From NCBI GenBank assembly GCA_902812435.1, contig CADDZA010000001.1, forward strand, positions 1-64,000: DNA of 64,000 bases. Reading direction: 5' to 3'. This document shows positions 1 through 64,000 of the stretch, in pieces (positions within the stretch are counted from its first letter, which is position 1; every line of letters starts with the position of its first letter). The notes beneath the pieces are model-generated. The model had not been told where the DNA came from. It did not search any database and saw only the letters and a list, made by a program, of their open reading frames with translations. A program made the position numbers and the translations under genes. This DNA comes from Clostridia bacterium (GTDB lineage Bacteria > Bacillota > DSM-12270 > Thermacetogeniales > Thermacetogeniaceae).

Positions 1-68
1 TTGAGTAACTTCCAATATCTCGTTCTTACGTAGTTTTACGCACCCAAAGATATTGGAGGTGAAACCAA

Positions 69-209
69 ATGATGTGGCTAGAAATATGCTTTAGCCGCAA
101 GCAAGTGGAGTTTCCGAGAAACTACGTTGAATTAAATGGAGGTGAATGCCCAAAAGGAAAAGTTGTGGTTTGTATTGTAAACTCAATAAAAAAAAGACGG
201 CAGATATAA
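69..209 (+). CDS. Small ORF, 46 codons, function unknown
   Basis: Reading from ATG at 69 (a second ATG follows at 72) gives 46 codons ending in TAA at 207-209. A strong ribosome-binding site, GGAGGTG, lies 8 bases upstream, better than expected by chance. The product is small, basic at its C-terminus (ends in KKRRQI) and has two cysteines, but matches no family I recognise. It sits 30 bp before the TM1266-type gene, so it may be translated from the same message. I cannot assign a function; the evidence for a gene is the start context only. Confidence 0.4.
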   Translation: MMWLEICFSRKQVEFPRNYVELNGGECPKGKVVVCIVNSIKKRRQI

Positions 210-239
210 CGGTCTATTACTAAGAAAGGGGTGTAGGAA

Positions 240-500
240 GTGGATTGCTATAACCTGATGGGAATTGTTATTAGGAAAAGGGAAGAAAATGCTGTAAAAG
301 TGCAGGAAATATTAACAAAATACGGATGTATGATTAAAGTAAGGCTTGGACTGCATGAAGTAGACAATTCATGTTCTGAAGAAGGTTTTATTGTGTTGCA
401 GCTTTGCGGCGGTAATGATGAGATAAACAGGCTGCGTAATGAACTTAATTTGATTGAGGGAGTTTCTGCTGAGGTAGTTACCATTAAGTCGGAAAAATAA
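240..500 (+). CDS. TM1266-type iron-only hydrogenase system regulator-like (ACT-fold) protein
   Basis: An 86-residue protein starting at GTG 240 after an AAAGGGGTG site. The order of motifs fits the small TM1266 family: an N-terminal GIVI-R strand, a helix VKVQEILTKYG, a second strand ending RLGLHE, a variable loop with SEEGFIVLQL, then a helix EINRLRNEL and a closing strand after GVSAEVV. This is a ferredoxin/ACT-like beta-alpha-beta repeat of the usual family length. Family members are found near [FeFe]-hydrogenase maturation genes in clostridia and are called regulators mainly by context. No hydrogenase gene is visible here, so a hydrogenase link would have to lie to the left of the window. 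The annotation rests on family resemblance. Confidence 0.7.
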   Translation: MDCYNLMGIVIRKREENAVKVQEILTKYGCMIKVRLGLHEVDNSCSEEGFIVLQLCGGNDEINRLRNELNLIEGVSAEVVTIKSEK

Positions 501-636
501 GCTGAAATTATGAAAGAGTCCGTCGCATGAAGAAAGAGATCGGCCTCCTGATAGCCCTCGGCCCCAGCAGTAAGGATATCACCAATATAAATGGATTCTC
601 CGAATCCATCGCGAAGAATTGAACATCCCCTTGGTA

Positions 637-765
637 TTATGGTCTCGCCTGCAAGGGGCCTTGCAGGGTGAGGGCGCTGGCGATATACAGGATTATGACA
701 ACGAAAAGCGATATTTGTGGCCAGTAAGGCTTGATGAATCCCATATCTAACTTTTTTATAATCAC
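637..765 (-). pseudogene. N-terminal remnant of an ABC exporter membrane domain
   Basis: Forty-two codons from a GTG at 765 (GGGAGG three to four bases upstream) to a TAA at 637. The only clear part is a segment IKPYWPQISLFVVIILY followed by ASALTLQGPLQARP, which resembles the first transmembrane helix and the start of the loop of type I exporter half-transporters (usual pattern KPYW...L..SALTLQGPLL..P). A real exporter continues for about 550 more residues; nothing of that follows. I read it as a gene fragment in a decaying border zone. It could also be a small membrane peptide, but the exporter-like loop makes that less likely. Confidence 0.4.
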
Positions 766-1181
766 ATTCCTCCCTGCCATAGTATCCATTGAATGCCAGC
801 AGGGAGGCTTTCCTGTACGGGTAAGAATGTAGATAAACGAGTTGGATTGCCTTGTTCTTGAAAGGTATACTTGCCTTCCCAGGATTGAGATATTTCTCCC
901 CGTCATCGGTCCCCTCATTTATCTGGAAACAACTCCCAACTCCGATATTAATGTTCTGTTGGCAAGTTTAGCTCAACGTGCTCTGTAAACATTTGCATTT
1001 ATAAATAGACGGTTGAGAGCGTGATTCGGTTAAAATCTTTTTTTTCCAACAGGCAATAAATGTGTCTTCGGCAAATAGAACAAGCATTTAATAAACGGGG
1101 GGCCAAAGATGGATGAGAAAGGGCCGCGGGTAATGAAGTGGTTTTTTGCCGTGCTGACGAATCCTGGAGAGGTATTCATGC
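766..1181. other. Intergenic stretch without recognisable gene
   Basis: About 415 bases between two transporter remnants. Reading frames on both strands are short and unrelated to known families. An ATG at 1109 opens a plus-strand frame beginning MDEKGPRVMKWFF that lacks a good ribosome-binding site and changes sense where the MacB remnant begins in another frame. No terminator or clear promoter was seen. Confidence 0.5.
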
Positions 1182-1385
1182 CTGATCGGAGGGGCATTGG
1201 GAATTCTTTTCGGAGCAGGGGGAGCCGTTGCCGTTGCTCTTCTGGCCCACTGGCCGTCGCTGGTTTCCTTCTGGACGGTGCTGCTGGCCTTCGGCTTTTC
1301 CGCCTGCGTGGGGCTCTTCTTCGGCCTGTACCCGGCAAGCCGCGCCGCGGCTTTGAGCCCGGCGGAGGCCCTGCGCCAGCTTTAA
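1182..1385 (+). pseudogene. C-terminal remnant of a MacB/FtsX-type ABC permease
   Basis: In the frame that ends at TAA 1383-1385, the reading from about 1182 gives LIGGALGILFGAGGA, a second hydrophobic stretch, then GLFFGLYPASRAAALSPAEALRQL-like residues. The ending Gly-x-x-Pro-A-x-x-A-A-x-x-x-P-x-x-A-L-R is the hallmark C-terminus of MacB-type permeases, where the last helix is followed by the P-A-x-x-A-A...ALR tail. The N-terminal 300+ residues and the periplasmic domain are missing, so this is a fragment about 67 codons long. Together with the exporter remnant at 637 it shows that this border zone has lost transporter genes. Confidence 0.75.
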
Positions 1386-1437
1386 ACTAAATCGTCAGAA
1401 GTGGGTATGTCCTTTTAGCCCGCCGGACCTGCCGGGC

Positions 1438-1837
1438 GGGAATAATCGAAACAATGATTCAATAAAATGAAGTAGAGGTAAAGGCGTCTCCAGAGGCGCC
1501 TTTGCGTTTTCGAAGGACGTTTTTCGGCTTGCAGGAACGGAGGGATTGTTTTTGATAAAAGGAAGGGTTAAAATGGTTTTCCCGGGAGGAAATACCTGCC
1601 TTAGATTCTACTCCTTCTACGATAACATTATTGAACCGGATGCCAAAAGGATTTTCGTGATCAAGGGGGGACCTGGTGTCGGCAAGTCCACTTTCATGCG
1701 AAGAATTGGGGAGGACTTGCGGGACCGCAGTTATGATATCGAGTGTCACCGGTGCTCCTCGGATAATGACTCACTGGATGCCGTTGTGGCTCCTGCCCTG
1801 GGTGCTGCCCTGATCGACGGAACCGCGCCACACGTGG
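1438..1837 (+). repeat. Long direct repeat, copy 1 (PRK06851 5' region)
   Basis: About 400 bp from GGGAATAATCGA to the last shared bases CACGTGG. It matches copy 2 at 3629-4026, by eye at roughly nine of ten positions, in the same orientation. The shared part contains a hairpin with AAAGGCG/CGCCTTT arms near 1482-1506 followed by a T-rich stretch, then the ribosome-binding region and first ~95 codons of a PRK06851-type ATPase gene. Both copies lose similarity at the same base, directly after CACGTGG. Confidence 0.85.
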
Positions 1838-1896
1838 CTGTTCCTGTATCGAAACACTCCGAAGTGGTCTTGATGGTGCAACTGCCGCTGCACTAA
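1552..1896 (+). pseudogene. PRK06851-type P-loop ATPase, N-terminal fragment (copy 1)
   Basis: Reading from TTG 1552 (GGAGG seven bases upstream) gives a fragment with the signature of PRK06851-like proteins: FPGGNT near the start, FYSFYDNIIEP, IFVIKGGPGVGKSTFMR (Walker A), the strand and helix to RCSSDNDSLDAVV, and ALIDGTAPHV. PRK06851 proteins are about 370 residues with two P-loop domains; here the family sequence stops after GTAPHV and about 20 unrelated codons follow to TAA at 1894-1896. The break is at the same base as in the second copy at 3762. The missing second half is probably the piece at 31325-32040 or was lost. The role of the family is unknown; it is common in spore-forming anaerobes. 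Confidence 0.8.
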
Positions 1897-1971
1897 CATA
1901 TTAATGCGTTTGCATTGCTGACCTGCCGGATTTCTGCTAGACTGAAGTTATAGAACGGGAGCTGGAGAATA

Positions 1972-2292
1972 GTGACTGAGCGGAGGATGGGAACACATGC
2001 TGTTTCCGGTATCTGGATTAGACTGTCAGAGGAACGGTGGCAGCATATAGTCGAGGAACATCCGGAACTCGAAGAACTGCGCCGGGAAGTGCTTCTCACC
2101 GTCAGGAGCCCCCATAAAGTTTTGTTAGGGAGCGGCGGTGAGTTGTTGGCCATCCGGGAAATAACGGCCGGGAAGTTCCTGGTAGTGGTTTACAGGGAAA
2201 CAGGTCCTGGTGACGGCTTCATCATAACAGCGTTCCTAACCCGGAAGGTTAGGCAACTGGAAAAGAGGGCGATTGTATGGCCGAAGCAATGA
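1972..2292 (+). CDS. Small nuclease-fold candidate paired with DUF2283 (possible toxin)
   Basis: A 106-residue protein starting at GTG 1972, with GGAG a few bases upstream. The pattern is W-I-R-L-S-E-x-R-W-x-H-I-V-x-x-H-P-E-L near residues 15-32, a helix, a strand after a P-x-K-V turn, and two strands ending in the near-universal form GFIITAFLT around residue 80. This resembles the small PBECR / RelE-like nuclease families of phage and toxin modules, whose core is an early His pair and a late T-A-F strand. It overlaps the next gene by 16 bp, the usual arrangement for a toxin-antitoxin-like pair. I cannot name catalytic residues with confidence and the function is inferred from fold pattern and pairing. 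Confidence 0.55.
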   Translation: MTERRMGTHAVSGIWIRLSEERWQHIVEEHPELEELRREVLLTVRSPHKVLLGSGGELLAIREITAGKFLVVVYRETGPGDGFIITAFLTRKVRQLEKRAIVWPKQ

Positions 2293-2513
2293 GCTATATT
2301 AAGCTGGCCGAGACGGTATCGCAAGCGGTCGTAAGGTCCGGCCTCCCCATCCTGCGGGCATCCTACGACCCGGTAGGAGACGTTCTGTATGTGCACTTCA
2401 CCGAGCAGCCCGTTGCTGCCGACGACAGTGAATTCGTTGGGGACGACATCGTGGTGCGCTACCGGGGAGGCGAAGTGGTTGGTGTGACCATTTTGAACGC
2501 GAGCAAGCGGTAA
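2277..2513 (+). CDS. DUF2283 domain protein (possible antitoxin partner)
   Basis: A 78-residue protein from ATG 2277. The central ASYDPVGDVLYVHF strand-turn-strand, the acidic linker and VVGVTILNAS at the end are the DUF2283 pattern (Y-D-x-x-x-D-v-l-Y-i-x-F ... G-x-v-v-G-i-t-I). The family has a small beta-sheet fold and is usually found directly downstream of short nuclease-like or DUF4258-type genes, as here. The start lies inside the previous gene, so the two are likely translated together. An antitoxin role is inferred from this pairing only. Confidence 0.75.
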   Translation: MAEAMSYIKLAETVSQAVVRSGLPILRASYDPVGDVLYVHFTEQPVAADDSEFVGDDIVVRYRGGEVVGVTILNASKR

Positions 2514-2852
2514 CTAATTAGAGTAAAAGCAGAGGCAGCAAAGTAAAATCTCTATTGCGTCCACCATTTATAATATCCAAGAATTGCGATGCCGACTCGA
2601 AACCATTATGATAACGCAACCAGGTGTCTTGACACAGACTTCGAGCCATTTGCGTTTTTATTCTTGAGCCTTGCCTTGCTAATCTATGCCTGTACCTGCG
2701 CTACCCGGAGTTGTCTCAGAGGTTGTTCCCCACAGGAGAACACGCTGTGCTCAAAGCACGACCCTTTTATGAACCGCCGTCTGTAAATTTACTCCGGAAA
2801 AGGCGGCTCTTTCGTGGACAGTCGCACTGCCGGGATTGAAAAGGCGGCATGG
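2514..2852. other. Intergenic stretch without recognisable gene
   Basis: About 340 bases between the DUF2283 gene and the end of the HD-GYP gene. A 65-codon frame at 2589 has no ribosome-binding site and no family resemblance. TTGACA occurs near 2629 but has no fitting -10 element. I see nothing else. Confidence 0.5.
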
Positions 2853-3539
2853 TCATGAAGGTTGCTGCCCGGCCGGCGGCGAGGGCTCCTCTTGAACGGA
2901 CTCCGTCCCTTCCCCTGTACCGATTGCTTTAACGTCAACACATTTGGTAACAAAAAGCTCGGCCAGGTGTGGGTCGAACTGTCGACCTGCTTCTTTTTTG
3001 ACTATCTCTATGGCTTCCTGGCACGTTCTGGCCCGGCGGTAGGGGCGGTTGGTGATCATGGCATCAAAACTGTCGGCAAGGGCAATAATGCGGGCGCCCA
3101 AGGGGATTTCCTCGCCGGCCAGGCCGTCGGGGTAGCCTTGCCCGTCGTAGCGCTCGTGGTGGTGCCGGATCAGGGGCACTATCTCTTCTAAGGATTTGAT
3201 CTGCCGCACGATGTCGGCGCCGGTAACCGGGTGGCACTGGCACACCTCCTTCTCCGCGTCGCTCAGCGGCCCGGGTTTGTTCAGGATTTCTTCCGGGATA
3301 TCCACTTTCCCAAGATCGTGGAGGAAGGCGGCCAATCTGATTTTTTTTACCTCCTCCTGCGCCAGTCCCGCCGCCTGAGCCAAAGCGGTGGCGTAATGGG
3401 CCACCATTTCGGAGTGGCCGTAGGTATAGCGGTCCTTGTTGTTGACCATGGCCAGGAGACCGCCGATATTGTACAACAAGTCCCGTTCGCCCGGCCAGTC
3501 CGACTCAAGTCCCTTGAAGGCTGAAAACCAGACTTCCAC
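2853..3539 (-). CDS. HD-GYP domain protein, N-terminus lost (c-di-GMP phosphodiesterase family)
   Basis: The minus-strand frame contains one full HD-GYP domain: KDRYTYGHSEMVAHYA at the start, FLHDLGKVDIPEEIL (the HD pair), HPVTGADIVR, the third-helix LIRHHHERYDGQGYPDG, the GARIIALADSFDAM element and the closing RPYR. HD-GYP proteins hydrolyse cyclic di-GMP. The HH.ERxDGxGYP signature is complete, so the domain could be active. The usual N-terminal sensor part is absent: upstream codons run into the reverse strand of the 3629-4026 repeat, which is not coding on this strand. I placed the start at GTG 3539; ATG 3449 is the alternative. The gene looks cut by the repeat insertion and its expression is doubtful. 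Confidence 0.7.
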   Translation of the reverse strand: MEVWFSAFKGLESDWPGERDLLYNIGGLLAMVNNKDRYTYGHSEMVAHYATALAQAAGLAQEEVKKIRLAAFLHDLGKVDIPEEILNKPGPLSDAEKEVCQCHPVTGADIVRQIKSLEEIVPLIRHHHERYDGQGYPDGLAGEEIPLGARIIALADSFDAMITNRPYRRARTCQEAIEIVKKEAGRQFDPHLAELFVTKCVDVKAIGTGEGTESVQEEPSPPAGQQPS

Positions 3540-3628
3540 CCTGTTTTTGATATTGCGCTTCGCAGACGGCGGCCGACCGGCTCCTATGACGCCGTCACGT
3601 CTGGATCGGTTCGGCCGGCCCTCCTGGG

Positions 3629-4026
3629 GGGAATAATCGAGACAATGATTAAATAAGATGAAATAGAGGCAGAGGCGTCTCCGCAGGCGCCTTTGTGTTT
3701 TCAAAGGGCGTTTTTTAATTTGTGGTAAGAGAGGGATAGGTTTGGCAAAAGGAAGGTTAAAATGGTTTTTCCGGGAGGAAATACCTGCCTCGGCTTCTAC
3801 TCCTTCTACGATAACATCATTGAACCTGATGCTAACAGGATCTTCGTGATCAAGGGGGGACCTGGTGTCGGCAAGTCCACTTTCATGCGAAGAATTGGGG
3901 AGGACTTGCGGGACCGTGGTTATGATATCGAGCTTCACCGGTGCTCCTCCGATAATGACTCACTGGATGCCGTTGTGGCTCCTGCCCTGGGTGTTGCTCT
4001 GATCGATGGAACCGCGCCACACGTGG
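3629..4026 (+). repeat. Long direct repeat, copy 2 (PRK06851 5' region)
   Basis: Second copy of the ~400-bp repeat at 1438-1837, beginning GGAATAATCGA and ending at CACGTGG. It keeps the same leader hairpin and the same partial gene. Compared with copy 1 it has lost one G in the run before the coding part (GGAAGGTT against GGAAGGGTT), which puts the expected start out of frame. Confidence 0.85.
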
Positions 4027-4124
4027 TCGTGTCTACCCAAGAAACAGCGGACACGCCTTTAAGGTGGTGGTTTTCAGGTACTGTCAATAGTTTACTCGCC
4101 ATTTGGACGACAGCACTGACTTGA
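3762..4124 (+). pseudogene. PRK06851-type P-loop ATPase, N-terminal fragment (copy 2)
   Basis: Same 5' part as the fragment at 1552: FPGGNT, GFYSFYDNIIEP, Walker A GGPGVGKS, RCSSDNDSLD and GVALIDGTAPHVV. The residues GF and GV here are closer to the family consensus than those of copy 1, so this is probably the original locus. Family sequence ends after HVV and is followed by about 30 unrelated codons. The likely native start codon upstream is out of frame because of a missing G. The rest of the gene seems to continue 27 kb away at 31325, on the other side of the defence island. Confidence 0.8.
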
Positions 4125-4162
4125 TAATCGCCAGGCCGAAGAAAGACAGCCCAGTCGTACGA

Positions 4163-4330
4163 TCACTGAAAATCCTGCAAAATGTATTGCTTGAACATTG
4201 GTTCCACGAAAACGTAGTTCCCCCGATCCTCAATCACGCCTTTTGAAATCAAGTGGTCAATACCACGTTTGACCCTATTGGGGTGAATTCCCTCTTCGTA
4301 AGCCGTAATACTCACTACTTTAGTGATATC
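4163..4330 (-). pseudogene. C-terminal remnant of an AAA-type ATPase (winged-helix tail)
   Basis: On the minus strand, a frame opening after two stop codons near 4331 gives ITAYEEGIHPNRVKRGIDHL, then ISKGVIEDRGNYVFVEPMFK and a short end before TGA at 4163-4165. The pattern (specificity helix, L-x-x-G-V-I-E, Y-x-F-V-x-P-x-F) is that of the winged-helix C-terminus of small archaeal-type/DUF234-like ATPases. The ATPase domain is absent. This is a 55-codon remnant, called from pattern only. Confidence 0.45.
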
Positions 4331-4539
4331 TTATCACCGGTATTGCGATATAGTACCAGCGTTTTTCCAGTTTACCCGGCAGGCACTATTAAAACTACAG
4401 CTGGCAGTAACTACCACGCCTTAAATGAGCAGCCCTTTCCCACCTCCCGTATCTATGATATAATAGTACCAGAAATTGGTGGGTAATGCCATGGTTGTAG
4501 TGGTGGCATGCTTACTCGTAAGATTTTAAAAGTAGGGGT

Positions 4540-4890
4540 ATGGATATGACTTCAAATAATAAAATTCTAAACCCTAAGATATCGAAAGTTACCAGAAAAT
4601 ACGTTCAACGGCTTAGGGAGAAAACCATTCCCGTCAAAACTGTCATTCTTTTTGGCTCTCAGGCCAGGGGTACCGCAGGAGAAGAATCCGATATTGACCT
4701 TTTGGTCGTCGTAGAAAAGCTGGATAGAAACATTCGTGAAACTATTATTGACGAAGCTTATAACGTGAGTTTGGAAGAAGATGTAGATTTGATCGCGCTT
4801 CCCTGCGACATTCAAGAATTTACTTCTCCTTTATTTCAGTCAGATGCTTTTTACAGAAACGTGCAAAATGACGGGGTGGTTATCAGATGA
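4540..4890 (+). CDS. MNT-type nucleotidyltransferase (MntA-like antitoxin)
   Basis: A 116-residue protein with the minimal nucleotidyltransferase signature: VILFGSQARGTAGEESDIDLLVVVE at about residues 34-58, giving the G-S-x(9-10)-D-x-D active-site pattern, and a third acidic residue in VDLIAL near residue 86. In MNT/HEPN pairs the enzyme adds AMP to the HEPN toxin and silences it. It overlaps the HEPN gene by 4 bp (ATGA). A TATAAT at 4459-4464 could be its -10 element, but the -35 is poor. The alternative start is ATG two codons later. Confidence 0.85.
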   Translation: MDMTSNNKILNPKISKVTRKYVQRLREKTIPVKTVILFGSQARGTAGEESDIDLLVVVEKLDRNIRETIIDEAYNVSLEEDVDLIALPCDIQEFTSPLFQSDAFYRNVQNDGVVIR

Positions 4891-5321
4891 GTGATATACA
4901 ATTAAAACATGACCTTGCCAGAGCAAAGATGGAAAAAGCGCGGGAAGCATGGGAGGAAGCACTGTGGTGTTTCAAGGGCGAAAAGTATCCGGCAACCGTA
5001 AATAGACTTTACTATTCCATGTACCGGGCATGCTTGGCGGTACTTACTTTTGAAAGTAAAATACCAGTTAAACATACGGCCGTAATTGGCTGCGTCAATA
5101 AAAAGTATGTGAAAGAAGGACTATTGCCCAAAGAACATGGAAGGTTTTTACATAGGCTCCAAACTGCAAGGGTAGAAGGCGATTACAAGGGAAAAGAATT
5201 TACCAGGTAAGAGGTAGAAGAATTAATTGCGTATGGAGAAACAGCGTTAACAGTAATGGAAAATCTTGTTGAGAAAATAATCTTTCAAAAGAAATTGAAA
5301 GGGTCATCCGAACTGGAGTAA
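4887..5321 (+). pseudogene. HEPN protein of the UPF0332 family, interrupted by an in-frame stop
   Basis: From ATG 4887 the frame encodes a UPF0332/HEPN protein: a first long helix, then NRLYYSMYRACLAVL (the conserved RLYY-x-M helix), KHTAVIGCVNKKYVKEGLLP and RLQTARVEGDYKGKEFT. A TAA at 5208-5210 stops it at 107 residues, but the same frame continues with EVEELIAYGETALTVMENLV to a second TAA at 5319-5321, which is the expected last helix of the family. So a single sense codon has become a stop. The shortened protein might still fold, but the last helix of the HEPN bundle is missing. It is the toxin partner of the MNT gene. Confidence 0.75.
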
Positions 5322-5351
5322 GGCTCGGGATACCTCATCCCCCAACACCTT

Positions 5352-5653
5352 TTAACTTCCGTACCTTGCTAAATAAGACCTCAACACCGCCTTAAACAGT
5401 GGGCCATGATTGAGTATCTTTATGAGTATCTTTAAATGAAACAACTCGTTAACTATAACTTCACCCCGAAAAGCTGCCGTTTTTTTAGTAATTCCGGCTC
5501 AAAGGTCAATCTCCCTTTGCTGGAACAGTTGGCCCATTTGTTTTTCATCGTCCGCAACTGAACCTGTTTTGGCTCTATTTCAATCCGCTTAGCCCAGGCG
5601 GCCACTTCTGTTCCAACTTCATCCAGGAAGATAAGAGATGCCTTCAGACCCAA
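5352..5653 (-). pseudogene. YgjP-type zinc metallopeptidase, frameshifted and active-site mutated
   Basis: The last gene of the BREX operon. The frame ending at 5453 contains VQLRTMKNKWANCSSKGRL and the following strand, the R-x-M-x-x-x-W-x-x-C-S motif of YgjP/DUF45 peptidases. The frame then stops; in the next frame the reading continues VIVNELFHLKI, then NHGPLFKAVLRSYL, to TAA near 5352. That is the peptidase helix, normally V-I-x-H-E-L-x-H; here the first metal-binding His is Asn. The N-terminal part is also short, with only a TTG and no ribosome-binding site. It is therefore a dead gene. YgjP-like peptidases occur at the ends of some BREX loci. Confidence 0.7.
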
Positions 5654-5656
5654 CCA

Positions 5657-6379
5657 TTACCGGTGTGCGATTGTGACCATGTCTAAATCCAAACCCTGAC
5701 GCTGTATTTCAAACCGTTTTGATTGTCTTATATCCGCCATCGAAATATCCAGGTGAAACGGAAAAGCTGTGGGCAGCTGGGGTAATTGTTGCAGGATCAC
5801 CGCTTGGGTGGCTTCCGAACACAGCAGGGCTTCTAAAAACCATAACTGAACACTGGCGCTGGCCGGACCTTTTTTGGCGGCGGGGATATAAACGCCTTTT
5901 ACGGCCGTATCCTGGAGAACGCCCCAGTCTACCATCGAACGTACCACTCGTTGGCTCGCCCGGCGAGCAGTTGACCTTTCCCCCCAGCGTTCCGCCAGCC
6001 GGCGGTAAATCTGCTCTAGGGAAACTTCGTTCTGCAGCGCCGACAGACGGCCAATAATATCCGCTATATCCCGAAAAAAAGGATAGGCCACAAGCGTCAT
6101 GCCCCAGTGCAACCAGAGTCTTGTATCGGGGCCATCCTCGGTTAGAATTCCTAAAGCCCGCTCCTGTAATGACCGGTGCTTCTGCGGTACCCTGACCCAA
6201 ATCCGGGTTAGTACGGTTATGGTCTTCCTGCGTGCCTCTCTACTTCGGCATTCTGACTGCAAGAAATCATCAAGGTATTTTCGTACCTCAGCAATGTCTG
6301 TTTCCGTTGCGGCTTTCCAGGCGGCGGCATCCAGCCATTCCAGCTTAACTCTCCGGTCAAAACCGATATTTAATGCCAT
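5657..6379 (-). CDS. brxA: BREX type 3 protein BrxA (DUF1819)
   Basis: A 240-residue protein read from ATG 6379, which is preceded by GGGAGGAG; an in-frame TTG two codons earlier is the alternative. The sequence pattern matches BrxA: a helical N-terminus with LEWLDAAAWKAA, the stretch SREARRKTITVLTRIWVRVP, WLHWGMTLVAYPFFRDI in the centre and RASQRVVRSMVDWGVL in the second winged-helix-like part. BrxA is a small helical DNA-binding protein of BREX systems. It begins 2 bp after the pglZ stop. Its position at the end of brxF-brxC-pglXI-brxHII-pglZ-brxA is the standard order for BREX type 3. Confidence 0.85.
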   Translation of the reverse strand: MALNIGFDRRVKLEWLDAAAWKAATETDIAEVRKYLDDFLQSECRSREARRKTITVLTRIWVRVPQKHRSLQERALGILTEDGPDTRLWLHWGMTLVAYPFFRDIADIIGRLSALQNEVSLEQIYRRLAERWGERSTARRASQRVVRSMVDWGVLQDTAVKGVYIPAAKKGPASASVQLWFLEALLCSEATQAVILQQLPQLPTAFPFHLDISMADIRQSKRFEIQRQGLDLDMVTIAHR

Positions 6380-6381
6380 GA

Positions 6382-8337
6382 TCAATGCTCCTCCCAAATC
6401 CTGACAAAAGGAACGACAACTTCTTCCAAAGATATTCCGCCGTGGCTTACGATTTCTTCACCCTCTGAGACAAAGGCCGACCGGCCCCTGGCCAGCAGCA
6501 CGGAGTAACCCTCGGGTAAACCAAAACCAGGCCAGCAGATAACATTGTCTATTTCTTCTATCATCTGCTGTCGAAAAACGTCGCAATGATAAATTCTGGC
6601 CCGCTCACCGCGGGTTTCAGCCAGGACTCCGTCCGGCAAACGGCCCCTTCCTCTGGCTGCGATATTGCCGTGATCCGAAGTCAGATAAACGGCAAACTTG
6701 TTCTTCAGGAGATAATCAATCAGCTGCACCAGGTAACCCTGTTCAGCCCACAACCTGACTTGTTGGTGCATACCGGCTGTCCCCAGCTCCATGCCGTGCA
6801 TGATTCTGTCCACTTTATCTATAACCAGACCCACGATCTCGAACTGTGATCCTAAAAATTCATCAATTTCACTTACCAACTCGTCATCTAAACCTTTATT
6901 GTAGTAGATATTTTCCCTCCTGACCCTGCTGTCTTCCCAGAATTTATGCCAGTGCTGTCCTTCTTTCAAGGTTGTCGTCAGAGTGTCCTTGAAATACAGG
7001 GGCGGCTCTGCAGCGAACAGCGCCTGCCGTGAGATAGAAGTTAACGTCGGTACCCAGGCAAAGACCTGGTTTTCCTCGAGTCGCCACGCCGGGCACCTGT
7101 CTCTCAGGAAATTGCGGATAACCAGCCATTGATCCAACGCCAGGCCGTCAATGACGATCAGGGCGATCTTTTTTGCTCCCTCTTTGAGGCGCAGATGGGC
7201 GAGATAGCGGGGGATGTGGTGCACCATCACCGGTCTGGAAGTATAGGGGAGGTTGGCCAGGGAGCCGTAGCGCACGAGCATCCAGCTCGCAAAGCGCTCT
7301 TCCAATTGATCGTGCAATTCCTCAATTTGCGGTTTGCTTTTAGTTTTTATGTCCTGATTCAGTTCACCGCTAAGCACAATCAATTCCGCCCACAGAACGG
7401 CCAGGCGCTGCCAATCCCTGTGGGACGCTGTTTCTCCAGTCAAATCTTGTTGTATCTTCTCCAGCAGCCACTTGATCCTGCGCCTTTCCTCAGCCTGCTT
7501 ATCGAAGAGTACACCTGCCAGGACCCAGGCGGGCATACCTTCCGTACTCGCAACCGGAACAGGCCTTAAACTGCCTTCCAAGAACAGGTTGTCGATGTAC
7601 ACCCGTATGTCATAATGGTCAAAGGGGACCTCGGTGAAATTCTCTCCTCTGGCCGTGCTTTCCAGGAAGCGACGCCATTTTTCTTGCAGGAAAGCAAAAA
7701 AGGCTTCCCTGCTGGGGATGATGTCTTCCAGCGGCCAGTTCTTAAAAACGCTCTTTTCTCTTAAACAATGGATAAGGTATTCGTCTAAAACCCTTGGCAC
7801 TGTCACAAAGCTGCAATGCCGCGAAAGCAGCATCTTCATCAGTTCAACCGGTGAATTGATCAGGTCGGGTATTATGCCAAAAACGCGTTTTAAGATATAA
7901 TCCTTGGTCGCCCTCTCTCCCAGCGCAGGACCATTGTAATCCTGGTACGCCCTGTAAAGCTTATCCAGATCCGACTTCTCCACAGCCGCAACTACCGGAT
8001 AGCTGAGTTTGGGAAAGATACCGGCCAGGCTGAAGAAAAGCTTATGACCCCTCTGCCATACATCGAAGGGGAGGCGGCGCAGTTCCTGCGGGCCGCCCTG
8101 TACCACCACTACCAAATGTGCCGCTTCGCCCCGATCCCACCTGGAGCGATACTTTGCTTCATACGCATAACGAAAGGTGATAGGATCACTAAAAACAAGG
8201 ATATCAAACCCCATTTCCCCTAAGGTCGAGAGAACATCTTCTTCCAAGAGCAAGCCGTCGGGGTCAGCCGCTAAAGTAAGCCTTGATACGCCTGGCTGTA
8301 AGTTCTGAAGGATGCGGTGGCGCCAGTTCATGGTCAT
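6382..8337 (-). CDS. pglZ: BREX phosphatase-superfamily protein PglZ
   Basis: A 651-residue protein. The alkaline-phosphatase-like core is visible in the second half: KKIALIVIDGLALDQWLVI (first metal-binding Asp in the I-D-G-L-A-x-D-Q-W form typical of PglZ), a central EFLGSQFEIVGLVIDKVD region, and VYLTSDHGNIAARG (the D-H-G metal site). The N-terminal half is helical, as in other PglZ proteins. PglZ is the one component found in all BREX systems; its enzymatic role in defence is not settled. It overlaps brxHII by 4 bp and is followed 2 bp later by brxA. The length is close to normal and the frame is intact. Confidence 0.95.
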   Translation of the reverse strand: MTMNWRHRILQNLQPGVSRLTLAADPDGLLLEEDVLSTLGEMGFDILVFSDPITFRYAYEAKYRSRWDRGEAAHLVVVVQGGPQELRRLPFDVWQRGHKLFFSLAGIFPKLSYPVVAAVEKSDLDKLYRAYQDYNGPALGERATKDYILKRVFGIIPDLINSPVELMKMLLSRHCSFVTVPRVLDEYLIHCLREKSVFKNWPLEDIIPSREAFFAFLQEKWRRFLESTARGENFTEVPFDHYDIRVYIDNLFLEGSLRPVPVASTEGMPAWVLAGVLFDKQAEERRRIKWLLEKIQQDLTGETASHRDWQRLAVLWAELIVLSGELNQDIKTKSKPQIEELHDQLEERFASWMLVRYGSLANLPYTSRPVMVHHIPRYLAHLRLKEGAKKIALIVIDGLALDQWLVIRNFLRDRCPAWRLEENQVFAWVPTLTSISRQALFAAEPPLYFKDTLTTTLKEGQHWHKFWEDSRVRRENIYYNKGLDDELVSEIDEFLGSQFEIVGLVIDKVDRIMHGMELGTAGMHQQVRLWAEQGYLVQLIDYLLKNKFAVYLTSDHGNIAARGRGRLPDGVLAETRGERARIYHCDVFRQQMIEEIDNVICWPGFGLPEGYSVLLARGRSAFVSEGEEIVSHGGISLEEVVVPFVRIWEEH

Positions 8338-11174
8338 GCACCTTCTATGTACATAATGATAATTGCGCTAAGTTCCGGCAAGATTTTTTCCTTCTGCTGC
8401 AAACGCAGGGCCCATTCTTTCTCTTCGCGTTCCAGTTCGGCCAGGCGGTGCTGGCGCACGGCGGTGAGACCTATCCTCGTAATGGCCTGCCGGCGAATTT
8501 GGAACGCATATTGGCCTTTTTCCCGCTCTTTCTGCAGGTGCTCTTCATACTGGTTCTTGAGTTCCAGGAAAAGATTATGCCCGTATCGTACAGCCTGTTT
8601 CTGGAGCTTCTCAAAGATTTCCTCGGATTTTTCGCCTGTAATATAGCCCTGGATTTCGAGGGAGGTTTCTTCCTGTAATAACAAATCCCATATCCTGCGG
8701 GCGGTGGGCATGAGTATTTTACCGTCTTTTTCCTGCTCGAACAAGGGTAGAACCCGAACCTCACGCATGTTTTCCGCCATAAGAGATATCCGCCATAAAG
8801 ACCAGTAGCCGCTTATCTCCTGCGGTAGTCCTTTGAGCCTGACCTTCGCAACGGACTGACCCGCCACGGCCAGGGGCAGGCGGGAGACCAGCCCGCGAAC
8901 TCTCGGTTCTTCCAGGCTGAGATAAGACATTGAGTGCTTATCAGCTTCCTGCCGGGAGAAAGCCACGTCTTTCATAGTGAAGCCATCGGGCCAGGTCAAA
9001 TCATAACCTTCCAATTTGGGCTTCACTACGCCGCCTTCGCTTACCAAAAAGTTAACGGTCATGCGCTCTACCCAGTACGGCAGCGGATGGCCGGAAATCT
9101 TCTCCACCAGCCGGGAATCGAGCTGTTCCTCTTCTCCCAAAAGCCGGTTGGCCATAGTTACTTCCTGGATGCGCTGCCTAAGTTCAGCCTCCAGCCGCTC
9201 AATACGGGACTCAACTTCTTCCGGCCTGAGGATAGCCTCTTTATACAAATCCTCGAAATCAGACGCTATCTCGGCCGAGTCGAGAACATCGCTCATCTTG
9301 TCAACGCCGAAATCCGCCAGGATTGCGGCCAGTTTTTCCTGGAGGACTTCCTGCACCCGGTATTCAATAGTGTCCTGCAGGACGAAGTTGAGTGCCCAGA
9401 CAACGTGTTCCTGGCCGATGCGGTCCACCCGGCCGATGCGCTGCTCCAGGCGCATGGGGTTCCACGGCAGGTCGTAGTTGATGACCACGTGGCAAAACTG
9501 CAGATTCAAACCCTCGCCGCCGGCATCGGTGGATACAAGCACCCTGGCGGGACCGGCAAATTCCTGCTGGACTTTTCGCCTTTCTTCCAGCCCCATGGAC
9601 CCGTTTAGACAAACGACACTAAAACCCCTGTTTTCCAGAAACTCCTTGAGCATCTCCTGGGTCGGAATGAACTCTGTAAAGATGAGAAACTTGAGCTCGG
9701 GGTCGTTCTCTTCGGCCTGCAGCCGGTACATCCACTCCAGCAAGGCCTCGGCCCGCGCGTCGGGCTGGGACTCGCACTGACGTGCCAGGGATAAAAGACG
9801 CTTGACCTCTTCCCGTTCACTGGCAAAGGCGACTAAACGGTACTTCAGAATTTGCTCGAGCTGCTCCTGCCCGTCAAGGTCCCACCAGTCTTCTTCCAGC
9901 TCTATTTCACCGTTAATTTGAAATGGAGCTTCCTGTTCAATCACTTCCAGTCTCCGTTCCAAGGCGGTCCGGATTGCCCTGGTGCTGCTGGCTACCAGGC
10001 GCTGCATGAGAACCATCAAAAAGCCGATGTAGTTTCGCTTTTCTTTCAGCGCCCGGTTGTATCCTTCCCGCACATATTCCGTCACCGCCTCGTATAGTTC
10101 CCGCTGCATCTGATGCCGGGACTGCCATACCACGGGCACCAGCTGGGTTCGGCGCGGTTTGAATAACGGCTGACCTTTCTCATCAATGGCCCGGCGTTTT
10201 TCGGTGCGGATTACGTACGGGGCCACTCTCTCCCGCTTTATGGACTCGACGCCAGGAAAAGCCTCCTTATCAAGGAGGGCCATAAGCCGGTGGAAGGAAT
10301 CAGTTTTTCCCTGGTGGGGTGTCGCCGTGAGAAGGAGAAGATATGGTGCAGCTTCAGCCAGCCCCTGACCGAGGCGGTATCTGGCCACGGTATCCGTGCT
10401 GCCGGCAATTCGGTGGGCTTCATCGACAATAATCAAATCCCAACCCGCAGCAAGAAGGTTTTCGAAGCGTTCCCGGTTATAGCGGCTTACCTGCTCTCTG
10501 CTCCATCCCCGGCGCGATTCCAAAGGCTTTATGGCATCCATAGGAACGACTACCTGGTCAAACCGCTGCCAGACGTTGGCATCCCATTCAAAGTACGACA
10601 GAGCTGTGATCTCGGCGGGCATCAGCAGGTGAAAGCGTTCCCGAAAGCGGTTTTCCATTTCCTGCACCCACTGCATCACCAGGCCCTTCGGTGCCACCAC
10701 CAGCGTGCGTCTGACGAGCCCCCTGAGCTTCAGCTCGCGCATGATTAAACCGGTTTCTATTGTTTTGCCGAGGCCGACCTCGTCAGCCAGAAGATACCGG
10801 ACCCTGCTCTTGGAAACAGCCCGGGAAAGGGCGTAGAGCTGGTGGGGCAAAGGAGTAACGCTGCCTTCGAGAGGCGCCAGCAGGACATCCGGCCGGGCCA
10901 GGCTTTCAGCGATTCGGGCCGCAGCGACGGTGTAAATCAGCCTCTCCCGGCTGGATATGTCTGCCTGTGTTATCGAGGATAACTCGTTTTCCTGAAGGCG
11001 GATAACCGAATCCCGGCCCGGCACCCAGACGCGGTAGACGTTCTTTCCCCACAGGTCCAGGGCTTCAATAACCTTCACCGGTTCACGGTACTCCCGGCTC
11101 CAGGCCCAGTCACCGGGCCGCCATCTACCATCCCGCCTCAAAACCGACACCTCACCGGCCAATAAATCATTCAT
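8334..11174 (-). CDS. brxHII: BREX type 3 SNF2-family helicase BrxHII
   Basis: A 946-residue SF2/SNF2 helicase. Motifs in order: LPHQLYALSRAV (Q-like), LLADEVGLGKTIETGLI (Walker A), TLVVAPKGLVMQWVQE, LIIVDEAHRI (DEAH box), LLLLTATPHQGK, then the second RecA domain with LIFTEFIPTQEML, VLVSTDAGGEGLNLQF and NPMRLEQRIGRVDRIGQ (motif VI). A helical C-terminal part of about 300 residues follows. In BREX type 3 this helicase replaces the Lon-like or other accessory genes of other types. It starts at ATG 11174 within the end of pglXI (8-bp overlap), so translation is coupled. Intact. Confidence 0.95.
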   Translation of the reverse strand: MNDLLAGEVSVLRRDGRWRPGDWAWSREYREPVKVIEALDLWGKNVYRVWVPGRDSVIRLQENELSSITQADISSRERLIYTVAAARIAESLARPDVLLAPLEGSVTPLPHQLYALSRAVSKSRVRYLLADEVGLGKTIETGLIMRELKLRGLVRRTLVVAPKGLVMQWVQEMENRFRERFHLLMPAEITALSYFEWDANVWQRFDQVVVPMDAIKPLESRRGWSREQVSRYNRERFENLLAAGWDLIIVDEAHRIAGSTDTVARYRLGQGLAEAAPYLLLLTATPHQGKTDSFHRLMALLDKEAFPGVESIKRERVAPYVIRTEKRRAIDEKGQPLFKPRRTQLVPVVWQSRHQMQRELYEAVTEYVREGYNRALKEKRNYIGFLMVLMQRLVASSTRAIRTALERRLEVIEQEAPFQINGEIELEEDWWDLDGQEQLEQILKYRLVAFASEREEVKRLLSLARQCESQPDARAEALLEWMYRLQAEENDPELKFLIFTEFIPTQEMLKEFLENRGFSVVCLNGSMGLEERRKVQQEFAGPARVLVSTDAGGEGLNLQFCHVVINYDLPWNPMRLEQRIGRVDRIGQEHVVWALNFVLQDTIEYRVQEVLQEKLAAILADFGVDKMSDVLDSAEIASDFEDLYKEAILRPEEVESRIERLEAELRQRIQEVTMANRLLGEEEQLDSRLVEKISGHPLPYWVERMTVNFLVSEGGVVKPKLEGYDLTWPDGFTMKDVAFSRQEADKHSMSYLSLEEPRVRGLVSRLPLAVAGQSVAKVRLKGLPQEISGYWSLWRISLMAENMREVRVLPLFEQEKDGKILMPTARRIWDLLLQEETSLEIQGYITGEKSEEIFEKLQKQAVRYGHNLFLELKNQYEEHLQKEREKGQYAFQIRRQAITRIGLTAVRQHRLAELEREEKEWALRLQQKEKILPELSAIIIMYIEGA

Positions 11175-13851
11175 CCAGCCGCATCAGGGCGTTGTCATAG
11201 TACATCAGGAGCGTGGTATCTTCCTGGAGGACGGTATCCGGTATGCGCCTGGCCACCTCCACGATGGTTTTATAATCCTTGGCAGCCCAGCAGGCCTTGA
11301 ATCCTGCCCTGAGCGCCTCGGTGCGGAACATTTTGAGTCTGCCTCTACCTTCCTTATATTCCTCGAACTCTTTGAGGAGGGCCTTCTCGCGCATCTTCTC
11401 CAAGTCAGACTGCCTGCCGGGGTCGGGGACGTACCAGCGGCCCTGATCGTCTTTAAGGAAGTTCTGCTCTAAAAGCTCTGCCAGCTCCGGCAGCTTTTCG
11501 TGCGGCGCTTTGTGCAGTTCTCGCAGGAATTTGGGGTAGATCTCCTGGTAGGTCTGCGGATTCTTTGAGAGTTCACTGCGCAGCCACTGGATGGAAGACT
11601 TTTCATCGGTCACAAACAGGGATAATTGCTCAATTTCCTGGACCGTAAAGCGCTTTTTATCATACTCCACCACCTGGTCGGGGAGGAAGTACATGCCATC
11701 TCTCTCCGGGAAGCGCTGTTTTAAGCCGGCGTAAAACTCCGCCGCTCCCATAGGCACGGCAACTCCTCGCTGGACGTGGAAGGCTACCATCCGGTCATAG
11801 AGAAGGTAATTTTGCCGCTCCGCAATTATCTCCGCTTTGCCGTTTTTCTCCACAAAGACCGGCAGCTGTCTTAAGTGGGTGCGGACAAAATCCCAGACCC
11901 CTTCTTCGGTCCCCGCCTCGAGGTGAAAGCGCTTTTCCAGGCCGCCGTTGGGCTTGTAGGCGGAGATTATTAAGTCCTGCTTTACTGCGGTCGTGTAACC
12001 AATTTTTGCCTGGTTAAAGGTTCCCTGCTTTTTATCGAGAGTCCGAACATCGGCAATAACAAAGCCCGCCCGCATAATGGCCTCCTGGATGGCGTTCCAG
12101 ATCCGGTTCTGCGAGTTGTGAAACGCCACCGTCATCCACCGGCCGGGCTTTAAGACCCGGTAGTACTCGGCAAAGCACTTTTCCATAAGCTCCTGGTATT
12201 CCCGCGGGCCTTTGCCCTGGGCTTTGTTTTCAACGGCTTCGGGCTTATTATTGGTAAAAACCCTGAGCCAGGCTTCCCAGAGGAAGTTGAGTTCGGAATA
12301 CATGAGGTTGCCGCCGAAGGGTGGGTCGGTGAAGATGTAGTCTATTGATTTATCTTCTATTGAAATATTAGCGCTAGAACCACATGAAACTATGTTATTA
12401 TTTGGATAAAATTGAACTATTCTTACCCTTATAATGCTCATAGACTTTCCATTAAGCCATTGATAAACATTCCATTCACGACATAGCGAACCAATATATA
12501 ACGTCCCAGATAATATCATATTGGGAAATGTAGTTTTAGGCCTAAACCTTTGTAATTTAGTTAAACCAAGAAGTCCGCCGGTCATGATGGTGAAGAGAAG
12601 TAACTTTTCTGGTATTCTTAAAGGCGAACCCATTACTTTCGAATAAAAAGCCGCCAGCACCCACAAATTCCGCCTGGTGTAAAAATGGTGAACATGGGTA
12701 ATCCCAAAATGGTACCCCGCCCGCCACGTGTCACCCCATTGCTCTCCTCTAAACATCATCGCATCAGTAGGATACCAGTACGGTATCTTGCTCTCTTCAA
12801 TCTTCCGGATCAGCTCGAGGTCGTACTCATCGGGCACTTTCTCAAACCTTTGTTTCCCCACAGAATAGTTGATCAGCACCGGCACCTGGCGGGCGCGGGT
12901 GATAAACTCCCCGATGTCCCGGTCGTACACCCTTTCCGTGGCCCTCTCCAGGGTCCGCTTAGTGAGATCTGCCCCGCAGTGGGGGCAGGGAAACTCGTCC
13001 CGGACTCTACCTTCTTCTTTATCTACAGCCACCTCCCAGAAGATAAGCTCTCCGGAACAACTGGAGCAGATAAACACATCGGACCAGACGGTGTAGTTGA
13101 TTTTCCCCATAACAGGATTGCCCTTCGCGTCTTTCTGCACCCTCCCATCCACCACATGCTGCGTTTCGTACATCCAGCCGCATTCTTTTTCCAATTCGTC
13201 CAAAATCCGCCGGGCTTCCCGCTCGAAGGCCCGGACATCTACCGGCGTGTTGTAGTTGTAGGCAATGAAGGTGGCGGCAGGGGAGAGGTCGATTAAGATA
13301 GCCTTGCGTGTTCCAAGCTTAGAAAAAGGCCGGCCTTTTTCATCGAGGATGGTCCCGTCATCCAGTACGCGGTAGCCTAAGGATTCTACGGCCTTGCGGT
13401 CCCCGCATAAACTCGCCGCCACGCCGGTCATGCCCGTGCCGCAGAAACCGTCAAAGACGATGTCTCCCGGCTCGGTGTAGTGGAGGATATAGCGCATGAT
13501 CGCCCTGTGCGGCACCTTGGTGTGGTAGGAATGGGCGTTGTAAATGGGATCGTTCTTGCCCTCCGAGACATCCGCCGCAAACGGCTGCCTGCGGTAATCG
13601 TCGTTATCCGGATCGTAGGGTTTTCCGTGCTCTTTAATAAAATCCCCTATGAACGGGTTCGGGCAGGCCGTGTAATAGGGCGGGTCGGAAAGGTTGATGA
13701 TGTCCTCATCTTTGGCAATGGGAAATCCCTCGATCTGCCTCACCCGGTCCAGGTGTTCTTTGGTAAGTTTGAACCGTTTGGTTTCTTGTGTATTTCTTTC
13801 CTCTCGTATTGCTTCTAGAGCATCCAAATAAACCTGGTATTCCTTAGCCAT
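11167..13851 (-). CDS. pglXI: BREX type 3 adenine-specific DNA methyltransferase PglXI (DUF1156-like)
   Basis: An 894-residue N6-adenine methyltransferase. The N-terminus carries an NLSDPPYYTACPNPF element; motif I is GDIVFDGFCGTGMTGVA; two CxxC pairs in CSSCSGEL and FPCPHCGADL form a zinc ribbon near residues 270-310; motif IV is DYIFTDPPFGGNLMYSEL. In BREX it marks host DNA, so that the system can tell self from phage. Start ATG 13851 with a GTAGGAGTGG site. The region 12340-12600, coding for the residues before motif IV, is clearly richer in A+T than the rest of the gene, which suggests a replaced segment. The preceding cas gene ends 67 bp upstream, one of the seams of the CRISPR insertion. 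Confidence 0.93.
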   Translation of the reverse strand: MAKEYQVYLDALEAIREERNTQETKRFKLTKEHLDRVRQIEGFPIAKDEDIINLSDPPYYTACPNPFIGDFIKEHGKPYDPDNDDYRRQPFAADVSEGKNDPIYNAHSYHTKVPHRAIMRYILHYTEPGDIVFDGFCGTGMTGVAASLCGDRKAVESLGYRVLDDGTILDEKGRPFSKLGTRKAILIDLSPAATFIAYNYNTPVDVRAFEREARRILDELEKECGWMYETQHVVDGRVQKDAKGNPVMGKINYTVWSDVFICSSCSGELIFWEVAVDKEEGRVRDEFPCPHCGADLTKRTLERATERVYDRDIGEFITRARQVPVLINYSVGKQRFEKVPDEYDLELIRKIEESKIPYWYPTDAMMFRGEQWGDTWRAGYHFGITHVHHFYTRRNLWVLAAFYSKVMGSPLRIPEKLLLFTIMTGGLLGLTKLQRFRPKTTFPNMILSGTLYIGSLCREWNVYQWLNGKSMSIIRVRIVQFYPNNNIVSCGSSANISIEDKSIDYIFTDPPFGGNLMYSELNFLWEAWLRVFTNNKPEAVENKAQGKGPREYQELMEKCFAEYYRVLKPGRWMTVAFHNSQNRIWNAIQEAIMRAGFVIADVRTLDKKQGTFNQAKIGYTTAVKQDLIISAYKPNGGLEKRFHLEAGTEEGVWDFVRTHLRQLPVFVEKNGKAEIIAERQNYLLYDRMVAFHVQRGVAVPMGAAEFYAGLKQRFPERDGMYFLPDQVVEYDKKRFTVQEIEQLSLFVTDEKSSIQWLRSELSKNPQTYQEIYPKFLRELHKAPHEKLPELAELLEQNFLKDDQGRWYVPDPGRQSDLEKMREKALLKEFEEYKEGRGRLKMFRTEALRAGFKACWAAKDYKTIVEVARRIPDTVLQEDTTLLMYYDNALMRLDE

Positions 13852-13918
13852 AAGTCGCCACTCCTACCGCAATATTTATTAAAACTAGCCCCAGGCGTCT
13901 ACTATACAAGGATTGACA

Positions 13919-16165
13919 TTACCCTTTTTCTCCATTTTTCTTGATCAACGGCAAACCGTGATCAACCTCTGTTGCCAAACCAAGGACCATTGGTGCAGGA
14001 AGTTCGCCGCTATGGCGTTTTTCAATGCGCCGCTTATTCCCCATAAACCACTCGTACTGTGGATGATTGGGGTCTAACCTCTCTGTAGTGCGGGGATAAT
14101 GAATGGGCAAATCTGATAACGTTTTGAGCAAGGCCCGCAATTCGGCCAACAGGTTGTCAAACTTCTCACCGTAGCAAGTACGCATCTCTTCGAGAAAACC
14201 CTGCTTAAGTTGTGCTCCGTTCACGGATTGCCAGCCGGAATCCGGCTCAATGAATTTTAGGCGCTTTTCCCAATCTATGATTTCGACCTTGTTCACAGTA
14301 ACCTTGACTGAACCAAAACCCAGCGGTTTGGCGTAACCCAGCCGGTGAAACATACCTTCTTCCAGTTCCAGGGCATAGAGCAGCGCGCCCAACTCCAGCC
14401 GGTGCAGGTTCTCAAAGTCTACAGTAAAGGTGAACGTGGCCCCTGGCTTTAGCGCCCCCCGTACCGTGCGGTTCTGATCGCTTTTCTCTTCACTACGGTA
14501 TTCTTCAGATTTCACTTCACCATTATGGCGGTAAAATTTGCGTCCCCGCAGCCTTGCATTGTCGGTATTGTACGTTATCGTAGGGTCAGGTTGCCCCGCT
14601 GCGTTTAGCAAATAGAACGATGTGGTAGTTGGCTTAGGAGTGGAAAGGATAGCTAGGGTGATTTCGTTTTCGGTTTCATAATCCCCTGCAATTTTGCCGT
14701 GAGAAAAGCGCACCCGTCCGGCGTATGCGGTCCGCTCATCAGTGCCGGCTTCTCCTGCATTCTCGTGTACCCAGCCGAAAACCCGGCAGGCAGGGCAGAG
14801 ATTGTTGTAGTCCTTACAACGGTGAAAGTGTTCCGGCAGGAATTTTTGACGAGGATATTTATATCTGATACGGGGCATGCACACCGGGCGCAACATTTTT
14901 ATTGTCATAGGTCTATCATTCTTCTCGCACTGGGCATACACCAGGTCGCCTGCTCGTAATTCACGCCCTTCTTCTACGAAGGTGCTGGGTTGAGGTACAT
15001 CATCTGTACTGTTGGGCCACCGCCGATTTCCAAGGCTTTCCACAGTCCTCTGATGACGTTTCCAGTATTCGCTCAAGTGATGGTTGTACTCCTTGACAAC
15101 GTCAGCACTGCATCTGCACAGATAGGAACTGGGAATTTGTTCTACCTGTGGTGGGTCAGACTGCCGGTCATCCCAACGGAAGAAAAGCCTTTCATCGTGC
15201 TTATTTTCAATGTTTGGCCCGGTCAAATGCAGCCAGCCGAAAACCTTGACGTGCTGCTCATCCTCGGTAAGCGATTTGTGTTCACGTACAGGTACAACTT
15301 TGGTGGCCTGAAAGGAGCGGAAAGGGTTGCTTCGATGCGGCATTGGCTTTTTTGTAACCAATGCTGCTACACGCATACCATCGTAAGCGCCTTCCGGCAA
15401 TTTGCTCTGGGATGGATCAAATACTTGGTCCGTCTTCTGATCCAGAACCTTAGGAGGATAAGCCTTGCACATAATGCCGGCTCGAACTACGTCGGGAGAT
15501 CCTGAAATGTCGGTCGGAGCATTAATCGTACAATCCAGAAGTTCCAAGAGCGCCCCTTTTTCATTGAGTTCCACAACGCGGGTCGGTATCATGTCTTTCG
15601 GCGCACGAGACATACGATGTTCAAGGGGATAAGGCTCGTCTTTCTGAAACACTACAAAGCACGAATTCGTCACAGCTTCAAACACGGAGCGAATCATCCC
15701 GCGCAGGCTGCTGGCCGGCAGCGTCGGTTGGCCTTCGTATTGGAAGAAGCGGTAGGTCATGTGGCCGTTCTCTTCCTTCACAGCGTGCGAATCGGAGATA
15801 AACAGTGGTGTGACCGCTTCCACTTTGCACTCGATTCGTCCAGTCAGACCCACGTAGCGGTCATGGGGCGGCGGCGGGCAGTTGCCCAGAACGTGGTTGT
15901 CCCGACGCCGATCCTCCAGGTACCGCACAAAGTTGTAAGGGTTGTGGAAGTGATATTCGCTTGAGATATCTTTTATAATCTTTAAGTTACGTGCGCGCGG
16001 GCCTTTTCCTCCTTGCTCAACGTCGAATTCGACCCGTAGACCTTCGTAAGGAGCGGCTCCTTTCAGCCACGTGAAACGGAAGAATACATCCTTCCCACCC
16101 CCGTCAGGTTGAATAAAGCCGAACTGTTTTTCCGGGAGCAGTCTTTTAATCGTTCCTTTCGCCAT
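13919..16165 (-). CDS. Type III-D RAMP (TIGR03986 / Cas7-insertion type) with N-terminal cold-shock domain
   Basis: Start ATG 16165 has GGAGG six bases upstream; a longer reading to 16207 lacks this. The product has 748 residues. Residues 1-63 form a cold-shock domain: GTIKRLLPEKQFGFIQP (RNP1-like), then KDVFFRF (RNP2-like). Next comes the TIGR03986 signature HNPYNFVRY near 74 and a Cas7-type fold: a G-R-I-E-C-K-V first strand, LPASSLRGMIRSVFEA near 149-164, a long insertion, a zinc-type CPACRVFGW, and a glycine-rich loop LGYAKPLGFGSVKV. In the Synechocystis III-Dv complex the equivalent subunit is the Cas7 with insertion, which binds the crRNA and target at the far end. The cold-shock domain would add single-strand RNA binding. 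Last gene of the CRISPR cassette; overlaps csx19 by 20 bp. Confidence 0.88.
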   Translation of the reverse strand: MAKGTIKRLLPEKQFGFIQPDGGGKDVFFRFTWLKGAAPYEGLRVEFDVEQGGKGPRARNLKIIKDISSEYHFHNPYNFVRYLEDRRRDNHVLGNCPPPPHDRYVGLTGRIECKVEAVTPLFISDSHAVKEENGHMTYRFFQYEGQPTLPASSLRGMIRSVFEAVTNSCFVVFQKDEPYPLEHRMSRAPKDMIPTRVVELNEKGALLELLDCTINAPTDISGSPDVVRAGIMCKAYPPKVLDQKTDQVFDPSQSKLPEGAYDGMRVAALVTKKPMPHRSNPFRSFQATKVVPVREHKSLTEDEQHVKVFGWLHLTGPNIENKHDERLFFRWDDRQSDPPQVEQIPSSYLCRCSADVVKEYNHHLSEYWKRHQRTVESLGNRRWPNSTDDVPQPSTFVEEGRELRAGDLVYAQCEKNDRPMTIKMLRPVCMPRIRYKYPRQKFLPEHFHRCKDYNNLCPACRVFGWVHENAGEAGTDERTAYAGRVRFSHGKIAGDYETENEITLAILSTPKPTTTSFYLLNAAGQPDPTITYNTDNARLRGRKFYRHNGEVKSEEYRSEEKSDQNRTVRGALKPGATFTFTVDFENLHRLELGALLYALELEEGMFHRLGYAKPLGFGSVKVTVNKVEIIDWEKRLKFIEPDSGWQSVNGAQLKQGFLEEMRTCYGEKFDNLLAELRALLKTLSDLPIHYPRTTERLDPNHPQYEWFMGNKRRIEKRHSGELPAPMVLGLATEVDHGLPLIKKNGEKG

Positions 16166-16742
16166 AGTCGGCCTCCTTCCACTCGCTAAAGCCCTTGTAC
16201 CACACAAACTCCACCCGGCCAGCGCGGCTGAACACCTGGTAACGAAGTTGGATTCGTTTCCCCGTGGCCGGGTAGTTTAGTTTGGCCGCCGCCACCCGGT
16301 TTTCAGTCCAGCCATTTCCGTTCCGCTCCCCCCAGAGCAGTGCCGTTTCGTTGTATTGGTGAAACGTCACTTCTGGATGGTCTTCCCAATAGTCTTGGGT
16401 ACCGTAATCGCCTGCCAAAGATTTAATGCCCGCAGGGCCGATGAAGCGCCAGTCAAAGGCCGTGCCGCTCCGGCGCAGCATCAGGTCGCCGCCCTCCCCG
16501 AAGATTCGCCCGCGCTCCAGCAAGGCAATATTTTGCGGCAGCGTGCCTTTTTCAAAGACAACCTCACTGACGTATTCCCACACCCGAAAGGGCATCGCTG
16601 CCAGATCCCACTGTTCAAGGAACTTCAGTAAGTCGCTCTCGGCGCACTGCCCGCCCAGGATGGTCAGATTGGACGGGCCGCACCGGGTCCGGCACACCTC
16701 ATCAACCATTTTTTTGAAATCTACCTGCAGCCAGAGGCTCAT
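16146..16742 (-). CDS. csx19: Type III-D CRISPR protein Csx19 (TIGR03984)
   Basis: A 198-residue protein. It contains LMLRRSGTAFDWRFIGP, then ETALLWGERNGNGWTENRVAAAKLNYP and a closing RVEFVWYKGF strand; the L-L-W-G-E ... W-x-E-x-R-x-A ... Y-P series is the TIGR03984 / Csx19 signature. Csx19 occurs only in type III-D loci and is a small structural subunit of the III-Dv complex. It overlaps the double-Cas7 gene by 4 bp and the next gene by 20 bp, so all three are translated as one unit. Length is in the usual range. Confidence 0.85.
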   Translation of the reverse strand: MSLWLQVDFKKMVDEVCRTRCGPSNLTILGGQCAESDLLKFLEQWDLAAMPFRVWEYVSEVVFEKGTLPQNIALLERGRIFGEGGDLMLRRSGTAFDWRFIGPAGIKSLAGDYGTQDYWEDHPEVTFHQYNETALLWGERNGNGWTENRVAAAKLNYPATGKRIQLRYQVFSRAGRVEFVWYKGFSEWKEADYGERND

Positions 16743-18472
16743 GGCGCCCCTCCTTTCATCACCCGGTAGAATTGGTCAACACGGCCAAAATAACTGTCTT
16801 CGGTCAGTTCGATTTGATCCGGACGCTGAAATTGCTGCATAGTCTTATGAAAAGCATTGACCCATTCTTGAACCAGTGATAACCACCCATCCGTAGCGGA
16901 TGTCACCGACACAGTAGTATAGACGCCGCTTTTCTGGGAGGCCAGGCCGAGTTGTGTTAGGCCCGGCGGGGCGTCTTCCGGCAGCAAATAACCGAAGGTG
17001 GCGGTCCAACTAGTCAATTTGACCCGGCCAAAGCCTTTGGCGCCGCCAAAGCCCACGCTCAACCACCCTTCGCTCAGGTCGCGGAGCACGAACCACAACC
17101 ACCCCAATTCCCACGGCTCAGAGTTCTCCAGGTGCAGGCGTAAAGTGAAGGTTGGCCGCCACAGGGCCAGGGCATCAAGCTTGGCTCCCTCAGCTCCACC
17201 GCCGGTAAAGCGGTCGATGGCCAGAAAGTCCAACATCTTGAATACTGGCCTGGACTGCTTCTCGGTTGGTTGATACGGTGCATCTTCCACAATTAGGCGG
17301 CTGCCAAACCGGGGGCTGCCGAACAAGCGGCAGGCCAGACAGAGCGAATCTGCACTAACTTCGGCGCTAGCGGCAACACCAGCTTTTTTGAGCAGGCTGT
17401 CGCAACTTTCCAACGGCAGTTTCGTTTCTTTATCACTGTCCCGCACGTTGGGATCGCAAGCCGGGCAGCGGCGAAGGAAATCCTCTTTGCCAGCAGCTTG
17501 CAGGGTAGCAAGAGTCCGGGCCAGTCGCTCCGCGTGGGATCGTAGTACACCACGTATCCCGGCCCCACTCAACACGGGTTTTTGCCAATCCCCCCACTGT
17601 GCCAACAGCGGGGCGTGGTCAAAACCGCTTGCCCCCGAAGCCAGAGTGTCATTGGTCAGCAACACACTTTCGGCTTGTAAGGTTCCGGCCAGCGAAAGCC
17701 ATCCGCGAGCCACAGGCTGTGATTTACTGTTTTCAGCAGGATATTTTTCAATAGAGCTAAGCTGTTTTTCAAGCCACCCATCAACCGCCTCAGCGTGCTG
17801 CCATGGCTCGTCGCTTTTCAAAAAGGCCAGCACTTGCTCTGGCGTGTCTAGGCAAAAAGTCTTAAATTGCAGGTTATCTAATTTAAAAGCACCCAGTCCG
17901 CGCGCCACCCGTCCACCCAGCCAAAGACGCCCGGCCACCCATTCGGCCAACCCGGCAGCCAGGAGCAATTCATCTTCTTGGGTTGCGTCGCGCAGTTCCA
18001 TCCTTAGTTCAAATTTAGCTCCGGCCGGCAGGACCTCCAGGTCAAACTTCACCGCTCCGGCTCTTGCCGCCGTACCGGTCACCCTATCAATGCCCACACC
18101 GTCGCGGATTAAGGGGCGAGAGGATGCGTCAGCAGGGTGAGCATTGAAGACTAAAAGCCGCGAGGCCGCCGATGTGCTTCCCTCCTCGTCACCGGGATTT
18201 ATATCGCCAAAGAGCCGACAGACCGCGCAGTCACAGGATTTTCTCCTGTCTTCCTTTCTCTCGCTCAATGCCTTGCAAGATTCTTGTCCCAAGCGGGGTG
18301 CCAGTCTTGTGAGCAAGGTGCGCAATGCTCCAGCAATCGCTGTGCCGGAGATGAACGGTTGCCCCTCTGCGTCGCGCCGCACCAGCGCGTCAGTTACATC
18401 ATTACCCTCACCGCTGCCGATGTGGACGGCGGTGCGGGCCGTCAATATGGCAGTAATCACCCTGTACATCAT
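16739..18472 (-). CDS. cas7-2x: Type III-D double Cas7 fusion (Cas7-2x, two Csm3-like domains)
   Basis: The start ATG 18472 overlaps the preceding stop as ATGA and has AGGAGGT upstream; 577 residues. It holds two Csm3/Cas7 RAMP domains. Domain 1 (about 1-205): ALVRRDAEGQPFISGTAIAG, CAVCRLFGD, GIDRVTGTA, LGGRVARGLGAF. Domain 2 (about 255-480): SGFDHAPLL, VLSGAGIRGVLRSHA, CLACRLFGSPRFGSR, AIDRFTGGGAEGAK, GFGGAKGFGRV. The acidic residue that cuts target RNA in Csm3 (Asp33 there) lines up with Asp28 and Asp285, so both domains look able to cut. Two cysteine clusters per domain suggest zinc. Gene order and fusion match the III-Dv locus of Synechocystis. Confidence 0.88.
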   Translation of the reverse strand: MMYRVITAILTARTAVHIGSGEGNDVTDALVRRDAEGQPFISGTAIAGALRTLLTRLAPRLGQESCKALSERKEDRRKSCDCAVCRLFGDINPGDEEGSTSAASRLLVFNAHPADASSRPLIRDGVGIDRVTGTAARAGAVKFDLEVLPAGAKFELRMELRDATQEDELLLAAGLAEWVAGRLWLGGRVARGLGAFKLDNLQFKTFCLDTPEQVLAFLKSDEPWQHAEAVDGWLEKQLSSIEKYPAENSKSQPVARGWLSLAGTLQAESVLLTNDTLASGASGFDHAPLLAQWGDWQKPVLSGAGIRGVLRSHAERLARTLATLQAAGKEDFLRRCPACDPNVRDSDKETKLPLESCDSLLKKAGVAASAEVSADSLCLACRLFGSPRFGSRLIVEDAPYQPTEKQSRPVFKMLDFLAIDRFTGGGAEGAKLDALALWRPTFTLRLHLENSEPWELGWLWFVLRDLSEGWLSVGFGGAKGFGRVKLTSWTATFGYLLPEDAPPGLTQLGLASQKSGVYTTVSVTSATDGWLSLVQEWVNAFHKTMQQFQRPDQIELTEDSYFGRVDQFYRVMKGGAP

Positions 18473-20760
18473 TGTGCACCTCCTTTTTCCTCTCGCGCCA
18501 ACATGGTAATCCACTCGGCCAGGCGCTCGATGCCGCGACGATGATGGTAAGCATCTTCTTTTCTTAAATACTCCAAGGCTTCTCGGATGGCGTAGACGCC
18601 TTCCTTACCTGCTTGAGTGAAGAAGTTTCCTTTCGCGCGTTGGCAGTATTCCTGCTCTCCAATGGCTGTGACCAGTAACTTATCGGGCTGACCGAAAGCT
18701 TTTTCAGGATCATCCATTACAGTTAAACGCTCAATTAGTTCTTCGCAAGGAGCATCACTATGCATGTGCAACCAGCTGGCTAAAGCACCAAAACATTTAT
18801 CAAATTGCTTATTGTAGTGTCGCTTAATTTTCATTAGCGCAGATCGGTGCTTCTCCAATTCATCTTCCCAGCATTCCATAAAAGCTTCCCATTCACTCTC
18901 CCGATGACTGCGACCTAGCCACATCTGCGAATCGAGCGGAATGGCGCTCTCTAGGATGTTTTGCCGCTGCTCGTAAACTGGATGGTTGAAGGCTATGCGT
19001 CCGAAGCCTTCATTGCGCCGCACGCCGATACCCTCGGCTTCCAGCCGTTGCATCCGCGCCTCCCAGTCGTCCGGCGGGTTTTTTAAGGATATCCAAGCCA
19101 TCGAGCCGGCCACAAGGGCCAGATCGCGCCAGCGCGGCAGGCCCAGGGTGGCATTGAAGCCATCCACCACTCTTGTCCGCGCGTAAGCGTCATGTATTTC
19201 CACTGGTCCCAGCCCCAAAGTTGCTTCCAGCCAATCTTCTGTAAAAGCCGTAGGCTGCTGTCCCCATGGATTGATAATGATGGTATCTGTCAACAGGGTT
19301 AGAGTGAATGGTTTTGCCGGGTCGATAAGGCGTTGTTCTAAGGGCCATTGAATCCAACTCTGGGGGGGGTCGTCGCATCGTTCCAGCCAAGCGGTGACCT
19401 TGCCGTAACCGCGCTGCCGCCCCTTGCCCAACCACCAGGTTAGCGGCGTTTTTTCGATAACGCCGGTCATCTCCTGTAAACGTTGCCAGGCAGCTTCGCC
19501 GGCGCAGAGCAGTTCGCCCACAAAGTATTGCCCGGTGCTCAGTACGGTATACCCATACAGGTCGCCTTTGGCGGCCCGCTGGTTTTCTTTGTCGATTCGG
19601 AGGTGCATCTCGTAAGATCGTTGGGGCAAAAATGTGTATAAATCCCGCTTTAAGATCACAAATTCTCCCACTGGTTCCAACCGGCCATCACACTTGGGAC
19701 ACCTGTTATTTTCAGACACCCAGGCCGGATAAACGCCGTGTCCTTCGCTCTCTTCTTGAAACGGTACCACACTGCACGTCCAAAGAGCCAGCGGTGCGGG
19801 AATGGTGGGGTAGAGGTGATTGTTAAGAAAGTAGGCCGGATACAGTACCGGGAAAGTGATGCCGCCACGCAAGAATAAGTACACAAAATCATGGTAAATC
19901 TCGGGGTCAGCCAGATCGCAGAGTTCAGCGGCTCTCCCCGCCAGCACGCCCTGTAGAACACCGCCGGGGATGAACGGACGGGTGTCAAACTGATTGCCGG
20001 AGGAAGCGCGCTGGGCGATCAACAGCGGCTCATCCAGGCGAACGATTACCCTGATTCGCACTACCGCATCCCTTGGGGCACTGATTGTTTGGATATCGGA
20101 TTTGATGGCGGGTCTTGCGATCTTCGAAGGGTTGCCCTGCATCCATACGCGGTCAAAACGCCCCAAAAACCACTCTTCCCAGGATTGACCGGGAGTCTGC
20201 TTTTGAGCCTCGTCTACCCCTTCCACATCGATTAAATGAATGACGCACTCCCCAAGGCCGCGCCGCCGGGAACGCCCCAGCTGGCGTACATTCCGTGCCG
20301 CCGCTACTAAAAAAGCCGCTTCATCCAGGGCAACATCATCGTTGCGGAGACACGTCACGGTGAAGTAGAATTCCTGACCGACAACTCCTTCCTCTTGGGA
20401 AAACAACTTCTGTGGCTCGACCCGGCGCGTACGGAGGTCAATGCGCACTCTCCAGGCGACCTGCGCGTCTGCGGACCGTTTTTCCACCGGGCGCGCCGAG
20501 GAAATCCGCCAGCGCTTGGCCTGCGCCGGCGAGCCGAATAGCCGGTCAAGGATCTCGCCCTTGGGATACTTTGCCAGCGGTGGAAGCTTTAGCAAACGGT
20601 AAGCCCCGTCGCGCAATAAGCCAGCTAATGTGGTACCCCGCAGCACCGGCGTGCCGTCGGCCTCCCGCAGTAGGGCAGAATCCAGGTTGAAACCTGACCC
20701 ATATCCCGCGCCAATATGATAGTTGGACCTCAGCTTGATTTTAAAAGTCAGCGCGAGCAT
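18469..20760 (-). CDS. csx10: Csx10-type fusion: Cas7, Cas5 and Cas11-like regions (Cas7-5-11)
   Basis: Start ATG 20760, with GAGGAGGG seven bases before; 763 residues. Residues 1-180 are a Cas7-like domain: NLDSALLREADGTPVLRGTTLAGLLRD, with Asp27 in the place of the Csm3 catalytic Asp, and QLGRSRRRGLGE as glycine loop. From about 232 the Csx10/Cas5 part starts with VVRIRVIVRLDEPLLI, then FIPGGVLQGVLAG, a CPKC pair, and WWLGKGRQRGYGKV and EGIGVRRNEGFGRI loops. The last ~140 residues are helical and resemble a small subunit (Cas11). This three-part fusion is the mark of type III-Dv and is seen as a step toward the single-protein III-E effector. It follows cas10 by 2 bp. Confidence 0.85.
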   Translation of the reverse strand: MLALTFKIKLRSNYHIGAGYGSGFNLDSALLREADGTPVLRGTTLAGLLRDGAYRLLKLPPLAKYPKGEILDRLFGSPAQAKRWRISSARPVEKRSADAQVAWRVRIDLRTRRVEPQKLFSQEEGVVGQEFYFTVTCLRNDDVALDEAAFLVAAARNVRQLGRSRRRGLGECVIHLIDVEGVDEAQKQTPGQSWEEWFLGRFDRVWMQGNPSKIARPAIKSDIQTISAPRDAVVRIRVIVRLDEPLLIAQRASSGNQFDTRPFIPGGVLQGVLAGRAAELCDLADPEIYHDFVYLFLRGGITFPVLYPAYFLNNHLYPTIPAPLALWTCSVVPFQEESEGHGVYPAWVSENNRCPKCDGRLEPVGEFVILKRDLYTFLPQRSYEMHLRIDKENQRAAKGDLYGYTVLSTGQYFVGELLCAGEAAWQRLQEMTGVIEKTPLTWWLGKGRQRGYGKVTAWLERCDDPPQSWIQWPLEQRLIDPAKPFTLTLLTDTIIINPWGQQPTAFTEDWLEATLGLGPVEIHDAYARTRVVDGFNATLGLPRWRDLALVAGSMAWISLKNPPDDWEARMQRLEAEGIGVRRNEGFGRIAFNHPVYEQRQNILESAIPLDSQMWLGRSHRESEWEAFMECWEDELEKHRSALMKIKRHYNKQFDKCFGALASWLHMHSDAPCEELIERLTVMDDPEKAFGQPDKLLVTAIGEQEYCQRAKGNFFTQAGKEGVYAIREALEYLRKEDAYHHRRGIERLAEWITMLAREEKGGAQ

Positions 20761-20762
20761 AT

Positions 20763-22391
20763 TTATCCCTCCTCGTATTCCCGGTGCGATTTGTCCAGCC
20801 TCAAAGCAAAGTCCCAGGCGTCCAGGAGATCGGGGAGGCCATGCCCGTACCAGATCTCTCGGTAACGGAACACTTGGCGCCAATAACCCTTCTCGTTGTC
20901 ACCCAGCAACTCTAGGGCCGCCCTCACCGCTGCATCCTGGCCTTGAGGTTCCCTCAGCTTAAGGCGCTTTAACAAGTACTCTAGTTTCTTTTGCCAGCGG
21001 TTCAGTTCATCGGAGTCTAACTCTTGTGGCAGGCATGAAGTATCGTAAAGGTCTTTCAGCTCAGAGAGTCGCTTTTGGGGACAAGCACGTAAATTCCAAC
21101 GCTGGTCAATCAACTGCTTAACCGGCAGGCCCCAGTCATCTCTCTCATCAATTATCCAATAGGGACGCAGGGTAGACCTTACCTTACTTTCTTGGGAATT
21201 GGATACCAGGCGCCCACCCCGTACGACCTCAAAGTCGAGCACCGAATAGGGTTGTCCAATACGCTGTTTACTGAGCCGCTTTGCCCCTTTCAGTCTTGTC
21301 TCACCGGCTGCGTGTGCCTGGGCGTAGGGGTGCTTGCTTTTACAAATCACCACTGCCGCGGAGACGGTAGGTCGGGGTACCTTATCGTTAAGATCCTTAT
21401 CCCTTAGAAGTTTAATCATTTCATCTTCGTAAGCCTGACAGAAACACCGGGCAAAATCCAAGGCCCATGGAGCGGGGATGAGGGCAAACAGGTCATCACC
21501 GCCCAAGATTAGGGGCAGCACGGGAATAAAAGTTGGGCGGTCGTCTAACTGGTTATTTTTCATTATCATTTTAGTCGGTACGGCCAAGGCCCGGCGGATT
21601 GCTCGGGCCAACCCCTTTGATAATGCGCGCATCTGCTCAGGACTCTGGCACTTGCTGAACACCTCGCCCATAGAGTTGCCATCGGCCAGCAGGTAAGCCA
21701 CGTAGCGCCGCGGGTCGTAATCAGCTATATCCTCCAATGGGTCCCCTTCTAATCTCTCCCGGTGTTTTTTCCTGCCGGGCCAATCAGCCTGAATGAGATC
21801 TGCTTCCCCCACCACTTCTTGGTAAAAATCTTTCAGAAACTCACCCGGCGTCTTTCTATTTTCTCTCTCAGCACTTTTATTCAGGCATGAAGTACAAACA
21901 TATTGGGGTTTTTCTCCCTCATGATAAACTTGATGTGCCACAGCCAGTCCCACACCGCACGAAGAACAGAGCGCCATATACGGCATATGCTCCTGGCTCT
22001 GCCAGCCTTCGCTCCTGTGTTTTGCCTGCCGCAAATTTTTTTCGGCCTGTTCACTGGCTTTAGAAAAATGTTGTTCAATTGGCTCTTTTACCTCCACCGG
22101 CTCGGCTACCGTCAACGACCCCCCCGTGGCACGTCGATAAACCTCTGCCAGGAGCGCCCCAAAGTCCCGGGCCTGGTCGAAATCGTCAAAGAGGATACGG
22201 AAACTGCCGCCATCGTGAATGATTATGTCTCTGTCTGGATTACCTCCATAGCGTGGCAACAAATACCCGGGGGCCTCTTTACAAAAACGGGAGAGTAACT
22301 GGCTGCCACCCACCACTTCGCGCAAACGGGAGGAGCGGAAGATAAGATCTTGAATTTTGTCAGCCTCGGCCGCTAAAAGATAACGAGTCAC
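20763..22391 (-). CDS. cas10: Cas10 with intact GGDD palm and no HD domain
   Basis: A 542-residue Cas10. The first palm domain starts almost at the N-terminus (RYLLAAEADKIQDLIFRS; HDGGSF at 59-64). A zinc finger uses C142, C145, C166 and C169. The second palm has YLLADGNSMG near 233-242 and PLILGGDDLFALIP, with GGDD at 297-300, the site that makes cyclic oligoadenylate from ATP when target RNA is bound. There is no N-terminal HD nuclease domain, so DNA cutting by Cas10 is not expected and signalling is the likely output. It overlaps the CARF-HEPN gene by 4 bp. C-terminal helical domain present. Confidence 0.93.
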   Translation of the reverse strand: MTRYLLAAEADKIQDLIFRSSRLREVVGGSQLLSRFCKEAPGYLLPRYGGNPDRDIIIHDGGSFRILFDDFDQARDFGALLAEVYRRATGGSLTVAEPVEVKEPIEQHFSKASEQAEKNLRQAKHRSEGWQSQEHMPYMALCSSCGVGLAVAHQVYHEGEKPQYVCTSCLNKSAERENRKTPGEFLKDFYQEVVGEADLIQADWPGRKKHRERLEGDPLEDIADYDPRRYVAYLLADGNSMGEVFSKCQSPEQMRALSKGLARAIRRALAVPTKMIMKNNQLDDRPTFIPVLPLILGGDDLFALIPAPWALDFARCFCQAYEDEMIKLLRDKDLNDKVPRPTVSAAVVICKSKHPYAQAHAAGETRLKGAKRLSKQRIGQPYSVLDFEVVRGGRLVSNSQESKVRSTLRPYWIIDERDDWGLPVKQLIDQRWNLRACPQKRLSELKDLYDTSCLPQELDSDELNRWQKKLEYLLKRLKLREPQGQDAAVRAALELLGDNEKGYWRQVFRYREIWYGHGLPDLLDAWDFALRLDKSHREYEEG

Positions 22392-23977
22392 GGATGCACC
22401 TCCTTCTTTAAATTAGGGGGTAAAAAGCGACTCATGCCGCACAATTCGCAGAGCTCAAACCAGGACAAAGCCGTAGCCCGCCATGGTAATTTATCCACTG
22501 GTTGCCTTACAAAATCTTCGAAGTTTGCTTCAACAAATTTCAGCGCTTCCTCAGCCCATTCTTGTGGAACCGAAAAATACTTGTGCGCCAATTCGTTGCG
22601 TATATCGAGAAAACGCTTCCAGCCATCATTGGCTCTGAACATACTCGTCTCCTGCCACCAGGCCGTCATCGGAGAAGGCCTTGGTACGATAATTTCAGGG
22701 TCAGTCTTTTTCCTAAATCCCTCAAAAGTAATATCCTTCTTATACCCGATACCTATCTGTGTTTTATTAGGATCTGATAAAGCCTCAAAGACATTCCATG
22801 CATTAGGCGTGTTCTTATCCAGCGCATCCAGAAGTAAATCCCGCTCGGCTGGGTTAGTCACCAATTGAACCACCCGTGCTAACATGACAATTTCGTTGAC
22901 CCCGCCGGCCCGGAGGAACGCCGAGCGGTAGTCCTGGTTGTATTTAATTAACCGCCTGATACGTTTCAATTCATCGTAAACATATACCTGCAGCATATTA
23001 TGATTACCGTAAAAGCGCCTGGGAATGTTGGCATAGGCACTACCGCTGATTTCATACCATTGATCCCCCAGTTCAACCACCGCACTGGGCTGCTCAAAAG
23101 CCCCCAGTGCTTGCGCTGCCTGTCTTGCGCCCCGAAAGTCGCCACGATCCCATTTTTCGTAGTACTCCAGGAATGCCCCAAGTTTTTGTATTGGCTCTTC
23201 GGTTCCCAGAATTACAGTTTTCATCGTATCCAGAATAGCACCTAACAGCAATTCACGCGCCTCGCGGAACTGATAACGCTCGTATAACGTGCGCACGCGC
23301 TCCCATTCGCGCAGGGCAAACTCCTGATAAGGGTTGGATAGCTTACCGATCTTACAACTGAAGCCATAGGGGCGGCGATATTTTGGATCATAAACTTCAA
23401 AATCTACATAAGAGATCCGTGCTCCGGAGTAAGCTGCATACATGTACGCGCCGGTGACCATGCTCTTTTTCCCGCCGGTTACATCAATTACCACGTCTGT
23501 TTCATCGTGGAGAACCTCCACCAGTGTTTGAAAGACGTCAGCCGGGTTGTCTCGAGTCGGGTAACCCGCTTTATCAGGCATCTGTTCGCCGAGGAAAAGC
23601 GGTTCCTTCTGAATCAGCTCTTTTTTCTTTAAGTGCCCGACCGCCACGATGATGTGCCTAGCGAAAGTGTCCCATTCTCCTTCGCGCCCATAGCCTTCCT
23701 TATTCAGCATCAAGACAATTTTTCGAGGCTGATACACGCATACAGATTGCAGCAATGGTTCCGAGGAGTGACCGACCAGGAGTACCAGCGTTTCGCAGGT
23801 GTTATCCTCAATGCGCCCCTTCTGGCGGGCGTATTCCAGTTCGGCTTCCAGCAGGCTTCTATTGCCCAGTCTTCTTTGCTCACAGCAGATGTAGAACTCC
23901 AAACGGGAATCGAGATCGGAGTTTCGAAACCAATAATCTTTAGTTACACGTTCGAGGTCCTCCTTGCTAAAATCCAA
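22388..23977 (-). CDS. CARF-HEPN ribonuclease (Csm6/Csx1-like, TIGR02710-related)
   Basis: First gene of the CRISPR cassette, 529 residues, start TTG 23977 behind GGGGGAGGTG. Residues about 62-195 are a CARF domain: LVLLVGHSSEPLLQSV, IVLMLNKEGYG, then VVIDVTGGKKSM near 162-173 and ISYVDFEVYD. This is the pocket that binds cyclic oligoadenylate. The middle is helical. The C-terminus carries RNELAH, an R-x4-H pair at R460 and H465, the HEPN RNase motif. The expected activity is cutting of RNA when Cas10 signals a target. It comes 98 bp after brxC, with a TTGACA in the gap but no fitting -10, so it is probably transcribed with the BREX genes. Confidence 0.85.
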   Translation of the reverse strand: MDFSKEDLERVTKDYWFRNSDLDSRLEFYICCEQRRLGNRSLLEAELEYARQKGRIEDNTCETLVLLVGHSSEPLLQSVCVYQPRKIVLMLNKEGYGREGEWDTFARHIIVAVGHLKKKELIQKEPLFLGEQMPDKAGYPTRDNPADVFQTLVEVLHDETDVVIDVTGGKKSMVTGAYMYAAYSGARISYVDFEVYDPKYRRPYGFSCKIGKLSNPYQEFALREWERVRTLYERYQFREARELLLGAILDTMKTVILGTEEPIQKLGAFLEYYEKWDRGDFRGARQAAQALGAFEQPSAVVELGDQWYEISGSAYANIPRRFYGNHNMLQVYVYDELKRIRRLIKYNQDYRSAFLRAGGVNEIVMLARVVQLVTNPAERDLLLDALDKNTPNAWNVFEALSDPNKTQIGIGYKKDITFEGFRKKTDPEIIVPRPSPMTAWWQETSMFRANDGWKRFLDIRNELAHKYFSVPQEWAEEALKFVEANFEDFVRQPVDKLPWRATALSWFELCELCGMSRFLPPNLKKEVHP

Positions 23978-24075
23978 CTAAGGCACCTCCCCCCATATTT
24001 TTGTAGGCTGGTAATATGGGAACGCGCGTATCTCGCGGCTGGTTGTCAACTCTCCTTGCGTTTTCGTCTATTCCT

Positions 24076-27000
24076 CTATTCCAGAACAATCCTTACTTTC
24101 TGTGGATCCCTGCCGCGCGTGAGAGACCGGATATAATCCTCAAAGCGCTGCTGAAACTCAGATACTGTGCAGGGCGTGCCACCTTGAGCCAAAGCTTTCC
24201 TTAAGTCGGCTGCGGTGACCGAAACCTTTTCCATGCCGGAGAGCACTTCCTGAACGGCCTTTACAAACGATGCGTCCACCGTATACGGCAGCTGCTGTTC
24301 TTTGATCACCTGCTCCAGCGCTTTCTGCTGCTCCGGCTTCAAAAGATAGATGTTTTCCTTCACCGTCGGGTCTTCCAGGTTGGCGATCAGTGTCTTTTCC
24401 CAGTCCTGGTACAGCCTTTCCAGATCCTCCTCCAGCTGCCTGAGGGCCGCCTCAGCCGAAAGCTTAATCTGCTCCTGTGCCGGACGATAGCTGCAGTGGG
24501 GGCAGATGGGCGTTTTTTCCAGATCATCTCCGGTGAGGCTGAAGCACGTTTTCAGCTCCGCCAGACGGTTTTGGAAGTCCGCAAGCTGGGCGCGGGGCAT
24601 CAACTCGATACCGGCCAGCCTGCTGAGTTTCCCCAACCGCTCATCTTTGAGAAGCCCGGATTTCTTCTGGTCCAAAGACGCATTTAACCTGGCTTTGGTA
24701 TGGGCCTCAAGGTAGGCCTCAATGTAAGAACTCTTGAGCTCTAAGAGCACCTGCACGAGCTCCCGGCGAAGGTCAGTGACGGATACTTCATCCAGGCCGG
24801 ATAGTTTTCCTTTGAGCTCTTCACGCCGCTCCCGGGCTTTTGTCGTCCAACCGGCATCCGCCGGAAGCACGGCTTCGGCGGTGCTGAGATAGGAGGCCAG
24901 CGGCATAATCTCCTTTGCCAGGCCAGCCAGTTCTTCAACCCTCTTCAGGGTGGCAAGGTACGCCTTCTGCGTGTTAATCTCCCGCTCGGAGTAGCGGAAG
25001 TTTTTCAACTTCCCGGGAGTGTTAAAAATCTGGAGTGACTCCAGAAACCCTTTGAAACTGGCCAGTTCATCCCTTAAACCGGTTTTCTTTTTCTCATCGA
25101 ATAAAGAAATACCCCACAAGGATAACTCTTGCTGGATCGCCTGCTGGGCTTGCACGGTGCGTTCCAGAAGTTTATCCACTGCTTCCTGAAGCTGCCTTAC
25201 CCCTTCTTCACGAGTAGATTGATTGACGATCAGCCCGGGCGGCAGCCCCAAAAATTCAAACAGCGCCTGCAGAGGCCCGAGAGGTAAATCCTTGGGACGC
25301 TCGATGTGCTTAAACTTAATAAGTTCCTCCAGGGGAATTTTGCCCAGCTCCTCCAGGTTGGAAGCATCTATCTTCTTCCCTGGAATGCTTAAAGTAACAT
25401 CACCGCTGTAGATCAAGCTCGCCAGGATGACGACCACCCACTCCGGCTCCAATCTGAAATGGGTTTCGTACTCCACACCGCGAAAATCTGCAATTATTTC
25501 GCCCCGGTTGAGTACCTGGCCGAGACCCTTCCGGTCCAGCTGTCCCAGGATGTGTTTGGCATAACGGGAATTTTGCGGCCTTAACTTATCTCCGTCCAGA
25601 AGTTCCAGGGCATCGAGGACGGCAGCCCCCTGCCTGGTCCTGATGCTGCCGAGGATCCACTTTATCGCCTCCTGGGCAGCCTGAGGCCGGTTCTTTACGG
25701 TAACCAGGATGGAGAAGGCCGGGTATTCGGGCGCCAGCTCCTGGAAGTAGGGCGCCAGGCAAAGGGAACCCACCAAGTTCACCAGATCCCGAACCGACGC
25801 ATGAGGAGTGGCACTGCTCTTGATCCACTCTACGAATTTTTTGGTTGCTCCCCGGTAGGTAACTTCATAAGCCGTGGTGATGTTGTTACGCAGCCATTCA
25901 ACTATCTTTTTTAGCTGATCGTTAGCCTTATTTTCATAAACCTGCCGCGTTCCTTTCGAAGCCGTGCTGGCCATCTCGCTGGCGCCGGCGAAGAACTTCA
26001 GGGCACGGTCAAAATCCTCGTCACGCTGCACCAGCCGGAAAAACACCTCATCGGGCTTTTTCTCATCCTCAAAGGGCGGCGGGTCGAAGGGCTGCAGAAA
26101 GTAGAGGTAAAAGTCCCTGGGCGGATGGGCGGTAGAACGCTCGTTGGGGGCCCCGAAGAATAAATACCCTAACCGGGTAGCCTTTTTCTCGCGCCACTCA
26201 AGTTCGTGCTCCCAAATCTGGAAATTGGGAACATACGTGGCTTCGGGGCACTCCATGGCTCGGGCGAGGGCCTTAAATAATAGCGGTCCAACTGGTTTGG
26301 GGTTAATGTCTCAGCTTTCTGTTCAATTAGAGAATCAAAGTCGATGTCTTTTTTCAGGTCAAGGTAGTACTGGCCGTTATCCTGATTGAAAGAAATAAAT
26401 TGGCCGCTCACCGTCCTTAAGATTTCACGCAACACGGTTTCGATAGTGGTTTTAAGAAACTCGGCATCCTCTTCCGGCAAGGGCAGGTAAAGGCAGAGGT
26501 CGTCGCGGAGTTCTTCGGCCGTGACCCCTATTGGAGCGTAAATATCTCCTGTTGTCAGCCGGTGAACGCTCAAAGCGTGAATGATGCGGAGGGCCACAGG
26601 TTTATACTGCGGTCGAGTAAAAGCCTGCTGGACACGGCTTTCCAGCACCTGGCTCTTCTCAATCACTTCTCGAATGTCCGGATCACTGCGAAAAGAAGGA
26701 TTGTCCTTTAAGTTTTGCCAGTAAGAGTCATAAGCGATGAGGCCGGGTTCCTGTTCCGGAACTTCTTTGTCCAGGAGCTTTTTCATGGCCGCACTAATGG
26801 TTTTCAGCACCTCGCGCTTTTCGGCTACATAGACCCGCTCAAAAGTTTCAAGGTATGCCGGATGCACGGGGAAAAGAGCGACGAATTCGTCCATGCGCTC
26901 GGCCAGGGTACCGTATAGTTTGGTGAAACGCTGCAGGTGCTCCCTTATGAGAGCCTTCTGCCTGTCATCCTTGCGCAGCAGGCGCTGGGCAACTACGTAG

Positions 27001-27755
27001 GCTATGTCTTCACGGACAATTCGTATCTGCTCAAAACGGTCTTTGACCCGGCGCAGGGTTTCAGCCACAAACTGAAAACGCGGGCTGTCGAAAATGGCTT
27101 CCTGCACACCGGCCATGAAGCGAAACCGGGTGAGCCGGCAAACCTCCCCGATTTCTCGCAAAAAGTTTAGGTCAAGGATTAGCTCCTGGTCCTTCCGCGT
27201 ACGTAGGTAGTCCAGGAGTTCATCGACAACCAGCAAGAGCCCGTGATCCGGGTAAACTTCCTGGAAAGCGTTCATCATCTCAATAAAAGGGTCTTTGTTG
27301 TTGGTAACTTTATCGGCTTCAGGAAAACGGTATTTCACCCCAAGGTCAGCCAGTTGTTCTTCCAGCTCGGCGCAAATGATGTTCCTGAGGGACATCGTGG
27401 TGGAACCGATCTCGGTCCTGATAACCTTGAACTTGCCAGCGATAACCTCCGCTTTTTTAGCCACGGCAGGATGCCGTATCTCCGTGGCTAGGTCTGGATA
27501 TTCGGCTATAGCAGATAGTACCGACATTTAAATGCGATTTGCCGGTACCATAGTTACCAACGATCAAAAGCCCCTTATTATCTTGGGGATGGTCGTACTG
27601 GACTGTGAAAAGACAACTTCAGTAATCTGCTCGGCCATCCGTTCCGAGATAACATAGCTTTTAACCAGCTCACCGGCCCTGCCTTTGGCATCAGCTTCCC
27701 GTAACTGCACTATAGTTTCGACCGGGTCAAAATGTATCAGGTCAGCGTATTTCAC
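24076..27755 (-). pseudogene. brxC: BREX type 3 ATPase BrxC (DUF6079), with three apparent frameshifts
   Basis: A gene of about 1,225 codons in three pieces. Start GTG 27755 (AGGTGGGG upstream). Piece 1 ends with a TGA at 27564-27566. The Walker A segment [11 protein letters not shown] then [12 protein letters not shown] is read only in another frame between about 27530 and 27605. Piece 2 (27527-26169) resumes the first frame with [13 protein letters not shown] and includes [15 protein letters not shown] (Walker B). Piece 3 (from about 26276) has [21 protein letters not shown], a CPHCSYRP zinc pair and a long helical C-terminus. The shifts are a lost base at A4 27608-27611, an extra base at 27527-27532 and a lost base at AAA 26275-26277. 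All sit in homopolymers. Either a real knock-out or sequencing error; neighbours show none. Confidence 0.85.
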
Positions 27756-27785
27756 CGTATTTCCCCACCTTTTCCTGAAATCTCT

Positions 27786-28244
27786 TTACCCCAGAGGACA
27801 AATAAGGGCATCGACTTCATAATATTTTCTGTACTCCGGGTGATCCGGCTCGGCATAGATCAGCGCACCACCCTCGAATTTGCCGTTCCATGCGGCAACG
27901 ATAGTTCGATTGCGGCTGACTTGTTGAAGTAAACGTAAAGGGTCCTGTTGAAGAACAAGATCAAAAAGTATTTCTGTGTTATCCAGAAGGACCGTATCCT
28001 TTCCCGTTTCGCCTATGATCGTCTCCGCTATTCTCGGCAGGCGTAACGCTCGTATTTTAGCGGGATATTCCAGGAGTTTCTGGCTCAGCATGAGGTTCAG
28101 ATTAATATAGGGATAACCCTCATCTTTGGCTATTTGAACAAGAATTTTGGTTTTTCCGGTTGCAGCTGACCCAACCAGTAAAACCAGTCGATAATACCTC
28201 GACCGGGCTGCTACTATTTGTTTTTTGAGTTCATCTGTTTTCAT
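27786..28244 (-). CDS. brxF: BREX type 3 P-loop protein BrxF
   Basis: A 152-residue ATPase-like protein. Walker A is LVLLVGSAATGKTKIL at about residues 22-37; a second motif is DTVLLDNTEILFD (Walker B-like) near 94-106; RTIVAAWNGKFEGGALIYAEPDHPEY closes the domain and is typical of BrxF. BrxF is found only in BREX type 3, so this gene fixes the subtype. It is 30 bp ahead of brxC. The ribosome-binding site is modest. The frame is intact. Confidence 0.9.
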   Translation of the reverse strand: MKTDELKKQIVAARSRYYRLVLLVGSAATGKTKILVQIAKDEGYPYINLNLMLSQKLLEYPAKIRALRLPRIAETIIGETGKDTVLLDNTEILFDLVLQQDPLRLLQQVSRNRTIVAAWNGKFEGGALIYAEPDHPEYRKYYEVDALICPLG

Positions 28245-28293
28245 GGCAATCCCAGCACCTGCCTATATATCCCCTGGATAACCACTAAAAGCA

Positions 28294-28497
28294 TCAGGTT
28301 TCAGTAGCTTCCCCAAACCCATCCTTCTTGCTCGCAGGGATAATTATCGCCTTCTCCAGGACGACCTTCCCATCGTCTTCGATTCTGAGAAGAACCCGGT
28401 CGCCCTCTTCTATTTGAAGAGCAGTCCGTATTTCTTTTGGCAACGTCATTTGACCTTTCGGTCCCATTTTGGCTGTAAAAATTTTCTTTTGGGCCAA
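28294..28497 (-). CDS. AbrB/SpoVT-type transcription regulator, probable operon regulator
   Basis: Reading from TTG 28497, with AGGTGG five to six bases upstream, gives 67 residues. The swapped-hairpin AbrB domain is clear: FTAKMGPKGQMTLPKEIRTA, then LQIEEGDRVLLRIEDDGKVVL. A longer frame upstream lacks a start signal. AbrB-like proteins bind DNA as dimers and often govern their own operon. It lies 49 bp before brxF in the same direction, so control of the island operon is the simplest role; it could also be a MazE-type antitoxin without partner. Confidence 0.8.
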   Translation of the reverse strand: MAQKKIFTAKMGPKGQMTLPKEIRTALQIEEGDRVLLRIEDDGKVVLEKAIIIPASKKDGFGEATET

Positions 28498-28617
28498 GAA
28501 AACCACCTGCCAGGAAGTATGGAAAACTGGATACGGAGACCTATTCGGCAAGAAAACATGAAAATCCTGCCAATTGAAAAGAAAACCCTGCTGCAAACTC
28601 CATTGGCGTAAAAATTT

Positions 28618-28651
28618 AACAGCCGGTTTTCGCAGCAAACCCGGCTGTTTT
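28618..28651 (-). terminator. Hairpin between the small ORF and abrB-type gene
   Basis: Arms AACAGCCGG and CCGGCTGTT around a 14-base loop. On the minus strand it is followed by TTAAATTTTTAC and on the plus strand by TTTTC. Placed between two co-directional minus-strand genes, it probably ends the transcript of the small upstream gene, so the BREX operon promoter should lie between here and 28500. Confidence 0.6.
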
Positions 28652-28688
28652 CATCCTAACCTATGTAAAAAAAATCAGATTCGGCCCT

Positions 28689-28838
28689 TTAAAATTCCGG
28701 CAGCGATACTCCAGCGTTCGCTATAATGCCGCCGTCCCTGTCAAGATAAGTTTTGCCTACCAGATGCCTATTATTGGGCAAGGGTTTTCCGGTTTTAACA
28801 TCCATTTCCACCCAATTTGTGAACTTGCGGTCAGCCAT
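28689..28838 (-). CDS. Small protein of unknown function, 49 residues
   Basis: Start ATG 28838 with GGAGG seven bases upstream. The protein is polar: ADRKFTNWVEMDVKTGKP at the start, then a repeat-like KTYLDRDGGIIANAG. No membrane helix or known motif. It overlaps the stop of a short upstream frame as TGATG, so it may be the second gene of a tiny operon. The hairpin at 28618 lies behind it. Function unknown. Confidence 0.6.
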   Translation of the reverse strand: MADRKFTNWVEMDVKTGKPLPNNRHLVGKTYLDRDGGIIANAGVSLPEF

Positions 28839-29401
28839 CAGCGTTCCTCCATAAGGTAAGCTTTTCGACAAATCTCCTTGCTTTCCAACCTAAATTTTCG
28901 TCCCAAGAACTCGCGCCTCCCATAGACTGACATCATACAGCGGGCGACGTGAGTGTCGACGCCGCCAAGGGTAATTTGCTATAATTTCCGATGTTCAACG
29001 ATATCTTCGTTTTACCAGCACCAGTTTTATGTTTTGATAGAATAAGTTGTTATAGCTTAGATTTACTCGATATTGCTATATCTGCCAATTGATTGCTTAC
29101 AAAATCAGCCGAACGCCGGAAACATCGGCGCGCGTCAAGTAACGATGGTGCTTTGCATGGCTATTTCCGATGTAATCCGTTTCGCAAATCAGCCGGATCT
29201 CAGTCAAAATGAACGCCAGTTCTACGGTTTGATAGAATAAGTTGCTGTGGCTTTTATTTACTCAATCTAGCTTACTAAATAATATGGAAATATGAAATCC
29301 GCCCTAAAGGAACCCATAGAAAATAATTTCTAAGGCTTGCTGTTGTTCTTTCATTTTTGTCCCTTTAATACGGGCAAATGATACCTAAAATTTTTTGTAT
29401 G
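28839..29401. other. Non-coding stretch with a degenerate tandem duplication
   Basis: No convincing gene. A minus-strand frame just upstream of 28838 can be read as a 22-codon peptide (TTG near 28904, GGGAGG upstream, ending EICRKAYLMEER) and may be a leader. The rest contains the imperfect repeats listed separately. The stretch is more A+T-rich than the island. It may hold the promoter for the minus-strand operon. Confidence 0.5.
28979..29275. repeat. Two imperfect repeat units, about 190 bp apart
   Basis: Unit 1 (28979-29085) and unit 2 (29161-29275) share TTTCCGATGT, then CCAGTT and TGATAGAATAAGTTG followed by TTTACTC, in the same order and with similar spacing. Best match is 15 identical bases, GATAGAATAAGTTG with its preceding T. 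The units are too diverged and too few for a CRISPR array; they look like an old duplication or a pair of binding regions. Confidence 0.55.
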
Positions 29402-29575
29402 CTACTCCAATAGGCTGAAATTATTTCTATACCGGTCAAACTTCGGGCGGGGCGCCACCGTGCCGTCCGCCCTGACGTTGCAAAAGTTGATAGTGTACCG
29501 TCCCGCGTTTTCCTGCCGTATGCCGAATGAGGCGGTGCTGCGAAAAGTGCGGCCTTCACGTCCAGTGTTTCTCAC
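29402..29575 (-). CDS. Possible small protein, 57 residues
   Basis: From GTG 29575, with GGAAGGGGTG seven bases upstream, to TAG at 29402. The product is rich in Arg, Asn and Phe (TFRSTASFGIRQENAGRYTI, then NFCNVRADGTVAPRPKFDRY). Third-position G+C use is plausible for a gene and the two other frames look less protein-like. No homologue is recalled. The alternative is a remnant of a longer gene. Confidence 0.4.
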   Translation of the reverse strand: MRNTGREGRTFRSTASFGIRQENAGRYTINFCNVRADGTVAPRPKFDRYRNNFSLLE

Positions 29576-29742
29576 GGATTTTCACCCCTTCCAAGGACAG
29601 CACTCGTAAGCTCCTGGACTTCCCCCGCGGTTACAGATTTTTTCAAGGTGACAATATCACAGATGGATTATAATAAACATGAGGACGTGTATCTCTTATG
29701 GTATGATTTTACTAAAGTTTGGTATTACCGTGAGGCGATAAA

Positions 29743-30030
29743 ATGCCGGACCAAACTATAAGGATTGATCTCGAGTTGCCAAAAGAACTGTTCATCAAAG
29801 GCCGGGAATCGGCTCAACGGGTAAAAATGGAGGCCTTGAAGAGGCTGGCGGCAACCTTTTACGCAGATGGGAGTTTATCCCTGCGCAAGGCGGCGGAACT
29901 GGCCAACGTTTCAAAACAGGAATTCCTCGATTTCTTGGCCGCACATAACATTCCTCTCAACTATGATCTCGACGAGCTAGAGGAAGACTTGGCGACCGTT
30001 AAGGAGTTTTTGCAAGGGGTTCCGCTTTAG
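29743..30030 (+). CDS. UPF0175 family protein (antitoxin-type HTH)
   Basis: A 95-residue protein. Motifs: a short ribbon TIRIDLELPKELF at the N-terminus, ALKRLAATFYADGSLSLRKAAELANVSKQEFLDFLA (the UPF0175 helix-turn-helix) and LNYDLDELEEDLATV at the end. Family members act as small DNA-binding antitoxin-like proteins. No toxin follows on this strand. A -10-like TATAAT near 29673, with GTGACA about 15 bases before, could be its promoter. The 3' end is overlapped by a degenerate frame on the other strand. Confidence 0.8.
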   Translation: MPDQTIRIDLELPKELFIKGRESAQRVKMEALKRLAATFYADGSLSLRKAAELANVSKQEFLDFLAAHNIPLNYDLDELEEDLATVKEFLQGVPL

Positions 30031-30177
30031 CGAAAGGGTAAGGACAAAAATTAAGGAAGAAATTAGGAAATAAGCTGACAGTTGCAGAGCGCTGTCATTG
30101 CCCTCAACTTCAAAACGTAGAACTTCCAGGTGAGCAATGATATCCGAAAACGATTTCAATATATTACCGATATGCAT
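29977..30177 (-). pseudogene. Truncated partner gene, possibly a DUF6516-type toxin
   Basis: Frame from ATG 30177 inside the end of the upstream gene (14-bp overlap). It reads IGNILKSFSDIIAHLEVLRF, then EVEGNDSALQLSAYF, like the first third of DUF6516 proteins (helix, S-D-I-I-x-x-L-E-V-L, then a strand). After that the sequence becomes hydrophobic and unlike the family and runs into the reverse of the UPF0175 gene. Called a remnant; low certainty. Confidence 0.3.
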
Positions 30178-30481
30178 TTTTTAGAACCTCTAATCGCTTC
30201 TGCCACAAAGCGAGGGCATTTTCCGCAAACTCCCAGTCCATTAAGTCGTTTTCTTCTTCAAAGATTTCTGCTCCAACAATACTATTTACCTTGCGTTGAA
30301 ATTCCTGGAACGTCAGGCCATATTTCTTCATGAATTTTGCACATTCGCGTTCATATCTACTAATCTTTGCAAGGGCGACCATTAGAGAAATCTCACGTGT
30401 GGCCTCCTTCTCAGAAGTAAAGCCGCCTTCGGCCAGAGTGCGGGCAATCACCTGGTTAAGGTCAAAATTAAAACTTTCCAT
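30164..30481 (-). CDS. Small helical protein, antitoxin-like, function unknown
   Basis: A 105-residue protein, entirely helical by pattern: FDLNQVIARTLAEGGF, then EISLMVALAKISRYERECAKFMKKYG, GLTFQEFQRKVN, and DWEFAENALALWQKRLEVLK. Proteins of this type (a MVALAKIS-YE-EC-F-KYG core) are often found in front of DUF6516-type toxins as the partner. That fits the truncated frame that overlaps its end. I call it a probable antitoxin from pairing, not from a known fold. Confidence 0.55.
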   Translation of the reverse strand: MESFNFDLNQVIARTLAEGGFTSEKEATREISLMVALAKISRYERECAKFMKKYGLTFQEFQRKVNSIVGAEIFEEENDLMDWEFAENALALWQKRLEVLKNAYR

Positions 30482-30963
30482 CCGGACTTCACCACCCTTT
30501 CAATGCCCATTGGAAATCCTTTCTGGCTCGACACTTCATTTTCATTATATCACGTTTAATTTTGGGGCAACAGCGGCTTATGTGTAACCTTCGGTCGGCG
30601 TGGGCATGATGATAGGGCACTTTGTGCTCTCTGGCGATCTTTTCGATCTCGTCAGAGGTCAGACGCCTGCCAGAAGCTTCCGCTACCTTCTTAAAAGCCG
30701 CTTTTAAGTTCGCGGCCTGAAAAAGTTCACTTTTGCTTGTCTTGCGGTGTTGTGAACCTACTCTTTCCCGTCGACCAAAGCGCGAAGCCTTTAATGGTAA
30801 TTATTTCTCCCCGGGTCGTCCATAGACGTATCCAGCATAAACTGAATTAATGAAAAAAGTGCAGTTATTTGCTTGAAAATTGGAATCTGCTTCGGGGTAC
30901 CGGTAGGTTTAGAGATGGAAGGGTTTTTGCCCGGCCATCGGGCCTTAATTGGAGGTGGGGGCC
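30482..30963. other. Border stretch with one start-less reading frame
   Basis: On the minus strand, 30489-30800 is open for about 103 codons and reads like protein (SKSELFQAANLKAAFKKVAE, then RRLTSDEIEKIAREHKVPYH), but no ATG, GTG or TTG opens it. It ends 8 bp before the 105-residue gene, so it is likely the tail of a lost upstream gene. The remaining part, 30800-30963, shows only the ribosome-binding site of the next plus-strand gene. Confidence 0.45.
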
Positions 30964-31137
30964 ATGGCAAAGCGGGAATTTGAGGTGATCATAACCCGTA
31001 CCGGCTCCCAGGATGAACGTGAACAAGCCTACCGGGAAGCGATTCGCTTTCTTCTGTTCCGCCTTACCGAGCTGAGCAGTAAATCCTCACAAGTACTTCA
31101 ATGTAAAGTCGGACCGAAGGATGGGCAGGGAAGGTGA
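30964..31137 (+). CDS. Small protein ahead of the serine recombinase
   Basis: Start ATG 30964 with GGAGGTGG seven to nine bases before; 57 residues. It begins AKREFEVIITRTGSQDEREQ and continues as an amphipathic helix (AIRFLLFRLTELSS). Small proteins of this kind commonly precede large serine recombinases in related Firmicutes. It overlaps the recombinase start by 4 bp, so the two were translated together. Function unknown. Confidence 0.65.
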   Translation: MAKREFEVIITRTGSQDEREQAYREAIRFLLFRLTELSSKSSQVLQCKVGPKDGQGR

Positions 31138-31324
31138 GCGCTGCACTGATATATTTACGGGTGTCCACTGAGGAACAGGCCGAACGCGGCTATTCCATTG
31201 CAGCGCAGCGGGAGGAATGCAGGACTAGAGCCTGGGATCTGGGCGCGGATGAAATACTGGAGTTCGTGGACGAAGGGGTCTCCGGCTCCATCCTGGAACG
31301 CCCCGCCCTGGTGGCGGCACAAAG
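31134..31324 (+). pseudogene. Large serine recombinase, only the first ~60 residues remain
   Basis: From GTG 31134 the frame reads ALIYLRVSTEEQAERGYSIA, AQREECRTRAWDLGADEIL, then EFVDEGVSGSILERPAL. This is the N-terminus of the resolvase domain of large serine recombinases, with the catalytic Ser in RVSTEEQ. Family similarity ends near 31320; the frame then runs on through unrelated codons to a TGA at 31442. Normal length would be about 500 residues. The break coincides with the beginning of PRK06851 sequence, so this is the site where the island meets the interrupted gene. The enzyme was probably the one that inserted the island or a later element. Confidence 0.85.
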
Positions 31325-32040
31325 AGAGTGGGCCGGCATTTTACGACTGCCTACAGCAGCCTGCGCATGGCAAAAATGGCGCACGAAGAGGAAAAAACCT
31401 ACCGCAGCGAAGCATTTTGCTGCAGTCGTTTCAATAATCTAATCGGGGATGTCTTCAGAAAAGTATTTGGGGAGAAACTTGAGTGGGGGGGCAGCCCAAA
31501 GACCGCCACCTGTTTGCTTCGGCGATCACACCCAACGGGATCGTACATCACCTGACGACCGTGCTGGATGAGGTAGAATTTCTCTACATGGTTGAGGGAG
31601 AACCCGGGTCGGGAAAGGAGCTCATCTTTACCGAGCTTGCCGAGTATGCCTACCGGTCCGGGCTCAAAGTAGATGTTTACCACTGCGCCTTTGATCCTGC
31701 CCAGGTGGATCTGGTTGTCCTGCCCGAACGCAGAGTGGCGGTTATAAATCTCTTTCCCGAGCTTACTTTTGAACCGGCGTCTTTGCCCCGCCTGAAAATG
31801 TGCGAGAAATTTGACACCAATTCCTGTCTTGAGACCGGAAAGCTGAGCGACTACGCTGAGGAACTTGCCGGGGCCCGGGAGATTTACAAAAGATGTTTGG
31901 ACAGAGCGCTGGGTCATATTAAGATGGCCAAACAGGTGCACGACGAAATGGAGCGCTATTATATCGAGGCGATGGATTTTGACGGCGTGGAGGCGAAACG
32001 CCGCGAAATCCTCGCCCGCATCCTGGCGTATGCTCCGTAA
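31325..32040 (+). pseudogene. PRK06851-type ATPase, C-terminal two thirds, frameshifted
   Basis: Family sequence starts with TKRVGRHFTTAYSSLRMAK (end of the first domain), then DVFRKVFGEKLEWGG. At a run of seven G (31485-31491) the frame shifts by one and continues PKDRHLFASAITPNG, LYMVEGEPGSGKELIF (second P-loop), VYHCAFDPAQVDLVVLP and the helical end MKQVH-like segment to TAA 32038-32040. Together with the N-terminal fragment at 3762 only about 40-50 codons of the normal protein are missing. The piece has no start of its own; a GTG at 31483 has no ribosome-binding site. Non-functional remnant. Confidence 0.8.
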
Positions 32041-32052
32041 AGAATGAAAAGA

Positions 32053-32082
32053 GAAGGTACTGCAGTTCCCCGCAGTACCTTC
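32053..32082 (-). terminator. Strong hairpin behind the rubrerythrin gene
   Basis: Perfect 11-bp arms GAAGGTACTGC and GCAGTACCTTC with an 8-base loop. On the minus strand the hairpin is followed by TCTCTTTTCATTCTTT, so it fits a terminator for the minus-strand rubrerythrin gene; the T-rich tail is not perfect. Confidence 0.7.
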
Positions 32083-32103
32083 GGTACCTGTTGATATCCA
32101 TAT

Positions 32104-32526
32104 TTATTTATTAAAGTACCTCTTTAAGAGGCCTTCCAGGGCACGGGCGTGCCGGGCCTCGTCTTTGGAGGATTCGTCCAGGAAATCGTGAGCCTCGTCG
32201 ATGCCGGCTTCCTTTGCTTTTGTAGCGGCCTGCTTTTTGCCGTTATTCGCCTCAATCTCACCTTTGAGCATCTTTTCGATGTTGGCCTTGGTGTCCCCCG
32301 AAATCAATCCGTTGAGTTCGGCGAACCTGGCGGCATGCCAGGCCTCATCCATGGCGATGGACTTCAGGACATCGGCCACCTCCGGCATCCCTTCTCTCTG
32401 GGCCTGACGCGCCATGGCCAGGTATAGCCCGACCTCCATTGTTTCCCCGCGGAATTCCTGCCTGACCTCTTCCTCTACTGCGGTTCCCTTTGTCACTCCC
32501 AGCTTGTTCTCGTTAATCAGTTCCAT
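32104..32526 (-). CDS. Rubrerythrin-family diiron protein, without rubredoxin domain
   Basis: A 140-residue ferritin-like protein. First helix [20 protein letters not shown] carries the first Glu ligands, [14 protein letters not shown] gives the D/E-x-x-x-H pair, and [18 protein letters not shown] the second E-A-R-H pair. The C-terminal rubredoxin domain with four Cys is absent, as in the NADH-peroxidase-like short rubrerythrins. Role: removal of peroxide in anaerobes. Good ribosome-binding site (AGGAGGG). It lies downstream of an Rrf2 regulator on the same strand, with a palindrome in between that may be the operator. Confidence 0.9.
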
Positions 32527-32627
32527 TAAAAGCCCTCCTTTTATTTTAAAAGTTGTTAATTACTTCCCGCTCGATGCGTTTAATAACGGGTTCTTAGTTT
32601 TTCTTTTCCCTTTGCGTTTTGTAAATA

Positions 32628-32640
32628 TACACTTTGTGTA
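32628..32640. promoter_or_regulatory. Palindrome TACACTTTGTGTA, possible operator for rubrerythrin
   Basis: Perfect 13-bp palindrome about 100 bp upstream of the rubrerythrin start and 12 bp behind the Rrf2 stop. On the minus strand it overlaps TATATT, a possible -10 element. The adjacent Rrf2 protein is the obvious candidate ligand, though the motif is not a known IscR or PerR box. Confidence 0.45.
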
Positions 32641-32661
32641 AAACCTGCTTCTTTAAAGCAG
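32639..32661 (-). terminator. Short hairpin at the end of the Rrf2 gene
   Basis: CTGCTT-TAAAG-AAGCAG followed on the minus strand by GTTTTAC. The stop codon TAA of the Rrf2 gene lies in the loop. Only six base pairs, so termination may be partial. Confidence 0.45.
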
Positions 32662-33048
32662 TTTATCCAGTGGGACATCCAATTCTTTCAACATGGCATC
32701 TTGAGCCCTGTACCAAACCTGATGCACCTTGCAGTGAGGTTTTCTGGCGCATTGTCCTGCCTCACTTAGACAGGCATTTAAGGCAAAGGGCCCTTCAATG
32801 ATTTCAACGACTTTCCTGAGTGTAATTTCAGAGGGGTCTCTGGCGAGCATGATTCCCCCCGATGAACCTCTTCGACTGACAACCAGCCCGCCTTTAATTA
32901 AAATTTTCAGAATCTTGGTGAGGAATACCAGCGGTATGTCCTGTTTGGCAGCTACTGCCTTTGTGGAAAGACATTCTTTACCATAATTTTTTGCCAGCTC
33001 CAACATGCATCTAATAGCGTATTCGCCCTGTCGGGTGAGTGTGATGAT
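32653..33048 (-). CDS. Rrf2-family iron-sulfur regulator with unusual start
   Basis: An Rrf2 protein: winged-helix part ITLTRQGEYAIRCMLELA, then CLSTKAVAAKQDIPLVFLTKILKIL, RRGSSGGIMLARDPSEITL, and a three-cysteine cluster C-x6-C-x5-C in CLSEAGQCARKPHC as in IscR-like iron-sulfur sensors. The first ATG (33006) would remove the first helix, yet upstream there is no ATG, GTG or TTG before a stop. An AAAAGGGGAG site lies five bases before ATC at 33048, so ATC may be the start, or a base is wrong. About 131 residues from there, the normal family length. Likely senses redox or iron state and may control rubrerythrin. Confidence 0.8.
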   Translation of the reverse strand: MITLTRQGEYAIRCMLELAKNYGKECLSTKAVAAKQDIPLVFLTKILKILIKGGLVVSRRGSSGGIMLARDPSEITLRKVVEIIEGPFALNACLSEAGQCARKPHCKVHQVWYRAQDAMLKELDVPLDKLL

Positions 33049-33301
33049 ACCGTCTCCCCTTTTAAGGATAATTTAGACCTGCTTTATCATATTAGACAAA
33101 ACCAAAAAAGTTCCTGCTTCATTTGAGAAAATTTTTTCAACAAATTTTATGTCCTTAAGATCTATCTCTGGAACAGTTGAAAATTAAGGATCGTGTTTTT
33201 TTGAATCTCAGGCTGCCTCTTGCTGAATCTATTAAATGCCGGCAGCAAGTATGGGGGGTCGATCTTGTTAAAAGTTTTTTTTAAAAAAAACCAAAAAGTT
33301 A

Positions 33302-33330
33302 TTGACATGAAATTGGAACCTTTCTATACT
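33302..33330 (+). promoter_or_regulatory. Sigma-A promoter of the ilv-leu operon
   Basis: TTGACA at 33302-33307 and TATACT at 33325-33330 with a 17-base spacer: one mismatch to consensus in total. It is directly upstream of the T-box leader, so transcription should start near 33337. Confidence 0.85.
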
Positions 33331-33371
33331 AGACAGAAATACACTTTCTTCAATATCAAGTTTAAAAGCAA

Positions 33372-33653
33372 TGACGGGAGCATACCCCCACAGGAGAACT
33401 GGTTACAGAGAGCTGGTGTCCGCTGAAAGCCAGTACCGGTGCCGGTGGTCGGACGTCTCTTCCCGTAGCTGCTATCTGAACGGCCTTTGTGCCTAGTAGG
33501 TGGTGCCGGACGGTCCAGGTTCAGTCCGTTAAAATTACTGGACGGAGTGGTTGTACTCTACGGAAAAGCGTAATTATGGAGGCAACAAACAGGGTGGTAC
33601 CGCGGGTCCCTCTCGTCCCTGACAGAAAACTGTCTGGTACGAGGGGGTTTTTT
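33372..33653 (+). promoter_or_regulatory. T-box riboswitch of the branched-chain amino-acid operon
   Basis: Leader with the T-box hallmarks: Stem I base ATGACGGGA/TCCCGT, an AGAGAGCTGG segment, the conserved T-box AGGGTGGTACCGCG at 33591-33604, and a terminator at 33608-33653 (CCCTCTCGT paired with ACGAGGGGG, then TTTTTT). Uncharged tRNA binding would let the operon be read. In the specifier region GGACGTCTCTTCCCG a CTC (leucine) codon at 33457-33459 is the best candidate; GTC (valine) is the alternative. The exact secondary structure was judged by eye. Confidence 0.9.
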
Positions 33654-33759
33654 ATAACCTTTTTGCGGGCAAGAATTGTGCTGACTATCCAGGGGGGGTG
33701 ACCGGGAAAACCTTTTTCACGGCTGCGCGCCTCAAGTAAATCTTAAGGAGAGGATCAAG

Positions 33760-34641
33760 ATGGGGCTTATCATCTATCTCAACGGAAAATTTGTTGACGA
33801 GGAAGAGGCCAAGGTTTCCGTTTTTGACCACGGAGTGCTTTACGGTGACGGAGTTTTTGAGGGAATCCGCGCCTACAATAACCGGGTATTTCGCTTGAAG
33901 GAGCACATTGACCGGCTCTACGAATCGGCCAAATCCATCATGCTGGATATCGGGATGCCAAAGTCGGAAATGTTTGAGGCGGTTTTAGAAACCCTGCGGC
34001 GCAACAACCTGCGGGACGCCTACATCCGGCTTGTGGTAACAAGGGGGAAGGGCGACCTGGGTCTGGACCCGCGCAAGTGCCCGGAACCCTGTATTTTCAT
34101 CATTGCTGCGTCGATCCAGCTTTATCCCGAGGAATTATATGAAAAGGGCCTGGAGGTTGTGACGGTGCCTACCCGCCGCAACATTGTAGAGGGGGTTAAT
34201 CCCAGGATCAAATCCCTTAACTACTTGAACAACGTCCTGGCCAAGATCGAGGCCAACCTGGCCGGCGTATCCGAGGCGATACTGCTCAGCAGCGAGGGAT
34301 ACGTGACCGAGTGCACCGGTGATAATATCTTCATTGTCAAGAAGGGCGAGGTCATCACACCGCCGCCGTTTTTGGGGATCCTGGAGGGTGTAACCAGGAA
34401 CGCCGTTCTCGAACTGGCCGAAAAACACGGGTACAGGGCCAGCGAGAAGGTGTTCACCCGCCACGACATTTTCGTTGCTGACGAGTGCTTCCTGTCGGGA
34501 ACCGCCGCGGAACTGGTGCCTGTCGTAAAGGTGGACGGACGGGTCATCGGCGATGGCAGGCCGGGTGAGATTACGAAAGCCCTCATCAAGGAATTCCGGA
34601 AGCTGACCGAATGGGATGGTCCGGAGATATTTCCGGACTGA
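33760..34641 (+). CDS. ilvE: Branched-chain amino acid aminotransferase
   Basis: A 293-residue fold-type IV PLP enzyme. [35 protein letters not shown] at the start (no more than the typical FDHG[10 protein letters not shown] pattern), the Schiff-base lysine in [13 protein letters not shown], and [11 protein letters not shown] with [12 protein letters not shown] at the cofactor phosphate site. It moves the amino group between glutamate and the keto acids of valine, leucine and isoleucine. Ribosome-binding site AGGAGAGG. First gene of the operon behind the T-box, ending 47 bp before ilvD. D-amino acid aminotransferases share the fold, but the operon decides for IlvE. Confidence 0.93.
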
Positions 34642-34688
34642 ACGCCGGTAAAAGACATTTGAATAATTCAAGGGGAGAGGTGAGTTCA

Positions 34689-36374
34689 TTGACCAGCAGC
34701 AGAATAAAAAACGGTATAGAAAAAGCACCGCACAGGTCTTTGTTGAAAGCCCTCGGCCTGACCGACTGGGAGAGAGAACGCCCCTTTGTCGGCGTTGTCA
34801 ACTCCCAGAACGAGGTGGTTCCGGGCCACCTGCACCTGGATCAGATCGCCGCAGCGGTTAAGGCGGGGATCCGGGCAAACGGGGGTACACCCATCGAATT
34901 TCCCGCCATCGCCGTCTGCGACGGCATCGCCATGAATCACGAAGGAATGCACTATTCCCTTGCCAGTCGCGAGCTGATCGCCGATTCCATCGAAGTAATG
35001 GCAAAAGCTCACGCCTTTGACGCCCTTGTATTAATTACGAACTGCGACAAGGTTGTGCCGGGCATGCTGATGGCGGCGGCCAGGTTGAACCTTCCGGCCC
35101 TGATCATCAGCGGCGGCCCCATGCTGGCCGGAAGGCTGAACGGTCGCGACATTGATCTCAATACCGTTTTCGAGGGCGTTGGCGCCTGCCGGGCCAACAA
35201 AATAACGGTCGATGAACTCTCCGATCTGGAAGATCAGGCCTGTCCCGGCTGCGGGTCCTGTGCTGGAATGTTTACCGCCAATACCATGAACTGTCTGTCC
35301 GAGGCCCTGGGCCTGGCCCTGCCGGGGAACGGAACGATTCCCGCCGTCTCCGCCGCACGGATCAGGCTTGCCAAGGAGGCCGGCAGGCAGGTTATGGAGT
35401 TGTTAAAAAACAATATCCGGCCGCGGGATATCCTGACGGAAAAGGCCTTTCTGAACGCCCTGGCGGTGGATATGGCCCTGGGGGGTTCTACCAATACGGT
35501 GCTGCATCTGCCGGCCATTGCCCGTGATGCCGGGTTCAAGCTGGACCTCGACCTGGTTGACAGGATCAGCAGAAACACCCCGAACCTGTGCAAGCTGAGC
35601 CCCGCCGGCCATTACCATATCCAGGACCTGAACGAGGCGGGCGGTATCCCGGCAGTGATGAAGGAACTGCTCGACCACGGCCTCCTGCACGGGGATGCCT
35701 TAACGGTCACCGGGCGGAGCGTTTCCGAGAATCTGAGCCGTATCAAAAAGATGGAGACAGAAGTTATCAGGAAGGTTGAAGATCCCTACAGCCCCACCGG
35801 CGGGCTGGCCATCTTGAGGGGGAACCTGGCGCCGGACGGGGCGGTTGTCAAACAATCCGCCGTTGCACCTGAGATGCTTGTGCACAAAGGGCCGGCAAGG
35901 GTCTTCAACAGCGAGGAGGAGGCCTGTGCCGCCATTCTGGGCGGCCGGATCAAACCGGGTGAGGTGATCGTCATCAGGTACGAAGGGCCAAAGGGAGGCC
36001 CAGGGATGAGGGAGATGCTCACCCCCACCTCTGCAGTGGCCGGTATGGGACTCGACAGGGAGGTGGCCCTGATTACGGACGGGCGCTTCTCCGGTGCCAC
36101 CAGGGGGGCTTCCATCGGCCACATTTCTCCGGAGGCCGCCGAAGGAGGACCGCTTGCCCTGGTAGAAGAAGGGGACATCATTCAGATCGATATACCCAAC
36201 CGGAGGCTTGATGTCCTGGTTGATGAAACGGAGTTGAACAGGAGGCGCCAAAACTGGAAGCAGCCTGAACCAAAGATTAAAACAGGCTATCTGGCCCGTT
36301 ACGCCGCCCTGGTTACATCGGCAAGCCGGGGTGCGGTGTTGCTCGGGTCATCAGATGAGGAGGTGAGGAGATGA
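34689..36374 (+). CDS. ilvD: Dihydroxy-acid dehydratase
   Basis: 561 residues from TTG 34689, six bases behind AGGTGA; an earlier in-frame start at 34611 falls inside ilvE and has no such site. The iron-sulfur ligands are in [10 protein letters not shown] and [34 protein letters not shown] and [18 protein letters not shown] are the substrate and cofactor regions. It dehydrates the dihydroxy acids to the keto acids of valine and isoleucine. The end overlaps ilvB by 4 bp (ATGA). Confidence 0.96.
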
Positions 36375-38041
36375 AACTTACCGGAGCTGAGATCATCTGC
36401 AAGGCCCTCGAGTATGAAGGGGTCGAGGTGGTTTTTGGTTATCCCGGCGGAGCAGTGCTGCCCCTTTATGACAAGCTGTACGATTCCCCGATCAGGCACA
36501 TTTTGGTGCGCCACGAACAGGGAGCGGCCCACGCCGCCGATGGTTATGCCCGCGCCACGGGGAGGCCCGGCGTTTGTATCGCCACTTCCGGGCCCGGGGC
36601 GACGAATCTGGTTACCGGCATCGCCAACGCCTACATGGATTCGGTGCCTATCATTGCTTTTACAGGACAGGTGAACCTTTCTGCCATCGGGCGCGATTCT
36701 TTCCAGGAGGCGGACATCACAGGGATCACCCTCCCGATTGTTAAGCACAGCTATCTTGTCAAGGACGTAAACCAGCTTGCCGCGACCATCCGGGCGGCCT
36801 TCCACATTGCCACAACAGGCCGGCCGGGGCCGGTGCTGATCGACCTGCCGAAGGATATCACTATCGCCCAGGCGGAATTTGAGTACCCGCCGCAGGTTAC
36901 CTTCCGGGGCTACCGGGTTCCCGGTAGATGCGACTCCGCACAGGTTTACCAGGCTGCCAGGGCGATTGGAGAAGCCCGGAAGCCGGTGATCTACGCGGGC
37001 GGGGGGGTCATCTCCTCGAACGCCGCCGAGGAGTTGCGGGAGTTTGCCGAAAAAACCCGGATACCCGTTACCAACACACTTCTTGGGAAGGGCTCTTTCC
37101 CGGAAACACATCCACTGTCCCTGGGCATGGTGGGGATGCACGGCACGGCTTATGCCAACTATGCCGTTTCCTACAGCGATCTGATTATCGCCATCGGTGC
37201 CCGGTTTGACGACAGGGTGACGGGGAGGCTGGACACCTTTGCTCCAAATGCACGGGTGATCCATATCGATATCGATCCTGCAGAAATCGGCAAGAACGTC
37301 CGGGTGCACATTCCCCTCGTCGGTGATGTCAAGCCCATTTTAAAGGAGCTTATCCAGCGGGTCGAAGTGCCGGACACCGGGGAATGGCTGAAGCAGATCG
37401 AGCAGTGGAAGGCGGAGTACCCGCTCAGGTATACCAATGAAGAGGGTGTTCTCAAACCCCAGTATGTTATAGAGCAGATCTGGGAAATAACCAGGGATAA
37501 AAATGCCGTCATCACCACCGAGGTGGGGCAGAACCAGATGTGGGCCGCCCAGTACTACAAGGCATTGCGGCCGCGTACATTTATCTCATCGGGCGGATTG
37601 GGGACCATGGGCTTTGGCCTCCCGGCGGCCGTCGGAGCCCAGATCGGCCGGCCGGATGCGGTTGTCTTTGACATCGCCGGGGACGGCAGTATCCAGATGA
37701 CCGTTCAGGAACTGGCCACTGCTGTACAGTATAACCTTCCGATCAACATCGCCATTCTCAACAACCGTTTCCTGGGGATGGTGCGCCAGTGGCAGGAGTT
37801 GTTCAACAACAAGAGGTATTCTCAAACCGAATTCCCCGATCTACCCGACTTTGTCAAGCTGGCCGAGGCTTACGGCGCCGTTGGCATGCGGGTCACCCGT
37901 TCTGAAGAGGTGCGTCCCGCCCTGGAGCGGGCGATTGCTACCCCGAAACCGGTCATCATAGATTTCGTGATCGCCCGGGAAGAAAATGTCTTTCCGATGG
38001 TTCCGGCAGGGGAATCACTGACAAAGATGGTGGGGTGTTAG
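36371..38041 (+). CDS. ilvB: Acetolactate synthase, large subunit
   Basis: 556 residues, a thiamine-diphosphate enzyme. [11 protein letters not shown] and [18 protein letters not shown] (with the catalytic Glu) at the N-terminus, the FAD-binding middle with [12 protein letters not shown], and [17 protein letters not shown] plus [15 protein letters not shown], the cofactor and arm residues, at the C-terminus. It makes acetolactate or acetohydroxybutyrate from pyruvate. It overlaps ilvD by 4 bp and is followed 3 bp later by its regulatory subunit. Confidence 0.96.
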
Positions 38042-38044
38042 GAG

Positions 38045-38536
38045 ATGAGACATACACTGGCGGTCCTGGTGGAAAATCAACCTGGGGTTTTAACCCGTGT
38101 CGCCGGGCTGTTCAGCCGGCGCGGTTATAACATTGAGAGCCTGGCAGTCGGTGAGACCCACGAGCCTACCATTTCCAGGATGACCATTGTCGTCGACGGA
38201 GATGACCTGGTGATCGAGCAGGTCGGGAAGCAGTTGAATAAGCTCATCGATGTCATTGACGTGCAGGACATAACCCAGGCAGAATACGTTGACCGGGAAC
38301 TGGTCTTGATCAAAGTCAATGCCGAACCCTCGATCCGCGGCGAAATCATGCAGATCGTGGATATTTTCCGGGCAAGGATTGTGGACATAGGATATCATAC
38401 CCTGATCATCGAATGCACTGGTGATGAGGGGAAGATCCGGGCAATTGAAAAATCCCTGAAGCCTTTCGGGATTTTAGAGCTGGTGCGCACGGGCAAGATA
38501 GCCATGGTGCGCGGCCAGAAATACGAAGAAGACTAA
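38045..38536 (+). CDS. ilvN: Acetolactate synthase, small regulatory subunit
   Basis: 163 residues. The ACT domain [31 protein letters not shown] is at the N-terminus, with the N-Q-P-G-V-L-x-R-V turn that binds valine, followed by the second domain ending in [18 protein letters not shown]. It gives feedback inhibition by valine. A few bases after ilvB, 19 bp before ilvC. Normal length for the short IlvH/IlvN type. Confidence 0.95.
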
Positions 38537-38555
38537 AGAGAGGGAGTGGAAACAG

Positions 38556-39560
38556 ATGAAAGTCTATTATGACCAGGATGCGGATCTCAAGTACCTGAAC
38601 GGGAAAACGGTTGCAGTGATCGGTTACGGGAGCCAGGGACATGCCCAATCTCAGAACCTGAGGGACAGCGGGGTTAACGTGATTGTGGCCGACGTACCCG
38701 GAAGCGAGAACTGGAATAAAGCCGTGGATGCCGGTTTCAAACCCGTTACCGCGGCGGAGGCGGCAGCGGCTGCCGACATCATCCAGATCCTGATACCTGA
38801 CGAAAAGCAGGCGGCACTGTACCGTACCGACATCGCACCCAACTTAAAACCGGGGAACGCCCTCATGTTTTCACACGGATTTAACATACACTTCGGGCAG
38901 ATCGTGCCTCCCGGGGAAGTAGACGTATTCATGATCGCCCCTAAGAGCCCCGGTCACCTTGTCAGGAGGATGTACGAGGAAGGTGCCGGGGTGCCGGCGC
39001 TGGTCGCAGTCCAGCAGGACTATACAGGGCAGGCCCTGCAGATTGCCCTGGCCTATGCCAAAGGGATCGGCTGCACCCGCGCAGGTGTTATTGAAACCAC
39101 ATTCAAAGAAGAGACCGAGACAGACCTTTTCGGGGAGCAGGCCGTTCTCTGCGGCGGGGTCACCGAACTGGTTAGGGCGGGTTTTGATACCCTGGTGGAA
39201 GCCGGGTACCAGCCGGAGATCGCCTACTTTGAATGCCTGCATGAATTGAAGTTGATAGTCGACCTGATGTACGAGGGCGGGATCAGCGCCATGCGCTACT
39301 CCATCAGCAACACCGCCGAGTACGGTGACCTCACCAGGGGAAAGCGCATCATAACTGAGGAGACGCGCAAGGAGATGAAGAAACTGCTGAAGGAGATCCA
39401 GGACGGCAGTTTTGCCAGGGAGTGGCTCCTGGAAAACCAGGTGGGAAGGCCGGTCTTTAATGCTATCCAAAAGAAGGAAGCAGACCATCTGATCGAGAAA
39501 GTCGGGAAGCAGTTGCGCTCGATGATGCCCTGGTTGGGCCAGAACAAGCTTGTGAAATAG
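38556..39560 (+). CDS. ilvC: Ketol-acid reductoisomerase
   Basis: 334 residues, short class I type. N-terminal Rossmann motif [20 protein letters not shown] binds [32 protein letters not shown] and [21 protein letters not shown] carry the metal-binding acidic residues, and [19 protein letters not shown] the second set. It isomerises and reduces acetolactate. Between ilvN and leuA with a good GAGGGAG site. Confidence 0.97.
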
Positions 39561-39590
39561 CGTCGTGTTTTGTAACAGGAGGTCGTTGCT

Positions 39591-41156
39591 TTGGCAAGAC
39601 GGGTTTTTATCTTTGATACAACCCTCCGGGACGGCGAGCAGTCACCCGGAGTAAGCCTGAATGTCAGGGAAAAGTTAGAGATTGCCCTTCAGCTTGCCGC
39701 ACTTAACGTGGACGTGATCGAAGCCGGTTTTCCGATCGCTTCCCCTGGGGATTTCGCCGCAGTCCGGGAGATTGCCAGGGAGGTGCGGGGGCCCGTAATC
39801 GCCGGGCTGGCCCGGGCGAACCGGGAGGACATCGATCGTGCCTGGGAGGCACTGCGGCAGGCTGAAAGGCCGCGGATTCATACCTTCATCGCCACTTCGG
39901 ATATACATATGAAGTATAAACTTAAGAAAACCAGGGAAGAGGTCCTGGAGCAGGCGGTCGCCGCGGTCAAATACGCCAAGCAGTATACCCCTGATGTGGA
40001 GTTCTCCGCCGAGGATGCCTCGCGCAGCGAATTCGACTTTTTGTGCAAGGTAATCGAAGCGGCCATCGAGGCCGGAGCGACAGTGATCAACATCCCGGAT
40101 ACGGTTGGGTATGCCATACCCTTCGAGTTTGGTGAATTCATCACCCGGATCCGGGAGCGGGTTAAGAATATTGATAAGGTTATCTTGAGCGTGCACTGCC
40201 ACAACGACCTCGGCCTGGCTGTTGCCAATTCCCTGGCCGCGGTGGAAAGCGGCGCCCAACAGGTGGAATGCGCCGTGAACGGCCTCGGTGAGCGGGCCGG
40301 AAACGCCGCCCTGGAGGAGATCGTGATGGGCCTCTACACCAGGCGGTCCTATTACGACTGCGAGACCGCCATCAAGTACGATGAGATTTACCGGACCAGC
40401 AAGCTGGTAAGTTCCCTGACCGGTATTCCCGTGCAGCCAAACAAAGCCATTGTGGGCAAGAATGCCTTTCTCCACGAATCGGGCATTCACCAGGACGGTG
40501 TTTTGAAAGAACGTCAGACTTATGAGATCATGAACCCTCAACTGATCGGGCTGAGCCAGACCAACCTGGTTTTAGGGAAGCATTCCGGGCGCCATGCCCT
40601 GAGGGAGAGGCTGGCCGAACTCGGCTACATACTCAAGGACGATGAGCTGGAGAGGGCGTTCGTGAGGTTTAAAAACCTGGCCGATCGCAAAAAGGAAATT
40701 ACCGATCTGGACCTGGAAGCTATCGTCAAAAATGAGATTAAGATAGCTCCGGAGCTTTACCAGCTTTCTTACCTTCACATATCGAGCGGTACCACGGTTG
40801 TCCCCACTGCCACGGTGGGACTGAAGCGGAACGGCGGTACGCTGGAGGATGCGGCCTGCGGGGATGGTCCTGTGGACGCCGCCTTCAAAGCGGTTGACAA
40901 GATCGTCGGGATCCAGAACCTGTCTCTGACGGAATACACCTTGAGCGCCATTACCGGTGGCAAGGACGCTCTGGGCGAGGTGGTTGTCAGGGTGGACTAC
41001 CAGGGGCGGACCTTCGTGGGCCGGGGGGTCAGCACCGATATTATCGAATCCAGCGTCAAGGCCTACCTTAACGCTATCAACAAGGTTATACACGAATATG
41101 GCGAGAATGCCGTGTTTCAGGGAGGCGGCGAATCTCAAAAGGAGCAGGAGAAGTAG
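39591..41156 (+). CDS. leuA: 2-Isopropylmalate synthase
   Basis: 521 residues from TTG 39591, with AGGAGG upstream. The TIM-barrel starts [17 protein letters not shown] and has [17 protein letters not shown] with the metal-binding His-x-His and [14 protein letters not shown]; the C-terminal regulatory domain (from about 390) has the [10 protein letters not shown] and [15 protein letters not shown] elements that bind leucine. It condenses acetyl-CoA with ketoisovalerate, the entry to leucine. Full-length form with feedback domain. Confidence 0.95.
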
Positions 41157-41176
41157 ACTCTAGAGGAGGACTTACC

Positions 41177-42454
41177 ATGGGAATGACCATTACTGAAAAG
41201 ATTCTGGCGGCCCATGCCGGGAAGGAGCGGGTGATTCCAGGAGAACTGATCAACTGCCGCCTGGATCTCGTTCTTGCCAATGACATCACGGCCCCCGTTG
41301 CCATCAACGAGTTCGAGAAACTTGGAATGGATCGCGTTTTTGACCCAACCCGTGTTGTTCTCGTTCCCGACCACTTTACACCGAACAAGGACATCAAATC
41401 GGCCGAACAGAGCAAGCTGATGAGGGAGTTCGCCCGAAAATTCGGAATCGTTAACTACTTTGAAGTGGGCAGAATGGGGATCGAGCACTGCCTGCTCCCC
41501 GAGCAAGGGCTTGTCGTTCCCGGTGACTGCGTTATCGGGGCAGACTCACACACATGCACATACGGTGCCCTGGGAGCCTTTGCCACAGGGGTCGGCAGTA
41601 CCGATCTGGCTGCAGGTATGGCCACCGGCGAGTGCTGGTTCAAGGTGCCGGAGAGCATGAAGTTCGTCTTCCACGGGAAATTGCGTCCCTGGGTAACAGG
41701 TAAGGACTTAATTCTGCACTGCATCGCGGACATCGGGGTTGACGGGGCCCGCTACCGGTCGATGGAATTTACGGGGGATGCGATCGAGGCCCTCTCCGTC
41801 GAGGGAAGGCTGACCATGTGCAACATGGCCATCGAGGCCGGTGCGAAAAACGGTATTGTCCCCCCCGATGAAAAAACGGAAGTCTACATAAAGCGAAGGG
41901 CAAAGCGACCTTACCGGTTCTATACCAGCGACCCGGATGCCCACTACGTTGAGGTGCGCGAGTACGATGCATCCCTGATTGAGCCCCAGGTGGCATTTCC
42001 CCACCTGCCGGAAAATGCCCGCCCGGTTTCGGAAGCGCAGGGAATCGCCATTGACCAGGTGGTGATCGGCTCCTGCACGAACGGCAGGATAGAGGACCTG
42101 CGTATCGCCGCCTACATCCTCAAGGGGCGAAAGGTGCACCCGAACATCCGCCTGATCGTGATTCCGGGAACCCAAGAGATCTATCTACAGGCCATACGTG
42201 AGGGGCTCCTGGAGATCTTTGTGGAGGCCGGGGGTGCCGTAAGTACGCCAACCTGTGGGCCCTGCCTGGGTGGTCATATGGGGATTCTGGCAAAAGGTGA
42301 GCGGGCCCTTGCGACTACCAACCGGAACTTTGTCGGCCGTATGGGACACCCGGAAAGCGAGGTTTACCTCGCCGGTCCCGCCGTGGCCGCGGCATCTGCA
42401 GTAACCGGCTGTATCACCCATCCGAAGGAGGTTGTCGGAAACTATGCAGGTTAA
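41177..42454 (+). CDS. leuC: 3-Isopropylmalate dehydratase, large subunit
   Basis: 425 residues, aconitase family. [21 protein letters not shown] with the first cluster Cys, [18 protein letters not shown] with the second context and [14 protein letters not shown] with the C-x2-C pair bind the [4Fe-4S] cluster. The short (about 420-residue) form is that of the archaeal/thermophile and Firmicute type II enzymes, which also act on citramalate; that fits the cimA gene in the operon. Overlaps leuD by 11 bp. Confidence 0.95.
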
Positions 42455-42944
42455 AGGACGTGTTTGGAAATTCGGCAATGACGTGGATACAGACCTGATC
42501 ATCCCTGCTCGCTACCTGAATACGACCGACCCGGCGGAGCTGGCCGCTCACTGCATGGAAGATGCCGACCCGAGCTTTGCAAAGAAGGTATCTGCCGGGG
42601 ACATCATTGTAGCAGGAAAGAACTTCGGGTGCGGCTCCTCCCGCGAACATGCCCCGATAGCCATAAAAGGGTCGGGGGTGGCCTGTGTGATCGCAGGCTC
42701 CTTTGCCCGGATCTTCTATCGCAACGCCATCAACATCGGGCTTCCGATTCTTGAAGCGCCGGAGGCCGCCGAAGCCTTGCAGGATGGGGATATTGTGGAG
42801 ATTGATTTAGGGGCGGGGACGATCAAGAACCTGACAAGGCAGGGGCTTTATCAGGCAGCGCCTTTCCCTTCCTTCATGCAGGAAATCATGCAGGCCGGCG
42901 GGCTCATCAATTATGTGCGTGAAAGGATGAAGAAACATGCCTAA
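42444..42944 (+). CDS. leuD: 3-Isopropylmalate dehydratase, small subunit
   Basis: 166 residues from ATG 42444; a TTG at 42432 lies directly on the ribosome-binding site AAGGAGG and is less likely. The swivel domain pattern is [40 protein letters not shown] and [16 protein letters not shown]. Acts with LeuC on isopropylmalate and probably also on citramalate. Overlaps leuC and leuB. Confidence 0.95.
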
Positions 42945-44004
42945 GATTCTGCTGCTCCCTGGTGATGGTATCGGGCCGGAGATCGTAACCGAAGCAGTAA
43001 AGGTTCTGAAGGCGGTAGGCAGGCGTTTTCAGATAGACTTTCATTTTACAGAAGCGCTGGTGGGTGGAGCAGCCTACGACGCGGTCGGCGTGCCGCTTCC
43101 CGATCAAACGCTGCAGCTCTGCTACGAGAGTGACGCCATTCTGCTGGGGGCTGTCGGGGGGCCCAAGTGGGATAACCTGCCCATGGCCCTGCGACCGGAA
43201 GGTGGGGCTCTACTACCCTTGCGGAAAAAGCTTGGGCTTTATGCAAACCTCCGGCCGGTGGTGCTGTTTCCGGAGCTCGTGGACGCTTCCCCGTTGAAAC
43301 CGGAAGTTGTGTCCGGGCTTGATTTCGTCATTGTCCGTGAACTGACCGGCGGGCTTTATTTCGGGCCCAAGAAAAGGGAATTCGTGGAAGGGGAAGAGCG
43401 CGCTATGGACACCATGATCTACTCCGCCAGCGAGATCGAGCGCATAGGCCGGCTGGCATTCGAGATGGCGCGCAAACGACGCAAGAAAGTCACCTCGGTG
43501 GACAAGGCGAATGTGCTGGAAAGCTCTCGGCTCTGGCGCGCGGTAATGGAAAAATTGGGTGAGGAATACCCGGATGTGGAACTCGAGCACATGTACGTAG
43601 ACAACTGCGCCATGCAGCTCATACGCAGGCCTGTCCAGTTTGACGTGATCCTTACCGAGAACACTTTCGGCGACATCTTGACCGACGAAGCCAGTGTTCT
43701 GACCGGATCCATCGGGTTGCTGGCCTCCGCCAGTATCGGCGGTAAGGTTGCCCTGTATGAGCCGGCACACGGCTCGGCCCCGGACATCGCCGGCCGGCAG
43801 AAAGCCAATCCGCTGGCCACCATTCTTTCGGCGGCTCTACTGCTCCGTTATTCCTTTAACCTTGAGGATGAGGCCCGGGCCATCGAAGCCGCCGTACGGG
43901 AGGTCTTGAGACAGGGTTACCGGACCCCTGATATCATGGAACCGGGCAAGAAACCGGTGACCACTGCCGGGATGGGAGACCTGGTGGCAGGTTTGCTCGG
44001 TTAG
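42937..44004 (+). CDS. leuB: 3-Isopropylmalate dehydrogenase
   Basis: 355 residues. [19 protein letters not shown] at the start, [26 protein letters not shown], the catalytic Tyr region [23 protein letters not shown] and [14 protein letters not shown] with the metal-binding Asp residues, and [18 protein letters not shown] for NAD. It oxidises isopropylmalate to ketoisocaproate; with cimA present it probably also acts on methylmalate for isoleucine. It overlaps leuD by 8 bp. Confidence 0.96.
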
Positions 44005-44035
44005 CATAAAATCTAGCAGATAAGAACAAGAAAGG

Positions 44036-45634
44036 ATGAGAAGTTGTGGGGATTTAGTTCGCATCTACGACACCACCCTTAGGGACGGGACGCAGGGTGA
44101 AGGGATCAGCCTGACCGTTCAGGACAAGTTGAAGATAACCCGGAAGCTGGATGAACTCGGTGTGACCTACATCGAGGGGGGCTGGCCCGGCTCCAACCCC
44201 AAGGACCTGGAATATTTTATCCAGGTGCGGGAAATTCCCTTAAAACATGCCAGGATCGTGGCCTTTGGAGCCACCCGCAAGGCAGGGATGCCTGTTGCGG
44301 AGGATGCCAATATCAGGGCCTTGCTGGCGGCGGACACCCCCTGTGTGGCCATCTTCGGCAAGACATGGGATTTTCACGTCCTGAAGGCTCTTCAGACAAC
44401 GCTGGAAGAAAACCTTCAGATGATTAAAGATACCGTCGGTTACCTCAAGGAGCAGGGGCGGGAGGTGATCTACGATGCCGAGCACTTCTTCGATGGCTAC
44501 AAGGCCAACACCGGGTATGCCCTGGCGACGCTTAAGGCGGCCGCTGCGGCAGGGGCCGACTGGATTGTGCTCTGCGACACGAACGGCGGCAGCCTGCCCC
44601 ACGAAGTGGAACAGATTATCGGGGAGGTGCGGGCGGTTATCGATACGCCGATAGGGATCCACGCCCATAATGACGGGGATCTTGCCGTGGCCAACAGCAT
44701 TACCGCGGTCAGGTGCGGGGCGCGCCAGGTGCAGGGAACCATAAACGGCTATGGAGAACGCTGCGGCAACGCAAACCTCTGTTCGGTGATTCCCAACCTG
44801 CAGTTGAAGGCGGGATTCAGATGCCTCGAGCCTGAAGCACTCCGCCGCCTGACGGAGGTTTCCCGCTATGTCAGCGAGATTGCCAACATGACCCCACTAA
44901 GCAACCAGCCCTTTGTCGGTTCGAGCGCCTTTGCCCATAAGGGCGGGATCCATGTCAGTGCCATCCTGAAACACCCGACCACCTACGAACACATGGATCC
45001 CGAACTGGTCGGCAACAGGCGGCGCGTCCTGGTCTCGGAACTGGCAGGTTCCAGCAACTTATACTATAAGGCCAGGGAGCTCAACCTGGATCTGCCGCAG
45101 GACAGCCCCCAGGCAAAAGAGGTTATCAAGCAGATCAAGGAGATGGAGTACCGCGGCTATCAGTTCGAAGGGGCGGAGGCATCACTGGAACTGTTGCTGC
45201 GCAGAGCCTGCGGGCAATACACAGAGTTCTTCACCCTGGAGAGCTTGAGAATACTGATCGACAAGCGTCCTCAAAACGGTGATGGCGACGGCATCACCTC
45301 CGAAGCGACCATCAAGATGCGCGTGGGGGACCAGATCATTCACACTGCCGCCGAAGGCGACGGCCCGGTCAGCGCTGTGGATAATGCCCTCAGGAAGGCC
45401 CTCGAGGTCTTTTATCCCTTCCTGAAGGAGATGCACCTGATCGACTACAAGGTGCGCGTGCTAGACGGCAAGGACGGTACCGGCGCCAAGGTGCGCGTCC
45501 TCATCGAATCGGCGGACGCCACCGGTTCCTGGAGCACCGTCGGGGTTTCCCAGAATATCATCGAGGCCAGCTGGCAGGCCCTGGCGGACAGCATGAACTA
45601 CGCCCTCCTGCGCCGCCTCGGAGGATTGAATTAA
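44036..45634 (+). CDS. cimA: Citramalate synthase
   Basis: 532 residues. The DRE-TIM barrel begins [20 protein letters not shown], has [11 protein letters not shown] near residue 48, [18 protein letters not shown] and [15 protein letters not shown]. The G-E-G-I-S-x-T-V and E-G-G-W-P-G-S-N-P forms separate citramalate synthase from LeuA. C-terminal LeuA-type domain with [17 protein letters not shown]. It makes citramalate from pyruvate and acetyl-CoA, so isoleucine can be made without threonine; the operon has no ilvA. ATG 44036 is close to its AAGAAAGG site. Last gene of the operon, with a terminator 39 bp later. Confidence 0.92.
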
Positions 45635-45672
45635 TTTCCTTCGCACTCAACCTTATACATAATACATAAATC

Positions 45673-45704
45673 AAAGCCCGGGATTAACTCGACCCGGGCT
45701 TTTG
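45673..45704 (+). terminator. Rho-independent terminator of the ilv-leu-cimA operon
   Basis: AAAGCCCGGG, ten-base loop, CCCGGGCTTTT and a short T-run. Ends the operon behind cimA. Confidence 0.9.
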
Positions 45705-45807
45705 TCTGCCCTTCCCGGGCAGGCTAACCCACATTTTTCCTGCAGTTTTATTCCAATCTGGTATGGAATAACATTTTAATAATAATAACTGGAAAGGAGA
45801 GTAGGAA

Positions 45808-46359
45808 TTGAAAAAATCCGCGATCCTTTTAATTGTAATTGCCCTCCTGGTTACCGTACAGCTCTGGGCATGGTCGTCGAAGCACTCACGAAATGCCGCC
45901 CTTACCACCGCCGCTGGCTTCAAGGATTATCATTTGGGCACCCATCCCGTAACTGTTAAGCTGCCGCAGACGACACGGGTGGTGGCGGAGACCCCAGGCA
46001 GCAACGAGATGATCTTCAGTGCTTTTTTGCGGGACGAAAAACTTGATTTCCAGGGCTACGTACAGCTCTGGAACATAACGGATCTCGAAAAGTTCCTGGC
46101 AAGCAGCAGGGAGCACAGCCGGTTCGATTTTAAAGAGTTCAAACAGAAAAAGATAAAACTCAAAACATGCCAGGGGTTTCAAATCGACTGGAGGGCGATC
46201 ATGCAGGACAAAAAACCGGCTACGGGCAGGGAGTATTTCCTGAAAAAGAATGACAGCTACGAGGTCCTGCGCATTTCAATCTTTACCGGAACAGCCAGCT
46301 TCCCCAAAGAGCTGGCCGAAGTGGCGGATATCATAATTTCCTCGATTGAGTGGAACTGA
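45808..46359 (+). CDS. Membrane-anchored or secreted protein, PsbP-like pattern, unknown
   Basis: 183 residues from TTG 45808, with GGAGAG upstream. An N-terminal KKSAILLIVIALLVTVQLWAW segment is a signal anchor or uncleaved signal peptide. The rest, FKDYHLGTHPVTVKLPQTTR and repeated strand/helix pattern with SFPKELAEVADIIISSIEW at the end, resembles small PsbP/DUF-type extracytoplasmic domains. No catalytic motif. Function unknown. Stands alone after the ilv terminator. Confidence 0.6.
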   Translation: MKKSAILLIVIALLVTVQLWAWSSKHSRNAALTTAAGFKDYHLGTHPVTVKLPQTTRVVAETPGSNEMIFSAFLRDEKLDFQGYVQLWNITDLEKFLASSREHSRFDFKEFKQKKIKLKTCQGFQIDWRAIMQDKKPATGREYFLKKNDSYEVLRISIFTGTASFPKELAEVADIIISSIEWN

Positions 46360-46548
46360 ATAACACTTATCACCTGGCTTCCAAGGTGGACGATCTTGAC
46401 GCAGTAGTACAGAAGCTCAAGGAGAAAGAAGTTCCTCTGTTCCAGCCGGTTCCCCCAGACGGCTTTAGGCGGCAGGAAAGAGAACGTGTTTTTTGCAGGG
46501 CTACGGCTGGAGTTGATCCAGTATATTGGATGGCATTTGTTACCATGA
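46350..46548 (+). pseudogene. VOC (glyoxalase/epimerase) family remnant, frameshifted
   Basis: In the frame from 46350 the reading YHLASKVDDLDAVVQKLKEK, then EVPLFQPVPPDG, is the second half of a VOC domain (H-x-A-x-x-V-D-D-L-D ... L-K-x-K-x-V-P). Near 46475 the frame changes and continues KENVFFAGLRLELIQYIGW to TGA 46546-46548, the closing F-F-x-G-x-x-x-E-L-I strand. The N-terminal half is missing. Remnant of a methylmalonyl-CoA epimerase-like gene. Confidence 0.7.
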
Positions 46549-46552
46549 TATT

Positions 46553-47242
46553 TTACTCACTGTTTGTTGCTGTCAGGTAGCGAATATCCGGCGGAGACGC
46601 CGCAGGCAGTTCCAAATTCTGATGGCGCTTGATTACCGGGTAGACCTTGTAAATAGCCAGGTGGTCAAGCACACCGCCCAGCAGCCGCAGGCCGGATTCC
46701 AGCTTTTCCGGATTCCCGATCGCCTTGATGGTGCAGGGGAAGGCAATCTCTCTCCCGTTCATGGTAAGGGAGAGGTTTTGTTTGTTCCAGAAGATGTTCG
46801 TCCATGGGGTGACCCGCTGCTCATTGACGGCAATGGCCTCCGCCTGGGAGGCCCAGAGTTCGTTGATGATGTCGACCAGATCAAGGTAAACAATCGGCGA
46901 GTCGGTGCTTATTGTTATGGTAATGCCCGGCCCCTGTACGGGAAGCAGCCCAAGGGCGATTTGTTGCCTCTGGTAATCCTGGCGCAGGCCCTTTGTTAGC
47001 GTCTCACCGGCGTTGACGTCCGCGTTGAAGGTGCGCTGCTGTTTTTCAAGTTCGGAGAGTTCTTTTGCAAGCTCTCCCCGCTTGTCGTGCAGCTTTTTTA
47101 ACATCAGGACGAGGTCGTCGGTTTTCTGTAGGGATAGATCACTTAAAAAAATCTGCTGGGTGCGAAACTGCACCGAGAGAAGGAATCCCAGCAGGAGAAA
47201 GGTGATAAAGACGGGTATTTGCCACTTCTTAGCATTGTCCAT
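46553..47242 (-). CDS. DUF881 family membrane protein (YlxW/YlxX-like)
   Basis: 229 residues from ATG 47242. An N-terminal membrane helix (IPVFITFLLLGFLLSVQF), a coiled-coil (LMLKKLHDKRGELAKELSEL), and the DUF881 core: PVQGPGITITISTD, LVDIINELWASQAEAIAVNEQRV and FPCTIKAIGNPEKLESGLRL. In Bacillus the DUF881 genes stand between divIB and ftsA near the cell-division cluster, so a role at the division membrane is assumed. Overlaps the Sbp gene by 14 bp. Second of two DUF881 genes here. Confidence 0.9.
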   Translation of the reverse strand: MDNAKKWQIPVFITFLLLGFLLSVQFRTQQIFLSDLSLQKTDDLVLMLKKLHDKRGELAKELSELEKQQRTFNADVNAGETLTKGLRQDYQRQQIALGLLPVQGPGITITISTDSPIVYLDLVDIINELWASQAEAIAVNEQRVTPWTNIFWNKQNLSLTMNGREIAFPCTIKAIGNPEKLESGLRLLGGVLDHLAIYKVYPVIKRHQNLELPAASPPDIRYLTATNSE

Positions 47243-47612
47243 TTTTATTTTCCCTCGCTGCTGCCAGGTGACGTTTCTTGAGCCAACCGGCCAGAACCTC
47301 CCGTCTGATGATAGCCAGGTTTTGGAAGAGGCGCACGCCGAAAGCGAAAACAGCCGCAAGATACAGGTCAACCCCTAGCCGGTCTCCCAGGTAGGCAAGC
47401 AGGGCGGCCAGCAGTGCGTTGGTGAAAAAGCCGGTGAGAAGTATGGCGCCGTCGAATCTATCTTCGAGAATCGATTTGAGCCCGCCGAATACCGAGTCGA
47501 GAGAAGCAAGCACCGCCACCGAAAGATACTTCGCAAAGGCTCCCGGAATCGGGATATACAGCGTAGAACCGATCACAATTCCTATCAAGAGCCCCAAGAG
47601 AGGCAGCCACAT
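47229..47612 (-). CDS. sbp: Small basic protein Sbp (DUF1290)
   Basis: 127 residues with four predicted membrane segments: LLGLLIGIVIGSTLYIP, YLSVAVLASLDSVFGGL, ILLTGFFTNALLAALLAYLG and LYLAAVFAFGVRLFQNLAII. The motif SLDSVFGGLKS is the DUF1290 signature. In Bacillus sbp lies with ylxW and ylxX upstream of ftsA; here it is between two DUF881 genes, the same group. Function not known in detail. Confidence 0.92.
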   Translation of the reverse strand: MWLPLLGLLIGIVIGSTLYIPIPGAFAKYLSVAVLASLDSVFGGLKSILEDRFDGAILLTGFFTNALLAALLAYLGDRLGVDLYLAAVFAFGVRLFQNLAIIRREVLAGWLKKRHLAAARENKNGQC

Positions 47613-47615
47613 TCC

Positions 47616-48350
47616 TTATTCCTCCTTTGGACGAGCATAGGTGAACTGGTAACTCCCCTTGAACGGAGGAATCACAAGTCTGGCACTTTTTTCATACTTT
47701 ACCGGGTAACCTGCCATTTTAAGAATGTTGTATTCGCTTTCCGGAAGAGCTAGGATCCGGGCCAGGTTGTCCGGGTTTCCGATTGCTTTGATGACGTAAG
47801 GCGGCCCAAGCCGGGTGGTGTTTACCAAAATCAGCGGCCCTACGCACCTGATGTCTGAAGAATTGACGATCCGCTGGTCATTGACGGAGATCGCTTCGGC
47901 CCCGCCCACCCGCAGCTCATTGACGATATAGAGTATATGTTTATCGTGAATCAAGTAGTCATCCGGCTTAAGACCCGGATTTTTATTCTGAGCGGCCTCA
48001 TATTCCTTTATATTGTCGTCCAGGGTGATTGTCAATCCCGGACCCTCCACCTCTGTCATGCCGGACAGGGTTTTGAGCTCCTGGAGTTGCTTCTGCAGCT
48101 TCTCGAGCTCCTTTTTCCCCAACGAAACATCCCTTTGAAATCGATCGAGAGATGCTCTTTTTGCTTCAATATTATTTTCCAGTATTTTAATCTCAGCCTC
48201 TTGGGTTTTGATCATGGCCACAAGTTTTTCGTTTTTCTGGTGCAAGGGAGTGGCGTTGCTGGCCGCCAAAGCGCGCAGAGCTGTCACCAACAAGATACCG
48301 GAGATGAATAAGACGAGGGTGATCGGGATCTGCCATTTTTGGTATTTCAT
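47616..48350 (-). CDS. DUF881 family membrane protein (YlxW/YlxX-like)
   Basis: 244 residues from ATG 48350; GGGAGG lies about ten bases before. Pattern as in the partner: membrane helix ITLVLFISGILLVTALRAL, a long coiled-coil (MIKTQEAEIKILENNIEA to KLQKQLQELKTL), then EVEGPGLTITLDDN, ILYIVNELRVGGAEAISVND, and YVIKAIGNPDNLARIL. First gene of the DUF881-sbp-DUF881 operon; 3 bp before sbp. Confidence 0.9.
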   Translation of the reverse strand: MKYQKWQIPITLVLFISGILLVTALRALAASNATPLHQKNEKLVAMIKTQEAEIKILENNIEAKRASLDRFQRDVSLGKKELEKLQKQLQELKTLSGMTEVEGPGLTITLDDNIKEYEAAQNKNPGLKPDDYLIHDKHILYIVNELRVGGAEAISVNDQRIVNSSDIRCVGPLILVNTTRLGPPYVIKAIGNPDNLARILALPESEYNILKMAGYPVKYEKSARLVIPPFKGSYQFTYARPKEE

Positions 48351-48516
48351 CCTGCATAAACCTCCCTGGGTCAACCTTTTATTTCTTCGAGACGTTACAG
48401 AAAACTCCTGCTGTAATAATTTTCAATTCATTACCCATATTTCACATTATCCATAGAAGAATGGTGTTGACATATAGCCACAGTTTTATAAAACACTGGG
48501 TTGAAACAGTTGCTTT

Positions 48517-49773
48517 TTATGCGTCCTCGCCTGCCCGCTTTTGGCACCACTCCCAGAACAGGACAACAGCCAGGCTGAGCAGCCCTACCAGAGCGCCCAC
48601 CGCCAGTCCGGCGGGTGCTCCCCCCACGTGGGCGATGCTTCCGCTGAAAAGGCTTCCCAGGGGCGTTACCCCCAGGAAGACCAGGGAGTACACGCTCATC
48701 ACCCGCCCCCGCAGGTTGTCAGGAACGTTTAACTGCAGGGTGGTGTTGACGGTAGAAACGAAGGTGATCATCGACCAGCCCATCAGCCCCAGAAACAGCA
48801 GGGCGAGCGGGTAAGAGCGGTTGAAGGAAAGGAACAACTGAAAGACGCATAATCCTATGCCACCGCTCAGAAGCAATCCGCGCCGGGGTCCCCGGTGGCT
48901 GAGCAAGGCGAGCACGAGAGAACCGGCAAAGGCCCCGATTCCCATCGCCGACATCAGGTAGCCGTAACCCTCCGCCTGCCGTCCCAGGGTGTTGCGGGCC
49001 AGCACCGGAATCAGAACGCTGAAATTCATGGAGAAGGTGCTCAAGAGGGCGGTCAGGGTGATGGTACTGAGAATAATAGGGGTCTTCCAGATGTAGTGCA
49101 GGCCCTCCCCGATCTTCTTCCACACCATGGTTTCTTCAGGCCTGTCGTAGGCCACGTCAGGGACGTTCATCAGCAGCAGGCCGGCGATCACCGCCAGAAA
49201 GCTGGCGGCGTTCAGCAAGAAACAGGTGGCCATGCCCAGTTTCCCGATGGTCAGCCCGGCCAGGGCGGGCCCGATGACCCGGGCGGCGTTAAATGCGGAG
49301 GAGTTCAGCACGATGGCGTTCATCAGGTCCTTTTTCCCCACCAGCTCAATCACAAAGGACTGGCGGGCAGGTGTGTCAAAGGCGTTGATGGTACCCAGCA
49401 GGCCTGCAAGAATCAGCACGTGCCAGTAACGAACAACTTTAAACAGGGTCAGGAGGCCCAGGATCAGGGCGAGAATCAGCGAGAACCACTGTGTCGCCAG
49501 CAGCATGATCCTTTTGGGCGTCCGGTCCGCTGCCACTCCGGCCACCAGTGAAAAGAGGAGCAGGGGCAAAAACTGGACGGCGCTGACCAGCCCCAGGAGG
49601 AAGGGGGAATTGGTCAGCTGTAGAACCAGCCAGCCCTGGGCCATGTTCTGCATCCAGGTGCCCATCAGGGAGATCAACTGTCCCGACCAGAACAGCCGGA
49701 AGTTGTGGTGTTTGAGAGCGGCAACCGGATTGATGAGGGCGGGGCTTGCAGCCGTATCGGTTCTTTCTTCCAC
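48517..49773 (-). CDS. MFS transporter, EntS/MFS_3 exporter type
   Basis: 419 residues from GTG 49773, preceded by AAGAGG; a TTG six codons earlier lacks such spacing. Twelve membrane segments by pattern. Signature parts are NFRLFWSGQLISLMGTWMQNMAQGWLVLQL, VAGVAADRTPKRIML (the G-x-x-x-D-R-x-x-x-R loop) and the mid-point GSLVLALL. This N-terminal QxISxxGTWMQ form is the PF05977 group, which includes the enterobactin exporter EntS. The substrate cannot be told. Stands alone. Confidence 0.88.
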   Translation of the reverse strand: MEERTDTAASPALINPVAALKHHNFRLFWSGQLISLMGTWMQNMAQGWLVLQLTNSPFLLGLVSAVQFLPLLLFSLVAGVAADRTPKRIMLLATQWFSLILALILGLLTLFKVVRYWHVLILAGLLGTINAFDTPARQSFVIELVGKKDLMNAIVLNSSAFNAARVIGPALAGLTIGKLGMATCFLLNAASFLAVIAGLLLMNVPDVAYDRPEETMVWKKIGEGLHYIWKTPIILSTITLTALLSTFSMNFSVLIPVLARNTLGRQAEGYGYLMSAMGIGAFAGSLVLALLSHRGPRRGLLLSGGIGLCVFQLFLSFNRSYPLALLFLGLMGWSMITFVSTVNTTLQLNVPDNLRGRVMSVYSLVFLGVTPLGSLFSGSIAHVGGAPAGLAVGALVGLLSLAVVLFWEWCQKRAGEDA

Positions 49774-49945
49774 GTGAACGCCTCTTTCCAATTCTGCCTG
49801 AGCTTCCCGAGTAATATACTATTCCCGATAATTAATAATAAACTCGTTTACCACCTTTGAACAAACATTTTCTCAAGTTCCATATCTAGCATCTCACTTT
49901 TTTTTCGTGTATATTTTTTGGAGAGGTTAATGGCAGGTGAGCGCC

Positions 49946-50749
49946 GTGTCCAGGATACTGGCCTACAACAATTATTTCGACCTGAGAACCATCATCGATA
50001 TTCTCCTTGTAGCCTATGTTATTTACAAGTTGTTGATGCTGATCAAGGGAACCCGGGCGGTCCAGCTCCTCAAGGGGCTGGCGGTGCTCGTGATTGCTTC
50101 TGCCTTGAGCGATCGGCTTCATCTTTATACCATGAACTGGATCCTGGAAAAAACCTGGACTATGCTGTTTGTGGCCCTACCCATAGTCTTCTGGCCGGAA
50201 CTGCGCCGCGCCCTTGAGCAGTTGGGCCGGGGAGGCTTTTTCGGCCGTCACTTCTTCCTCGTCGAGGAAGATTCCAGACGGACGGCACGCGAGGTTGCCC
50301 GGGCGGTCGAGATCTTTTCCAGGCGGCGTGTTGGCGCGCTGCTCGTCTTTATGGGCGAGACCGGTTTGAAGGAGTACGTTGAGAGCGGGATCGAGCTGGA
50401 CGCCCTTGTATCCGCCGAGGCTCTCCTGAACATTTTTGAGCCGAACACTCCCCTGCACGACGGGGCGGTGATCATCCGCGGCAACCGGATACTGGCAGCG
50501 GCCTGTTACCTTCCCCTGACCCAGGAGAACACCTTGTTAAGCAAGGAGTTCGGAACGAGGCACCGTGCCGCTCTCGGGATCACCGAGCAGAGCGACGCCC
50601 TTGCGGTTGTGGTGTCCGAGGAGACGGGAATAATCTCCCTTGTTCAGGGGGGAAAACTGATCAGGGGTTTGACCACCCAGGGCATTGAGACCCGGCTGAT
50701 CGATTTTATGACTGCAGGCAACAAGGGAACGGGGGGACGGGAAAAATGA
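49946..50749 (+). CDS. cdaA: Diadenylate cyclase CdaA
   Basis: Start GTG 49946 has AGGTGA five bases before; GTG 49937 is the alternative. 267 residues. Three membrane helices in the first ~90 residues, then the DisA_N domain with LHDGAVIIRGNRILAAACYLPL (DGA motif) and FGTRHRAALGITEQSDALAVVVSEE (RHR motif), the two catalytic elements. It makes c-di-AMP from two ATP. Overlaps cdaR by 4 bp; the cdaA-cdaR-glmM order is conserved in Firmicutes. Confidence 0.95.
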   Translation: MSRILAYNNYFDLRTIIDILLVAYVIYKLLMLIKGTRAVQLLKGLAVLVIASALSDRLHLYTMNWILEKTWTMLFVALPIVFWPELRRALEQLGRGGFFGRHFFLVEEDSRRTAREVARAVEIFSRRRVGALLVFMGETGLKEYVESGIELDALVSAEALLNIFEPNTPLHDGAVIIRGNRILAAACYLPLTQENTLLSKEFGTRHRAALGITEQSDALAVVVSEETGIISLVQGGKLIRGLTTQGIETRLIDFMTAGNKGTGGREK

Positions 50750-51696
50750 ACGAAGAACGGGTGAAGTGGTTTGTTCGCTACAATATCGGCTACAGAGCCC
50801 TGGCACTGCTTCTGGCCGTCCTGCTCTGGTATTTCGTGGCGGGACAGCGCAACCCGATTGTTGATCGCACCTTCACCAGGCCGGTGGAAACCCGCTCCCT
50901 TTCAGCCCAGATGGTGCTGGTTTCACCCCTCCCCGATATCAAGGTCACGGTCAGGGGATTCCGCAGCCTTGTACAAAGCATGTCCGAAGAAGATGTTGAC
51001 GCTTACGTGGATCTGGGCGGCAGGGAAGATGGGGTTAGCTTTATTCCCGTCAAAGTAAAGGTGCCGTCAGGCGTTCAGCTAGTCAAAGTTGAACCTGACA
51101 CGATCCGGGTCAGCCTGGATTACCTGGAAGAAAAAAAGGTCCCTGTGCGTGTCCTGGTGACAGGGGAGCCGGCGCCGGGCTTCACGAACCTACACCCGGT
51201 GATTACACCGGACCAGGTAGTTATCAAGGGGCCCAGCCGTGTGCTCGGCGGAATCCAGGAGGCGCAGGCCACCCTGGCGGTGAACGGCGCCAGAGACAAC
51301 GTCAGCCAGAAAGTCCGGGTTAGGGTCGCACAGGAAACGAGCCGGCCGCTGGAAATCCGTCCCGGCACTGTAGACGTCTTGCTTCCCGTGGTATCCCGGG
51401 GACCGATTAAAACCGTTTCTGTTGTGGCCGATCTGATTGGAAAACCGAAACCTGATTTTAAAGTGAAAGATGTTCATGTGGATCCTGCAAAGGTCGATGT
51501 AACGGGCACCCCTCAGTCTCTAGCCAACCTCTCGCAGGTGCTCACGAAACCGGTGGACATTTCCGGGGCGGACGGCCAGGTGATCAGGGAAACCGAACTG
51601 GCTATGCCGCCCGGCATCTATCCTGTTCGCGACGACAAGGTCAAAGTGACCGTTGAGATCAGCAGCACTGAAACAGATCAATTACCAAATGAGTAG
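50746..51696 (+). CDS. cdaR: CdaA regulatory protein CdaR (YbbR repeats)
   Basis: 316 residues. An N-terminal helix (ALALLLAVLLWYFVAG) anchors it in the membrane; outside are several YbbR repeats, of which the clearest contain PLPDIKVTVRGFRSLVQS, HPVITPDQVVIKGPSRVLGGI and VDPAKVDVTGTPQSLANL. CdaR binds CdaA and adjusts c-di-AMP production. Overlaps cdaA by 4 bp and ends just before glmM. Confidence 0.93.
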   Translation: MNEERVKWFVRYNIGYRALALLLAVLLWYFVAGQRNPIVDRTFTRPVETRSLSAQMVLVSPLPDIKVTVRGFRSLVQSMSEEDVDAYVDLGGREDGVSFIPVKVKVPSGVQLVKVEPDTIRVSLDYLEEKKVPVRVLVTGEPAPGFTNLHPVITPDQVVIKGPSRVLGGIQEAQATLAVNGARDNVSQKVRVRVAQETSRPLEIRPGTVDVLLPVVSRGPIKTVSVVADLIGKPKPDFKVKDVHVDPAKVDVTGTPQSLANLSQVLTKPVDISGADGQVIRETELAMPPGIYPVRDDKVKVTVEISSTETDQLPNE

Positions 51697-51735
51697 AATA
51701 ATGATATAATGGTTCATGTTATCAGGGAAGAGGAG

Positions 51736-53088
51736 ATGGAACAGCAAATGGGCGTTCTTTTCGGCACCGACGGCGTCAGGGGAATCGCCAACCAGGATCT
51801 GACCCCGGAACTGGCATTTCGCCTGGGGAGGGCCGGGGCCTATGTTCTGAACCGGGAGGGCAGGCGCCCCCGCATAGTTGTGGGAAAGGATACCCGGATC
51901 TCCGGCGACCTGCTGGAGGCCGCCCTTACCGCAGGTATTCTGTCCGTCGGAGGAGACTGTATAAGGGCCGGGGTAATACCCACACCGGGCCTGGCATATC
52001 TCGCCAGGACCCTGGACTGCTGTGCCGGCGCCGTGATTTCCGCCTCCCACAATCCGGTGGAGGACAACGGCATCAAGTTTTTCGCCGGGGACGGCTTCAA
52101 GCTCCCCGATGAAATCGAGAACGAGATCGAAGAACTGGTCTTAAGGGAGGATTTTGACTTCCCGAAACCCACCGGAAGAGCCGTTGGCAGGGCCTTTGAG
52201 GAAAGGGGCGCGGCCGACAGGTATCTCTCCTTTTTAAAGGAAGTGGGGGACATCGACCTGAGCGGCTTGAAAATTGTGATTGACTGCGCCAATGGCGCAT
52301 CCTCGTACATTGCCCCGCGCCTGTTTTCCGACCTGGGAGCCGATCTGACTGTGCTCCACGGCGAGCCGAACGGCGTGAACATCAACGAAGAATGCGGCTC
52401 CACCCATCCCGAGTCCCTCCAGGAAGCCGTCCGGAACCTGGGGGCGGACCTGGGGCTTGCCTTCGACGGCGACGCCGATCGGCTGATCGCGGTTGACGAG
52501 AAGGGGAACCTGGTGGACGGAGACCAGATTATGGTAATCTGCGGGCTGTCCCGCAAGAACAAGGGTGCCCTGGAAGGAAACAAGGTGGTCGTCACGGTCA
52601 TGAGCAACCTCGGCCTGCGCGAGGCCTTCAAAAAGGCAGGCGTGGAGGTGGCCGAGACCAGGGTGGGCGACCGTTACATAATGGAGGAGATGCTGAAAAA
52701 CGGCGGAAAGTTCGGAGGTGAACAGTCCGGCCACATCATCTTCCTCGACCGGACAACCACAGGCGACGGGCTGGTCACCGCCCTGGAACTCCTCAAGGTT
52801 GTCCGGGAGACAAAGGCTCCCCTATCCCGGCTTGCCGCCCAGATGACCAGGTTCCCCCAGGTCCTGGTGAACGTGCAGGTGGAGAACAAGCAGGGCATTT
52901 ATGATAATGCCGCCGTAGTCGAGGCGGTGCGGGAGGCCGAGAGGCGTCTCGCCGGCCGCGGCCGGATCCTGGTGCGACCGTCAGGTACCGAACCGCTGGT
53001 GCGGGTTATGGGCGAGGCCATGGACGAGGATGAACTCAGGGAGGTGGTCGGTGAGCTTGCGCAGGTTATAAAATCGGCATTAAGCTGA
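51736..53088 (+). CDS. glmM: Phosphoglucosamine mutase
   Basis: 450 residues. [20 protein letters not shown] at the start, the phospho-serine loop [17 protein letters not shown], the metal loop [14 protein letters not shown] and [15 protein letters not shown], the phosphate-binding loop. It converts glucosamine-6-P to glucosamine-1-P for cell walls, and binds and inhibits CdaA. ATG 51736 or ATG 51748 could be the start; a purine-rich AGGGAAGAGGAG lies before both. Confidence 0.95.
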
Positions 53089-53210
53089 TTGAAGCGTCAT
53101 GCCGCTTGTGCGGCACCATTGGAATGGTGAAAAATGTTATCCTTGCAGACTTAGCGACCTTTTTTCAGAGTACTAATAAAACGGCATTCCCACGCAAATT
53201 TAATTGTTGT

Positions 53211-53338
53211 AGCGCCAGAACCGGTTTTTGCCGGTTGACGAGGAAGGGGTTTATCGAAGTTTTCGGCGGGTGCCCCTCGGTGGCTCACCACCGTAAGGAT
53301 GCCCTTAAATCCGGAGAGCAATTTCCGGGACAAAGGGG
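53211..53338 (+). promoter_or_regulatory. glmS self-cleaving riboswitch (ribozyme)
   Basis: The conserved strings of the glmS ribozyme are present in order: AGCGCCAGAAC at 53211 (cleavage expected between A53211 and G53212), TTGACGAGGAAGGGGTTTAT, CGAAG, TTCGGCGGGTGCCCC, the GGT.. CACCACCGTAAGGATG helix, and CCGGGACAAAGGGG near the end. Glucosamine-6-phosphate triggers self-cleavage, which lowers glmS mRNA. It lies between glmM and glmS, so only glmS is controlled by it. Confidence 0.95.
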
Positions 53339-53390
53339 TATCCGGTGAGATGGAACCGCGTGGGGTGCAGAAAGGGAGGATGCACTTAAA

Positions 53391-55220
53391 ATGTGCGGTA
53401 TTGTCGGTTACCTGGGTAACCGGGACGCGGTTTCCGTATTGCTTAACGGTTTGAAGCGGTTGGAGTACCGCGGCTATGATTCGGCCGGAGTGGCATTTTT
53501 AAACGACGGATCTCTAAAGGTTGATAAGAAAAAGGGGAGAATTGCCGTTCTGGAGGAACATCTGAATTCCCGGACCAAGAGGACCACCATCGGCATCGGG
53601 CACACCCGCTGGGCAACCCATGGACGCCCCTCGGATCAAAATGCCCATCCCCACTACGACTGCACCCAGAAATTCGCCGTTGTTCACAATGGGATAATTG
53701 AAAATTACGCGGAACTGCGGGAGCAACTCCAGGCCCGCGGCCATCAATTTTCCTCTGAGACAGATACGGAAGTCCTGGCACACCTGATCGAGGAGGCCTA
53801 CCGGGGTGACCTCTGCGCCGCCTTGAGGGAGGCCATCAAACAGGTGCGCGGCTCCTATGCCGTGGTGGTGCTGAGCGAGTACCATCCCGACCGACTGGTG
53901 GCGGCCCGCAAGGACAGCCCCCTGGTCGTGGGACTGGGCGACGGAGAATACTTCCTGGCATCGGACATCCCGGCCATTCTGCCTTACACCAGGAACATTT
54001 ACCTGATCTCTGAGGGTGAAGTGGTAGAGCTCACCCTGGACGGCGTCCGGATCGTGAACAGCAACGGCGAGCCGGTGGCCAAGGAAGTATTTCACGTCAA
54101 CTGGGATGCGGACGCTGCCGAGCGCGGGGGGTACCCCCACTTCATGCTGAAGGAGATCTTTGAACAGCCCCGGGCCCTGCGGGATACCCTGCGGGGCAGG
54201 ATCACCCCCGGGGGAGACGATGTTGTTCTCAAGGAAATCAGCCTGTCCCCCGATGATATCCGCAACTTCACAAGGGTTACCATCGTTGCCTGCGGCACCG
54301 CCTACCATGCCGGGCTGATCGGAAAGTACGTGATTGAGAAGCTCGCCAGGGTTCCGGTAGAGGTGGATCTGGCCTCGGAATTCCGGTACAGGGACCCACT
54401 GCTCGATCCCCGCAACCTGGTGATCGTCATCAGCCAGTCGGGGGAGACTGCCGATACACTGGCAGCCTTGCGGGAAGCCCGGGCAAGAGGGTGCCGGGTG
54501 CTGGCCGTGACCAATGTTGTCGGCAGCAGCGTGGCGCGTGAGGCGGACGAGGTAATCTACACCTGGGCGGGGCCGGAGATCGCGGTGGCCTCCACCAAGG
54601 CCTACACCACCCAGGTTCTGGTGATGTACCTGCTCGGCCTGCTCTTTGCCAGGCAGCGGGGGGCAAGAACCCCTGCGGAGATCGCCGAAATCGTTGCCGC
54701 CCTCCAGAGGCTTCCCGGGCAACTGGAGCAGGTTCTGGAACAGCAGGATCTCATTAAGGACCTGGCGGATCAGTACCATACCTGTGAGGACGTCTTTTTC
54801 CTCGGCCGCGGCCTCGACTACGCCGTGGCGATGGAGGGCGCACTTAAGCTGAAGGAGATCTCCTACATCCATGCCGAGGCCTACGCAGCAGGGGAATTGA
54901 AACACGGCACCCTTGCACTCATCGTCGAAGGAGTGCCCGTCGTTGCCCTGGCCACCCAGACTGACGTGCTGGAGAAGCTGGTCAGCAACATGAAAGAGGT
55001 CAAGGCACGGGAAGGCACGGTGATCGGCGTCTGCCTGGGAGAGAAGGAACTTGTCGACGGCACTTCCGATCACGTTATCAGGCTTCCGGAAGCACCGTCA
55101 CTGGTGGCGCCAATCCTGTCGGTGGTGCCCCTGCAGCTCTTCGCCTACTACATGGCTGCTGCCCGCGGCTGCGACATCGATAAACCCCGCAACCTGGCCA
55201 AGAGCGTGACGGTGGAGTAG
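53391..55220 (+). CDS. glmS: Glutamine-fructose-6-phosphate aminotransferase
   Basis: 609 residues. N-terminal Cys2 (MCGIVGYLG), GHTRWATHGRP and HNGIIENY form the glutaminase part; two SIS domains follow with ACGTAYHAGLIGKYVIE, ISQSGETADTLAALREA, and AVASTKAYTTQV; the C-terminus ends in KPRNLAKSVTVE. It makes glucosamine-6-P, the first step to cell-wall amino sugars. AGGGAGG site. Control by the ribozyme upstream. Confidence 0.97.
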   Translation: MCGIVGYLGNRDAVSVLLNGLKRLEYRGYDSAGVAFLNDGSLKVDKKKGRIAVLEEHLNSRTKRTTIGIGHTRWATHGRPSDQNAHPHYDCTQKFAVVHNGIIENYAELREQLQARGHQFSSETDTEVLAHLIEEAYRGDLCAALREAIKQVRGSYAVVVLSEYHPDRLVAARKDSPLVVGLGDGEYFLASDIPAILPYTRNIYLISEGEVVELTLDGVRIVNSNGEPVAKEVFHVNWDADAAERGGYPHFMLKEIFEQPRALRDTLRGRITPGGDDVVLKEISLSPDDIRNFTRVTIVACGTAYHAGLIGKYVIEKLARVPVEVDLASEFRYRDPLLDPRNLVIVISQSGETADTLAALREARARGCRVLAVTNVVGSSVAREADEVIYTWAGPEIAVASTKAYTTQVLVMYLLGLLFARQRGARTPAEIAEIVAALQRLPGQLEQVLEQQDLIKDLADQYHTCEDVFFLGRGLDYAVAMEGALKLKEISYIHAEAYAAGELKHGTLALIVEGVPVVALATQTDVLEKLVSNMKEVKAREGTVIGVCLGEKELVDGTSDHVIRLPEAPSLVAPILSVVPLQLFAYYMAAARGCDIDKPRNLAKSVTVE

Positions 55221-55721
55221 AGCATGGGCTATCCCTTTTCTTGTTGTTTTACTCTTTCCAAGAGAAAAAAATATTTTTTCTATAGATGAAATAATGGTTC
55301 CGTTTTGGGAAGGGGTAAGGGATAAGGGTTAAGTGACAAGTAAATACGGTAGAAACCTTAAAAGACAAGGGTTGAGAGGGATTTTGAGTTAATCCCATCC
55401 TCAATCCTTTATTTTTTACCCTAGACAACCTTTATAACCCGTCAAATCCTTGAATAATAGGGGGTGTAGCGGATTATCCCCCCTTGATCCATGAAACTTA
55501 ATCTTGCCTTATTTACTCCCACAAAATCCCATGGATGTTTTTAGTGGGGTTTCACCCGACACATTTTTTATTTTGCAGGATTTTGGCTATATATCGATGA
55601 AGAGGTATTAACATCTATCCATCAAACAGCTTTAAACAGCATCCTTCGCTATCTTGGAATCTGTTAACAACATGATGGCAAAAGAAAGGCTGTTTTTTTA
55701 AGTTAAAATCATATTTTGCTA
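55221..55721. other. Intergenic region behind glmS
   Basis: 500 bases of A+T-rich DNA without a gene. It holds a long hairpin with T-run (listed) and, near 55256-55282, an A/T-rich inverted sequence. Beyond 55430 I see only short frames and no promoter that I would defend. Confidence 0.5.
55366..55418 (+). terminator. Terminator-like hairpin behind glmS
   Basis: AAGGGTTGAGAGGGATT pairs with AATCCCATCCTCAATCCTT (one bulge and one G-T pair), with ATTTTTT next. It lies 150 bp after glmS and probably ends that transcript. Confidence 0.7.
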
Positions 55722-56105
55722 TTAGCCCACATAAGGAAGGATGGTTTTTATAAGTTTTTTGACTAACTCTAATTCTTTCGGCGAACATTTATTGAGCAGA
55801 CTGATTATCCCTTTATCTTTATTAAAGCCACATGCCTCATAGCTGTTAGTGGCATCACGAACGTAATAAGCAGCCTCGACGGTTTTTCCAAAAATAAGGT
55901 AATCTAAAGATACATGCAAACAATTGGCGACTTTAACTAAAACGGGGAGACTCATTTGCCTCTCTCCTCGCTCCAGCTGCCCGATATAGTAGTCCGAAAG
56001 CTCGATGATTTCTGCAAACTCTTCCCGCGAAAGTCCGAGCTTTTCCCTTTCTTGGCGTATTCTCTGCCCGATAGCTTTGTTATCTATTTCCACTTTTTTC
56101 TCCAC
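55722..56105 (-). CDS. XRE-family transcription regulator
   Basis: 127 residues from GTG 56105, with GGGAG before it. The Cro/C1-type HTH is at 12-65: IGQRIRQEREKLGLSREEFAEI, then LSDYYIGQLERGERQMSLPVL and LHVSLDYLIFG. The C-terminal part ends in SPKELELVKKLIKTIL, as in small clostridial regulators of this type. It faces the Spo0E-like/GGDEF pair and shares the intergenic region, so it may control them. Confidence 0.88.
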   Translation of the reverse strand: MEKKVEIDNKAIGQRIRQEREKLGLSREEFAEIIELSDYYIGQLERGERQMSLPVLVKVANCLHVSLDYLIFGKTVEAAYYVRDATNSYEACGFNKDKGIISLLNKCSPKELELVKKLIKTILPYVG

Positions 56106-56248
56106 TTTTCGCCCACTCCCTGCCTTTAAATACTTTAGCGAACTTTAAACCGCATCTGAATTCGCAATAAGCACATAATTATTGTTTGCAGTGGGCTTAT
56201 CATTGATGTAAAATTATGCTTGTGGTTATTTTCGGGGGGGAGCAGGGA

Positions 56249-56425
56249 ATGGATAATAAAGATAAAATAGAAATCGCAAGGAATATCCTTCATAATGCGG
56301 TCAGTGTAAACATGAGCATGGAAATTCTCCTGGAAATAAGTAAAAAAATTGATAAATATGTTGTCGAATATTACCGAAATTGTAGGGACAAAAAGGATGG
56401 TTTGGATGAAGGAGAAAATGTATAA
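56249..56425 (+). CDS. Spo0E-like aspartyl-phosphate phosphatase
   Basis: 58 residues from ATG 56249, behind GGGGGGGAGCAGGG. Two helices with the Spo0E motif ISKKIDKYVVEYYRN (S-x3-D) in the second. Spo0E proteins remove phosphate from Spo0A and hold back sporulation. The first helix KIEIARNILHN fits the normal pattern. Ends inside the GGDEF gene. Confidence 0.75.
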   Translation: MDNKDKIEIARNILHNAVSVNMSMEILLEISKKIDKYVVEYYRNCRDKKDGLDEGENV

Positions 56426-57077
56426 ATATGCTCCTGTTCTTTTATTGACAGGCGGTCTTGGCTTGTGGCTTATTACCTTTTTGATAGCTAGATATGACAA
56501 CTATAAGCAGGGTCTGGCATGGATATCGTTGCTGGTGATTCAGATGGTAATATGCGCAACCTGCGGCATCTTAATCAAAGAATTGCACCAGCAGGTACAT
56601 ACGGATACCCTGACCGGTCTGCGCAACAGGAGATATTTTTGCGAAAAACTGCCGGAGCTGACATCTAAAGCCCCGATTTCATTAATATTAATGGATATTG
56701 ATAATTTCAAAAGCGTCAACGATACATACGGGCATATGGCAGGAGATCAGGTATTACAGCAATTTGCCGGTATTCTGCAAAGCAATACAAGAAAAAACGA
56801 TATAATTGCCCGCTTGGGTGGGGAAGAATTTGCCGTAATTCTTCCCCAGACTGATGTCAAAGAGGCTTTTAAAATTGCCAACAGGATTAGAACTGCGGTG
56901 GAAAATCACCTTTTTTCTTATGAAAATATCACCTGTAAAATCACCGTGAGCGTAGGTATAGCTTCGGTTAAAGAGTGTACGAATATCAGTATAGATCAAT
57001 TCCTTAAAATTACCGATGAAGCTCTTTATAAGGCAAAAGAGAAAAAGAATTTCATCGTCACGGTAGCGGAAGGTTAA
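56406..57077 (+). CDS. GGDEF domain diguanylate cyclase, membrane-bound
   Basis: 223 residues from ATG 56406 (ATG 56418 is possible). Two membrane helices, LLLTGGLGLWLITFLIA and ISLLVIQMVICATCGIL. The GGDEF domain: DTLTGLRNRRYF, ILMDIDNFKSVNDTYGHMAGD, ARLGGEEFAVILPQ (GGEEF active site) and VSVGIAS. It should make c-di-GMP. No inhibitory RxxD site is seen before the active site. Overlaps the Spo0E-like gene by 20 bp. Confidence 0.93.
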   Translation: MKEKMYKYAPVLLLTGGLGLWLITFLIARYDNYKQGLAWISLLVIQMVICATCGILIKELHQQVHTDTLTGLRNRRYFCEKLPELTSKAPISLILMDIDNFKSVNDTYGHMAGDQVLQQFAGILQSNTRKNDIIARLGGEEFAVILPQTDVKEAFKIANRIRTAVENHLFSYENITCKITVSVGIASVKECTNISIDQFLKITDEALYKAKEKKNFIVTVAEG

Positions 57078-57220
57078 AGCGAAAGAGCTACTCCGGAAAG
57101 CTTCAGGTCAGTAGAGTGAGCAGGACGGTGACCAATCCGGTGGAGCAGGGGCTGCTTAAGCGCCAACCAGCCGGTTTTTGCTGATCTCATGGAAGGGAAA
57201 ACGATAAGAGAATATCATAA

Positions 57221-57940
57221 TTATTCTTTGCCGGTCAGCAACAACCTGGCGAAGTCCTCCGGCAGACCTTCAGCCAGGATCGCCTCTGCGACGGTATCCG
57301 AATCATAAGGGACTTTCGGGAACTCCACTCTGATTTTACTGGCAATGGTTAAAATGCAGTAAATTGCGTTGGGATCCCCGTGCTTCGGCCTTCCGACGCT
57401 GCCGGCATTGATCAGGTGATGCCCCTTGAAGAGGCGGTGGAAGGGCTTATGGGTGTGGCCCACCACCAAAATATCCGCACGGCTCGAGTTAAAGATCTCG
57501 TGCAGGAGAGCTTCCGGTGCGTCCTCAAACAGATACTCATTTAAAGCCCGGGGGCTGCCGTGTACCATTTGGATCTTTTTATTGCCGATTTCGGTCCAGA
57601 GCTCTTTCGGCAAGCCGCGCAGAAAGGCCTTGTTGTCTTCACTGGTATGCGCTTTCGTCCAGGCGAGGGATTGCTCTCCGGCCCGGCGTGCCTCTTCGTT
57701 TGGAAAATCGCAGCCGCAAGCCAAACGGTCGAATCCCACCCCGTCGTCGTAGTTTCCCATTAAGGTCGGAATCCTTTCCTTGCGGATGATCTCGATAACC
57801 TCGTTGGGAAAAGGGGCGTAACCCACCAGGTCTCCAAGGCAGAAGATCTTGTCGATCCCTTGTCTCTTGATATCGTCAAGAACTGCCCGGAGGGCCAGGT
57901 GGTTCCCGTGAATGTCAGCGATGAAGGCCAGTCTTTTCAT
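57221..57940 (-). CDS. Calcineurin-like metallophosphoesterase
   Basis: 239 residues. Motifs in order: FIADIHGNHLALRAVLDD, CLGDLVGYAPFPNEVI, LMGNYDDGV, MVHGSPRALNEYLFED, VVGHTHKPFH and INAGSVGRPKHGDPNA. This is the D-x-H ... G-D ... G-N-x-D ... G-H-x-H metal site of the YfcE/ DUF-type small phosphodiesterases. The natural substrate is not known. On the minus strand, alone. A GC hairpin (CCGGGCTTT/AAAGCCCGG) stands at 57960-57985 in front of it. Confidence 0.92.
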   Translation of the reverse strand: MKRLAFIADIHGNHLALRAVLDDIKRQGIDKIFCLGDLVGYAPFPNEVIEIIRKERIPTLMGNYDDGVGFDRLACGCDFPNEEARRAGEQSLAWTKAHTSEDNKAFLRGLPKELWTEIGNKKIQMVHGSPRALNEYLFEDAPEALLHEIFNSSRADILVVGHTHKPFHRLFKGHHLINAGSVGRPKHGDPNAIYCILTIASKIRVEFPKVPYDSDTVAEAILAEGLPEDFARLLLTGKE

Positions 57941-58215
57941 AATAATCTTCCTTCCTGATGCCGGGCTTTTATTCCGAAAGCCCGGTTTGACCTTTTATGC
58001 AAGGATTTTCGCCGCCCTCAGCCCCTATTTTATATTCTTCGCCAATGCAACGCAATAAACTCTTTGTGTTGGAAACCCGTTCCCAAACCTCCGGGGTCAG
58101 ATCGTTGACAGCCTGGCCGGTCTGCTCCGGCGTATTTGCCCGCCACTAAAGGAATATGTCAACACCCCGTGCATTTACTATTTATAGCCATTCTTTTAAA
58201 ACGGGGGTAGGATAG

Positions 58216-59922
58216 ATGAGGTGGTTTTTGCGGGTTGTCAAAAACGCTCTGCTGCTTCTGGTCCTGCCGCTGTTCTGGTGGGGCCCTGTGGTTCATCCAC
58301 ATATTAACAGGTTGGCTTTGAGAAAGGCAGAGAAGGAACTGGAGGCAGGGGACCGGACAATCAATGAGGATATGGTCAGGCGTTTGAAAAAGAATGAGGA
58401 AGCCTTTTTCTTCGGCGGGAACAGCGCCGACGCTGTTTCCGCCTACCATGTGTTGAGCAACATCTCGATTTACGATTACGCTCATAACGCAATTCCAGAC
58501 GAGGTTAACGGTATACCCCATTTCGGTTACACCCTGATCGACGAATGGTGGCGGGCATACCAGTGGGCAATGCCCGGTATCCGGTACACGGATCACGATT
58601 TCGCCGTTGCCTGCGGCTGGCTTGCCCACCAGCTTGCCGACTGGTACCCGCACTACGCTGCTGTGGATTGTAAGGGCAATTTGGTTGATAACGGTTATGC
58701 CGGGGCTGATAACAGGAAGATCTTTTCGGGTTTTTCGAACTCACACCGTGTTTTTGGGGCCGACTACTACCCCGAAATCCTTGCCAGTTACGTAGTGGCC
58801 GACCATGCCCTGATTGAGTTCTTTTTCGATTTACTGGTGATGCAGGGCGACAGGGGGTTCTTTGACCGGAATAGAGTCGAACTCTTCGAGACACGAAGCG
58901 TTGGCGGCAAGCTTCGGAACCTCCTCACCGCGGCTTCGGAGAGATACTACGGACATGCGGTGCGCATTCCTCCCGAACACATTCCCCAACTTGCGGATAC
59001 CTTCAACTCTGTAATCAGAGGTATTCAGTTCTTCATTGAGCTGGCCGTTTTCCTCAGACCGTCTCTTGTTTACGCTCTCAAAAACACCATTGATCCCGCC
59101 ATCACCGGTGGCCCTGACTATATTCAACTCTCGATTGACAGGGTGGTGGACGGCCTGTTCAGGAAGTCCTATGGGGAGATCTCGCAGCTGTCCCGTGAAA
59201 GGGTGGTGTTGTACCACACTTTGGAAAGCAGGAGCGGGTTGGCTGTAGTTAAAAGACCGGGTAACATCTTTTTTCCGGTGGTCAGGCAGTTGGGCACGAT
59301 CATTAACTTGAATCAGGCCATACCTGTGCTCAGGGGTTTTGAACACCTGTCAGTACCCATCAGGGTAGGATTTATTAAGATTAGGATTGACCTCCCGGGG
59401 CAACTGGCGAAATTGCTGATTTCATTCATCAAAGACAAAGGTGTGGACAACCTGTTCAAAAGAAATCACGATACCAACGCCCTTATGAGTTTCCTGGAGG
59501 AATTGCTGGTGGACGACGGCGCGGATTTATCGGTTCCCCTCCGCAATTTCAAGGCCAGCCTTAAACCCGTGGCCGAACTTGACGGCGATGAGCACCTGAC
59601 GGAAGCTGAACTTCTCAAGCAAATGATTGAAAGGCGGCAGATCGGGGTGCGGCTTGTCCCGGCCACGTCTCCGGAGCAGCCGGACTACTGTAAATTGCTG
59701 AACTCAAGGCGCCTGCTGTTCCGGGTTGACGGCTACGAGGTCAAGGAATACCCCGCTGTTTTCAAATTGAGAGAAAAATGGAACGGAAACGTTCTGGAAT
59801 TGACCTGCTCCCTTCTCAAGGAACTGAAAGCAGGCGTGCATCACTTATTTGTAGATATCTGGGACAATAGCAATATTCATTCCCGCTACCTGGATCTGGA
59901 GGTCTCTCTGGTTGACCGGTAA
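58216..59922 (+). CDS. Zinc-dependent phospholipase C-like membrane protein
   Basis: 568 residues. N-terminal anchor LLLLVLPLFWWGPVVHPHINRLALRKA; HPHIN and the following FFFGGNSADAV fit the start of the zinc-dependent phospholipase C family, with DHDFAVACGWLAHQLADWYPHY and VADHALIEFFFDLL giving further His and Asp ligands. The second half (from ~230) is of unknown fold. It is larger than usual phospholipase C (about 250-300). The function is inferred from the metal-site pattern. Alone on the plus strand. Confidence 0.75.
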   Translation: MRWFLRVVKNALLLLVLPLFWWGPVVHPHINRLALRKAEKELEAGDRTINEDMVRRLKKNEEAFFFGGNSADAVSAYHVLSNISIYDYAHNAIPDEVNGIPHFGYTLIDEWWRAYQWAMPGIRYTDHDFAVACGWLAHQLADWYPHYAAVDCKGNLVDNGYAGADNRKIFSGFSNSHRVFGADYYPEILASYVVADHALIEFFFDLLVMQGDRGFFDRNRVELFETRSVGGKLRNLLTAASERYYGHAVRIPPEHIPQLADTFNSVIRGIQFFIELAVFLRPSLVYALKNTIDPAITGGPDYIQLSIDRVVDGLFRKSYGEISQLSRERVVLYHTLESRSGLAVVKRPGNIFFPVVRQLGTIINLNQAIPVLRGFEHLSVPIRVGFIKIRIDLPGQLAKLLISFIKDKGVDNLFKRNHDTNALMSFLEELLVDDGADLSVPLRNFKASLKPVAELDGDEHLTEAELLKQMIERRQIGVRLVPATSPEQPDYCKLLNSRRLLFRVDGYEVKEYPAVFKLREKWNGNVLELTCSLLKELKAGVHHLFVDIWDNSNIHSRYLDLEVSLVDR

Positions 59923-60019
59923 TGGGCCAATGCCTCCGCCCAGCTTTTGCCAAGTTTCTGGAAAAACGGTTAAAGAATCGTGACACCTATTGAGGTGCCT
60001 TTCCTAAGGTAAAAAGTCC

Positions 60020-60068
60020 TTGCAATATAATGCAAAGAATGCAATAATAATAGCAATAATGCATTACG
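60020..60068 (+). promoter_or_regulatory. TGCAAT-rich operator-like cluster
   Basis: Four or five copies of TGCAA/TGCAT within 49 bases: a palindrome TTGCAATATAATGCAA at 60020-60035, then ATGCAATAATAATAGCAATAATGCAT to 60064. The distances are close to one helical turn. It ends about 25 bp before the HTH gene at 60093, which may bind it. Confidence 0.55.
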
Positions 60069-60092
60069 CTACCAGGGCGTGACGATGCATCA

Positions 60093-60494
60093 ATGCAAAG
60101 TTACATTACTGAAAAAATACAACTGTTACAATCTGAGCTATTACGGGCTCTTGACCGGAATGATTATCTGGCTGCTTTGAAAATAAGGGCGGCCCAAAAA
60201 GAGCTGGAAGAGTTGTTGGATGAAATTGAGAAACAGGAAAATGCAATGCACGATGCAATACGAGATGCGAAGAACTACTATACCAGCCGGGAAGCGGCCA
60301 GAATCCTGGGACTCGACCCCAGCAATGTAACGCGCAAAGCTACGGTCTTCCATGCCAGGAAGATCGGCGGCAAATGGTATTTCCCCAAAGATGTGATTGA
60401 CGAAGAGAGCAACAAAACGGGCAGGAGAGCGAAGCCTGGAAGAAAGCCGAAAAACGTACACCAGTCACCCGTCAAAGGGGGTGATTACAGGTGA
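60093..60494 (+). CDS. Excisionase-like helix-turn-helix protein with coiled coil
   Basis: 133 residues. A long N-terminal helix (IQLLQSELLRALDRND, AQKELEELLDEIEKQ) followed by an HTH of the excisionase/MerR-type: YYTSREAARILGLDPSNVTR, then HARKIGGKWYFPKDVIDE. The C-terminus is basic (RRAKPGRKPKN). So it is probably a DNA-binding dimer. It has a TGCAAT-rich leader and overlaps the FtsL-like gene by 4 bp. The partner suggests a link to cell division or sporulation. Not a named gene. Confidence 0.75.
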   Translation: MQSYITEKIQLLQSELLRALDRNDYLAALKIRAAQKELEELLDEIEKQENAMHDAIRDAKNYYTSREAARILGLDPSNVTRKATVFHARKIGGKWYFPKDVIDEESNKTGRRAKPGRKPKNVHQSPVKGGDYR

Positions 60495-60850
60495 GCTCTG
60501 CTGAACAGCTGGCGGAAAAATACGTCGGTTTCCCTGTCGCCCCGCCAAAGCCGGTTATAAAAGTAGAAAGGCGTGTGCTGGCCAGGTATGCCATTGCGAT
60601 TGCGCTGGTTCTGGCATTGACGGGAATGTTCTATACATATGAAAAGACCAGGGCGGTTGTCCTGGGTTATCAGGTCAGCAGCGCCCGTCGGTCCGTTCTC
60701 GAACTGCAGAGGAACAACAAGCTCCTGGAGTATAAGATAGCTGAACTCCAGTCCCCCGGCAGGGTTGAAAGGATCGCCAGGTCAAAACTAGGCATGACAG
60801 AGCCGGAAACCGTTTTGCCTGAAAACGAGATTTTCAATAAAGGGAAGTAA
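60491..60850 (+). CDS. FtsL/DivIC-like cell-division protein
   Basis: 119 residues from GTG 60491. Cytoplasmic part of ~35 residues, one membrane helix (YAIAIALVLALTGMFYTY), then a coiled coil (VLELQRNNKLLEYKIAELQS) ending in PGRVERIARSKLGM, the signature of FtsL and DivIC. It overlaps the HTH gene by 4 bp (ATGA-type). As FtsL is unstable and variable, this could be an additional copy; it is outside the dcw cluster here. Confidence 0.8.
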   Translation: MSSAEQLAEKYVGFPVAPPKPVIKVERRVLARYAIAIALVLALTGMFYTYEKTRAVVLGYQVSSARRSVLELQRNNKLLEYKIAELQSPGRVERIARSKLGMTEPETVLPENEIFNKGK

Positions 60851-60856
60851 AGGAGC

Positions 60857-61414
60857 TCACTCGGTGTAGCCGATCCCATCTTCCAGGGCCTTGAGCATGA
60901 TCTTTTTGTTTTCCTCCGTTATCCCTCCGTTTAAAGTCCAACCTGCTGCCGGGTAATGCGGCCTGGACTGCAGGTTCTTTTTATGCCTTTCGGCAAAGTT
61001 CTGTATCGAGCTGATGACGACGGCCGGGTTTCCGGCCGCCACCACGTTATCCGGGATGTCCCTGGTGACGACGCTACCTGCTCCGATAACCACGTTATCT
61101 CCAATTGTGACGCCGGGAAGAACAACACTTCCGGCTCCTATGAAAGTTCTTTTTCCGATGGAAACGCGCCCTACCTTGTAGTATCCCGTGTAGTTCCAGG
61201 TGCTGGCGTCATGTGCCAGGATGACGCACTTAGTGGTGATGAAACTATCATCCCCGATGGAGATCAGCCAGGGATAGGACGGGTCTATCAGAGCATCGTT
61301 GTCGATGAAAACATTCTTCCCCAACTGCAGTCCCCGTTTGACGAGAATCTCGATTTCAACGCGCCCCAGACTGCGGTAGACGATGTGACGTACCATTCTC
61401 TTTAAGAAGTTCAT
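60857..61414 (-). CDS. Hexapeptide-repeat acyltransferase
   Basis: 185 residues from ATG 61414, six bases after AGGTGA. Left-handed beta-helix: GLQLGKNVFIDNDALIDPSY, WLISIGDDSFITTKCVILAHD, RVSIGKRTFIGAGSVVLPGV, TIGDNVVIGAGSVVTRDIP, then DNVVAAGNPAVVI. The His in ILAHD is the catalytic residue of the maltose/galactoside O-acetyltransferase group. C-terminal helix unlike standard types. Acceptor sugar not known. Confidence 0.88.
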   Translation of the reverse strand: MNFLKRMVRHIVYRSLGRVEIEILVKRGLQLGKNVFIDNDALIDPSYPWLISIGDDSFITTKCVILAHDASTWNYTGYYKVGRVSIGKRTFIGAGSVVLPGVTIGDNVVIGAGSVVTRDIPDNVVAAGNPAVVISSIQNFAERHKKNLQSRPHYPAAGWTLNGGITEENKKIMLKALEDGIGYTE

Positions 61415-61590
61415 TAACTTCACCTCTCCCCGGTGTTTTCTACGCTACCGGCAGCAACTCCTGTTTTTCGCCATCTTTTCCTCGAAGGTTGGAACCATTT
61501 TATACCCGCTGGAGGAGGAATACAGAATCATCTGGTAGAAGGATAAGTTAATATGGGAAGGTCTCTTTTTTGAAGGGTTTCTCGTATGAT

Positions 61591-61624
61591 AAAAAAGCCC
61601 ATCAGCTTTAATTGCCGTGGGCTT
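61591..61624 (-). terminator. Rho-independent terminator of the 44-codon gene
   Basis: On the minus strand AAGCCCA, loop with CGGCAATTAAAGCTGA, TGGGCTT and a run of T (TTTTTTATC). It lies 23 bp after the small minus-strand gene. Confidence 0.75.
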
Positions 61625-61646
61625 GCGCCATTGGTTCTCATATTTC

Positions 61647-61781
61647 TTACCGGTCAACTTCCGGTAGCCGCAGGTAGTCCTGGGATGCTTCTTCCACTGC
61701 TTCCTTGTCGGCAATATCGAATTCTACCGTTTCAAATTTCGAACTTTTAAGGGCGACTTCGAATGCGCCTTCCCTGAACAA
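61647..61781 (-). CDS. Small acidic protein, 44 residues
   Basis: From TTG 61781 to TAA 61647. AGGAGGTGATCC, a near-complete anti-16S match, is at the ideal distance, and a terminator follows, so a real gene is likely. It reads FREGAFEVALKSSKFETVEF, then DIADKEAVEEASQDYLRL. No membrane segment. No family known to me. Confidence 0.65.
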   Translation of the reverse strand: MFREGAFEVALKSSKFETVEFDIADKEAVEEASQDYLRLPEVDR

Positions 61782-61901
61782 AGGGATCACCTCCTGCTAT
61801 TAGTTTGGAGCATTTTGAGAATCATAGCCTGGATAATTATGGAGTCATCCCTTGCCGAAATTTTGTTCACGCACATTGAATAGTGTTGGAGGGACTTGTA
61901 A

Positions 61902-62228
61902 ATGCGGACAATGCTGCTGAAATTCATTGTTAATATGGTGGGGTTTTATGCCGCCGCTCTCTTTTTCCCAGCAATAAAGTTCGACACTCCGGCAACCGTT
62001 CTCTGGGCCGGGGTTGTGCTCGGCGTCGTCAACCTGTTGATTCGGCCGCTGATCATGGTGCTGACCCTACCCCTCAATATCCTGACCTTCGGCCTCTTTA
62101 CTTTGGTGATCAACACCTGGATGGTGATGTTGACCGGAGCCCTGCTCAAAGGTCTGCATATCCCCGGGTTCTGGCCGGCCTTTATCATATCGATTTTCAT
62201 ATCAATTCTGAATATACTTTTTTTCTAA
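61902..62228 (+). CDS. Phage-holin-family (PF04020) membrane protein
   Basis: 108 residues with four membrane helices: FIVNMVGFYAAALFFPAI, TVLWAGVVLGVVNLLIRPLI, LPLNILTFGLFTLVINTWM and FWPAFIISIFISILNILFF. LxxRPLIMxLTLPLNxLTFGLFTLVIN is the family signature. These short proteins are common in Firmicute genomes; in spite of the name a lysis role is not shown. Good GGAGGG site. Confidence 0.9.
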   Translation: MRTMLLKFIVNMVGFYAAALFFPAIKFDTPATVLWAGVVLGVVNLLIRPLIMVLTLPLNILTFGLFTLVINTWMVMLTGALLKGLHIPGFWPAFIISIFISILNILFF

Positions 62229-62325
62229 ATAAGCACAGGGGCGGATGGAAGTTTTTGCGTCCCGGGATGTTATGGTATATTGGTCTCAATAACAATGATC
62301 TTGTTCAACTTGTAGGGGGAACACT

Positions 62326-63342
62326 ATGAGCGCAATGATTGAAGCAGAGGGGCTCACCAAGACTTTTCCCGGCGGGGTGACCGCCGTGGACGGTGTAACT
62401 TTTACAGTGGAAGAGGGGGAGATCTTTGGTTTCCTTGGACCCAACGGAGCGGGCAAGTCCACCACCATTGCCATGCTGACGACCTTGATGAAACCCACCG
62501 GCGGCAACGCCAGGGTGGCCGGGATGAGCATCATCCGTCAGGCCTACCAGGTACGCCTGGCGATTGGTTACGTATCCCAGGACCTGGCGGTTGACGATAA
62601 CCTTACCGGATACGAAAATCTGAGGTTGCAGGCGGGTTTTTACCACATTCCCCGGGCGGAGGTGGAACGGCGGATAACAGAGGTGCTTGAGATGGTTGAA
62701 CTTTCCGACAGGGCGAACGACCTGGTGGAGACTTACTCCGGGGGGATGCGTAAACGGCTTGACATCGCCTGCGGGCTCATTCACCGGCCGCGGCTGCTCT
62801 TCCTGGACGAACCAACCCTGGGACTGGACATCCAGACGAGGCGGGAGATCTGGCAGTACATCCAACACCTCAGGGATGACATCAAAATGACCATCTTCCT
62901 TACCACCCACTACATGGATGAGGCCGACGCACTGTGCGATCGCATCGCCATTATCGACTACGGCCGGATCAAGGTCATGGATACCCCCTCCAGACTGAAG
63001 AGCACCCTGGGGGACGAGCTTGTGGAATTCCGTTTTGCCACAGGTACGGAAGAGGAGATAGCGGCCGCGGTCGAGACCATTCGCCGGCAGGGTTTTGTCA
63101 CCGATGTCAGGGAAGCGGGGGAGAGAGGTTATGTGGCGGTGGTGACCAACGGCGAAACCGCTATACCGCGTATTTTTGATGCCATAGCGGGCATGCCTGC
63201 CCATATCGGTGCGATCACCCACAAGCGGCCCTCCCTGGATGACGTCTTCCTGCATTACACCGGGCATGAGATGAGGGAGAACGGCGGGAGCCGGGATGAG
63301 GCCATGCGGTCACGGATGATTATGAGGAGGGCGCGGGGATGA
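62326..63342 (+). CDS. DrrA-type ABC transporter ATPase
   Basis: 338 residues. Walker A GPNGAGKSTTIAML, the Q-loop YVSQDLAVDDNLTG, the signature YSGGMRKRLDIAC, Walker B LLFLDEPTLGLD, and H-loop FLTTHYMDEAD. The C-terminal part with KSTLGDELVEF and RPSLDDVFLHYTG is typical of the daunorubicin-type drug exporters. Overlaps the permease by 4 bp. Confidence 0.94.
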   Translation: MSAMIEAEGLTKTFPGGVTAVDGVTFTVEEGEIFGFLGPNGAGKSTTIAMLTTLMKPTGGNARVAGMSIIRQAYQVRLAIGYVSQDLAVDDNLTGYENLRLQAGFYHIPRAEVERRITEVLEMVELSDRANDLVETYSGGMRKRLDIACGLIHRPRLLFLDEPTLGLDIQTRREIWQYIQHLRDDIKMTIFLTTHYMDEADALCDRIAIIDYGRIKVMDTPSRLKSTLGDELVEFRFATGTEEEIAAAVETIRRQGFVTDVREAGERGYVAVVTNGETAIPRIFDAIAGMPAHIGAITHKRPSLDDVFLHYTGHEMRENGGSRDEAMRSRMIMRRARG

Positions 63343-64000
63343 ACATGGGCAGGTTACTTTCCGATGTTTACTGGGTGTTCTGGCGGGAAATGAAGCGGTT
63401 CTTTCTGCAGAGGTCCCGCCTGGTCATGGCCGTGGTACAGCCGGTGGTATGGCTGGTGCTGATGGGGAACTCCATGTCCGGTCTGACCCGCAATCCCATT
63501 GCCGCGCGCATGCTTGGGACGGGAAACTACCTGGATTTCATGGTTCCCGGTGTGATGATCATGACCGCCCTGTTCGGCGGGGTATTCGGCGGTACTTCGG
63601 TGCTCTGGGACCGGCGGCTGGGCTTTCTAAACAAGATGCTGACGGCGCCCATCTACCGGGCGGCCATCCCTCTCGGAAAATTGCTGTCGTTGATGGTCCA
63701 GAGCTGGTTCCAGGTGATCATTATCGTGGTGATTGCTGTGATCCTGGGAGTGCACTTTGTCACCGGATTGCCCGGTGTGCTGTTCATGCTTCTCCTTGCG
63801 AGCCTGTTCGGGGTGATCATGGGGGGTATTTCCCTTTCTCTTGCCTCCATGCTCAAGTCCATCGAGGCCCTGCATGCAATCATGAATTTCCTGACCCTTC
63901 CCCTTATGTTCACCAGCAACGCCATGTTCCCGACCCGGGCGATGCCGGTATGGCTGCGGCGCATCGCCGACGTGAACCCGCTGTCATACGCGGTGGCCCC
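63339..64000 (+). CDS. ABC-2 type permease (DrrB-like), runs off the window
   Basis: Starts ATG 63339 and is open to the end of the window (220 codons seen, about 260 expected). WVFWREMKRFFLQRSRLVMA and a first helix VVQPVVWLVLMG, FMVPGVMIMTALFGGVFGG, and TAPIYRAAIPLGKLLS are typical of ABC-2 permeases of the DrrB type. Five of six membrane helices are seen. The rest lies to the right. Partner of the ATPase. Confidence 0.9.
   Translation, partial: MNMGRLLSDVYWVFWREMKRFFLQRSRLVMAVVQPVVWLVLMGNSMSGLTRNPIAARMLGTGNYLDFMVPGVMIMTALFGGVFGGTSVLWDRRLGFLNKMLTAPIYRAAIPLGKLLSLMVQSWFQVIIIVVIAVILGVHFVTGLPGVLFMLLLASLFGVIMGGISLSLASMLKSIEALHAIMNFLTLPLMFTSNAMFPTRAMPVWLRRIADVNPLSYAVA

Follow-up and report, generated by a model that had tools for sequence, protein, structure and literature searches.

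A type III-Dv CRISPR effector cassette lies within a BREX type 3 operon of a Clostridia bacterium

We find a six-gene type III-Dv CRISPR effector cassette between brxC and pglXI of a BREX type 3 operon in a 64,000-nt stretch of the genome of a Clostridia bacterium (the window). We consider it likely that the cassette, with its CARF-HEPN ribonuclease, occupies a cargo slot of a mobile BREX-3 operon, is transcribed with it, uses crRNAs made elsewhere in the genome and contributes to a layered defence.

Gene content of the locus

PADLOC and family profiles confirmed all 12 genes, six BREX-3 core genes and the six of the type III-Dv cassette, in the operon order brxF-brxC-[CARF-HEPN, cas10, cas7-5-11, cas7-2x, csx19, cas7-insertion]-pglXI-brxHII-pglZ-brxA (Table 1). 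A first-pass annotation had placed a type III cassette between brxC and pglXI with all genes on one strand, and both this position and the lengths it gave for the two seams are borne out. The small overlaps and 2-bp gaps that it described hold when the likely ATG starts in Table 1 are used, but the brxF-brxC spacing is 29 bp rather than 30 bp, and the genes extend over 5657–28244 instead of 5352–28838. The six core genes and their standard order are those of BREX type 3 (PMC12839542), and PglZ scores well over the BREX-3 cut-off. Unlike the standard operon, this one is split by a whole CRISPR effector operon and its brxC, which the earlier annotation had implied to be intact, is broken in frame at three places as assembled.

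Table 1. Features of the BREX-3/type III-Dv locus (positions in the window).
Feature	Position	Strand	Evidence and remarks
brxA	5657..6397	-	PADLOC BrxA 339.6 bits; likely ATG at 6379
pglZ, BREX-3 type	6382..8337	-	NF033449 882.7 bits, cut-off 250
brxHII Snf2 helicase	8334..11174	-	PADLOC BrxHI/BrxHII 1526.7 bits; Walker A GLGKT
pglXI DNA methyltransferase	11167..13851	-	PADLOC PglXI 1414 bits
Seam cas7-insertion/pglXI, 67 bp	13852..13918	.	
cas7-insertion	13919..16207	-	TIGR03986 403.5 bits; likely ATG at 16165
csx19	16146..16742	-	PADLOC Csx19 3.6e-79; TIGR03984 26.8 bits, under its cut-off of 35
cas7-2x (double Cas7)	16739..18514	-	PADLOC Cas7_IIId 658.6 bits; likely ATG at 18472
cas7-cas5-cas11 fusion (cas7-5-11)	18469..20883	-	PADLOC Cas5_IIId/Cas7_IIId; likely ATG at 20760
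cas10	20763..22391	-	PADLOC Cas10 200.6 bits; PF22335; GGDD cyclase motif at 297-300
CARF-HEPN ribonuclease (Csx1/Csm6-like)	22388..23977	-	PADLOC CARF1--CARF_HEPN 619.8 bits; TTG start
Seam brxC/CARF-HEPN, 98 bp	23978..24075	.	homologous in G006
brxC ATPase gene, in frame pieces	24076..27756	-	breaks near 27603, 27529, 26274
brxF	27786..28244	-	small ATPase gene, conserved ahead of brxC in BREX-3 loci; 96.7% identity to G006
MazE/AbrB-like small gene, operon head	28294..28638	-	PF04014 7.6e-13

Both seams are short, all genes share one strand, and neither a promoter nor a terminator was predicted on the coding (-) strand of either seam. Most likely, the cassette is transcribed together with the BREX operon. 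The MazE/AbrB-like gene at the operon head is a candidate regulator; such a gene also stands ahead of brxF in G006, G273 and G117, three of the related genomes described below. The only match in an Rfam scan was glmS, far downstream, and a search of the source genome for the mCpol family gave no match.

Catalytic residues and crRNA supply of the cassette

The cassette has the gene set and order of type III-Dv (III-D2), and resembles the Synechocystis PCC 6803 III-Dv system in its five effector genes, their order, its single-copy fusion subunits, its catalytic residues and the CARF RNase gene upstream (PMC11026444). Three Cas7 catalytic aspartates are conserved, D68 in the cas7-5-11 ORF and D42 and D299 in the cas7-2x ORF, which correspond to Synechocystis D26, D33 and D246 in alignments with 8s9t_A and 8s9t_D, respectively. 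The Cas10 GGDD motif also aligns with that of Synechocystis III-Dv, a complex that makes cyclic oligoadenylate (cOA) and activates Csx1 (PMC11026444); a profile search found no HD nuclease domain in Cas10. Both the CARF domain and the HEPN RX4-6H motif (RNELAH at 460) are present in the CARF-HEPN protein. Csx19 is recognised by PADLOC, though it falls under the NCBIfam cut-off. The N-terminus of Cas7-insertion is a cold-shock domain (PF00313, 1.8e-12), where the 112 N-terminal residues of the Synechocystis protein are described as uncharacterised (PMC11026444). As a whole, the cassette is intact and evolves under purifying selection.

Unlike the Synechocystis system, which is adjoined by cas6, adaptation genes and an array, the cassette lies inside BREX-3 and holds no cas6 or adaptation genes, and no CRISPR array was found within the window. 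For III-Dv these parts are accessory and do not define the subtype. Contig C57 of the source genome bears an array together with cas6, cas1 and genes of types I-B and III-B, and we infer that this I-B/III-B locus supplies the crRNAs of the cassette in trans.

Recurrence of the block and of its separate halves

The whole block is also present in a genome of a second genus (G006), with amino acid identities of 84–97%; the exception is the N-terminal portion of pglXI, which has diverged to 76%. The pglXI target-recognition region (about aa 402–502) is unlike that of relatives in the alignment, and the nucleotide match is interrupted at 12346–12645. Synonymous divergence of the block between the two genera is 0.07–0.32 vs 1.42 for glmS, which indicates that the joint block spread horizontally between them. 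The source assembly is fragmented (141 contigs, 85% complete), as would suit a chimaera of two unrelated loci. This explanation is ruled out by the second genome, where the block has the same junctions and both seams are homologous, and analogous type III-C insertions occur in other genomes, including the BREX-1 operon of the single-contig genome G166.

The III-Dv version inside BREX was seen in these two related genomes only. Empty BREX-3 operons of ∼93% nucleotide identity, in which brxC abuts pglXI, are found in other families (G273, G117, L059). Conversely, G371 has the cassette without BREX; the similarity to it runs no further than the stop codon of cas7-insertion at one end and breaks off ∼120 bp inside the CARF-HEPN gene at the other. 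Together with the second genus, these limits speak against a chance arrangement. Since each half occurs without the other, neither requires its partner. An IMG/VR scan with cas7-2x gave zero relatives. Among plasmids, cas7-2x matched only distant cyanobacterial III-Dv systems and Cas10c gave only three distant matches.

Type III-C operons and the BREX-3 cargo slot

A complete type III-C operon occupies the same brxC|pglXI junction in a relative, G011. III-C also lies inside or abutting BREX-3 in L036, L037, L076, L069 and L107, and its other positions in BREX-3 are the next junction or directly after brxA; in G166 it lies inside BREX-1. The first-pass annotation had suggested a possibly recurring arrangement, which the second genus and these III-C cases support. 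The Cas10c tree requires at least five changes and led us to reject one embedding event in a common ancestor; related type III sets have been taken into BREX operons on several separate occasions. Of 24 Cas10c loci, four have a BREX-3 pglZ no more than 20 kb away, against 0.12 expected. A profile re-scan of BREX-3 loci for overlooked type III genes added none, and 586 kb of BREX-3 flanks held no type III save two modules directly abutting brxA.

In a census of 105 BREX-3 loci, inserts of >2 kb were found at brxC|pglXI in 16 of 89 and at pglXI|next gene in 27 of 94, while the remaining junctions had 0/51, 0/56 and 1/74. BREX-3 cargo is taken up at the two junctions flanking the methyltransferase gene and inserts are almost absent elsewhere. 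The brxC|pglXI junction is empty in L027, L029 and L059 and filled by III-C in L028, and the slots around pglXI also hold Gabija, PsyrT, IetS, Mrr and other systems. Judged from these comparisons, brxC|pglXI appears to be a general cargo slot and the cassette a swappable passenger.

The repeated and independent insertions, the narrow seams and gene overlaps on a single strand, and the joint transfer between genera could also be read as mutual dependence of BREX and type III, e.g., with one complex sensing for the other. We regard this as very improbable, as either half is found alone, III-Dv with a cyclase and III-C without one fill the same place, and the slots accept unrelated systems.

Frame breaks in brxC

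The three breaks in brxC of the source genome are single-base, and the same positions are in open frame in five relatives. G006 has one break in brxC and one in pglXI. These breaks, set beside a cassette intact in both carriers, a brxC that is open in relatives without the insert or with III-C, and unbroken housekeeping genes in the window, could mean that BREX no longer works in either III-Dv carrier and that type III alone defends, borrowing only the promoter and mobility of BREX. However, brxC has a dN/dS of 0.11–0.14, similar to intact copies, and zero in-frame stops, so the breaks are either very recent decay or assembly errors. The remaining BREX genes of the source genome are all open, and type III stands in apparently intact BREX operons of G187 and G011. 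On balance we consider a dead scaffold unlikely, although the BREX layer of the source genome may be disabled by the breaks.

The first-pass annotation had proposed a joined two-layer defence unit. A III-Dv cassette inside BREX-3 and a joint block that moved between genera stand, but a working unit in this genome is unsupported because brxC is frame-broken; with the breaks in G006, a working BREX layer is questionable in both III-Dv carriers.

Discussion

In the cargo-slot reading, which we favor, the cassette would have been inserted at the brxC|pglXI junction of a mobile BREX-3 operon and carried by it. crRNAs from C57 would load the III-Dv complex, spacer-matching phage transcripts would be cut at the three Cas7 sites and Cas10 turned on, and the cOA made by Cas10 would activate the CARF-HEPN RNase and stall the cell. 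BREX would act earlier, on unmethylated incoming DNA, so that type III would form an RNA-sensing second layer against phages that evade BREX.

None of the papers that we consulted describes a type III module inside BREX. A BREX survey describes PARIS/OLD, REases, HNH, HEPN and Schlafen genes embedded in BREX operons, likewise a recurring pattern of extra defence genes between core genes, but these are one- or few-gene nuclease modules, and its main text names neither Cas10 nor any whole type III module among them (PMC12839542). CoCoNuT superoperons also join an RNA-targeting, CARF-regulated system with DNA restriction systems (BREX, R-M), and staged defence has been proposed for them; unlike our locus, CoCoNuT is helicase/McrB-based and lacks a crRNA-guided complex (PMC11090510).

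The case for layered innate (DNA-based) and adaptive (RNA-sensing) defences usually rests on their loose clustering within defence islands. Here, whole type III operons lie inside BREX, with overlapping or near-touching genes and several separate acquisitions. Through these entries two unlike defences have been coupled again and again, probably as one transcription unit. BREX-3 operons that are almost alike exist in matched empty, III-Dv and III-C forms and make the joint action of linked defences directly testable. It is possible, if still tentative, that selection has repeatedly filled a dedicated BREX slot next to the methyltransferase gene with whole III-C or III-Dv modules, making these operons a distinct hybrid class of defence. 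If so, an innate DNA-modification defence would gain a guide-RNA-programmed, RNA-sensing arm within one transcription unit.

Layout and Recurrence of the Block

All twelve genes named in the first-pass annotation were recovered by profile search or close homology; the BREX-3 model, which has a cut-off of 250, gives PglZ 882.7 bits. The order of transcription, on the minus strand, is a MazE/AbrB-like gene, brxF, brxC, the type III-Dv cassette (CARF-HEPN, cas10, cas7-5-11, cas7-2x, csx19, cas7-insertion), pglXI, brxHII, pglZ and brxA. The two seams of the cassette measure 98 and 67 bp as first claimed, and genes within each module do overlap or nearly touch, given likely starts at 20760, 18472, 16165 and 6379. 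The MazE/AbrB-like gene is a candidate BREX-3 regulator.

Positions of features in the window and in related loci
Feature	Location	Strand	Remarks
MazE/AbrB-like gene	window 28294-28638	minus	operon head; also 5′ of brxF in G006, G273, G117
brxC length differences	window, near 27603, 27529, 26274	minus	three, single-base
Similarity to G371	window 13920-23857		cas7-insertion stop to ~120 bp inside CARF-HEPN start; nucleotide level
cas7-insertion	window 13919-16207	minus	starts with cold-shock domain
MNT nucleotidyltransferase + HEPN pair	window 4540-5210	opposite to operon	toxin-antitoxin type; just downstream of brxA
Direct repeats	window 1421-1837, 3612-4026		2.2 kb apart, 77-93%; span two short P-loop NTPase-like ORFs flanking an HD-domain gene
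Partial brxC 3′ end copy	L028:8357-8545		G011; remnant, before pglXI
Second pglXI gene	L133:14851-17706		in pglXI/brxHII slot

The suspected recurrence of the arrangement was confirmed. The block is present in full in G006, from another genus of the same family, and its seams there are homologous; type III-C operons were found in or next to other BREX operons. In G011, from the genus of G006, a full III-C operon (Cmr1, Cmr6, Cas10c, Cmr4, Cmr5, Cmr3) occupies the brxC/pglXI junction and an Mrr-like REase the junction after pglXI; the partially duplicated brxC 3′ end flanking the III-C insert gives a clue to the way in which the slot may acquire cargo. Further III-C operons separate pglXI from brxHII or pglZ (L036/G296, L037/G187, L076), come immediately after brxA (L069/G249, L107) or, in the single-contig genome G166, sit inside a BREX type 1 operon, flanked by pglX and pglZ. 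G296 has its pglXI divided between two frames and a fragmented brxHII.

Empty sites, in which brxC abuts pglXI, were seen in BREX-3 operons of ∼93% nucleotide identity (G273, G117, L059), and G371 has the same III-Dv cassette without BREX, adjoining type I-B genes and an array. As each half exists without the other, we favour co-expressed cargo over an interdependent hybrid. A III-C operon 59–85% identical in amino acids to that of G011 lies beside DrmD-like helicase and type III R-M genes, not BREX (L183, contig C83 of G128).

A Cargo Slot Around pglXI

Among 105 distinct BREX-3 loci, inserts of >2 kb were found in 16 of 89 measurable brxC/pglXI junctions and 27 of 94 pglXI/brxHII or pglXI/pglZ junctions; elsewhere the counts were 0/51 (brxHII/pglZ), 0/56 (pglZ/brxA) and 1/74 (brxF/brxC). 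Other cargo included Gabija, PsyrT, IetS, HerA, NsnB-like, AbiU-like, AriA-like and a second PglXI. Four type III modules lay within slots (272 kb of intra-operon non-core DNA) and two abutted brxA, besides which the 586 kb of BREX-3 flanks held no type III genes. Of the 24 strong Cas10c loci in the phylum sample, 4 were <20 kb from a BREX-3 pglZ, against 0.12 under random placement (Poisson 8e-6, uncorrected for general defence-gene clustering).

A single old embedding event was ruled out for III-C by a Cas10c tree of 22 rows, built by a quick method, on which the five BREX-3-linked rows need five label changes, all forced by well-supported branches. We saw no GGDD at the cyclase position of these III-C Cas10 proteins, unlike III-Dv Cas10; thus, subtypes of different signalling occupy the same place.

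Between the window's genome and G006, dS was 1.42 for glmS but 0.07–0.32 for brxF, brxC, brxHII, pglZ, brxA and the cassette. Likewise, the glmS protein of G273 is only 61% identical to that of the window, yet brxC is 93% nucleotide-identical. These divergences indicate that the block, including the cassette, was exchanged horizontally between genera. The target-recognition region of pglXI varies among relatives.

State of brxC and the Cassette

The initial reading needs one correction, as brxC is not one open frame here: alignment with five close relatives revealed the length differences tabulated. The gene is open throughout in G273, G117, G011 and L059, and G006 has one break at another place. 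Counted in the relatives' frame, the codons contain no in-frame stops and give a dN/dS of 0.11–0.14, the same as between intact copies. No breaks occur in the window's long housekeeping genes; those in brxC thus either reflect decay of very recent date or stem from local misassembly. If they are real, the type III half works alone in this strain.

The cassette resembles the Synechocystis III-Dv complex, for which cOA synthesis and Csx1 activation have been demonstrated (PMC11026444), in gene order and fusions. The catalytic aspartates D26, D33 and D246 all align with aspartates, Cas10 retains GGDD, and CARF-HEPN retains the motif RNELAH. Cas10 gave no HD-domain hit, in keeping with III-D. With a dN/dS of 0.21–0.39 and no stops in the six genes (compared with G006), the cassette appears functional. 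The N-terminal 112 residues of the Synechocystis Cas7-insertion were termed uncharacterised (PMC11026444). No CRISPR array was found in the window; as contig C57 of the same genome carries an array and cas6, along with cas1, cas4, type I-B and III-B genes, crRNA could be supplied in trans.

Proposed Working and Relation to Known Systems

The 2026 BREX survey describes nuclease cargo within BREX operons, and its main text names no Cas10 or type III module among it (PMC12839542); BREX is absent from the 2025 CRISPR classification. In the openly available main texts covered, no earlier report of type III inside BREX was met. RNA-targeting systems have been linked with BREX before, in CoCoNuT superoperons, which also set a precedent for staged defence (PMC11090510). 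BREX-embedded defence cargo was already known, and what is apparently new is whole type III effector operons as cargo. Most likely, BREX would target incoming unmethylated DNA, while the type III complex, presumably co-transcribed and carrying crRNAs made elsewhere, would attack phage transcripts, both by cleaving RNA and by way of CARF-HEPN activated by cOA, so that the two may act in layers.

Follow-up and report, generated by a model that had tools for sequence, protein, structure and literature searches.

Background

The closest described system is that of BldC of Streptomyces, a small MerR-like winged helix-turn-helix (HTH) protein of the HTH_17 group. In the excerpts of the reports considered here, BldC is a protein of 68 residues lacking a coiled-coil dimerisation domain, which binds 9-bp direct repeats (consensus AATTxxxxC, PMC5859096), arranged head-to-tail and variable in number, over promoters (PMC5859096, PMC11963761). 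RdfS and Xis, also of the HTH_17 group, are described in part of the same literature as forming oligomers along DNA, with roles in both transcription and recombination (PMC11963761). As for cell division, the portion of a further report considered here presents FtsL as a protein on which several division controls of Bacillus subtilis act (PMC6126333).

We analysed a locus in which a protein of the HTH_17 group is encoded next to a protein of FtsL type. The window, i.e. the whole 64,000-nt stretch of DNA that was analysed, lies on contig C1 of a draft genome (G000) of 1.95 Mb, 85% complete. The HTH protein of the window is like BldC in being a small winged HTH protein of the HTH_17 group, but, unlike BldC, it is not a stand-alone winged HTH, an extra helical hairpin being confidently predicted at aa 2-60, and the TGCA words at its locus differ from the BldC consensus. 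Pairing with FtsL and an operator within the gene are not, to our knowledge, features of BldC. The protein shares the HTH_17 group with RdfS and Xis and has weak excisionase matches in PHROG, but its operon partner is FtsL-like and no recombinase-like ORF family was found beside the loci of one genus (g1). The partner, hereafter FtsL2, resembles FtsL/DivIC proteins in being short and in passing the DivIC cut-off; unlike FtsL, it falls under the FtsL cut-off, is encoded outside the dcw cluster, is without the C-terminal extension of the regular FtsL (FtsL1) and carries the motif G[YFH]P[LV] at its N terminus. The N-terminal hairpin of the HTH protein has the UVR hairpin (UvrB C-terminal domain, ClpC, McsA) among its best, non-significant, fold matches, but, unlike in the UVR proteins named, it is here fused to an HTH domain. 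In the parts considered of the literature on a second or paralogous FtsL, on FtsL beside an HTH or DNA-binding gene, and on UVR together with helix-turn-helix, no such pair is named.

The HTH protein and FtsL2

The HTH gene (60093..60494, forward strand) encodes 133 aa, namely a predicted UVR-like hairpin (about aa 2-60), a winged HTH_17 domain (about aa 62-104) and a basic tail with the conserved C-terminal PGRKP, which we take to resemble an AT-hook. The HTH_17 domain (PF12728) passed the curated Pfam cut-off (29.9 bits versus 27, E 6.7e-7) and, with a loose limit of E 10, was listed for all eight aligned proteins (best E 3.2e-7). The second gene, ftsL2 (60491..60850, forward strand), has a GTG start that overlaps the stop of the HTH gene, and encodes an FtsL/DivIC-type bitopic protein of 119 aa. 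Its product passed the cut-off of DivIC (PF04977; E 8.8e-8, 32.3 bits versus 28.9) and was under the NCBIfam cut-off of FtsL (TIGR02209; E 5.1e-9, 35.9 bits versus 42.45). The HTH_17 and DivIC matches, with the overlapping stop and start, bear out the operon of an HTH gene and an FtsL-type gene that a first-pass annotation of the sequence had proposed. That annotation spoke of an FtsL-type division protein; the type holds, but the gene is a second, accessory copy, since the regular ftsL of the same genome is a separate gene in a dcw-type cluster on contig C30. There it is flanked by genes read as mraW and penicillin-binding protein, a place in the cluster (mraW-ftsL-pbp) that ftsL2 does not hold.

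FtsL2 is 41% identical to FtsL1 of its own genome over aa 16-109, and its protein family suggests a role in division. By eye, the N-terminal G[YFH]P[LV] is found in FtsL2 of all eight genomes that hold the pair and is absent from the FtsL1 proteins listed. In two genomes of genus g7 (G008 and G019; loci L022 and L024), no ATG, GTG or TTG was seen by eye near the ribosome-binding site of ftsL2, where CTG is a possible start.

Two AlphaFold runs of the HTH protein (with one and two sequences, mean pLDDT 66.0 and 69.7, respectively) predicted a confident helical hairpin at aa 2-60 and a winged HTH of lower confidence. When the hairpin was searched against PDB folds with Foldseek, ClpC chains made up most of the best matches, and the UvrB C-terminal domain and McsA ranked below them; E-values were 0.67-3.3, none of them significant, and 1qoj aligned over 45 columns at 0.7 Å. 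The Pfam UVR domain (PF02151) did not reach its cut-off in the window protein (8.4 bits versus 21.5) and, up to E 10, was listed for four of the eight proteins with a best E of 0.16, which is not significant. A search of PDB by sequence gave no meaningful match. The UVR-like hairpin may dimerise or bind a partner.

Distribution and surroundings of the pair

Of the 61 genomes searched, 8 were found to encode the HTH protein; all of these are among the 20 genomes of its family, and in each of them an FtsL-type gene adjoins the HTH gene. The eight genomes belong to three genera (g1, g6 and g7), so that few independent events are represented; the HTH proteins of the two other genera are 52-59% identical to that of the window. 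A profile search of the phylum matched 7 of 398 genomes. Six of these belong to the family; the seventh, G320, lies outside it and gave a weak match to the HTH part alone (E 9.6e-7). The 61-genome and 398-genome sets overlap, and the second is without some family members. The HTH gene was not found in 12 family genomes, of which 11 gave a single FtsL match and one (G009) gave two partial ones, several of the family genomes being incomplete. No match at E 0.01 was obtained when the HTH protein was compared with 50,697 phage and 72,556 plasmid records, and no relative was confirmed in viral contigs.

In both g1 genomes the pair has a large hypothetical gene on one side and a hexapeptide transferase on the other, and in five of the six g6 and g7 genomes it adjoins, convergently, a gene read as rpoD (in the sixth, G019, the contig ends before). 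The surroundings thus vary between genera, and the conserved unit is the pair more than its neighbourhood. An FtsL tree with weak forks and long branches gave two changes for the origin of ftsL2, with no bootstrap tree giving one; on this tree the g1 copies and the g6/g7 copies may have one origin or two. Upstream of the pair, the window encodes a 568-aa protein (58216-59922) with a sub-threshold match to zinc-dependent phospholipase C, which adjoins the pair in G002 too.

TGCA array on the predicted promoter

Exact copies of TGCAAT are found at 60021, 60040, 60242 and 60254, confirming the repeats, upstream of the gene and in its body, that the first-pass annotation had pointed out. TGCA clusters in both places were also found in all eight genomes with the HTH gene, so a lack of conservation, which would have spoken against that annotation, is not what is observed. 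The palindrome described there is an imperfect one, TTGCAATATAATGCAA being palindromic, by eye, in 14 of its 16 positions only. Over the whole 64 kb of the window, TGCAAT is under-represented (13 copies on both strands versus a shuffle mean of 36).

The pattern TGCAWN{3,7}TGCAWN{3,7}TGCAW matched the window only at 60020-60044, once per strand (shuffle mean 0.03; 0 of 100 shuffles reached 2). The window has only two clusters of three TGCA with gaps of <=15 bp, 60021-60043 and 60242-60257, and the HTH locus holds both; two such clusters in 64 kb are not unusual per se (shuffle mean 0.96; 25 of 100 shuffles reached 2), and the unusual point is that both lie within 240 bp. Over 48 bp, TGCA reaches its highest density in the window from 60021 on, with four copies, and the 250 bp from 60021 hold nine.

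A promoter scan of 59900-60950 found exactly one site, TTGCAA-17-AATAAT with an extended -10 TG. Shuffles also yield one such site, no more than chance per kb, so the site is no evidence in itself; its elements are conserved across the eight loci, where TTGCAW-17-TGNMATAAT is kept without exception. All the repeats were read on the forward strand. Repeat 1 (TGCA at 60021-60024, in all eight loci) falls in the predicted -35 hexamer TTGCAA (60020..60025), of which TTGCA is invariant. Repeat 2, TGCAA (60031..60035), lies 10 bp from repeat 1 in the 17-bp spacer and has TGCA in seven loci, with TACA in G007. Repeat 3 is found 9 bp further and joins the extended -10 (TGC AATAAT, 60040..60048), with TGNMATAAT in all eight loci and TGCA in five, three g7 genomes having TGTC. 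Repeat 4, TGCATT (60060..60065), follows repeat 3 by 20 bp, past the transcription start predicted near 60055, and is kept in seven loci, G002 having TGTA. Further TGCAT and TGCA copies (60086..60097) cover the ribosome-binding region and the start codon in the g1 genomes, and extra copies lie upstream in g7 and in G007.

The first two steps between repeats are 10 and 9 bp in all eight loci, the last being 20 bp in five and 21 bp in three. Repeats about one helical turn apart are therefore a DNA feature of every locus; since TGCA is self-complementary, whether they are direct is ambiguous. In an alignment of the eight upstream regions on the coding strand, the match was convincing only around the array. 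In the 14 genomes searched, a model of the array, R1, recovered the eight sites that had trained it with E of at most 6.4e-11, and its best match in six same-family genomes without the HTH gene had E 0.022. As repeats 1 and 3 are core promoter elements, the evidence for an operator comes from repeats 2 and 4, the extra upstream copies and the co-occurrence of array and gene. The first-pass annotation had considered the upstream cluster as part of a leader: the cluster is real, but most of it is likelier to be the promoter itself, given the predicted -35 and -10, and this overlay makes transcription control likelier than a leader effect.

TGCA cluster within the gene and decayed copies

The in-gene cluster (60242..60257, forward strand; TGCA at 60242, 60247 and 60254) lies in the variable linker between hairpin and HTH domain. 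With the protein fixed and the codon usage of the contig, the linkers of the eight genes (codons 43-70, singled out for this test after having been seen) hold 23 TGCA versus 7.5 expected, with single-genome p values from 0.002 to 0.19, and the whole HTH genes hold 47 versus 25.9, the codon tables of three contigs resting on only 3 to 8 ORFs. A stricter test, a synonymous codon shuffle within each gene that retains the codon preferences of the gene itself, gave no significant TGCA excess in the eight genes (p 0.06-0.49); in its 24 tests of three related words in eight genes, three values were below 0.05, and [AG]ATGCA in the g1 genes accounts for two of these. The 360 bp 3′ of the HTH gene, mostly ftsL2, hold 0 to 3 TGCA.

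R1 also matched G019:C132 twice (E 2.6e-10 and 5e-5) and G008:C12 once (E 2.9e-4). These are three decayed copies, each with the array, remnants of the hairpin-coding sequence and the linker cluster; homology stops there, so none of them can make the HTH domain. One G019 copy, when translated, still matches along 56 residues (E 3e-9 among seven loci) but has internal stops, the frame of the other G019 copy is broken, and the G008 copy is crossed by a 92-aa frame although the start of its hairpin code is gone. Taking the functional G016 locus as reference, 7 of 14 TGCA sites were retained in all three copies versus 7 of 143 other 4-mers, and 0 of 238 circular shifts equalled that retention, in an alignment that may be anchored by the TGCA words themselves. 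The copies are related: by eye, the flanks of the G008:C12 copy correspond to those of both G019 copies, the latter resembling a duplication that flanks a 6-kb insert, so that the three represent one or two independent histories.

The stretch of about 6 kb between the two direct copies on G019:C132 (L087, about 4529-10506) holds genes read as a GntR-type regulator and of corrinoid/methyltransferase type. G008:C12 has a single decayed copy with the outer flanks of the G019:C132 segment.

Other TGCA-rich elements

At E 1e-3 or better R1 gave 12 matches, i.e. eight at the HTH gene, the three decayed copies and one elsewhere (G013:C84, E 9e-5), all in genomes holding the HTH gene. There were 49 matches at E 1 or better, and the surroundings were inspected for nine of those outside the promoters of the eight genes; matches in L090 and L093 were set aside, the array not being seen there. 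In G000, R1 had no second target better than E 0.27, and the pattern search gave one further match (C40:2476). The wider TGCAW pattern matched 17 of the 20 family genomes, mostly at sites without an array.

A second class of TGCA-rich elements is intergenic. Among the 20 family genomes, its model, R2, reached E 5.9e-10 or better in four, precisely the four g7 genomes (L088 5866-5985, L091 1372-1505, L092 6342-6462 and L159 about 439-650), three of the four elements having trained the model; weaker matches were found in G007 (E 0.004) and G019:C132 (E 0.01). The G013 element of this class also scores with R1 (E 9e-5). Two of the elements lie behind a gene read as superoxide dismutase, and that of G019 adjoins a stretch which recurs in the other genomes, is tRNA-like as read and lies about 300 bp from a called tRNA-Lys gene. 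A TGCA-rich element is also present in G017, 77% complete, in which the HTH gene was not found.

Discussion

We consider the operon to be, probably, an autoregulated dosage switch for an accessory FtsL, in which oligomers of the HTH_17 protein on the TGCA array repress their own operon. Precisely, copies of the protein would be arrayed along TGCAW units spaced by about one helical turn, a spacing that fits the oligomers formed along DNA in the HTH_17 group (BldC, RdfS, Xis). When plentiful, the protein would cover the -35, the spacer, the extended -10 and the start region and shut off RNA polymerase; that the array covers the promoter core argues for repression rather than activation. The in-gene cluster, about 200 bp downstream, may be a second docking point or auxiliary operator, acting by looping or as a roadblock. 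As ftsL2 overlaps or closely follows the HTH gene, the level of FtsL2 would be under the same feedback as the HTH protein. The gene pair, the conserved array, its overlap with promoter-like sequence, the co-occurrence of array and gene in the genomes searched and the sites persisting in decayed copies are observed; we infer which protein binds the repeats, that it represses and does not activate, the looping and the part of FtsL2 in division. Of the mechanisms that use all the parts, negative autoregulation by an oligomer bound along the array is the simplest.

It is unlikely that the conserved words are a promoter only, in which an AT-rich region would contain a -35 TTGCAW with an extended -10, all other copies being chance and no specific binder existing. 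Repeats 1 and 3 are indeed core elements, with the TTGCA and TG..ATAAT columns invariant in 8 of 8, and the within-gene codon test was non-significant for TGCA in all eight genes; but repeat 2 in the spacer and the downstream TGCATT, each kept in 7 of 8 at fixed distances, are no promoter parts, and the further upstream copies of g7 and G007, the in-gene cluster by contig codon usage and the sites persisting in decayed copies speak against it too. The array might instead be a real operator of another regulator of the family, with the HTH_17 protein acting elsewhere, since the link from protein to word is putative, a TGCA-rich element occurs in the incomplete G017, where the HTH gene was not found, and the G013 element scores with R1. 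We regard this as improbable, given that 11 of the 12 better R1 matches are at the gene or its decayed copies, with all 12 in gene-holding genomes, and that HTH_17 proteins bind such repeats in the parts of the reports considered. Control of translation by a leader hairpin is very unlikely: the region 60053-60110 folds somewhat better than its shuffles (z -2.25, 6 of 200 as good) and in the genome of the window pairs TGCAT copies across the ribosome-binding region, but the predicted transcription start falls downstream of repeats 1-3, no Rfam match exceeded the gathering score, the hairpin is not kept, by eye, in g6, and the in-gene cluster has no fold (z 0.03).

The excisionase matches in PHROG (E 1.4e-4 and 2e-4) and an ORF family read as integrase-like about 4 kb away in G007, G013 and G019 would suit a directionality factor of Xis type that a mobile element left behind, the repeats being Xis sites. 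This is highly improbable, as that ORF family is absent from the stretches listed around the two g1 loci, ftsL2 is adjacent in 8 of 8, the sites are on the gene's own promoter, and the phage, plasmid and viral-contig searches gave no relative. RacA and Noc are the comparison cases for a coupling of DNA sites to division, in which the protein would mark dispersed TGCA elements and act with the membrane protein FtsL2 to place or time division. The non-coding TGCA elements elsewhere in g7 genomes, and the N-terminal motif by which FtsL2 differs from the listed FtsL1 proteins, speak for it, but G000 offers one further pattern match and nothing else better than E 0.27 with R1, and the other elements are few, their strong matches being limited to g7; such a coupling is highly improbable. 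Also quite unlikely is a wider reading, in which the HTH protein would read TGCA arrays (at its own operon, in the decayed copies as bare sites and in the intergenic arrays of one genus) as chromosomal marks, FtsL2 would link their occupancy to divisome assembly, and ClpC/McsA turnover might act through the UVR-like hairpin.

Read as an autoregulated dosage switch, the locus appears to hold a small, uncharacterised DNA-binding protein that governs both its own gene and an additional ftsL in a few related, uncultured bacteria. An operator that lies inside a protein linker and outlives its gene would exemplify selection at the DNA level within a coding region. A second FtsL under a dedicated self-limiting regulator would be, if true, an instance in nature of division being controlled through the dosage of FtsL.
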